DNA from: a virus
Strand: one strand, 5' to 3'
DNA length: 21,173 bases
IMG/VR virus record: IMGVR_UViG_3300021960_000630
Location: 1-21,173 of that record
In this document: positions 1-21,173 of the stretch, one piece after another
Position numbering within the stretch: position 1 is the first letter of the stretch
How the letters are laid out: each line of letters starts with the position of its first letter
Translations under genes and position numbers: made by a program
The notes under the pieces: model-generated
What the model was told of the DNA's origin: nothing
Database searches by the model: none
The model's input: the letters and a program-made list of their open reading frames with translations, nothing else

Positions 1-2
1 CA

Positions 3-170
3 CCTAACGAGGCTAGATCAAGATTAGATCTAGAGCCATACGAGGGTGGAGATAACTTCTACCTAGGATTACAGGGAGCCGCAGTTGATCCAACTATATC
101 TCCACTAGGTAAAGATGAACACGACCCGAAAGTTATATTAAACGATCCAAATAATTTAGAAAATGATTAG
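3..170 (+). CDS. Phage portal protein, C-terminal end (partial)
   Basis: The reading frame is open from the window edge and ends with TAG at 168-170, giving the last 55 residues. It begins PNEARSRLDLEPYEGGDNFY. A block of the form 'NEaR..L.l.P..GGD' near the C-terminus is typical of HK97-type portal proteins, the dodecameric ring through which DNA enters the capsid and to which connector and terminase dock. The acidic, Asn-rich tail is also common there. The neighbours support this, since protease and major capsid genes follow in the usual portal-protease-capsid order. The stop overlaps the start of the next gene by eight bases. The start and main body lie outside the window. Confidence 0.75.
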   Translation, partial: PNEARSRLDLEPYEGGDNFYLGLQGAAVDPTISPLGKDEHDPKVILNDPNNLEND

Positions 171-417
171 TCAAAACTATACAATAAGTACAACAACTGC
201 TACAAAAATATTAGATAGTCAAAACTTCGAGCAGCATATTTATATACACAATAACCACTCTAATAAAATGTATTTAGGCGGTAGTGATGTAACATCTACT
301 AACGGTTTACACCTAGATAATGGAGAACTTATAGAGTTAAGAATACCGCAAGATAACGAACTCTACGCAATAAGCGAGGGTACGACGGGTATTTTAGTAG
401 TACTAAGACCAAGATAA
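163..417 (+). CDS. Small head-module protein, likely beta-rich virion protein
   Basis: 84 residues with no signal peptide or membrane segment. Residues 25-84 have the pattern 'IYIHNN...MYLGGSDVTSTNGLHLDNGELIEL...LYAISEGTTGILVVL'. I know this pattern from small, alternating-hydrophobic proteins encoded in the head region of many siphophages; they look like beta-sandwich virion or decoration proteins, but I cannot name a proven function. The start overlaps the portal stop and its own stop overlaps the protease start (TAATG at 415-419), so translation is probably coupled. An exact role (head fibre base, decoration, connector accessory) is not visible from sequence. Confidence 0.6.
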   Translation: MISQNYTISTTTATKILDSQNFEQHIYIHNNHSNKMYLGGSDVTSTNGLHLDNGELIELRIPQDNELYAISEGTTGILVVLRPR

Positions 418-1709
418 TGCCTTATTATATTTCGATGACGCACCCGGATTGTAAAGACGGACACGCAGTAGTAAAAGAAGAAAACGACGAGTTAATTACT
501 TGCCATAAGACCCACGAAGAGGCGGAAAAACACCTAACCGCACTTAATATAGCTATGAGTGAGGAAGAAGAATACAATAACGTACAAGATCTAGAGGAAA
601 GAGCGGTAGATCTATCCGCTCCGCAATTTATGATCGTAAATATGCAACGAGGATTAGATAATTTAGATAGAGCAGGCGACGGACTAACACCTAAAACAAT
701 TAGGGACGCTAGATCTATTGTTAGTAGTGGTAAAGTAAGCCCGGCAAAAGTTTCATTAATGGGCGCTTGGCACGCTAGGCACCTTAGCGATCTAGATAGA
801 GAGAAGAGTAACCCTAAAGATCCGGCAACTTGGAGAGGGAGCGATGTAGCTTTTTTATTGTGGGGATCTAACCCGTGGACTAACCCGGATCAAGCGGGAG
901 AGTGGGCAAGAAGAAAACTAGATCAACTTAAAGACGAAGAGGGTAGAGTATCTAATTTTTATGACATAGATAATAATTCTATGTCAACAACGATTAATAT
1001 GTTAAATAATAAGGTTAGGATTAATAACGTGAATAAAGAAAAAGAGAGCCGATCTTTTGGCTTAGCTAACGTAGAAATAAGAGAAAATAAAGACGGGGAA
1101 ATATCCTATAACTTTAGTGGTTATGCAAGTGTATTTAATAAACCGTATGGAGTAAGAGATAGTAAAGGTACCTACACCGAAACAATTAAACCGGGAGCCT
1201 TTAAGAAAACTCTACAAGAACAAGACGACGTAAGATTTTTAGTAAACCACGACGGAATACCTTTAGCTAGATCTAGTAGCGGCACTTTAAGACTTGAAGA
1301 AGATGACTACGGATTATTTGTCGAGGCTAGTTTAGATCCTAATAACCCAACAGTTGCAGAAGTTGCCTCCGCTATGAAGAGAGGCGATCTAAACGAAATG
1401 TCTTTCGCTTTCGCAGCAGTTAGGGACGATTTCAACGGAGAAACTAGAGAAGTACAAGAAGTAAGGTTATTCGATGTTAGCGTAGTAACATACCCGGCAA
1501 ATAGTTGGGCAGGAGCAACATTAAGAGGATTAGATATAAGCGAGTACCAAAAAGAATTAATAGAGGCTCGTAGCGGAGATAAAGCCGTAGAAGTTTTAGA
1601 GCAAATAATCAACAAACTACAAGATAGTAGCGAAGAAGATAAGCGCTCTAAAAATAAACCGGAATTAGAGATCTTAAAAATTAAGATGAAAAAAGACGGT
1701 TTATTATAA
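417..1709 (+). CDS. HK97-family prohead protease with N-terminal accessory domains
   Basis: 430 residues, about twice the length of a minimal prohead protease. Residues 213-372 are the protease: 'RFLVNHD' places the catalytic His at 278, 'EMSFAF' the Ser at 329, and the following 'LFDVSVVTYPAN' (351-362) is the conserved strand and loop with an acidic residue. The enzyme cleaves the scaffold part of the capsid protein and itself during maturation. Residues 1-50 (MPYYISMTHPDCKDGHAVVK onward) form a small domain. Residues 90-175 form a helical domain with 'AWHARHLSDLD' and 'VAFLLWGSNPW'. I know both from actinobacterial phage proteases, without assigned function. Residues 373-430 are charged and may be cleaved off. 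A Met near residue 189 precedes the protease part, but no ribosome site is seen there. Confidence 0.9.
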   Translation: MPYYISMTHPDCKDGHAVVKEENDELITCHKTHEEAEKHLTALNIAMSEEEEYNNVQDLEERAVDLSAPQFMIVNMQRGLDNLDRAGDGLTPKTIRDARSIVSSGKVSPAKVSLMGAWHARHLSDLDREKSNPKDPATWRGSDVAFLLWGSNPWTNPDQAGEWARRKLDQLKDEEGRVSNFYDIDNNSMSTTINMLNNKVRINNVNKEKESRSFGLANVEIRENKDGEISYNFSGYASVFNKPYGVRDSKGTYTETIKPGAFKKTLQEQDDVRFLVNHDGIPLARSSSGTLRLEEDDYGLFVEASLDPNNPTVAEVASAMKRGDLNEMSFAFAAVRDDFNGETREVQEVRLFDVSVVTYPANSWAGATLRGLDISEYQKELIEARSGDKAVEVLEQIINKLQDSSEEDKRSKNKPELEILKIKMKKDGLL

Positions 1710-1785
1710 GACGTTACGCCGGATAATCTATCCACCTAACGCAGTAAGTATAAGTATAAGTAATAGCAACTTTAAGGATATTAAA

Positions 1786-3114
1786 TTGAAAAAATTAATA
1801 GAAGAAAGGGACGCTAAATCGGCAGAACTTAACGAACTCGTTGAGGAAATGGACGCTATGGATAAAGGCGAAGAGTTAGACGCTAAAATTGAAAGATCTA
1901 ACGAGCTTTTAGTAGAGATCAAAGACTTAAACGAGAAGATCGAAAAAGACGCAGATTTAAGAAAGACCCTAAAACAAGTTGAAGAAAGCAGAAAGTCTTT
2001 AAATATTAAAGATGAAGATATTAGCGAAACTCGTATGGAAGTGAAAGAGCCGGATATGTACCGTAAAGGTGGCGAACACTCTTTCTTCGCAGATATGTAT
2101 AAAGCTAAATTCAACAACGATTACTCGGCTAGCAAAAGACTAGCAGAACACCAAGAAGTTTCTAAAAGAGATGTCGGTACCGGAGCTTTTACCGGTTTAG
2201 TCGTACCTCAATATATGGTAGAAGATTACGCACCACTCGCAAGAGCAGGAGCTAACTTCTATAATGCAGTACCTAAAAAAGAATTACCGGCTTTCGGAAA
2301 TAAAATAGAAATTTCTAGAATTACTACGGGATCCGCAGCAGCAGAACAAGCAAGCGAAAACTCCGCAGTACAAGAAACCAATATGGACGATACTTTATTG
2401 ACCGTTAACGTTGATACAGTAGCAGGCCAACAAGACGTATCTAAGCAAGCTCTAGATAGAGGAGGCCAACCGGGTTTCTCTATGGAAGAAATTATTTTCC
2501 AAGATCTAGCAGCAGCTTATTACACAAAGTTAGATAACTTATTGTTAAACGGCTCCGGATCTTCCGGACAACCACTCGGTTTAACTTCTGTAAGCGGCGT
2601 AAATAGCGTAACATATACAGACGCTAGCCCTACAGTTGGCGAGTTAATGCCTAAATTAGCAGACGCTATACAACAAGTTAACTCTAATCGTTTCGCTCCG
2701 GCAACTGCGATTATTATGCACCCTAGACGTTGGGGCTTTTTGACCGCAGGGCTTGATAGCTCAAATAGACCACTAGTTTTACCTAGTGGAAATGCACCGC
2801 AAAACGCTTATGGCGTTGGCGACGCAGCGAAATACGGAATAGTTGGAAACCTTTTAGGTATTCCGGTTATTACCGACGCTAATGTAGCTACAAACTTCGG
2901 TACAGGAACTAACGAAGACGAGATCTATATTGTGAGAGCAGAAGATCACATACTCTTCGAGCAAGATATGTTTACTGCTAAGTTTGAAGAAACTAACGCA
3001 GGATCTTTAACAACTAAATTAGTTGTTTATGGATATGTTGCTTTCGCTAGCGGTAGATACCCAAGTGGTATTTCCGTAATTGGCGGAACAGGATTGGTAA
3101 CACCAACCTTTTAA
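1786..3114 (+). CDS. Major capsid protein, HK97 fold
   Basis: 442 residues starting at TTG, chosen because AAGGA at 1774-1778 lies seven bases upstream and no ATG or GTG is available in frame before residue 23. Residues 1 to about 85 are a charged coiled coil, the delta or internal scaffold domain of HK97-type capsid proteins. The capsid domain begins around 'VGTGAFTGLVVPQYM' (130-144), followed by the N-arm and P-domain pattern with 'RITTGSAAAEQASENSAVQE' and 'QDVSKQALDRG'. The protein forms the icosahedral shell after the upstream protease removes the delta domain. The 76-bp gap before it contains a short AGTATAAGTATAAG tandem. A GC-rich hairpin follows its stop. Confidence 0.93.
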   Translation: MKKLIEERDAKSAELNELVEEMDAMDKGEELDAKIERSNELLVEIKDLNEKIEKDADLRKTLKQVEESRKSLNIKDEDISETRMEVKEPDMYRKGGEHSFFADMYKAKFNNDYSASKRLAEHQEVSKRDVGTGAFTGLVVPQYMVEDYAPLARAGANFYNAVPKKELPAFGNKIEISRITTGSAAAEQASENSAVQETNMDDTLLTVNVDTVAGQQDVSKQALDRGGQPGFSMEEIIFQDLAAAYYTKLDNLLLNGSGSSGQPLGLTSVSGVNSVTYTDASPTVGELMPKLADAIQQVNSNRFAPATAIIMHPRRWGFLTAGLDSSNRPLVLPSGNAPQNAYGVGDAAKYGIVGNLLGIPVITDANVATNFGTGTNEDEIYIVRAEDHILFEQDMFTAKFEETNAGSLTTKLVVYGYVAFASGRYPSGISVIGGTGLVTPTF

Positions 3115-3129
3115 TTAAATAATTCGTAA

Positions 3130-3155
3130 CCGGGGGACGTGCAAACGCTCCCCGG
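3130..3155 (+). promoter_or_regulatory. GC-rich hairpin after the major capsid gene
   Basis: CCGGGG (3130-3135) pairs with CCCCGG (3150-3155), with a further G-U pair and an inner CGT/ACG helix around a short GCAA-type loop. It lies 16 bases after the capsid stop and is one of the most GC-rich spots in the A+T-rich head region. No U-tract follows (next bases are AAACGATTAAGG), so it is not a canonical terminator. It could protect the 3' end of a processed capsid mRNA or reduce read-through into less abundant connector genes. Confidence 0.55.
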
Positions 3156-3178
3156 AAACGATTAAGGAATAAGATTTT

Positions 3179-3349
3179 ATGAGTAAAGAAAAAATAGAGG
3201 CTTTAAAAAAAGAATTAAAACACTACGAGATTTATAAAAAAGCAGATAGAGCCGAGCAAGTTAAAAAAGAAATTGAAAAACTTGGCGGTAAGATTGAGAA
3301 TAAAGCTGCTAAACCTAAAGCCGAAAAAAAAGTCGTAAAAAGTAAGTAG
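3179..3349 (+). CDS. Small lysine-rich coiled-coil protein of the head region
   Basis: 56 residues, starting at ATG with AAGGA at 3164-3168 ten bases upstream. The sequence is almost entirely Lys, Glu and Ala with heptad-like spacing (MSKEKIEALKKELKHYEIYK), then a basic Lys/Ala/Pro tail ending KKVVKSK. It sits between the capsid and head-tail connector genes, where many siphophages encode a similarly small charged protein of unknown role, sometimes proposed as head-tail joining or capsid-associated. The composition matches the genes around it and the frame is clean, so I accept it as a gene. Function is not assignable. Confidence 0.65.
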   Translation: MSKEKIEALKKELKHYEIYKKADRAEQVKKEIEKLGGKIENKAAKPKAEKKVVKSK

Positions 3350-3358
3350 GCCTAACTA

Positions 3359-3991
3359 ATGGCTATTACTAACGGGTACATAACCCAAAACGATCTAAAG
3401 GCTTTTGTAGGGATCCCGGCTAGTGATACGGCCGACGATGACTTATTAGATAACGCAATTAATGGCGCTAGTCGTCAAATAGATAGCTTTTGTGGACGAA
3501 AATTTTACGCCGACGGATCTACAAGCGCTAGAGAATACTTCACTAATGATTTTTACAAACTATACGTAGATGATATATCTACTGCTACCGGATTAGTTGT
3601 TAAATATGATAATGACGACGACGGTACTTATGAAACCACCGTACCTAGTACAGAATATAAATTATTACCTATAAATGGAGTAGTTGGAGGTATTGAGGGT
3701 AGCCCTTATTACGTGATCCAACTTAATAGCGACGGATCCTATGAGTGGCCTTTATCAAACACTTCTAATAGACCATACGCAGAAATTACCGCTAATTGGG
3801 GTTATGCAACTACACCGGAGCCAATTAAATACGCTTGTAAGATGTTAGCTAGCGAGTTATTCGCTATGCGTAACGCACCTTTAGGAGTAGCAGGCGTTGG
3901 AGATTTCGGCGTAGTTAACGTACAACAAAACAGAGAGGTAACTAGATTATTACTACCGTATCGTAAAGCTAGCGTACTAGGAATAGCTTAA
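3359..3991 (+). CDS. Head-tail connector protein (gp6/adaptor-like)
   Basis: 210 residues. The N-terminus 'YITQNDLKAFVGIPASDTADDDLLDNAINGASRQIDSFCGRKFY' is the characteristic helical start of the HK97 gp6-like connector family: a short helix, a D-D-x-L helix, then 'I...CGR.FY'. The centre is beta-rich, and the end (residues about 155-210) has 'PEPIKYACKMLASELF' and a C-terminal 'LLLPYRK' usual in these adaptors. The protein is expected to form the ring under the portal. Its stop overlaps the next start by one base (TAATG at 3989-3993). No strong Shine-Dalgarno is visible before its ATG. Confidence 0.8.
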   Translation: MAITNGYITQNDLKAFVGIPASDTADDDLLDNAINGASRQIDSFCGRKFYADGSTSAREYFTNDFYKLYVDDISTATGLVVKYDNDDDGTYETTVPSTEYKLLPINGVVGGIEGSPYYVIQLNSDGSYEWPLSNTSNRPYAEITANWGYATTPEPIKYACKMLASELFAMRNAPLGVAGVGDFGVVNVQQNREVTRLLLPYRKASVLGIA

Positions 3992-4416
3992 TGGCTAGCT
4001 TACAGGAATTAAGGGACGGTATTAAAACCACCCTAACCGATAATATTGACGGTTTACGAGTTTATGATGTTGTACCGGATTACTCAATTAACTTTCCGGT
4101 AGCAATAGTACTACCAACATCGATCCAATTTAATATAGCTATGCAACGTGGCACGGATCTATACAGTTTTGATATTTTAGTAGCAGTACAACGAGCCGAG
4201 AGTAGAACGGCACAAGATAAACTCGACGAATATATAACAGGCGCCGGGAGTAAGTCTATAAGACAAGCTATATTTAATAATAAGACACTAGGTTTAGAGA
4301 ATACCGACGCAACTATTACCGGGGTAAGTAATTACGCCGCCGATGTCAACCTAAACGGTACCGACGCAATAGGAGCTAATATAAGCCTAGAAGTTTATAC
4401 AAAAGGAACTAGCTAA
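3991..4416 (+). CDS. Tail terminator / head-tail joining protein (probable)
   Basis: 141 residues without membrane segments. It begins 'MASLQELRDGIKTTLTDNIDGLRVYDVVPDYSINFPVAIVLP', a helix followed by 'v.d.vP..i..P.a.v.p', as in the small alpha/beta proteins encoded just after the connector in siphophages. Those proteins cap the tail tube at the head side (lambda gpU/HK97-like fold). 'FDILVAVQRAESRTAQDKLDEYI' fits the central strand and helix of this fold. The position between connector and tail tube supports the call. The fold assignment rests on gene order and pattern, not on a diagnostic motif. Confidence 0.6.
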   Translation: MASLQELRDGIKTTLTDNIDGLRVYDVVPDYSINFPVAIVLPTSIQFNIAMQRGTDLYSFDILVAVQRAESRTAQDKLDEYITGAGSKSIRQAIFNNKTLGLENTDATITGVSNYAADVNLNGTDAIGANISLEVYTKGTS

Positions 4417-4611
4417 ATGCCAAAATTTAAAATTGTAGGAAATAAAAAAGTAGACGGTAAAGAGCCGGGTAGCATAATCGAGATTAAGGATCTAGATAAA
4501 ATTTTAACCTTATCTAAAGCAGGCCATATAGCCGCAGTAGATAAAAAAGAAGATAAAAAGAAGATCAAAAAAGTTATAGATCATAAAGCAGAAGAGGTAG
4601 ATAATGGCTAA
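4417..4611 (+). CDS. Small basic protein of the neck region
   Basis: 64 residues: a short beta-like N-terminal half (MPKFKIVGNKKVDGKEPGSI, then EIKDLDKILTLSKAGHIAAV) and a Lys/Asp-rich tail. Similar small proteins with a 'v..g..v.G..pG..v.l.......L...G.i..v' pattern are encoded near the neck genes of many phages; they are small beta-barrel-like modules of unknown role. It starts directly after the previous stop and its end overlaps the next gene by eight bases, so it belongs to the same translationally coupled unit. Confidence 0.6.
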   Translation: MPKFKIVGNKKVDGKEPGSIIEIKDLDKILTLSKAGHIAAVDKKEDKKKIKKVIDHKAEEVDNG

Positions 4612-5329
4612 GTATGTATTTACCGACGGTAAATTATTTATTGGTGGTTACGATTTAAGCTCTCATACCAACGCAGTAACTTTAGATATTACGGCCGATG
4701 AGCTTGATGTTACAACTATTAATAGTGGTGGATTTAGGGAAAGAATAGGCGGCCTTAAAGATAGCAGTTTGAGTATCGACGGTTTTTTCGAGGCAGGCAC
4801 AGAAAAACCGGACGCTTTATTAGGAGCTAATGTAGGTAACGAGTTAATCGTTACAGTTGTACCGGACGCAGGAGTAGGAAATATAGCTTACTTCTTAAAG
4901 TCAAAACTATTTAGTTATCAAATATTTGGAGGTATTGGAGAGATCGCACCGTTTAATATTTCTAAATCAAATAGCACCGATAAAGTTGTTAGGGGTACTA
5001 TTGATATAGATAGCGCAATAACCGCTACCGGAAATAGTACAGGTGTACAATTAGGCGCCGTAGCCTCCACCGAAACAATATACGCCGCCGTACATTGTAC
5101 AGGAGTTAGCGGAACGAGTACCCCTACTATTACAATAACACTAGAGAGCGATGATAATTCTAGCTTTACTAGCCCTACAACAATAGCGACGTTTACAGAT
5201 ATAACCGCTATTAGTAGTGAGATCAAAAAAGTATCGGGAGCTATAACAGACGATTACTTCCGTTTTGCTTATACAGTAACCGGGACTACTCCAAGTTTTA
5301 ATATCCACGCTGCTTTCGGTATCGAATAA
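4604..5329 (+). CDS. Tail-tube (major tail) protein, long paralogue with C-terminal beta domain
   Basis: 241 residues. Residues 1-135 match the second tail-tube protein at 6399 throughout: 'MAKYVFTD', 'VTLDITADE', 'GGLKDSSLSID' and 'GIGEIAPFNIS' have clear counterparts. Residues about 136-241 are an extra Ig-like beta domain ('TETIYAAVHCTG', 'TITITLESDDNS', 'SPTTIATFTDIT', 'ITDDYFRFAYTVTGTTPSFN') of a kind I know as a common appendage on tail-tube proteins, exposed on the tail surface. It should form stacked rings around the tape measure. GAGG before the start is a usable ribosome site. Its downstream neighbour is the inserted cassette rather than the chaperones. Confidence 0.82.
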   Translation: MAKYVFTDGKLFIGGYDLSSHTNAVTLDITADELDVTTINSGGFRERIGGLKDSSLSIDGFFEAGTEKPDALLGANVGNELIVTVVPDAGVGNIAYFLKSKLFSYQIFGGIGEIAPFNISKSNSTDKVVRGTIDIDSAITATGNSTGVQLGAVASTETIYAAVHCTGVSGTSTPTITITLESDDNSSFTSPTTIATFTDITAISSEIKKVSGAITDDYFRFAYTVTGTTPSFNIHAAFGIE

Positions 5330-5416
5330 AAAATATTTCTTAAAACCGGAAATTTAGAAAAAGTTGGGACATAAGGTTATATAGAGGAAAAAGTAAAAGC
5401 TATATAAGGGGGTAAT

Positions 5417-5578
5417 ATGTTTTACGACTTTACTAAATGTAATTGTTGCAAAAAATATAATTGCTATATATGCAACAAACTACAACTACAACCTAAAAAA
5501 TATCACTTAACAATTAGCGGCCATAAAAAGCCAATATGCAAAAAACACTTAAACCAATTTAACCTCTTATGGGGTTAA
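5417..5578 (+). CDS. Cys-rich mini-protein, putative zinc finger
   Basis: 53 residues. Cysteines lie at 8, 10, 11, 16, 19 and 41, with His at 30, 36 and 44 ('KCNCCKKYNCYIC' then 'PICKKH'). The CxxC plus CxxH arrangement can hold one or two zinc ions. It starts at ATG behind AAGGGGGT (5406-5413), a ribosome signal shared with other cassette and downstream-operon genes. It lies upstream of the cassette promoter, so it must be read through from the structural operon or from an unseen promoter. Family unknown; DNA, RNA or protein binding are all possible. The high Cys density in a clean frame argues against a chance ORF. Confidence 0.6.
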   Translation: MFYDFTKCNCCKKYNCYICNKLQLQPKKYHLTISGHKKPICKKHLNQFNLLWG

Positions 5579-5601
5579 GTTGGAGATTAAAAAAATTATT
5601 A

Positions 5602-5638
5602 AAAAATACACCACTATTTACAAAAGTATGTATATAAT
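5602..5638 (+). promoter_or_regulatory. Promoter of the inserted cassette (copy 1)
   Basis: TATAAT at 5633-5638 is preceded by AAAAGTATG. The 37 bases ending at this -10 box match 19321-19357 at 30 positions without gaps, so this is a repeated promoter. An A/T-rich tract (5588-5608) could act as an UP element. There is no good -35 at 17 bp. The conserved ACACCA block lies about 22 bp upstream of the -10, so recognition may depend on TATG plus TATAAT or on a phage factor. The -10 lies 33 bases before the ATG at 5672. Confidence 0.75.
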
Positions 5639-5653
5639 GGTTACATAAGATAA

Positions 5654-5668
5654 ATACTTGGGAGGTAT
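5654..5668 (+). promoter_or_regulatory. Leader dyad motif containing the ribosome-binding site, forward copy 1
   Basis: ATACTTGGGAGGTAT. AATAC and GTATT arms can form a five-base-pair hairpin whose loop carries TTGGGAG, so part of the GGGAGG Shine-Dalgarno site for the gene at 5672 would be displayed in a loop. Eleven bases (ATACTTGGGAG) are exactly complementary to CTCCCAAGTAT at 6279-6289, at the 3' end of the same transcript. A near copy is at 19374 before the downstream operon. Confidence 0.7.
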
Positions 5669-5671
5669 TAA

Positions 5672-5971
5672 ATGAGTAAAAATACAGGTTGGTTTAAAAG
5701 CGAAGTTGTAGATCTAAGAAATTCTAATGTTGAATTAGATAATAATTTTAGTTGTATCTTCGGTAACAAAACTCACGTAGAAGATTTTATCGGTGGTAAA
5801 GCTACTTTTAAAATTACTTTTTTTGGAAACGAAACTAACTGCTCAACAACTTTTAGATTTCCTAAAGGTTGGACTATTAAAAAAATGTTGGAAACCGGTT
5901 TAAACGAATTAGGTTTCGAAACTACAAGACACGAAATACTCGATTGGGTACAAGTTAAGGGGGTAAAATAA
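5672..5971 (+). CDS. Cassette protein of unknown function (99 aa)
   Basis: First gene after the cassette promoter, with GGGAGG six bases before the ATG. No signal peptide or membrane segment. Residues 43-65 ('KATFKITFFGNETNCSTTFRF') read as paired beta strands, followed by 'PKGWTIKKMLETGLNELGFETTRHEILDWV', a predicted helix. This suggests a small alpha/beta domain. I do not recognise the family. It overlaps the next gene by one base (TAATG) and is expected to be made with it. The promoter-gene-gene-terminator layout inside the tail operon is that of a moron, so a role in host takeover, superinfection exclusion or counter-defence is a reasonable guess only. Confidence 0.75.
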   Translation: MSKNTGWFKSEVVDLRNSNVELDNNFSCIFGNKTHVEDFIGGKATFKITFFGNETNCSTTFRFPKGWTIKKMLETGLNELGFETTRHEILDWVQVKGVK

Positions 5972-6276
5972 TGAAAGAAAGCGCTAGTTATTTATTAGAC
6001 GATCTAAACTCTATAGATCGTAAATTAAATCGTAGGTTATCTATAGGAAAATATGAAACCTACGAAATTATTGTATTTGGTAAAGGTAAGACCGGTAAAA
6101 GTTACGGTAAGTTTGATTATCAAGACTTTTTAAAATTTGGTTTTAGCCGTAAAAATACTAGAGATCATCTAAGCAAAAAATTTATTAATAAGGATCTAGC
6201 TTATGATTGTTGGAAACTTTTAAATGATCTAGAGCTATATTCTTATGAGTTTGTTTTAAAAACTAATCGTAAATAA
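5971..6276 (+). CDS. Cassette protein of unknown function (101 aa)
   Basis: Begins at ATG behind AAGGGGGTAAAATA, the ribosome signal shared by cassette and downstream-operon genes, and overlaps the previous stop by one base. The N-terminus (1-25) is a charged helix. Residues 31-50 ('YEIIVFGKGKTGKSYGKFDY') contain GxxxxGKS preceded by a hydrophobic strand, which resembles a Walker A loop. The protein is too short for a normal P-loop NTPase and no Walker B is seen. The C-terminal half is Lys/Asp-rich and probably helical. Family unknown. The stop codon abuts the inverted copy of the leader motif at 6276. Confidence 0.75.
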   Translation: MKESASYLLDDLNSIDRKLNRRLSIGKYETYEIIVFGKGKTGKSYGKFDYQDFLKFGFSRKNTRDHLSKKFINKDLAYDCWKLLNDLELYSYEFVLKTNRK

Positions 6277-6289
6277 TACTCCCAAGTAT
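6276..6289 (+). promoter_or_regulatory. Inverted copy of the leader motif before the cassette terminator
   Basis: ATACTCCCAAGTAT is the reverse complement of ATACTTGGGAGTAT, one base shorter than the leader motif at 5654. It begins on the last base of the upstream stop codon. ATACT and AGTAT can form a hairpin with a CCCA loop, or the site can pair with the leader. TACGATA and a terminator follow, as in the sister site at 19239. Confidence 0.7.
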
Positions 6290-6301
6290 ATTACGTACGA
6301 T

Positions 6302-6330
6302 AAAAGCCGGGTTTAATCGCCCGGCTTTTT
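6302..6330 (+). terminator. Intrinsic terminator ending the cassette
   Basis: AAAAGCCGGG (6302-6311) pairs with CCCGGCTTTT (6320-6329) around an eight-base loop and is followed by a T-run, a canonical Rho-independent terminator. The A-run before the stem could also make it act on the other strand. Its stem (GCCGGG/CCCGGC) is the same as at 19264. Lying inside the tail operon, it should stop structural transcription unless this is overcome. Confidence 0.9.
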
Positions 6331-6398
6331 CTATGTCATACTACGCTCTACTAAATTGCTAATACTTACAATAAACTTAGTTAAATAAAGGAGTTAAA

Positions 6399-6806
6399 TT
6401 GGCAAAGTTTGTTTTAACAGACGCTAGCGTAACAATTAATAGCGTGGATCTTAGCGACCACGTTGCAAGCGTTACTCTAGACATAACCGCCGACGAAATA
6501 GAGGAAACCGCTTTTGGGCAAACCTTTAAATCAAGATTGGGCGGCCTTAAAGACGGATCATTAAGTATTGATTTCCACCAAGATTTCGCAGCTAGCGAAG
6601 TGGACGCAACACTATGGCCTCTTCTAGGTACCGTTACAACTTTTGAATTAAAGCCAACAAGTGGCGCAGTATCTTCAACTAACCCGAAATATAGCGGATC
6701 CGTATTGGTTAACCAACACCAACCGGTAGCTAACGGAGTTGGAGAATTGGCTAGCTTTAGTGTTAGCTTTCCTACAAGTGGCACAATAACAAGAGCTACA
6801 AGTTAA
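6399..6806 (+). CDS. Tail-tube (major tail) protein, short paralogue
   Basis: 135 residues from TTG, selected because AAAGGAG at 6387-6393 lies five bases upstream and the protein then starts MAKFVLTD, exactly parallel to MAKYVFTD of the gene at 4604. Shared landmarks are 'VTLDITADE', 'GGLKDGSLSID', a central 'tLwpLLGTVTTFEL' strand, and 'GVGELASFSVSFPTSGTITR'. It lacks the extra C-terminal Ig-like domain of the longer copy. Its position directly before the chaperone genes is the normal place of the major tail protein. Having both copies suggests a mixed tube or a division between main tube and an end ring. Confidence 0.8.
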   Translation: MAKFVLTDASVTINSVDLSDHVASVTLDITADEIEETAFGQTFKSRLGGLKDGSLSIDFHQDFAASEVDATLWPLLGTVTTFELKPTSGAVSSTNPKYSGSVLVNQHQPVANGVGELASFSVSFPTSGTITRATS

Positions 6807-7072
6807 TGTCTAAAATACAGGGGTTACACCAACTCACTCTCGTATTAGAAGACGGTACTAAAAAAGAAGTAACGTTAAGACCCGTAGACTTCGTAGCTTT
6901 AGAGAGAAAATTTGGGCAACGACCGGCAAGCGAGTTAGAAAAATTATCTTTTGAAGAGCTAATGTATTTATGTTGGAGCGCTAGTAAGCGTACCGGCGTA
7001 ACAGACGATTTCGATAAGTGGTTAAATACCGTTGCGACTATTGACGGTTTAGGTGGCGTAGACCCGGAGTAA
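6806..7072 (+). CDS. Tail assembly chaperone, short form (gpG-like)
   Basis: 88 residues, starting on TAATG overlap with the tail-tube gene. 'KIQGLHQLTLVLEDGTKKEVTLRPVDFVALERKF' followed by a helical region with 'SFEELMYLCWSASKRTGVTDDFDKWL' is the typical short chaperone of siphophage tails, resembling lambda gpG in size and position. It binds the tape measure protein during tail assembly. A second reading frame follows without a start codon of its own and is reached by a -1 frameshift near the stop (see 7045-7224), giving a longer GT form. Confidence 0.8.
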   Translation: MSKIQGLHQLTLVLEDGTKKEVTLRPVDFVALERKFGQRPASELEKLSFEELMYLCWSASKRTGVTDDFDKWLNTVATIDGLGGVDPE

Positions 7073-7224
7073 CCGGCGGCTATTATATAGAATTAATAGC
7101 CGAAGTTAGCTTAGCCGCCGGACTAAACCCTATGGAAGTAGCGGAGTTACCGTTACCTATGTTTTTAGCACTACAAAACGCTCTACAAAAAAGAGCCGAG
7201 CAGGAAAAAAAGAGATATGGCTAA
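7045..7224 (+). CDS. Tail chaperone frameshift extension (gpGT C-terminal part)
   Basis: The -1 frame relative to the chaperone gene is open from 7045 to TAA at 7222-7224. The coding part beyond the G stop reads TGGYYIELIAEVSLAAGLNP and then MEVAELPLPMFLALQNALQK plus a basic RAEQEKKRYG tail. There is no usable start codon until an internal ATG at 7132, so it is best explained as the T domain of a G-T fusion made by programmed frameshifting, as known for siphophage tail chaperones. The likely slip region is 7045-7072; a shift at CCG (7064-7066) would give ...VDPGVTGGYY. No classical X-XXY-YYZ heptamer is present. The end overlaps the next gene. Confidence 0.75.
   Translation, partial: RFRWRRPGVTGGYYIELIAEVSLAAGLNPMEVAELPLPMFLALQNALQKRAEQEKKRYG
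7073..7121 (+). promoter_or_regulatory. RNA structure downstream of the frameshift region
   Basis: CCGGCGGCTA (7073-7082) is exactly complementary to TAGCCGCCGG (7112-7121). Overlapping it, CGGCTATTA (7077-7085) is exactly complementary to TAATAGCCG (7094-7102). The two helices share 7077-7082 and so exclude each other. Both begin within a few bases of the G stop codon, the distance expected of a frameshift stimulator. The region is also coding for the T domain. Confidence 0.7.
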
Positions 7225-7810
7225 TATAAAGAAAACTACAAGCGGTAGCGGTATAGCAGTTGAGGGACTTAACGATACTATTAAGGGCTTACGTGATCTA
7301 TCGCAGGGTAGCGAAGTTAAGAAGTCTTTAAGAGCTTTACATAAAGATATATCTAAAGAAGTAGAGAGCCAAACAAGAATAGAGGCTTTAAAACAGAGTG
7401 TACAGGGACGCCCGGTACCTAAAAGAACGCAGGGAGCAAAAGGTTACGTCGGTGGAGGTACGGATCGTAGCGCTTATTTAGATATTAGACGTACTAATAA
7501 ATTTGTACGTAACTTAGAGTTTGGTAGAGATTATCAATTTTTAAATTTTTATAATAGATCACAAGCTAAAGGAAGATCCGTTAGTGCTAATGCAACCGGT
7601 ATATTTTTTCCGGCTAGCGAACTTAAAAGAAGAGTTTATAAAAAGTGGGTAGGTAATAAATGGAGAAGTACCGGAGTATTTCCGGAGGGTATTAAAACTC
7701 ACGGTTACGTAGCGGAGCCAACAATAGCTAAAGCAGTACCAAGAATTACAGAAGATTATAGCGACCGTATGTTTGATACAGTTAAAAAAGCAATTAAGGA
7801 AAATAAATAA
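7217..7810 (+). CDS. gp10-like tail protein (probable)
   Basis: 197 residues, basic. 'AVEGLNDTIKGLRDL' at the start, a Lys-rich helix with 'KDISKEVESQTRIEAL', then 'VPKRTQGAKGYVGGG', 'NLEFGRDYQ', 'FFPASELKRRVYKKW', and a final 'GYVAEPTIAKAVPRITEDYSDRMFDTVKKAI' follow the plan of HK97 gp10-like proteins (N-terminal 'v.Gl..l...L', central 'EFG', C-terminal 'P.l......i'). Those usually lie in the neck gene block, so its place between chaperone and tape measure is unusual. Translation begins inside the T-domain end and ends in TAATG with the tape measure gene. The family call is moderate; it could be another minor tail protein. Confidence 0.5.
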   Translation: MANIKKTTSGSGIAVEGLNDTIKGLRDLSQGSEVKKSLRALHKDISKEVESQTRIEALKQSVQGRPVPKRTQGAKGYVGGGTDRSAYLDIRRTNKFVRNLEFGRDYQFLNFYNRSQAKGRSVSANATGIFFPASELKRRVYKKWVGNKWRSTGVFPEGIKTHGYVAEPTIAKAVPRITEDYSDRMFDTVKKAIKENK

Positions 7811-10014
7811 TGGCCGAAAGTACAAAAACGTTAAGGTTTGAATTTTTAGCAGATACTAAAAAGTTTTTAGGCAATATAGGGCAAGTAGGTAGCAAGTTTG
7901 GCGATCTAGGCGCCGAAATGAAGAAAACCGGCGATACAGTTAATAAGATCTTCGCAGGTATAGGCGTAGCAGCAGGAGCAACCGCCGCTAAATCTATAAC
8001 CGCCTTTAGAGATTTCGAAACCGGTATGAACGAAGTATTTACGTTGTTACCGGGTACAAGCCAAGAAACTTTCGACCAAATAAATAAAGATGTTTTAAAA
8101 CTATCCAAAGAGATCGGTAAATTACCGGAAGATGTTATACCCGCTTTATACGATAGCTTGTCGGCCGGTGTACCACCGGACAACGTATTTACTTTCCTAG
8201 AAGTAGCTAATAAATTAGCCGTAGGTGGAGCAACAGAGTTAGGGATAGCAGTAGACGGCTTAACTACAGTAGTAAACGCTTTTGGTAGCGACGTTATTAG
8301 CGTAGGCGAGGCTAGCGATATTATCTTTACTGCGGTAAAAGGTGGTAAAACAACAGTAGAGCAATTATCTAAAGCTATGTTTAACGTAGCGCCTATTGCT
8401 GCGTCTATGGGTATTGAGTTTGGTAATGTTACTGCCGCAGTTGCAACACTAACCGCCTCCGGTACTCCAACAAGCGTAGCTATGACGCAGATTAGAGCAG
8501 CACTTAGCGAATTAGCTAAACCAACTACCAAGATCTCATTATTATTTAAAGAATTAACCGGCAAGTCTTTTGAAGAATTTATAGCCGGTGGTGGAGATCT
8601 TAAAGAGGGTTTCGATATTATTGCTAAGGGAGCAAAAGATAGCGGTAGGCCGTTAGCCGATTATGTTGGATCCGTAGAGGCTTTAGGCGCAATACAAACA
8701 CTTACCGGTAAAGGTAGCGAGAAGTTTGCTAGTGAAATATTAGCCGCAGAAAACGCAATAGGAGCAACCGACGCAGCTTTTGAGCAGGGATCGCAGGGTA
8801 TAGGATTAGTTTTAGAGAAATTAAAAGCAGCGTTTCAAGTTTTTCAAATAGAGATCGGCCAAAAATTAGCTCCAATATTGATCGACGCAATAGATAATAT
8901 ACAGAAAAAATTTAAAGAGATCCAACCGGGATTACAGGCTTTCGTAGAAAACGTTAAATCTTTTTTTACAAGTGATGAAGTACAAAACACTATTAAAAGA
9001 CTTACTAAGGCTTTTAATGATCTAGGAGATAGATTAAGACCGGTATTTGAGAGAGTACAAAAGTTTTTCGAGCAAAACCCTAAAGTATTATTTACAGGTT
9101 TAGCAGTAGTTATAGGTGGAATACTTCTAGCTAGTGTTATATCTTTAGCTAGTGCTTTCGCTGCACTATTTAGCCCGGTTACGATCATACTTGGATTAAT
9201 TGCCGCTTTAGCAGGTGGGTTTAGATATGCTTATGATAACTTCGAGGGATTTAGAAATTTCGTAGATAATGGTATAGCTTTCCTTAAAAATTTGTTTAAT
9301 AATTTTATAACTTTCTTTAAGGGCGACGGTTTCCAAAACGGTATGACTAAGGCTTTTGAATTTGTTAAAACTCAATTTAAGTTATTACAAGTTGTATTCG
9401 ACGGAGTAGTACAGTTTATAAAAGGTTTATTTAGTGGAGATGTAGCAGAGGCAGTAGGCGGACTTAAAAAAATATTCTTAGGTTTACTTAACTTTTTCAA
9501 AAATAATTTTAATTTAATGGAAACTCTTAAAGATGTATTTATAGGAGCTTTAACTAAAGCTAAGGATTTTATTTGGCCTAAGATCAAAGAATTTGGCGAG
9601 GGTTTTATGGAAACTATGAAAACAGTACTTAAAACCGGAGCAGGAGTTGTATTAGAGGGTGTTAAGTATGTATTTAATAAAGTTATAGATAAGATCAACG
9701 ATTTTATTAATAAACTAAACGACGGGTTAGGATTTAGCTTTTTTGGTATAGACATAGACCCGCCGGATATACCAAATATACCGAGGTTGGCTAAAGGTGG
9801 TATCGTAACCAAGCCTACTACCGCCGTAGTTGGCGAGGCAGGGGCAGAGGCTATAATACCTTTATCGTCGAGAGTTGGCGACGGACTTGGCCTAGGAAAA
9901 CAAACATACAACATAACAGTTAACGCCGGGATCGGTACAGACGGAGCAGACGTAGGCCGATTAATCGTTGAACAGATAGAAAAATATAATAGACGTAACC
10001 TAAGGTTTGTATAA
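7810..10014 (+). CDS. Tail tape measure protein
   Basis: 734 residues. The N-terminal third (about 60-300) is a TP901/phage-tail minor protein domain with 'FRDFETGMNEVFTLLPG', 'LPEDVIPALYDSLSAGV' and 'AVATLTASGTPTSVAMTQIRAAL'. Residues 330-425 are helical. Residues 427-470 ('VLFTGLAVVIGGILLASVIS' onward) form two hydrophobic segments that may insert into the host membrane on ejection. Residues 657-690 have 'RLAKGGIVTKPTTAVVGEAG' then 'AEAIIPL', a typical tape measure C-terminal motif. At about 0.15 nm per residue the tail would be near 110 nm, a rule-of-thumb inference. It is flanked by TAATG overlaps on both sides. Confidence 0.92.
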   Translation: MAESTKTLRFEFLADTKKFLGNIGQVGSKFGDLGAEMKKTGDTVNKIFAGIGVAAGATAAKSITAFRDFETGMNEVFTLLPGTSQETFDQINKDVLKLSKEIGKLPEDVIPALYDSLSAGVPPDNVFTFLEVANKLAVGGATELGIAVDGLTTVVNAFGSDVISVGEASDIIFTAVKGGKTTVEQLSKAMFNVAPIAASMGIEFGNVTAAVATLTASGTPTSVAMTQIRAALSELAKPTTKISLLFKELTGKSFEEFIAGGGDLKEGFDIIAKGAKDSGRPLADYVGSVEALGAIQTLTGKGSEKFASEILAAENAIGATDAAFEQGSQGIGLVLEKLKAAFQVFQIEIGQKLAPILIDAIDNIQKKFKEIQPGLQAFVENVKSFFTSDEVQNTIKRLTKAFNDLGDRLRPVFERVQKFFEQNPKVLFTGLAVVIGGILLASVISLASAFAALFSPVTIILGLIAALAGGFRYAYDNFEGFRNFVDNGIAFLKNLFNNFITFFKGDGFQNGMTKAFEFVKTQFKLLQVVFDGVVQFIKGLFSGDVAEAVGGLKKIFLGLLNFFKNNFNLMETLKDVFIGALTKAKDFIWPKIKEFGEGFMETMKTVLKTGAGVVLEGVKYVFNKVIDKINDFINKLNDGLGFSFFGIDIDPPDIPNIPRLAKGGIVTKPTTAVVGEAGAEAIIPLSSRVGDGLGLGKQTYNITVNAGIGTDGADVGRLIVEQIEKYNRRNLRFV

Positions 10015-11246
10015 TGGCTCAACCTACGGTAAGAGTTAGGCTAGGTTTTACTCCAAATACCTTTACTTTAGATGATCTAGTTAGAGGTATTTTAGATACC
10101 GGGCAATTAGGCGGAGCAGTAACTTTAACAGATGTTACCGCAGACGTACAGAATATAGCTATAAGTCGTGGTAGATCTAAAGATTTAGATAGCTTTTTTA
10201 CCGGTAGTTGTGCAATTAAATTATTAAATAACTCTAGAAAATACGAAAATACTAATACGAGTAGCCCTTATTATCCCGGTATTGAGCCTTTTATTATTAT
10301 GCACGTCGACGCTACTACCGACGGCGGATCTACTTACGAAGATCTATTCGTAGGTTTCGTAGCAGATATTGCCTTAACTTATCCGGATAGTAATAACTCT
10401 TTTGCTACTTTTACCGGTTTCGACGCTTTTATGAAGATTAATAACACCGAATTAGTTAACGCTAGTTTTTCAAGTACAGATAGCGGAACTATGATCGGTA
10501 ATATTTTAGATAATGCTAGCGTTAAATTTAGTACGGCAAATAGAGATATTGAAACCGGAGTAAGCACTATGCAAGCTCTTAGCGGTATTACGGATAATAC
10601 ATTAAGTTTATTACAAACTATAGAACGTAGCGAAAATGGATTATTATTTATGTCTAAAAGCGGTAAATTAACTTTTAAAAATAGACATACTACTTATCCT
10701 AGTGTTGTTAGTAAAACTTTTAGCGATGACGGTAGCGATATTGCATATACTAAAGTCGATTATATAAACGATGATAACGAAATTTACAATATTATTAACT
10801 TAACTCGTGAGGGTGGATCTACTCAAACACAACAAGACGCAGGATCACAACTTAAATATTTGATCCGTACATTAACTAGATCCGGTTTATTAAACGATAA
10901 TGATACAGAAGTTAACGACGCTGCTTTATATCTTTTAGGTAAATTTAAAGACGCTTTATTACGTTTTGATAATTTAGAGGTTAATGTTAATGATCTAAGT
11001 ACTTCTAATCAAAATTTAATTTTAGAGAGTGAAGTAGGAGATATTGTAAGCGTTGAGCTTACACCTCCGGGAAGTGGTAGCCCGGCTCAAATAATAAGCC
11101 GTGAGATCTTAGACGCTATAAACTACAGTATTACACCCGATACCTTTAAAGTAGGATATAAATTAAGTAGCGCTAACCAACAAGCGTTTTTACGTTTAGA
11201 TAATACTTTATTTGGACATCTAGACGATGATAAGTTAGGTTACTAA
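10014..11246 (+). CDS. Tail tip / baseplate hub protein (minor tail)
   Basis: 410 residues directly after the tape measure gene with a one-base overlap. The N-terminal part ('DVTADVQNIAISRGRSKDLDSFFTGSCAIKLLNNSRKY' through 'EDLFVGFVADIALTYPD') matches minor tail proteins of actinobacterial phages, in which 'V...v..i....GR...ld....G...i.l.N..r...p' is followed by 'lf.G.v...'. The second half contains 'TLLQTIERSENGLLFMSKSG'-like text ('LSLLQTIERSENGLLFMSKS') and a C-terminal 'SREILDAINYSITPDTFKVGYKL'. Such proteins form the tail tip ring or hub that carries receptor-binding proteins. No peptidase or lysozyme motif is visible. Confidence 0.65.
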   Translation: MAQPTVRVRLGFTPNTFTLDDLVRGILDTGQLGGAVTLTDVTADVQNIAISRGRSKDLDSFFTGSCAIKLLNNSRKYENTNTSSPYYPGIEPFIIMHVDATTDGGSTYEDLFVGFVADIALTYPDSNNSFATFTGFDAFMKINNTELVNASFSSTDSGTMIGNILDNASVKFSTANRDIETGVSTMQALSGITDNTLSLLQTIERSENGLLFMSKSGKLTFKNRHTTYPSVVSKTFSDDGSDIAYTKVDYINDDNEIYNIINLTREGGSTQTQQDAGSQLKYLIRTLTRSGLLNDNDTEVNDAALYLLGKFKDALLRFDNLEVNVNDLSTSNQNLILESEVGDIVSVELTPPGSGSPAQIISREILDAINYSITPDTFKVGYKLSSANQQAFLRLDNTLFGHLDDDKLGY

Positions 11247-11291
11247 TGACATATAGCTATAAAAAACAACAAGAAAGGATAAACTAAAACT

Positions 11292-11975
11292 ATGCCTAGT
11301 GGATTTAAAACTTTCGTTACCGGAGAAGTATTAACGGCAAGCGATGTAAACAATTATTTAATGGAGCAAAGTATTTGCGTATTTGCCGACGGTACCGCAC
11401 GGGACGCAGCAATTACAAGCCCGGAAAATGGACAATTTGTATTTTTAACCGGATCCTCAACACTACAATATTATGGATCAAGTGCTTGGAATAACTTTAT
11501 AGGCGAGGGAGATATTACCGCCGTAAATACAAGTGCTACATCGGGTTTAAGTGGTGGAGCAACTAGCGGAGCCATAAATTTAGCGGTAGATCCAAGCGCA
11601 CTAACCGACGGATCCGCAATAACAGTAGATACCGCTAACGATCTATTAATTTTAGAAGATGTTACAGACGGTACAGTTTATAAAGTAAAACCTAATCAAA
11701 TAGCTAGCGGTAGTGCTAACGCTTTAGAGGACGGAGATAGCAATTTAACAATTACCGACGGAGTAACTAACGGTTTATCTTATGTCTTAGACGCTACAAC
11801 TATGGCAGATTGGGACGAGGCCGGTATTAATTTAACTACTAACGGAGGTATTTATAGACATAATCTAACTATTGCGCCTAGTTTTACAATAGCAGCAGAC
11901 GAGGGAGCAGTTTTAGCAGGTACAATAACTATTACAGGTACCGTAACGGTAAATGGCTCGTTGGTGGTTGTTTAA
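11292..11975 (+). CDS. Tail fibre-type structural protein
   Basis: 227 residues. The start 'MPSGFKTFVTGEVLTASDVNNYLMEQSICVFADGTARDAAITSPEN' followed by 'GQFVFLTGSSTLQYYGSSAW' is a module I know from many fibre proteins of environmental phages; it looks like a short trimerising or attachment domain. The rest is Thr/Ser/Gly-rich beta repeats ending in 'GTITITGTVTVNGSLVVV', a typical small fibre tip. AAGAAAGGATAAACTAAAACT provides a weakly spaced ribosome site. It ends in TAATG with the next gene. It probably belongs to the adsorption apparatus together with the genes up to 15639. Confidence 0.7.
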   Translation: MPSGFKTFVTGEVLTASDVNNYLMEQSICVFADGTARDAAITSPENGQFVFLTGSSTLQYYGSSAWNNFIGEGDITAVNTSATSGLSGGATSGAINLAVDPSALTDGSAITVDTANDLLILEDVTDGTVYKVKPNQIASGSANALEDGDSNLTITDGVTNGLSYVLDATTMADWDEAGINLTTNGGIYRHNLTIAPSFTIAADEGAVLAGTITITGTVTVNGSLVVV

Positions 11976-12166
11976 TGCCAATATTAAAAGTAAATACAAT
12001 AAGTAAAGCTACAGGAAACAATATTACTTTAAATGATCCTATAAATTTAAAAAGTTACACTACAACAGAGAGAAACGCCTTAACTTCAACCGCAGGCGAT
12101 ACAATTTTTAACAGTACAGATAATAAAGTACAATTTTATAATGGTACGAGTTGGGTTAATTTATAA
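11975..12166 (+). CDS. Stand-alone copy of the fibre N-terminal module
   Basis: 63 residues, almost entirely the 60-aa module that also begins the next two genes: 'NLKSYTTTERNALTSTAGDT' and 'KVQFYNGTSW'. Here it stops at 'VNL' instead of continuing into a glycine-rich adhesin. The module reads like a short beta hairpin followed by 'YNGTSW', a common connector in fibre proteins. Overlapping start and stop codons on both sides show it is translated in line with its neighbours. It may be a small structural subunit or a remnant of a third adhesin that lost its distal part. Confidence 0.7.
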   Translation: MPILKVNTISKATGNNITLNDPINLKSYTTTERNALTSTAGDTIFNSTDNKVQFYNGTSWVNL

Positions 12167-13149
12167 TGTCAACTTTAGAAACTAATTCTATCGGTAAATA
12201 TTCGGGCAATAATATATCTATTGATGATCCATTAAATTTAAAAAGTTATACAACAACAGAGAGGAACGCTTTAAGTGTATCTAATGGCGATCTAATTTAT
12301 AACTCAACCGAGGGTAAATTACAATTTTATAATGGTACTTCTTGGGCTAATACAAGTAATATAGAGGGTTTTGAAATTGAATATTTAGTCGTAGGAGGCG
12401 GTGGAGCGGGAGCTTATCGTTATGACGCTCAACGAGCAGCAGGAGCAGGCGGAGCAGGTGGTTTTAGAAATTCAACTACAGGAGAGGAAAGCGGTTACCC
12501 TATGACCGATCCCGAGCAAAAATATATAGCAGCAATTTCAACTAATTATACGGTTACAGTTGGCGCAGGTGGTACAGGAGCTATTTACGGTGGTACAAGT
12601 GGTAACGATAGCCAATTTAGTATAATTGTAGCCGCAGGCGGAGGCCGTGGATCTTCTGCTTTTACAGGAAGAGCGGGCGGTATTTCGGGTAGTGATAAAA
12701 CTACCGTTGGAAGTGGCGGAGGAGGCCAAATAGGATCCTATAACTCGGGCGATGATCGAGGAGGCGGTGGCTCATACGGGCAGGGAGCCTCGGGATCATC
12801 TAGAGGCGGTGGAGGCGGAGCAGGCGCCGTAGGTACTAACCCAACAGGAGGAGCCGGAAAAAGTAGCGCTATTAGTGGATCTTCTACAACTTATGCTACA
12901 GGTGGTACCGGAAATAATAATAACGCAGGATCGGCAAATACAGGCAACGGAGGGGGCAGCTCGACAAGCGACGGGGGCGGTGGATCCTCGGGTAATGGTT
13001 ACGCAGGTGGCAGCGGTATAGTAATTTTAAAATATCCGGATAGCTATAGTATTAGTGGCGGAGCAGGTTTAACATCTTCTACAACAACTTCGGGAGGTTA
13101 TAAAATTACTACTTTTACCGCAGGAACAGATACAATATCTTTTAGTTAG
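12166..13149 (+). CDS. Glycine-rich tail adhesin 1
   Basis: 327 residues. Residues 1-60 are the shared module. Residues 68-300 begin 'EIEYLVVGGGGAGA', include 'YTVTVGAGGTGAIYGGTSGN' and 'FSIIVAAGGGRG', continue in Gly-rich runs (DDRGGGGSYGQG, SRGGGGGAGAVG) and close with 'GGSGIVILKYP'. This matches glycine-rich fibre tips known in phages, where polyglycine-II helices pack as a sandwich and surface loops contact the receptor. Residues 299-327 are a beta tail (GAGLTSSTTTSGGYKITTFT...) repeated at the end of the next gene. Its coding DNA is locally GC-rich because of Gly codons. Confidence 0.82.
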   Translation: MSTLETNSIGKYSGNNISIDDPLNLKSYTTTERNALSVSNGDLIYNSTEGKLQFYNGTSWANTSNIEGFEIEYLVVGGGGAGAYRYDAQRAAGAGGAGGFRNSTTGEESGYPMTDPEQKYIAAISTNYTVTVGAGGTGAIYGGTSGNDSQFSIIVAAGGGRGSSAFTGRAGGISGSDKTTVGSGGGGQIGSYNSGDDRGGGGSYGQGASGSSRGGGGGAGAVGTNPTGGAGKSSAISGSSTTYATGGTGNNNNAGSANTGNGGGSSTSDGGGGSSGNGYAGGSGIVILKYPDSYSISGGAGLTSSTTTSGGYKITTFTAGTDTISFS

Positions 13150-13155
13150 GAAAAT

Positions 13156-14214
13156 ATGAGCAGAATTAATACAAATACAATAGCAACAAGCGACGGAAAT
13201 AATGTAGCTTTAGATAGTGCTTTAAATTTAAAAAGTTATACTACTACACAACGTAACGCCTTAACTTCAACTGCGGGAGATATGATCTACAATACTACCG
13301 ATAATAAAGTACAAACATATAACGGTAGTAGTTGGGACGATTTAGGTAACCCTTTTACCGATATAGATTTTTTAGTTATAGCCGGTGGAGGAGCGGGCGC
13401 TTTTAATGATAACGGCGGAGGTTATGCCTCCGGTGGTGGTGGCGCAGGAGGTTATAGAACTTCTTACGGTACCGGTAACGTTAGCGGAGGTAGTAGCCCG
13501 GTTGAAACTGCTTATAAAGTTTTAGTAGACGGATCTACTACATACACTATTACTATAGGCGCCGGATCTAGTACCTATAGACAACCCGCTAGTAATAGTC
13601 AATTTGCCGATATAATATCTTATGGTGGAGGCTCTAGCGATAGAAACAATAGTTTTAATGGTAACAATGGAGGCTCGGCGTCGGGTGTAACAGGTTTTCC
13701 AAGTAGTAATATAGGTTATGGTTTAGCCGGACAGGGTAGTAATGGTGGCGCCTCGTCAACCGCAGGCGGAGGCGGAGGCGGAGCAGGAGGGGTAGGAGCT
13801 AATGCTACTAGCCAAACTGCACCGGGAGCCGGTGGTACCGGTTTATCTTCATCTATAACAGGATCCGCAGTAGATAGAGCCGGCGGAGGCGGAGGCGGAG
13901 CAGGCGGCACAGGAACAGGAGCAGCAGGAGGCACCGGAGGAGGTGGAGCCGGAGCTAATGGGACTAATAACGCTACAGTTGGTAATACAGGTACCGCAGG
14001 TACAATTAATACCGGCGGAGGCGGAGGCGGTGGATCCGGTGGAACTAGCGCAGGATCAATAGCTAACGGTGGTAGTGGTGTAGTAATTTTAAGATATGCT
14101 ACCGCAGACGCAACTATTTCTATTGGAGCAGGTTTAACAAGTACATCTACTACAGACGGTAGCGACACTATAGTTACTTTTACGGCCGGTACAGATACGG
14201 TAACTTTTAGTTAA
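13156..14214 (+). CDS. Glycine-rich tail adhesin 2
   Basis: 352 residues with the same plan as adhesin 1: shared module (1-60), 'DIDFLVIAGGGAGAFND', a strand block 'YTITIGAGSSTYRQPASNSQ', long Gly-rich part, 'GGSGVVILRYA', and a 29-residue tail close to that of adhesin 1 ('GAGLTSTSTTDGSDTIVTFT'). The Gly-rich middle is not alignable run by run with adhesin 1, so the two probably recognise different targets or are diverging. AGGA overlapping the previous stop serves as ribosome site. GGCGGA tandem triplets at 13765, 13882 and 14014 are possible recombination points. Confidence 0.82.
   Translation: MSRINTNTIATSDGNNVALDSALNLKSYTTTQRNALTSTAGDMIYNTTDNKVQTYNGSSWDDLGNPFTDIDFLVIAGGGAGAFNDNGGGYASGGGGAGGYRTSYGTGNVSGGSSPVETAYKVLVDGSTTYTITIGAGSSTYRQPASNSQFADIISYGGGSSDRNNSFNGNNGGSASGVTGFPSSNIGYGLAGQGSNGGASSTAGGGGGGAGGVGANATSQTAPGAGGTGLSSSITGSAVDRAGGGGGGAGGTGTGAAGGTGGGGAGANGTNNATVGNTGTAGTINTGGGGGGGSGGTSAGSIANGGSGVVILRYATADATISIGAGLTSTSTTDGSDTIVTFTAGTDTVTFS
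13765..14031 (+). repeat. GC-rich GGCGGA tandem triplets inside adhesin 2
   Basis: Three consecutive GGCGGA units followed by GCAGG occur at 13765-13787 and again at 13882-13904. A third near copy is at 14014-14031 (ending GGCGGT). Spacing is 117 and 132 bases, both multiples of three, so unequal exchange would keep the reading frame. They encode runs of glycine. Confidence 0.8.
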
Positions 14215-14248
14215 TATGAAAATTTATAATATTATTAAGTTAATAAAC

Positions 14249-14271
14249 ATACCTAACATAATGTTAGGTAT
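14249..14271 (+). promoter_or_regulatory. Perfect 23-base palindrome between adhesin 2 and the next gene
   Basis: ATACCTAACAT (14249-14259) and ATGTTAGGTAT (14261-14271) are exact reverse complements around one central A. It lies 24 bases upstream of AAGGAG (about 14295-14300). A possible -10 (TATAAT, 14225-14230) is upstream. It could be a protein operator or an RNA hairpin. A T-run (about 14284-14289) follows only after 12 bases, so a standard terminator is unlikely. Confidence 0.65.
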
Positions 14272-14307
14272 TAGTGGTAAAATGTTTTTTAATAAGGAGA
14301 AATAAAT

Positions 14308-14700
14308 ATGGCTCATTATGCACTATTAGATGAAAACAATATAGTAACAGAAGTAATAACAGGTAAAGACGAAGACGATTTAGATACTTTACCGGAGGGT
14401 TTTTCTAGTTGGGAAGATTACTACGGTAATTTTAGAAATATGACTTGTAAAAGAACTTCTTATAATACTATTGCTAACGCTCATACTTTAGACGGTGTAG
14501 CTTTTAGAGGTAACTTCGCCGGGATCGGTTATAACTATGACGAAACTAATGATATATTTTTACCGCCTAAACCTTTTGATAGTTGGGTTTTAGATCTAGA
14601 TATAGCTAATTATGTAGCACCCGTACCATACCCGGAAGACGGATTAGGTTACGAGTGGAACGAAGTTACTATGAGTTGGGATTTAATAGAAGATGTCTAG
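14308..14700 (+). CDS. Conserved environmental-phage fibre-region protein
   Basis: 130 residues. It begins 'MAHYALLDENNIVTEVITGKDED' and has 'TSYNT', 'FRGNFAGIGYNYDETNDIFLP' (67-87), 'PKPFDSWVLD' and 'PVPYPEDGLGYEWNEVTMSW'. I know this pattern well from cyanophages and other marine phages, where it is encoded among fibre genes and is of unproven function, possibly a fibre-associated or baseplate accessory protein. AAGGAG lies nine bases before the start. It overlaps the next gene by eight bases. It is the first gene after the palindrome and may be the start of a separately controlled transcript. Confidence 0.75.
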   Translation: MAHYALLDENNIVTEVITGKDEDDLDTLPEGFSSWEDYYGNFRNMTCKRTSYNTIANAHTLDGVAFRGNFAGIGYNYDETNDIFLPPKPFDSWVLDLDIANYVAPVPYPEDGLGYEWNEVTMSWDLIEDV

Positions 14701-15349
14701 TATTGTAAGAGTAGATACTATAAACGAAAAAACTACGGCTAATGGAGTTACCGTTGACGGCGTTTTAATTAAAGACGGAGCTATAGCAAGTAGTTATATA
14801 AGTGGTTTAAGTGATAATAACGATTTTGTTTTATTATCTAGTGCTACCGCTAGCGCTAGTAGTGAATTGTTATTCGATAATTTTGTAGATACTTCGACTT
14901 ATTCTTATTATCGAATAGTTACAGAAAATATAATACCGGCTACTACAAGTACTAATTTATATATGACTTTTAGGCAGGGTGGAGCTAGTGGTAGCGATTT
15001 AACGGGAAATTATTACGGCGCAGCTTGGCAAGCCTCTTTAAATACTGCGTCATCGGGTTTTGATGTTAATTTTATACAAGCAGGTTACGGACAAATAGGA
15101 GATCAAATACAGAATAGCGCAGGAAGAGCGCATAATGGTACAGTAGAATTTTACCCAAGCGACGGTACAAATAACGGTACTTATATTTCGGCTAATTTTG
15201 TACATTATACAAGTCTTGGAACGATGAGAAGTAGGCATAGATCACATTATTTAGATAGTAATACCGCAGTTACAGGGGCTAGGTTTTATATGTCTAGTGG
15301 CAATATTACAAGCGGATCTATACATATTTATGGGATTAAAAAAGTATAA
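14693..15349 (+). CDS. Tail fibre / receptor-region structural protein
   Basis: 218 residues. The N-terminus 'IVRVDTINEKTTANGVTVDG' followed by 'VLIKDGAI' (residues 4-31) is a segment common in fibre and virion structural proteins of marine phages. The rest is a Ser/Thr/Tyr-rich all-beta domain with 'LLFDNFVDTSTYSYYRIVTE', 'LYMTFRQGGASGSDL', and a C-terminal 'SSGNITSGSIHIYGIKKV', the last resembling a galactose-binding-like or capping strand in such fibres. No catalytic motif is seen. It ends in a one-base overlap with the next gene. Confidence 0.7.
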   Translation: MSSIVRVDTINEKTTANGVTVDGVLIKDGAIASSYISGLSDNNDFVLLSSATASASSELLFDNFVDTSTYSYYRIVTENIIPATTSTNLYMTFRQGGASGSDLTGNYYGAAWQASLNTASSGFDVNFIQAGYGQIGDQIQNSAGRAHNGTVEFYPSDGTNNGTYISANFVHYTSLGTMRSRHRSHYLDSNTAVTGARFYMSSGNITSGSIHIYGIKKV

Positions 15350-15639
15350 TGGCACAAACACTAGAAGAAATTAAATCAAGTTTTGAGGCACCAACTCATA
15401 AAATAGTTAACGGTGTTAAAGTAGATTTAACCCCTAAAGAAATAGAAGATACTTTAACTATTTGGGCGGAAAATGAATTAGCTAGACAATTAGACGAAGA
15501 AAATAACGGATATAAATACAATAGAGCTAATGAGTACCCACCTTTACAAGAGCAATTAGATTATATTTTTCATCACGGACTAGAGGCGTGGAAAACGGAT
15601 ATAATACAACCCGTAAAAGACGCTTACCCTAAACCTTAA
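15349..15639 (+). CDS. Small fibre-region protein, possible assembly factor
   Basis: 96 residues, acidic and helical. 'KVDLTPKEIEDTLTIWAENE' and 'NRANEYPPLQEQLDYIFHHG', then 'LEAWKTDIIQPVKDAYPKP', match a small protein found after fibre genes in many environmental phages: a 'R...YP.l..QLD.i.h.G...w...i..vK..yPk' motif. It probably acts in fibre assembly or is a minor virion part, but this has not been shown to my knowledge. It overlaps the upstream gene by one base and its stop is immediately followed by the TTG of the nuclease gene. Confidence 0.65.
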   Translation: MAQTLEEIKSSFEAPTHKIVNGVKVDLTPKEIEDTLTIWAENELARQLDEENNGYKYNRANEYPPLQEQLDYIFHHGLEAWKTDIIQPVKDAYPKP

Positions 15640-15915
15640 TTGACACTACTACAAGATCTACGCTTACAAGCGTTAGAGAGATCCGGGAATAAATGCGAGT
15701 GGCCTAAGTGTACTAATTATGATCAATGGCTAGAAATGGCACATATAACCGGTATTGGTATGGGTGGCCGACATAGTAAAGAGAAATACGATCTAAATAA
15801 TGTAGTTATGTTATGTAAACTACACCACGATATTTACGACGGGCGGACTATATCACTTGCAAAAAAGGAGTGGCGCATACTGCTATTATCTTTTTTAGAA
15901 TATGACCGACAATAA
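15640..15915 (+). CDS. HNH endonuclease
   Basis: 91 residues from TTG at 15640, directly after the previous stop; no clear Shine-Dalgarno is present, so coupling is assumed. Zinc-binding cysteines are C19 and C24 ('NKCEWPKCTN') and C59 with H62 ('LCKLHHD'). The HNH core is 'EMAHITG' (H35), 'LNNVVMLC' (N54) and 'LHHD' (H63). This gives a complete but minimal HNH nuclease of the zinc-ribbon type. HNH proteins of phages often help terminase cut packaging DNA or are homing-type nicking enzymes; here it is far from the terminase, so the role is open. The stop overlaps the next gene by 14 bases. Confidence 0.88.
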   Translation: MTLLQDLRLQALERSGNKCEWPKCTNYDQWLEMAHITGIGMGGRHSKEKYDLNNVVMLCKLHHDIYDGRTISLAKKEWRILLLSFLEYDRQ

Positions 15916-16087
15916 TAATTACACTCAAAAGGAAATGACGGCTAAAATTATGCTCGATATAGAGAAGATCTTTACTAAATTAGACGAACTACAAAAAGAT
16001 ATTAATACGAGGCCAACTAGAGCCGAGATCTACGGTTGGATCATCGCCGGGATTTCTATAGCTACTTTAGCTAATGTATTAATGTGA
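15902..16087 (+). CDS. Small membrane protein, holin-like or lysis accessory
   Basis: 61 residues. Residues 8-36 form an amphipathic charged helix ('KEMTAKIMLDIEKIFTKLDE') and residues 43-60 a single membrane segment ('IYGWIIAGISIATLANVL'). Small proteins with a coiled-coil region and one membrane anchor are frequent in phage lysis regions and may act as holin, antiholin or spanin-like parts. The next gene encodes a second small one with the opposite order (membrane segment first), which suggests a pair. It overlaps the nuclease gene by 14 bases. Confidence 0.65.
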   Translation: MTDNNNYTQKEMTAKIMLDIEKIFTKLDELQKDINTRPTRAEIYGWIIAGISIATLANVLM

Positions 16088-16281
16088 TGAAAATAGATCT
16101 TAAAACTCTTACACCAATTTTAATAACTGCTCTTATAGGAGTTATTGGGTGGTTATTTAATACAATAGAAGAGTTACAAATAGCTCATAGCTCTATGATG
16201 ACGCAACTTCGCATATTAGAAAAAGATTTAGATATGCAAGAAAGTTTATTTAGTGAGCTTTTATTTAAAATTAGCGGATAA
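16087..16281 (+). CDS. Small membrane protein, second of a pair
   Basis: 64 residues from the ATG at 16087, which makes a TGATG overlap with the previous stop; a GTG three bases earlier is also possible. Residues 8-24 are a membrane segment ('LTPILITALIGVIGWLF'), followed by a long helix with heptad pattern (27-62, 'EELQIAHSSMMTQLRILEKD'). A short N-terminal anchor with a coiled coil outside it resembles pinholin-type or antiholin proteins, but no family mark is decisive. With the preceding gene it probably forms a membrane complex in lysis. Confidence 0.65.
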   Translation: MKIDLKTLTPILITALIGVIGWLFNTIEELQIAHSSMMTQLRILEKDLDMQESLFSELLFKISG

Positions 16282-16290
16282 AATAATTTT

Positions 16291-16371
16291 ATGGATTTTC
16301 TATTAGTCATAGTAGTAATAGTAGGTATTAACTATCTTAGTTGGTGGTTAATTAAAAACGATAAAATATAA
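16291..16371 (+). CDS. Tiny single-span membrane peptide
   Basis: 26 residues: MDFLLVIVVIVGINYLSWWL followed by IKNDKI. Nearly the whole peptide is one hydrophobic segment with a charged end, so if translated it is a membrane peptide. It starts nine bases after the previous stop without a strong ribosome site. Its place in the lysis region and the run of similar tiny ORFs after it support a real gene, though at this length chance cannot be ruled out. Confidence 0.45.
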   Translation: MDFLLVIVVIVGINYLSWWLIKNDKI

Positions 16372-16373
16372 TT

Positions 16374-16463
16374 ATGTGCAAGATAGATCAAAAAGAAGAC
16401 GGATCCTATGTACAGATATGTAATTGTAAGTATGGTAGTGAGAATTGCGAAAATTTAAAATAA
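16374..16463 (+). CDS. Tiny Cys-rich peptide
   Basis: 29 residues with Cys at 2, 16, 18 and 25 ('MCKIDQKEDGSYVQICNCKY' then 'GSENCENLK'). Four cysteines in 29 residues could bind one metal ion or form disulphides. It begins two bases after the previous stop and its stop overlaps the next start (TAATG at 16461-16465), the packing usual for real genes in this genome. No known family. Confidence 0.45.
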   Translation: MCKIDQKEDGSYVQICNCKYGSENCENLK

Positions 16464-16606
16464 TGGATTATTTAGTAGGTTTTATATTAGGTTTATTTAT
16501 TAAAGAGATTTGGAATTTTCTTAAAAAACTAGATCAATTTGATAGAGAAAATTTTAGCTTTTTTAACTTCGATTTATTCGATGTTGAAGAAGATGATTTA
16601 CCTTAA
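16463..16606 (+). CDS. Small membrane-anchored acidic protein
   Basis: 47 residues. Residues 3-20 ('YLVGFILGLFIKEIWNFL') form a short membrane segment, followed by an acidic, Phe-rich tail (FSFFNFDLFDVEEDDLP). The start overlaps the preceding stop (TAATG). It ends just before a promoter-like sequence, so it would close the transcript unit of the fibre and first lysis genes. The role is unknown; membrane-bound regulator of lysis or exclusion protein are possibilities only. Confidence 0.5.
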   Translation: MDYLVGFILGLFIKEIWNFLKKLDQFDRENFSFFNFDLFDVEEDDLP

Positions 16607-16633
16607 AACCTTTTAAATGTCTTAACTTTAGTT

Positions 16634-16674
16634 TATAATAGTTACAGTATTGTTAATAGAAACGGGGCTATTAT
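16634..16674 (+). promoter_or_regulatory. Diverged member of the repeated promoter/leader family
   Basis: TATAATAGTTACA (16634-16646) matches TATAATGGTTACA at 5633-5645 at 12 of 13 bases. The -10 lies 35 bases before the ATG at 16675, close to 33 and 32 in the two strong copies. The leader ends GGGGCTATTATATG, against TTGGGGTATTAAATG at 19378. Upstream of the -10 there is no similarity, and the ATACTT arm of the dyad is absent. Confidence 0.45.
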
Positions 16675-16947
16675 ATGTCAAATTTAACTCTAGATGAGTT
16701 TGCTTTAGGTAAAATAAATTATAAAAGTAAAAGAAAATTCGAAAACAGATACCCAAAAGAAACAGAAATTATAATTAATTTATTAAAACAAGCTCTAATA
16801 AGAAAAAACGAAACTCAACTAAGCGTATATAGTTATAAAACTATAGCCGAGTATTGTATAGAAGTTTTAAATTTCAATATGGTACATAGTGAGAGTTTAC
16901 GTAAAATTATAAGTCGTATTGCGCAGGATAACGGTTGTGAGTTATGA
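16675..16947 (+). CDS. Small protein with probable helix-turn-helix
   Basis: 90 residues, basic N-terminus (KINYKSKRKFENRY). Residues 55-82 ('KTIAEYCIEVLNFNMVHSES' then 'LRKIIS') fit a helix-turn-helix: helix, short turn, recognition-like helix. It overlaps the phosphoesterase gene by four bases (ATGA at 16944-16947). It may be a DNA-binding partner of that enzyme, or a transcription factor. I recall actinophage phosphoesterases with a DNA-binding N-terminus, so these two genes could be a split version, but that is inference. It is the first gene after the 16634 promoter-like site. Confidence 0.6.
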   Translation: MSNLTLDEFALGKINYKSKRKFENRYPKETEIIINLLKQALIRKNETQLSVYSYKTIAEYCIEVLNFNMVHSESLRKIISRIAQDNGCEL

Positions 16948-18155
16948 ATTTAGACGAATTTGTAGAGAGCAGAAAAGACGTACCTACTACTAACGGAAAG
17001 AAGATCAAGCCCTCTAGCGATTGGACGCCGGGTATTGAAATGCTTGGATCTAAAGGTACGATCACAACTAAAGCTATACCTAAAGGTAACCCTAATTGGA
17101 ACGAGTGGATAGATTATTGGTTAGGCGACGGATCTAGTAAAGATTTCTACGTTAGAGAAGATGAGCCGGTTAACTTTAGAACTTGGCAGGGTTGGGGAGA
17201 AAACGGGATCCAAAACTTTTATTATTTTAAAGCTAATATCTATGCAAGAAAAAATAATAAATATGATGATAAAGAATTAAATAAACTTATTAGCGACGCT
17301 AAGAAAAAACCACCTAAGCCTAAAACTAAAACTAAAAATAAAAAGGCTCTAGTTATTTGTATGAGTGATTGGCAAGTAGGTAAAGAGGGGAGCGAAAATA
17401 TGCTTAAAAGATATTACGCAAGCCTAGACGCTATAGATAATCAAATAAAATTCTTAAAGAAAAAACATAAAGATCTAGATAAATTAATTATTGTTGGGTT
17501 AGCCGATCTCGTCGAGGGTTGTAGTGGGTTTTATCCTATGCAACAATTTACAACAGTATTAGACGAGCGCCAACAAAAGACACTAGCTAGACGTATGTTA
17601 TTAGACGCTTTTAATAAATATAGCGATCAATTTAACGAGGTACTCGGCCTATGTTGTGCGGGTAACCACGGAGAAAAAAGAATAGGTACAAAAGCCTATA
17701 CAACTTTTGGGGATAATAAAGATTTAGAATTATTTGACGAAGTAGCGCAGATATTAAAAGCGGATCCTAGCAAAAAACACGTTAAATTTACGATCCCGGA
17801 TAATGATTTAGCTTATAGCGTTGAAGTCTTACCCGATGTAGTACTTACAATAGCTCACGGCCACCAAGCTAAACGAGGAACGACACCGGCAGCTAGAGTA
17901 GAGAATTGGTTTAATAAAATGGCTAGTAAGCCCTCTAGAGGTGGTTTTTATGCTACTAATGTTTTATTAGTAGGCCATTACCACCACTTTTGGAGTAAAG
18001 AGAGCGAAAGACTTTTACTCGGAGCGCCTACGATCGACGACGGGAGCCAATGGTTTGAGGAAAGCGGAGGCGATACTAGCGTACCGGGTATATTAACTTT
18101 AGTTTTACATAGTACGAAAAATAAAAGAAAATGGAGTGATATAGAGATATTATGA
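16944..18155 (+). CDS. Calcineurin-like metallophosphoesterase
   Basis: 403 residues. Residues 1-120 are an N-terminal domain with many aromatic residues ('PNWNEWIDYWLG', 'FRTWQGWGENGIQNFYYFKA'), then a basic linker (120-134). The catalytic domain has metal-binding motifs in order: 'MSDWQVGK' (D142), 'GLADLVEGC' (D188), 'GNHGEKR' (N241, H242), 'AHGH' (H305, H307) and 'GHYHH' (H345, H347). The 'DLVEGCSGFYPMQ' stretch is typical of phage members. Substrate is unknown; relatives are DNA nucleases or phosphatases. In motif 2 the usual Gly-Asp is Ala-Asp. It lies between small membrane proteins and the endolysin, which is an odd place for such an enzyme, and overlaps both neighbours by four bases. 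Confidence 0.9.
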   Translation: MNLDEFVESRKDVPTTNGKKIKPSSDWTPGIEMLGSKGTITTKAIPKGNPNWNEWIDYWLGDGSSKDFYVREDEPVNFRTWQGWGENGIQNFYYFKANIYARKNNKYDDKELNKLISDAKKKPPKPKTKTKNKKALVICMSDWQVGKEGSENMLKRYYASLDAIDNQIKFLKKKHKDLDKLIIVGLADLVEGCSGFYPMQQFTTVLDERQQKTLARRMLLDAFNKYSDQFNEVLGLCCAGNHGEKRIGTKAYTTFGDNKDLELFDEVAQILKADPSKKHVKFTIPDNDLAYSVEVLPDVVLTIAHGHQAKRGTTPAARVENWFNKMASKPSRGGFYATNVLLVGHYHHFWSKESERLLLGAPTIDDGSQWFEESGGDTSVPGILTLVLHSTKNKRKWSDIEIL

Positions 18156-18928
18156 GTACGAGAAGAGGTAGTAGTAATTGGTACCTAGAAAATTGGGCAA
18201 GTGCCTTAGGTAACGTTGACGATACTATAATTTTAAAATTTAACGGTAAAGGTAGAGCAAGAATTAATAAAGCAGTATTGCCGGCTTTTACCTTATTGAA
18301 TATGTGCTTAGTAGAAGATAACTACATAACGCACAAAAATACAACAGGAGGATATAACTTTAGAAAAATAGCGGGTACAGATAAATATAGTTGCCACGCT
18401 TACGGATTAGCAGTTGATATAAATTGGGATCTAAACCCGGTTACGAGGGACGGATCTACTAAAACTAATTTTAAAGATACAACAATAAAAAAGATTTTAG
18501 GTATAAAGACCCAAGACGGTTTACAAGTATTTAGGTGGGGAGGAGATTATAAAAGTTATAAAGATCCTATGCACTTCGAAATATTTGTAACTCCGCAAGA
18601 ATTAAATAGAGGGATCATAAGAGAGAATTTTGATCAAAAAGAATATATTAAATTAGGTTTATCGGTAAAGCCATTAAAGAAAGGCGATAAAGGCGACGGA
18701 GTTAGATATATTCAAGAGATCTTAAATTTTGTTTTAGATCATAGATTAGTAGCGGACGGAGATTTCGGTAGTTTAACCCAAGCAGCAGTATTAATATTTC
18801 AAAAACAAGCAGGCCTAATAGAAGACGGAATAGTAGGCGCTAATACCTATGCTAAATTAATGGAGTTTAGAACTGCTAAGCTAGAGCAGGAAAGGAATAA
18901 CGATAGTGGCAAATACAGGATCGAATAA
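18152..18928 (+). CDS. Endolysin: M15 D-Ala-D-Ala peptidase with peptidoglycan-binding domain
   Basis: 258 residues. Residues 30-150 are an M15/VanY-type peptidase: 'SCHAYGLAVDINW' supplies zinc ligands H82 and D89, and 'DPMHFE' supplies H141 with E143 close by; 'FRWGGDY' (127-133) lies before it as in the family. It should cut peptide cross-links in cell-wall peptidoglycan. Residues 175-237 are a peptidoglycan-binding domain ('KKGDKGDGVRYIQEIL', 'ADGDFGSLTQAAVLIFQKQA', 'DGIVGANTYAKL'). There is no signal peptide, so export depends on a holin, which is the next gene and overlaps its end. Confidence 0.92.
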   Translation: MSTRRGSSNWYLENWASALGNVDDTIILKFNGKGRARINKAVLPAFTLLNMCLVEDNYITHKNTTGGYNFRKIAGTDKYSCHAYGLAVDINWDLNPVTRDGSTKTNFKDTTIKKILGIKTQDGLQVFRWGGDYKSYKDPMHFEIFVTPQELNRGIIRENFDQKEYIKLGLSVKPLKKGDKGDGVRYIQEILNFVLDHRLVADGDFGSLTQAAVLIFQKQAGLIEDGIVGANTYAKLMEFRTAKLEQERNNDSGKYRIE

Positions 18929-19148
18929 AAAAACACAGAAAAAAGATTGGAAAGCGTATTGGGCTTTTATGCTATCTAAAGCGTTTAGAACGGGCTTACA
19001 AAGTGCTATATCTTTATACTTAGCTAACTCTAGCGGTATTATTGACGCAGATATGGTACAACTTTTGAGCGTTGCCTTTTTAAGCGGTTTTGTTACCGTA
19101 GTGCAACACGCCTTAGAGCAATATAAACCAAAACAAACTTACAATTAA
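18906..19148 (+). CDS. Holin (putative)
   Basis: 80 residues from GTG, with AAAGGA upstream of it. The N-terminus is basic (NKKTQKKDWK), followed by two membrane segments, about 18-42 ('YWAFMLSKAFRTGLQSAISL' onward) and 47-69 ('ADMVQLLSVAFLSGFVTVVQ'), and a charged tail. This size and layout, with 'AfrTglQsais..la' between, is typical of holins next to actinophage endolysins. It overlaps the endolysin gene by 23 bases in another frame. It is the last gene of the structural/lysis region before the terminator at 19264. Confidence 0.78.
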   Translation: MANTGSNKKTQKKDWKAYWAFMLSKAFRTGLQSAISLYLANSSGIIDADMVQLLSVAFLSGFVTVVQHALEQYKPKQTYN

Positions 19149-19238
19149 ATTAGATTTAAAAATATAGAGATACTATATTTAATTAAAGTATTAATTCAAA
19201 GATCGCACCCTTAAATTAATAAATACTAAGACGTAGAA

Positions 19239-19252
19239 ATACCCCCAAGTAT
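19239..19252 (+). promoter_or_regulatory. Inverted copy of the leader motif before the late-region terminator
   Basis: ATACCCCCAAGTAT, the reverse complement of ATACTTGGGGGTAT. It precedes CTACGATA and the GCCGGG terminator, the same order as at 6276. The variable position carries C here, matching G in the leader at 19374, while at the cassette it is T matching A. The rest of the 19149-19389 gap holds only A/T-rich DNA, the terminator and the promoter; no gene is seen. Confidence 0.7.
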
Positions 19253-19263
19253 ACCTACGATAC

Positions 19264-19298
19264 AAAAAAGCCGGGGATCCGCACAACCCGGCTTTTTT
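19264..19298 (+). terminator. Intrinsic terminator after the lysis genes
   Basis: AAAAAAGCCGGG (19264-19275) pairs with CCCGGCTTTTTT (19287-19298) around an 11-base loop, followed by CTTTTT. Strong Rho-independent terminator, with the A-run before the stem making it potentially bidirectional. It separates the structural/lysis transcript from the downstream operon and shares its stem core with the one at 6302. Confidence 0.92.
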
Positions 19299-19320
19299 CT
19301 TTTTATAAAAAAAATATTAA

Positions 19321-19357
19321 AAATTGACACCATTATTTAAAAAAGTATGCCTATAAT
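19321..19357 (+). promoter_or_regulatory. Promoter of the downstream operon (copy 2)
   Basis: TATAAT at 19352-19357 with AAAAGTATG just upstream and TTGACA at 19324-19329. The spacer between them is 22 bases, too long for standard sigma-70 promoters, so TTGACA may be fortuitous. The alignment with 5602-5638 is gapless, 30 of 37 identical, and TTG is among the non-conserved positions. The -10 lies 32 bases before the ATG at 19390. An A-rich tract lies upstream. Confidence 0.8.
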
Positions 19358-19373
19358 ACCTATATAAGAAAAA

Positions 19374-19387
19374 ATACTTGGGGTATT
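19374..19387 (+). promoter_or_regulatory. Leader dyad motif containing the ribosome-binding site, forward copy 2
   Basis: AATAC (from 19373) and GTATT arms flank a TTGGG loop; the GGGG Shine-Dalgarno bases are partly in the loop. The same leader text, TATTAAATGA, follows at both strong copies. The inverted partner at 19239 lies on the other side of the terminator and promoter. Confidence 0.7.
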
Positions 19388-19389
19388 AA

Positions 19390-19746
19390 ATGAACATAAC
19401 AAAAGATATAATCAAAAAATTTGAGGATAAAGGTTATACCTTAGAAACTACTAAGTTAGATGATGATTATACAAGACTTATGGGTTTATCTTCTAACCCT
19501 TTAGATTTACCAATTATTGAACAAAAAGAAATTACAACTACTTATAAATTAAACTCAACTAAAAGAACTATATATTATTTCTCTAATAACGATAACGTAT
19601 TTGAAATTAAAGAATTGGTAACAAGTGGTTATACCAATTTATCTAATGGTAAGTTAAGAAAAATTAATACTACTCAATACGAAATAGAATTTAACTACGA
19701 AAAATATAGTTTAAAAAACCTAAAAGTATTTTTAGGTATAATCTAA
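19390..19746 (+). CDS. First gene of the downstream operon, unknown function (118 aa)
   Basis: No signal or membrane segment. Residues 1-20 are a basic helix (MNITKDIIKKFEDKGYTLET). Residues 44-125 of the chain are dominated by alternating beta-type text ('EQKEITTTYKLNSTKRTIYY', 'VFEIKELVTSGY', 'QYEIEFNYEKY'), so a mostly beta fold is likely. Lys, Asn and Thr are abundant and the codons are more A-rich than in structural genes. I do not recognise the family. As the first gene after a strong promoter it is expected to be highly and probably early expressed; candidates are a host-takeover or regulatory protein, without direct evidence. Confidence 0.72.
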   Translation: MNITKDIIKKFEDKGYTLETTKLDDDYTRLMGLSSNPLDLPIIEQKEITTTYKLNSTKRTIYYFSNNDNVFEIKELVTSGYTNLSNGKLRKINTTQYEIEFNYEKYSLKNLKVFLGII

Positions 19747-19771
19747 ATAAGGAAAAAAAAGGGGGTAATTT

Positions 19772-19978
19772 ATGGAGATACGATCACAAAAAAGATTTTA
19801 TCTTACTACAGATACAGTAACTTATATAAAGTGCGGTAAATGTTATAACTATCTAGCTAAAAGTTGGAATAAAAATAATGTGCCACGCTGCGGTAATTGT
19901 ATTTCTATTAAAGATAAATATAGCGATAGTTACTATTTAGATACTATTGCTTATGCTAGGAAAGGGGGTATTTCGTGA
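19772..19978 (+). CDS. Small zinc-ribbon protein
   Basis: 68 residues with two Cys pairs, C21-x-x-C24 ('KCGKC') and C40-x-x-C43 ('RCGNC'), 15 residues apart: a classical zinc-ribbon knuckle arrangement. Flanks are Tyr- and Lys-rich. It has an AAAGGGGGTAATTT ribosome signal. Such small ribbons in phages often bind nucleic acid or host RNA polymerase parts, but the family cannot be named. The last bases overlap the GTG of the next gene. It could be functionally parallel to the Cys-rich protein at 5417, though the two do not align. Confidence 0.7.
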   Translation: MEIRSQKRFYLTTDTVTYIKCGKCYNYLAKSWNKNNVPRCGNCISIKDKYSDSYYLDTIAYARKGGIS

Positions 19979-20103
19979 GCGAAATATTAACAGAAGAAGA
20001 ATATAACGAATTTGTTAAAAACGGGGATTGGTTTTTAGATAGCCAAGCCCCGGACTTTAACGAGAAATTATATTTAGATATGAAAGCTAGGGGTACGTTA
20101 TGA
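19975..20103 (+). CDS. Small acidic protein (42 aa)
   Basis: Starts at GTG behind AAAGGGGGTATTTC and overlaps the upstream stop by four bases. The sequence, 'SEILTEEEYNEFVKNGDWFL' then 'DSQAPDFNEKLYLDMKARGTL', is acidic and probably two short helices. The downstream overlap is also ATGA (20100-20103). The neat coupling on both sides and the shared ribosome signal support a real gene. Short acidic proteins in early phage operons are often inhibitors of host enzymes, but nothing here shows a target. Confidence 0.6.
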   Translation: MSEILTEEEYNEFVKNGDWFLDSQAPDFNEKLYLDMKARGTL

Positions 20104-20552
20104 GTTATGACGTAACCCTAGAAAAAGAAAAAACTATTATAAAGAAATATTCTTACAATAGTTTAAGTGGCGAAGTTGCTACTAGCGCTACGCCAATAAT
20201 AGCGTATAGGATTGTACTAAATTATTTTAAAGAGTATGGAGATTATACTTATACAGATTATTTAGTTACGGATCCTAAATTAGATTTTATAATGATCTTT
20301 ACGCAAAAATACGACGAAGAGAAAAAAGATTATTTTTATTTCTCTAGTCAAATAATTAAGATCGGCGATCCGGTTGTTTACAGAAATTATAGATATGAGC
20401 AATACGGTATATTTAAAGGTACTCGTATGGATAATACAGTATGGATAACCGATAAGGAAAACTACATAAGTATTTCTCTTTATCGTTTCGCCGTTTTAAA
20501 TGCTAACTACGATAAATCTAAAATTCTTAATAAGATGAGTGCTACATTATGA
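20100..20552 (+). CDS. Unknown protein, Tyr-rich (150 aa)
   Basis: No membrane segment or signal. Tyrosine is strikingly common, especially at 36-60 ('YRIVLNYFKEYGDYTYTDYL') and 77-102 ('DYFYFSSQIIKIGDPVVYRN'). Alternating hydrophobic text suggests a beta-rich fold, with 'VTDPKLDFIMIFTQKYDEEK' in the middle and 'AVLNANYDKSKIL' at the end. I do not recognise it. It overlaps both neighbours by four bases, so translation in the operon is coupled. No catalytic motif could be picked out. Confidence 0.7.
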   Translation: MSYDVTLEKEKTIIKKYSYNSLSGEVATSATPIIAYRIVLNYFKEYGDYTYTDYLVTDPKLDFIMIFTQKYDEEKKDYFYFSSQIIKIGDPVVYRNYRYEQYGIFKGTRMDNTVWITDKENYISISLYRFAVLNANYDKSKILNKMSATL

Positions 20553-20689
20553 AAGTTAGAGATCTTAAAACTTTAATTAATATTGTAGATCAACTTAATA
20601 GATCGGGAGATATAAATAAATTTTCTTCATATAACGAGATAATTTATTTTAGCGGTATTAAACTGCTTAGTAAAAAGGGGGTAGAATAA
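20549..20689 (+). CDS. Small unknown protein (46 aa)
   Basis: 'MKVRDLKTLINIVDQLNRSG' followed by 'DINKFSSYNEIIYFSGIKLL' and a Lys-rich end. The N-terminal half is a likely amphipathic helix. It overlaps the upstream gene by ATGA and the downstream gene by TAATG (20687-20691). The AAAAGGGGGTAGAA at its end is the ribosome signal of the next gene, so this ORF's last codons double as that signal. Function unknown. Confidence 0.6.
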   Translation: MKVRDLKTLINIVDQLNRSGDINKFSSYNEIIYFSGIKLLSKKGVE

Positions 20690-20859
20690 TGGATCTAATT
20701 TCAACTTGGGATATATTACATAAATGGGTAATGTTTTTTACCATAGTGATAGTACCGGGTATCTTAATTCTTATGTCTATGTTAGAAGAAAAAGAAGAAG
20801 AGTTTATAGATGTACCGGAATTTATTAAAGGTAATGCGAGCGATTTTTATGGCAATTAA
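20689..20859 (+). CDS. Small single-span membrane protein (56 aa)
   Basis: Residues 12-31 ('KWVMFFTIVIVPGILILMSM') form one membrane segment, followed by an acidic tail beginning 'EEKEEEFIDVPEFI'. The start has AAGGGGGTAGAATA upstream. Single-span proteins early in a phage operon are sometimes superinfection-exclusion or host-membrane proteins; no family is recognised. Its start contains ACTTGGGATAT by chance in coding text (see rejected items). Confidence 0.6.
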   Translation: MDLISTWDILHKWVMFFTIVIVPGILILMSMLEEKEEEFIDVPEFIKGNASDFYGN

Positions 20860-21007
20860 GAAATTTATTTGGCTTACTTGTTATAACTTTTTATCGTACC
20901 TTAAAACTATTATTAACAAACTTATGTATTACTTTTTAATTAAGTTAAATAGTAACTACAAGAGGGTAGAGGTTAAAAATATAAAATGGAAAAAAAGAAA
21001 GAGGTAA
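20849..21007 (+). CDS. Small basic protein (52 aa)
   Basis: I choose the ATG at 20849 (MAIKKFIWLTCYNFLSYLKT), which overlaps the upstream gene by 11 bases, over an in-frame ATG at 20810 that would lie deep in the preceding gene. The chain is basic (ending WKKRKR) with a hydrophobic, aromatic N-terminal half (6-36) that could lie on or in a membrane. No strong ribosome site is visible before 20849, so the start is uncertain. Function unknown. Confidence 0.5.
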   Translation: MAIKKFIWLTCYNFLSYLKTIINKLMYYFLIKLNSNYKRVEVKNIKWKKRKR

Positions 21008-21010
21008 TAA

Positions 21011-21173
21011 GTGGATCATAAAGAAAAACTCATATTAAAACAAGTTAGTTTAAAAGCTGCTGCAAGTGTTGGAGGCACAAAAGACGAGGTAGTAGCTAAT
21101 GCAACTTATTTTAATGAGTGGTTATTAAAAGGTATAGATCTAGATACAGTAGTAAATAACTTCTCAACAGGGC
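21011..21173 (+). CDS. Unknown protein, N-terminal part (cut by window end)
   Basis: Open from GTG at 21011, with AAAGAGGT (20998-21005) five bases upstream, to the window end. Visible text is 'DHKEKLILKQVSLKAAASVG', then 'GTKDEVVANATYFNEWLLKG' and 'IDLDTVVNNFSTG', mostly helical. The 'kQv.LKaA.......v...A..f..Wl' pattern is one I associate with N-termini of several small phage replication-region proteins, but that does not identify it. The remaining part lies outside. Confidence 0.6.
   Translation, partial: MDHKEKLILKQVSLKAAASVGGTKDEVVANATYFNEWLLKGIDLDTVVNNFSTG

Follow-up and report, generated by a model that had tools for sequence, protein, structure and literature searches.

A moron slot between two phage tail-tube genes, with cassettes that resemble miniature early operons and carry putative SD/anti-SD pairs

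In the viral DNA analyzed here (21,173 nucleotides, IMG/VR record IMGVR_UViG_3300021960_000630; hereafter the window), the junction between the genes for two tail-tube proteins, MTP1 and MTP2, is almost certainly a moron slot, that is, a docking site for accessory genes inside the late operon. The cassette found there, like others in the near clade, reads as a miniature early operon, with what appears to be a copy of the early promoter and leader at its start and a copy of the late-end hairpin and terminator at its end. Its first SD is complementary to the loop of the hairpin that precedes its terminator, consistent with control by RNA pairing. We put the probability of this explanation as a whole (slot, miniature early operon and SD/anti-SD control) at roughly 0.6. 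On this explanation, the control bracket would remain fixed within the late operon as small accessory genes are exchanged inside it. The cassette itself is of a known kind, a moron, and the SD/anti-SD bracket is the new part.

The description of the cassette as flanked by two tail-tube paralogues holds, as both proteins match PHROG families (Table 1) and are 38% identical to each other. Between their genes lie ORFs of 53, 99 and 101 aa. Relatives gathered through the MTP2 protein amounted to 80 loci, 78 of which contain both tube genes and represent 52 distinct slots; MTP1 was found wherever the contig of a relative extends that far. The gap between MTP1 and MTP2 ranges from 57 to about 1590 bp across these slots, compared with at most 75 bp, hardly variable, at the other adaptor-to-TAC junctions of the same loci (117-234 for the TAC-neck gap). 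Ten distinct slots are empty, with spacers of 57-63 bp, and about 32 cargo families were distinguished among the ORFs of slots that measure 250 bp or more. Base composition also differs from that of the flanks, with a slot G+C of 0.29 versus 0.365 (36.5%) for the window.

Between phages with 95-100% identity in the flanking tail genes, cargo is absent, replaced or rearranged. For example, loci L003 and L014 are 99% (MTP1) and 100% (MTP2) identical in their flanks at the DNA level, and their slots measure 824 and 264 bp, the former carrying A99 (the 99-aa ORF of the window) and a 66-aa gene and the latter having no cargo; L007 and L011 have flanks that are 98% and 99% identical and different cargo. 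Presence, absence and replacement of cargo were thus all seen at this junction, in agreement with the first-pass annotation, which had read the cassette as moron-like, with a promoter and a terminator of its own. The opposite expectation, that the genes occur in all relatives and co-vary with the tail genes, fails on these near-identical flanks with different cargo. The idea that the cargo supplies the virion or tail with accessory proteins and co-varies with the tail genes draws on its location within the tail module, but we regard it as extremely improbable, because near-identical tail genes occur with or without cargo and homologues of cargo lie in the early region; moreover, no match to a tail family was found.

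Another possibility is that the slot tunes tail-tube stoichiometry, with the promoter, terminator and insert length setting the MTP1:MTP2 ratio and the ORFs being incidental. This would fit the constant position of the slot between two tail-tube paralogues and the several slots (L014, L044 and L064) that have a promoter-like site and a terminator without an ORF. However, ten distinct slots are no more than short empty spacers, the cargo has good SDs, intact reading frames and homologues at other places, and A99 morons are found at other sites in unrelated phages, making a role in stoichiometry very improbable. Separately, the slots of L053, L054 and L047 contain hundreds of bases without good ORFs, and those of L053 and L054 share a conserved stretch beginning GTTGTTAATCAGGTGACAACTT; tRNA and Rfam searches of these odd slots gave no match, and they possibly hold an unknown structured RNA. 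The L011 slot (about 4863-6374) has two early-type SD elements (in the 5091 and 5713 regions), the second of which precedes a copy of the first early gene of another phage, and is a set of tandem cassettes.

Table 1. Features of the tail-tube junction and of the late/early operon boundary in the window.
Feature	Position	Strand	Remarks
MTP1, long tail-tube protein, left slot border	4604..5329	+	phrog_9522, E 1e-43
53-aa Cys-rich protein	5417..5578	+	ORF; SD AAGGGGGTAA; upstream of cassette promoter
Cassette promoter block, ends in -10 TATAAT (5633-5638)	5608..5638	+	no consensus -35 at 17 nt
SD hairpin AATAC-TTGGGAG-GTATT, A99 SD in loop	5653..5669	+	z -2.3; conserved in relatives
A99, mobile moron gene	5672..5971	+	44-100% identity among 17 loci listed, of which some share a contig
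B101, orphan cargo gene	5971..6276	+	only in contigs identical to window
Anti-SD hairpin, loop CTCCCAAGTAT (6279-6289)	6268..6295	+	just before cassette terminator
Intrinsic terminator GCCGGG-TTTAATCG-CCCGGC-TTTTT	6306..6330	+	8-nt loop; predicted
MTP2, short tail-tube protein, right slot border	6399..6806	+	phrog_4574, E 4e-36
Late-operon-end anti-SD hairpin CGTAG-AAATACCCCCAAGTATAC-CTACG	19232..19259	+	z -6.9
Late-operon terminator	19270..19298	+	predicted
Early-operon promoter block (TATAAT 19352-19357)	19327..19357	+	same as cassette promoter
Early-operon SD element AATACTTGGGGTATTA	19373..19389	+	complementary to both anti-SD loops
Early gene, 68 aa	19772..19978	+	73%-identity homologue is cargo in L003 tail slot

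Because a generic promoter/terminator scan found neither cassette signal, and no excess of sites over shuffles in the window, comparison must decide on these signals. The window has exactly two copies of the promoter block ACACCAYTATTTAMAAAAGTATGNNTATAAT, one before the cassette and one before the early operon (0.00 expected in shuffles), although this pattern was derived from its two sites and alignment of the leaders against background is the fairer test. In that test, the cassette leader (5603-5674) and the leader of the early operon (19322-19392), which begins past the lysis genes, were 79% identical, and their alignment score of 41.5 was far above the maximum of 15.5 among 5,996 background windows. 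A canonical TTGACA-17-TATAAT form of the early promoter was ruled out, as the spacer is 22 nt. The predicted terminator, taken with the hairpin before it, gave a folding z of -5.2, and most relatives of the near clade that bear cargo have a promoter-to-terminator layout at this position too; some cassettes of the distant clade (L039-L084) have no terminator. These results support both signals that had been assigned to the cassette. Its extent, on the other hand, needs revision: the unit running from promoter to terminator (about 5608-6330) is upheld, whereas the whole interval 5330-6398 is not, since the Cys-rich gene that had been grouped with the cassette lies upstream of the promoter, is present only in contigs identical to the window and is missing from the slots of the nearest relatives. 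We therefore regard this gene as a separate acquisition.

The early operon shares genes as well as signals with the slot. The second cargo gene of L003 is a homologue of the window early gene at 19772, and the fourth cargo gene of L011 matches the first early gene of L087, L089, L091 and L092 at 95-98% identity. The region past the lysis genes in relative G003 encodes replication initiator, ParB-like and WhiB homologues, a set that usually makes up an early module. Comparison of the loci shows, at the level of predicted elements, that promoter and leader are shared, that cargo also occurs in early operons and that the hairpin-terminator is conserved, and early-type expression of the cassette appears likely. 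Host RNA polymerase would then transcribe it early, without dependence on tail-gene transcription. A point against our explanation is that a terminator in the middle of the operon leaves expression of MTP2 and of the genes downstream unaccounted for; we assume that these would be reached by read-through or antitermination. Like the morons of lambdoid phages, the cassette consists of extra genes with a promoter (here a predicted block common to the early operon) and a predicted terminator of their own, inserted between late genes that lie side by side in relatives, and its G+C content is below that of its surroundings. Unlike lambdoid morons, it has promoter and cargo in common with the phage's own early operon and is bracketed by an SD/anti-SD pair.

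The loop of the hairpin preceding the cassette terminator is a perfect 11-nt complement of positions 5654-5664, which hold the A99 SD, and at the end of the late operon the hairpin loop is likewise complementary to the SD that serves the first early gene. SD elements number one to three per genome. Across relatives, the two partners change together (ACUUGG/CCAAGU, ACUUAGG/CCUAAGU, ACUAGG/CCUAGU and GCUUAGG/CCUAAGC). In 20 pairs, uninterrupted pairing beside the GG/CC core averaged 6.7 of 8 nt between an element and its own partner, compared with 1.06 when partners were swapped between sequence classes. None of 20,000 permutations was as good as the observed pairing. The genomes are related, however, so that this permutation count overstates independence, and there are only four SD variant classes; with six class representatives, 4 of 720 permutations were as good. 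In scans of whole records, by manual count, an early-type SD was the best + strand target for 12 of 17 anti-SD loops and was among the top three for 16 of them. A generic anti-SD sequence pairs with any SD core, which weakens the case, and the claim depends on the flanking ACUU(A)/UAAGU. The match is also imperfect in places: in the scan, the G004 cassette hairpin failed to select the SD of its own cassette, the L038 cassette has no SD/anti-SD pairing, and complementarity in the distant clade (L039-L084) is short or missing. L014, which has neither cargo nor SD, also lacks the CCC loop and keeps the terminator. As a further observation, the left half of the late-end loop (GAAATACCCCC) perfectly complements the SD GGGGGTATTTC of the early gene at 19975 (19951-19975), and one late-end loop may thus address two early genes.

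The hairpin stems bear on whether these elements act as RNA or as DNA. As automatic alignment of the hairpins was out of register, stems were compared by script, and the outer stems of 19 hairpins show compensatory changes between genomes (CGTAG/CTACG, CGTGA/TCACG, GCGAT/ATCGC, AGTGAT/ATCACT, TACTT/AAGTA and TATGTA/TACATA), although several of these stems are not rare when compared with shuffled flanks. L5-type stoperators of actinobacteriophages are a known precedent for repressor sites, and the paired elements could in the same way be DNA operators of a phage repressor, placed at early starts and terminators, with sequence classes that track repressor specificity. The SD element has a partly palindromic core (AATAC...GTATT) with few other occurrences, as an operator might. 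Nevertheless, we think an operator function unlikely, because all hairpin copies are antisense to the SD copies, the outer stems covary in the manner of RNA stems, it is hard to see what purpose a repressor site would serve at a terminator, and the sites of L096, L098 and L104 have only the CCUAAGUAAC part in common, without a palindrome.

The positions of the elements raise a second alternative, namely that they are inverted terminal repeats or homology arms for cassette exchange and have no part in regulation. Around the cargo they form inverted repeats, and near relatives lose homology just inside them; in one clade, the left boundary is close to the start codon and the right boundary is at the hairpin. 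In addition, the C termini of five last cargo proteins, unrelated to one another, are R-N or R-K because the stop codon lies within the hairpin stem. However, at the late end/early start the pair stands in the opposite order and flanks no cargo, and the position of the element is exactly that of an SD, a few nt ahead of a start codon. The slot also contains no transposase or recombinase. An inverted-repeat mobile element was likewise ranked low. We therefore judge a purely recombinational role improbable, and note that the elements could provide homology in addition to regulation.

Returning to RNA pairing, we lean slightly toward a functional SD/anti-SD interaction. The anti-SD loop would pair with the SD of the first gene and block ribosome loading. 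In the cassette, such pairing would occur in cis, within one transcript; at late-operon 3′ ends it would occur in trans with early-type mRNAs as late transcripts accumulate, so that early-type and cargo genes would be shut down as late RNA builds up. More tentatively, this may amount to a phage-wide antisense translational switch, in which late and cargo transcripts would end in hairpins whose loops form kissing contacts with SD loops in early and moron mRNAs and turn early-type genes off. The loops of such a switch would be YUNR-type U-turns (UUAG, UUGG and CUAG), and morons would be pre-wired units inserted into the circuit. If the pairing is real, it would account for the regulation of a moron out of step with its neighbors, provide an RNA-only early-to-late switch in phages, and offer a concrete test for the repeated elements of cluster K mycobacteriophages described below, which can be grown in a laboratory host.

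Antisense RNAs are known to control phage gene expression, among them P1 C4, P22 sar and lambda OOP, and the C4 RNA is complementary to a ribosome binding site. The likeness lies in an RNA complementary to a phage mRNA, but those are dedicated RNAs, whereas the antisense here would be the 3′ end of protein-coding operons. An Rfam search yielded no family at gathering score, and the C4 covariance model was unmatched. In the icaR mRNA of S. aureus, the 3′ UTR motif UCCCCUG pairs with the SD and hinders initiation (PMC3868564). Similarly, the sequences described here have a conserved, C-rich 3′-UTR motif that complements the SD of its own predicted transcript. In contrast to icaR, the motif lies in a predicted hairpin loop just before the terminator, is repeated at the end of the late operon and covaries among phages.

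The start-associated sequences (SAS) of cluster K mycobacteriophages contain an SD, are of unknown function and have been contrasted with L5-type stoperators; four K1 phages have one reverse-orientation copy away from gene starts (PMC3203893). The ESAS of cluster K phages contain putative promoters (PMC11373665). As here, a conserved SD-containing element lies a few nt from the starts of selected non-structural genes, and one copy only has the reverse orientation; in Adephagia, this copy forms part of the loop of a long hairpin. The SAS, however, is a 13-bp sequence, GGGATAGGAGCCC, at 11-19 genes per genome, compared with one to three elements of unrelated sequence here; the window has no such repeat at many gene starts, and ACTTGGGAGGTATTA occurs in it once. 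The reverse SAS of Adephagia (JF704105, about 58,682-58,694; L126:34683-34695) occupies the apical loop of its hairpin, which is conserved in many mycobacteriophage records, and a transcript across it would be expected to expose an anti-SAS. Among the K2-K8 phages examined, the right ends yielded no + strand anti-SAS copy. K1 mycobacteriophages may have a convergent version, an anti-SAS hairpin, and we treat the Adephagia parallel as a lead and not as a demonstration.

A99 is not confined to the tail-tube junction. Copies are found at three or more different late-module sites, and relatives with 47-64% identity occur in phages whose structural proteins are only 21-40% identical. The copies of L137-L143 lie upstream of a tail-terminator/protease/major-head block and those of L144 and L146 after the head-tail adaptor; where this was read (L137, L140, L143 and L146), the copies have their own promoter-like site and terminator. 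By eye, the copies of L137-L146 appear to be leaderless, with the start codon about 7-10 nt past a -10-like site.

The first-pass annotation recognized no family for the three proteins, and searches of A99, B101 and the Cys-rich protein against Pfam, PHROGs and NCBIfam likewise gave nothing usable, nor did PADLOC, which covers defense and not counter-defense proteins, return a match. A PDB sequence search with the A99 alignment found no match, and the AF2 model of A99 (pLDDT 72) had no match with E <0.001 in BFVD or PDB; its best VIA-align structural rows were to the N-terminal region of AcrIF24, with a Z of 5.2 that is within noise. The B101 model (pLDDT 46) was unusable. The sole cargo with a clear function is a Dam-type DNA adenine methyltransferase in the slots of L049 and L052, which stand for one relative (PF05869, E 2e-19). 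Such enzymes can shield phage DNA from restriction, making anti-restriction a possible role for this cargo. We consider host takeover or counter-defense the most likely service of the cargo in general; for A99 and B101 this assignment is a guess, one that we put slightly below even odds for A99.

The host is probably a small AT-rich actinobacterium, because a relative with 76% MTP2 identity lies on a 29.7-kb contig that has been placed in a Candidatus Actinomarina genome and, among isolated phages, Pontimonas phage phiPsal1 is the closest by MTP2 (52%). The slot-bearing group as a whole consists of AT-rich phages, probably of actinobacteria. Another relative from the same search, however, was binned as Flavobacteriaceae. 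A DNA similarity search against isolated phages found no match. The Actinomarina-assigned relative has a 45-aa CxxC cargo gene in its slot, and phiPsal1 has a single annotated tail-tube gene.

Two further observations concern the tail genes that follow the slot in the window. At 6806-7222, an ORF in frame 0 ends at 7072 and the -1 frame continues to 7222, and this region likely encodes a tail assembly chaperone with a -1 frameshift. Farther downstream (11973-14042), consecutive tail-fibre-like genes contain three 188-nt direct repeats and glycine-rich coding runs.

What the first reader, a model, noticed from the sequence alone, without database searches (positions are those of the whole stretch)
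5654..19387. Dyad motif at operon starts with its complement at operon ends: possible end-to-end RNA pairing or a stoperator-like system
Seen: ATACTTGGG(AG)GTAT-type sites overlap the ribosome site of the first gene after each strong promoter (5654, 19374). Inverted copies sit immediately before both GCCGGG terminators (6276, 19239). For the 5672-6276 transcript the 5' site pairs 11 of 11 bases with the 3' site (5654-5664 with 6279-6289). The variable position changes together at each locus: A with T at the cassette, G with C at 19 kb. In RNA, the leader hairpins show GGG(AG) in the loop and the 3' hairpins show CCC, so a kissing or panhandle contact could hide the ribosome site. As DNA, a dimeric regulator could bind all four, comparable in placement to the stoperators of mycobacteriophage L5-type phages. 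I know of no described phage system with this exact layout.
Basis: partly seen in the sequence, partly recalled or inferred. Interest (0 to 1): 0.85.

Follow-up and report, generated by a model that had tools for sequence, protein, structure and literature searches.

The report
Phage mRNA ends that hide start sites
In a family of uncultured marine and estuarine actinobacteria phages, RNA hairpins at the ends of transcription units are complementary to the ribosome-landing sites of a nearby or the same unit, and the two sequences have changed together during evolution, so they probably pair as RNA to switch translation off.

Summary
A motif overlaps the Shine-Dalgarno (SD) of two promoter-proximal genes (5654, 19374), and complementary copies precede two terminators (6276, 19239). 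Relatives decide between the readings. In eleven lineages at the 19-kb locus the two copies stay complementary over 9-12 nt while the sequence itself changes: TACTTGGG, TTACTTAGG, TTACTAGG and TAGCTTAGG, each with its exact complement. Cognate pairs beat swapped pairs (anchored match 9.8 vs 5.5; 0 of 50,000 shuffles). The terminator-side copy sits in a two-tier RNA hairpin whose outer stem is kept while its sequence changes. In 17 different cargo cassettes, full-length transcripts are predicted to pair SD with 3' hairpin (P 0.86-1.0; usually much lower with a shuffled hairpin). RNA pairing is therefore well supported. A dimeric DNA operator or L5-type stoperator is not: several 3' copies lack the dyad, orientations are opposite, there are only 2-5 sites per genome, and no repressor was seen in a near-complete relative. 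At 19 kb the sites belong to two different units, the end of the lysis operon and the start of the next operon. The closest known mechanism is icaR 3'UTR-SD pairing in S. aureus. Function (translational shut-off) is inferred, not shown.

The parts
5586..5653 (+). promoter region of the cassette, TATAAT at 5633-5638; 77% identical repeat of 19305-19373
   Evidence: conserved before different cargo genes in relatives
5654..5668 (+). 5' site ATACTTGGGAGGTAT: leader/Shine-Dalgarno element, weak hairpin involving the SD
   Evidence: pairs with 6279-6289
5672..5971 (+). cassette cargo ORF 1 (99 aa, no PHROGs or Pfam hit)
   Evidence: replaced by other genes in relatives
5971..6276 (+). cassette cargo ORF 2 (101 aa, no PHROGs or Pfam hit); its stop codon lies inside the 3' hairpin
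6268..6295 (+). 3' anti-SD hairpin: outer stem 6268-6272/6291-6295 (CGTAA/TTACG), inner stem 6276-6280/6285-6289, loop CCCA
   Evidence: z -2.8; cognate of 5654-5664
6302..6330 (+). GCCGGG...CCCGGC terminator with T run
   Evidence: sequence; kept in relatives
19232..19259 (+). 3' anti-SD hairpin at the end of the lysis operon: outer stem CGTAG/CTACG, inner stem ATAC/GTAT, loop CCCCCA
   Evidence: z -6.7
19264..19298 (+). GCCGGG terminator of the late (lysis) operon
   Evidence: sequence
19305..19373 (+). promoter region of the next operon, TATAAT at 19352-19357
19374..19386 (+). 5' site ATACTTGGGGTAT over the SD of the first gene of the next operon
   Evidence: pairs with 19243-19252
19390..19746 (+). 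first ORF of the next operon (118 aa, unknown)
   Evidence: in relative L096 this operon holds a replication initiator

Best explanation
The 5' and 3' copies are the two sides of a conserved RNA-RNA pairing. The 3' copy is an anti-Shine-Dalgarno hairpin placed in the 3'UTR directly before an intrinsic terminator. It pairs over 9-12 nt with the 5' leader and SD of a matching transcript and blocks ribosome loading, possibly also exposing the duplex to RNase III. In the exchangeable cargo cassette the partner is the SD of the same mRNA, so translation proceeds while the RNA is being made and is shut once the 3' end appears (a self-limiting mRNA). At 19 kb the hairpin ends the late lysis operon and its partner is the leader of the adjacent early/replication operon, so late transcripts, by terminator read-through or in trans, silence the early leader. 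Shown: the elements, their complementarity, co-change, conserved hairpin and thermodynamic preference. Inferred: that pairing occurs in the cell, that its effect is negative, and cis versus trans.
For: Co-change at 19 kb: L093 AGTACTTGGA/TCCAAGTACT, L100/L102 TAGTTACTTAGG/CCTAAGTAACTA, L105 ATTACTTAGG/CCTAAGTAAT, L106 TTATTACTAGG/CCTAGTAATAA, L107 TAGCTTAGGAG/CTCCTAAGCTA. Cognate run 10.4 vs 7.2 swapped, 0 of 20,000; anchored extension upstream of the SD purines, so not explained by SD consensus, 9.8 vs 5.5, 0 of 50,000. Cassette: TACTTGGGAG/CTCCCAAGTA, TACTTAGGGAG/CTCCCTAAGTA, ACTAGGGAGT/ACTCCCTAGT; run 10.1 vs 8.2, p 0.0002. Two-tier 3' hairpin in every lineage, z to -7; closing pair A-U (6272/6291) versus G-C (19236/19255) between the two window copies; GTGAT/ATCAC, GTGAT/ATCGC, GCGAT/ATCGC series in relatives. 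Full-length cassette RNAs with different cargo (313-1147 nt) pair SD with the 3' hairpin, P 0.86-1.0 in 17 of 17; shuffled hairpins mostly much lower. Read-through RNA at 19 kb: P 0.6-1.0 in 8 of 11. Cofold net gain -5.6 to -14.9 kcal/mol. One phage (L092/L093 99.96% identical; L132 from the L092 contig) has two different pairs, each internally matched. Where cargo and leader are missing (L016-L018) the loop CCC is TTTTT.
Against: No RNA or protein data. Imperfect pairs: L031/L032 (one bulge), L085 (A-C mismatch), L096 (9 nt, and no pairing predicted in read-through RNA), L104/L105 weak in read-through folds. With one row per distinct allele the cassette test is weaker (1191 of 50,000). Lineages are related, so shuffles overstate independence. 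Wobble G-U versus A-C mismatches in the stems are 4:4, which does not favour RNA over DNA. The inner stem is also a DNA dyad in several lineages. Equilibrium folds ignore co-transcriptional translation.
Confidence: 0.68

Rival explanations
1. A phage or host DNA-binding protein (operator/stoperator or looping repressor) binds all copies; those at promoters block initiation and those at terminators block elongation or form loops.
For: 5' sites lie close downstream of promoter -10 boxes; several copies are dyads; at 19 kb the two sites flank a promoter; co-change could follow a changing protein. L5-type stoperators are asymmetric sites bound by a monomer (PMC9283540).
Against: 3' copies of L098, L100, L102 lack the second half-site; outer RNA stems are conserved without sequence conservation; two different matched versions in one phage; orientation opposite at starts and ends, whereas L5 sites follow transcription; no repressor or integrase seen among ORFs of a near-complete relative, though small ORFs of unknown function remain; dyad length varies 13-15 nt in the window.
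Confidence: 0.15
2. A trans-acting small RNA (a sub-case of RNA pairing): the hairpin plus terminator is released from, or separately transcribed before, the 3' end of the late operon and silences every motif-bearing leader in the phage, including extra cassettes without their own 3' hairpin.
For: Hairpin followed directly by an intrinsic terminator is sRNA-like; extra cassettes in L096 (16922) and L087 (16796) have the 5' site but no 3' hairpin; weak AT-rich -10-like sequence before the hairpin in L098-L105 (by eye).
Against: Locally matched pairs that differ within one phage and loss of the loop where the local partner is lost (L016-L018) suggest local partners; icaR 3'UTR did not act in trans when expressed ectopically (PMC3868564).
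Confidence: 0.35
3. The shared ends are only recombination handles: cargo cassettes are swapped by homologous exchange at conserved promoter/leader and terminator sequences, and the complementarity is a by-product.
For: Cargo genes differ between relatives while both borders stay; the same cargo gene occurs behind the leader at the tail cassette in L012 and at 19 kb in L085-L088.
Against: Homology of borders predicts conserved left and conserved right borders, not complementarity between left and right that co-changes, nor a conserved hairpin.
Confidence: 0.07
4. Pairing of the ends stabilises or circularises the mRNA and increases rather than decreases expression.
For: 5'-3' closure is predicted to dominate in the cassette RNA.
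Against: The paired bases include the SD itself, in every lineage.
Confidence: 0.08

Closest known systems
icaR 5'UTR-3'UTR base pairing, Staphylococcus aureus (PMC3868564)
   Same: A C-rich motif in the 3'UTR pairs with the SD of the same mRNA; a weak leader structure precedes it; cis circularisation is one of the models discussed
   Different: Here a short hairpin directly before the terminator, repeated at several units of a phage, co-varying through a clade, bracketing exchangeable cargo, and at one locus addressing the neighbouring operon; no functional data here
Start-associated sequences (SAS/ESAS) of cluster K mycobacteriophages (PMC3203893, PMC11373665)
   Same: Short conserved motif overlapping the SD of phage genes, extending beyond what 16S rRNA pairing needs; ESAS carry promoters; actinobacterial hosts
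   Different: Different sequence (GGGATAGGAGCCC), many genes per genome, no complementary copy before terminators described
L5-type stoperators (PMC9283540)
   Same: Short repeated sites at gene starts and between genes of an actinobacteriophage
   Different: More than 20 sites, one orientation relative to transcription, bound by an immunity repressor; here 2-5 sites, opposite orientations, no repressor seen
C-rich-loop regulatory RNAs that target SDs in Gram-positive bacteria, such as RsaE (own knowledge)
   Same: C-rich loop pairing with SD
   Different: Host-encoded, trans-acting and separately transcribed
T4 early read-through RNAs with a sequestered late RBS, such as gene e (own knowledge)
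   Same: RBS hidden in a read-through transcript, free in the transcript from its own promoter
   Different: There a local hairpin; here a complement across the preceding terminator

Membership tests
icaR-type 3'UTR-SD pairing | 3'UTR motif complementary to the SD region of the same mRNA | tested here: met
   Cassette: 11 nt, 5654-5664/6279-6289; 17 of 17 cassette RNAs. At 19 kb the partners are on neighbouring units
icaR-type 3'UTR-SD pairing | Pairing lowers translation and gives an RNase III substrate | not testable with these tools
   needs reporter, toeprint and cleavage assays
icaR-type 3'UTR-SD pairing | Complementarity maintained in evolution | tested here: met
L5-type stoperator system | Many (>20) copies of one 13-bp asymmetric site | tested here: not met
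   4 sites in the window; 5 in the 30.7-kb relative
L5-type stoperator system | Orientation follows the direction of transcription | tested here: not met
   start and end copies are inverted relative to each other in all lineages
L5-type stoperator system | Cognate immunity repressor encoded | tested here: inconclusive
   none recognised in near-complete relative G002, but several small ORFs are unknown
Cluster K SAS | Sequence GGGATAGGAGCCC within 3-9 nt of the start codon | tested here: not met
   position similar, sequence different
Phage trans-acting sRNA | Discrete RNA made of antisense stem-loop plus terminator | tested here: inconclusive
   architecture fits; existence of a separate RNA needs RNA-seq
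Any Rfam family | Match above gathering score | tested here: not met
   0 matches in the window and in L159, L105, L096, L087

The most novel reading that the evidence does not exclude
A phage-wide 'address' system: transcription units end in anti-RBS hairpins that address the leaders of their own cassette and of the next operon, giving self-limiting cargo expression and a late-to-early translational switch. Cargo genes inherit regulation simply by landing between the conserved leader and the conserved 3' hairpin.
Probability: 0.45. Interest if true: 0.78.

Novelty: new variant of a known kind. Interest (0 to 1): 0.64.

Why it matters
Regulatory 5'-3' pairing in bacterial mRNA rests on very few cases, mainly icaR. 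Here a whole phage clade keeps such a pair by compensatory change and couples it to an exchangeable cargo slot, so the idea can be tested by simple swap mutants. It suggests how phages without a recognised repressor may shut off early or cargo genes at the RNA level, and gives a concrete question to put to the unexplained start-associated sequences of mycobacteriophages.

Tried and rejected
Stoperator/dimeric operator reading: see membership test. Wobble test (G-U versus A-C in stems) gave 4:4 and decides nothing. MAFFT alignment of the 3' hairpins misaligned the stems, so stems were compared from individual folds, which selects for pairing. A search of bacterial genomes for the exonuclease found no relative, so the host is inferred only from actinobacteriophage hits and a WhiB-like protein. 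A more distant clade (L124-L130, 43-45% exonuclease identity) lacks the element at its lysis terminator. Anti-SAS hairpin in cluster K: suggestive in K1-like phages but not conserved across the cluster.

Full report
Observation. Two overlap the Shine-Dalgarno (SD) of the first gene after a TATAAT box (5654-5668, 19374-19386) and two lie just before GCCGGG terminators (6276-6289, 19239-19252). The core TACTTGGG/CCCAAGTA occurs nowhere else in the 21 kb. The perfect complementary runs, 11 and 10 nt, are reached by 0 and 1 of 3000 shuffles of the 3' region. Among all RBS regions of the window, the cassette 3' element binds the 5672 and 19390 leaders best. For the 19-kb element the 5672 leader is first and 19390 third, with other SDs close behind, so that element is less discriminating.

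Setting. The window is part of an AT-rich siphovirus-like phage. Its capsid and exonuclease are nearest, in deposited phages, to those of actinobacteriophages, and a relative encodes a WhiB-like protein. The first two copies bracket a cargo cassette between two related tail-protein genes. In relatives the cargo genes differ or are absent while promoter plus leader and hairpin plus terminator remain. One cargo gene appears behind the leader both at this cassette (L012) and at the 19-kb operon (L085-L088). The 19-kb copies lie between the lysis operon (endolysin, holin) and the next operon, which in relative L096 encodes a replication initiator.

Co-change. Eleven lineages at the 19-kb locus and fourteen cassettes were compared. 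At 19 kb the leader and the 3' copy stay complementary although both change: loss or gain of an A (TTAGG versus TTGG), loss of a T (CTTAGG versus CTAGG), TAC to AGC in L107, and the flanking bases up to 12 nt in L100/L102. Mean perfect run is 10.4 nt for true pairs against 7.2 for swapped pairs, with no shuffle of 20,000 reaching it. Counting only matches upstream of the SD purines, where ribosome pairing gives no reason for conservation, the values are 9.8 and 5.5 with 0 of 50,000. The cassette shows the same with less diversity (10.1 versus 8.2, p 0.0002; 1191 of 50,000 on eight distinct alleles with the stricter count). These tests do not correct for relatedness.

RNA rather than DNA. Each 3' copy folds as a two-tier hairpin (outer stem 4-8 bp, inner 3-6 bp, mostly C-rich loop) directly before the terminator, with z-scores from -1.1 to -7.1. 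The outer stem is kept while its sequence changes, for example CGTAG/CTACG, CGTGA/TCACG, AGTGAT/ATCACT, GCGAT/ATCGC, TATGTA/TACATA. Because these stems were read off folds, the 60-of-60 pairing is partly built in. In L098, L100 and L102 the 3' copy has lost the DNA dyad but kept 10-12 nt complementarity to its leader. One phage, seen through contigs 99.96% identical over 9.5 kb, holds two different matched pairs, TTACTTAGGGAG/CTCCCTAAGTAA at the cassette and AGTACTTGGA/TCCAAGTACT at 19 kb. In a lineage without cargo and leader the hairpin remains with loop TTTTT. A single genome-wide DNA-binding protein does not predict these points. The G-U versus A-C count (4:4) is neutral.

Thermodynamics. 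In 17 of 17 full-length cassette RNAs of 313-1147 nt with different cargo, SD and 3' hairpin are predicted to pair with probability 0.86-1.0. Shuffled hairpins gave mostly much lower values, with a few high ones (up to 0.9), presumably because shuffled C-rich sequence can still meet the G-rich leader. In read-through RNA across the 19-kb terminator the pairing is predicted at 0.6-1.0 in 8 of 11 lineages and fails or is weak in L096, L104 and L105.

Mechanism. The most likely reading is translational shut-off by SD occlusion. In the cassette it acts in the same RNA, once its 3' end is made. At 19 kb it acts from the late operon's 3' end on the leader of the next operon, through read-through RNA or in trans. 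Cis versus trans is open: extra cassettes with a leader but no hairpin (L096 16922, L087 16796) favour some trans action, while locally matched pairs favour cis.

Known systems. The mechanism matches icaR in S. aureus, where a UCCCC motif in the 3'UTR pairs with the SD of the same mRNA (PMC3868564). The position matches SAS of cluster K mycobacteriophages, whose role is unknown (PMC3203893, PMC11373665), but the sequence and copy number do not. L5 stoperators are ruled out as a membership on copy number and orientation (PMC9283540); a near-complete relative (G002, 30.7 kb) shows no recognised repressor or integrase among the ORFs examined. Rfam has no match, and the literature searches made here found no described phage system with this layout, within the open-access library held.

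Verdict. Real, RNA-based with good comparative support, function inferred. I rate it a new variant of a known kind.

Noticed in passing
window 5330-6400; L006, L009, L011, L012, L013, L019, L026-L032, L048, L062, L078, L082: Exchangeable cargo slot between two paralogous major-tail-protein genes, 60 nt when empty and up to 1.5 kb when filled; cargo genes are small proteins, the two in the window without a family match.
   Followed up: partly
L012 5744-5940 and L085 5660-5850: The same small gene sits behind the conserved leader at two different genome positions in different phages, so cargo moves between leader-bearing sites.
   Followed up: partly
L096 16861-17340, L087 16700-17260; absent in 98%-identical L095: An extra cassette with promoter and 5' site but no 3' hairpin, inserted before the late operon.
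   Followed up: partly
[quoted passage not shown]
   Followed up: no
L159 140-1100: About 850 nt of apparently non-coding sequence in the cargo slot of a distant relative, no Rfam match; could be a large structured RNA.
   Followed up: partly
L105 17050-17260: About 150 nt non-coding stretch with inverted repeat GGTAGTA/TACTACC and its own terminator before the late operon; no Rfam match.
   Followed up: partly
L541 34845-34905 (Mycobacterium phage Anaya, record 59844-59904); also L549, L550, L543: The single reverse-oriented SAS of K1-type mycobacteriophages lies in the 10-nt loop (CCTCCTATCC) of a strong hairpin in a non-coding region, so it could be an anti-SAS RNA; the loop is not kept in Keshu, Yuna, SirPhilip or LeMond although SAS are.
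   Followed up: partly
L159/L160 just before MTP2: A more distant relative has a hairpin ACGTA-C-AAC-CCCC-GTT-TACGT before its cassette terminator, possibly a diverged anti-SD hairpin; its leader partner was not found.
   Followed up: no
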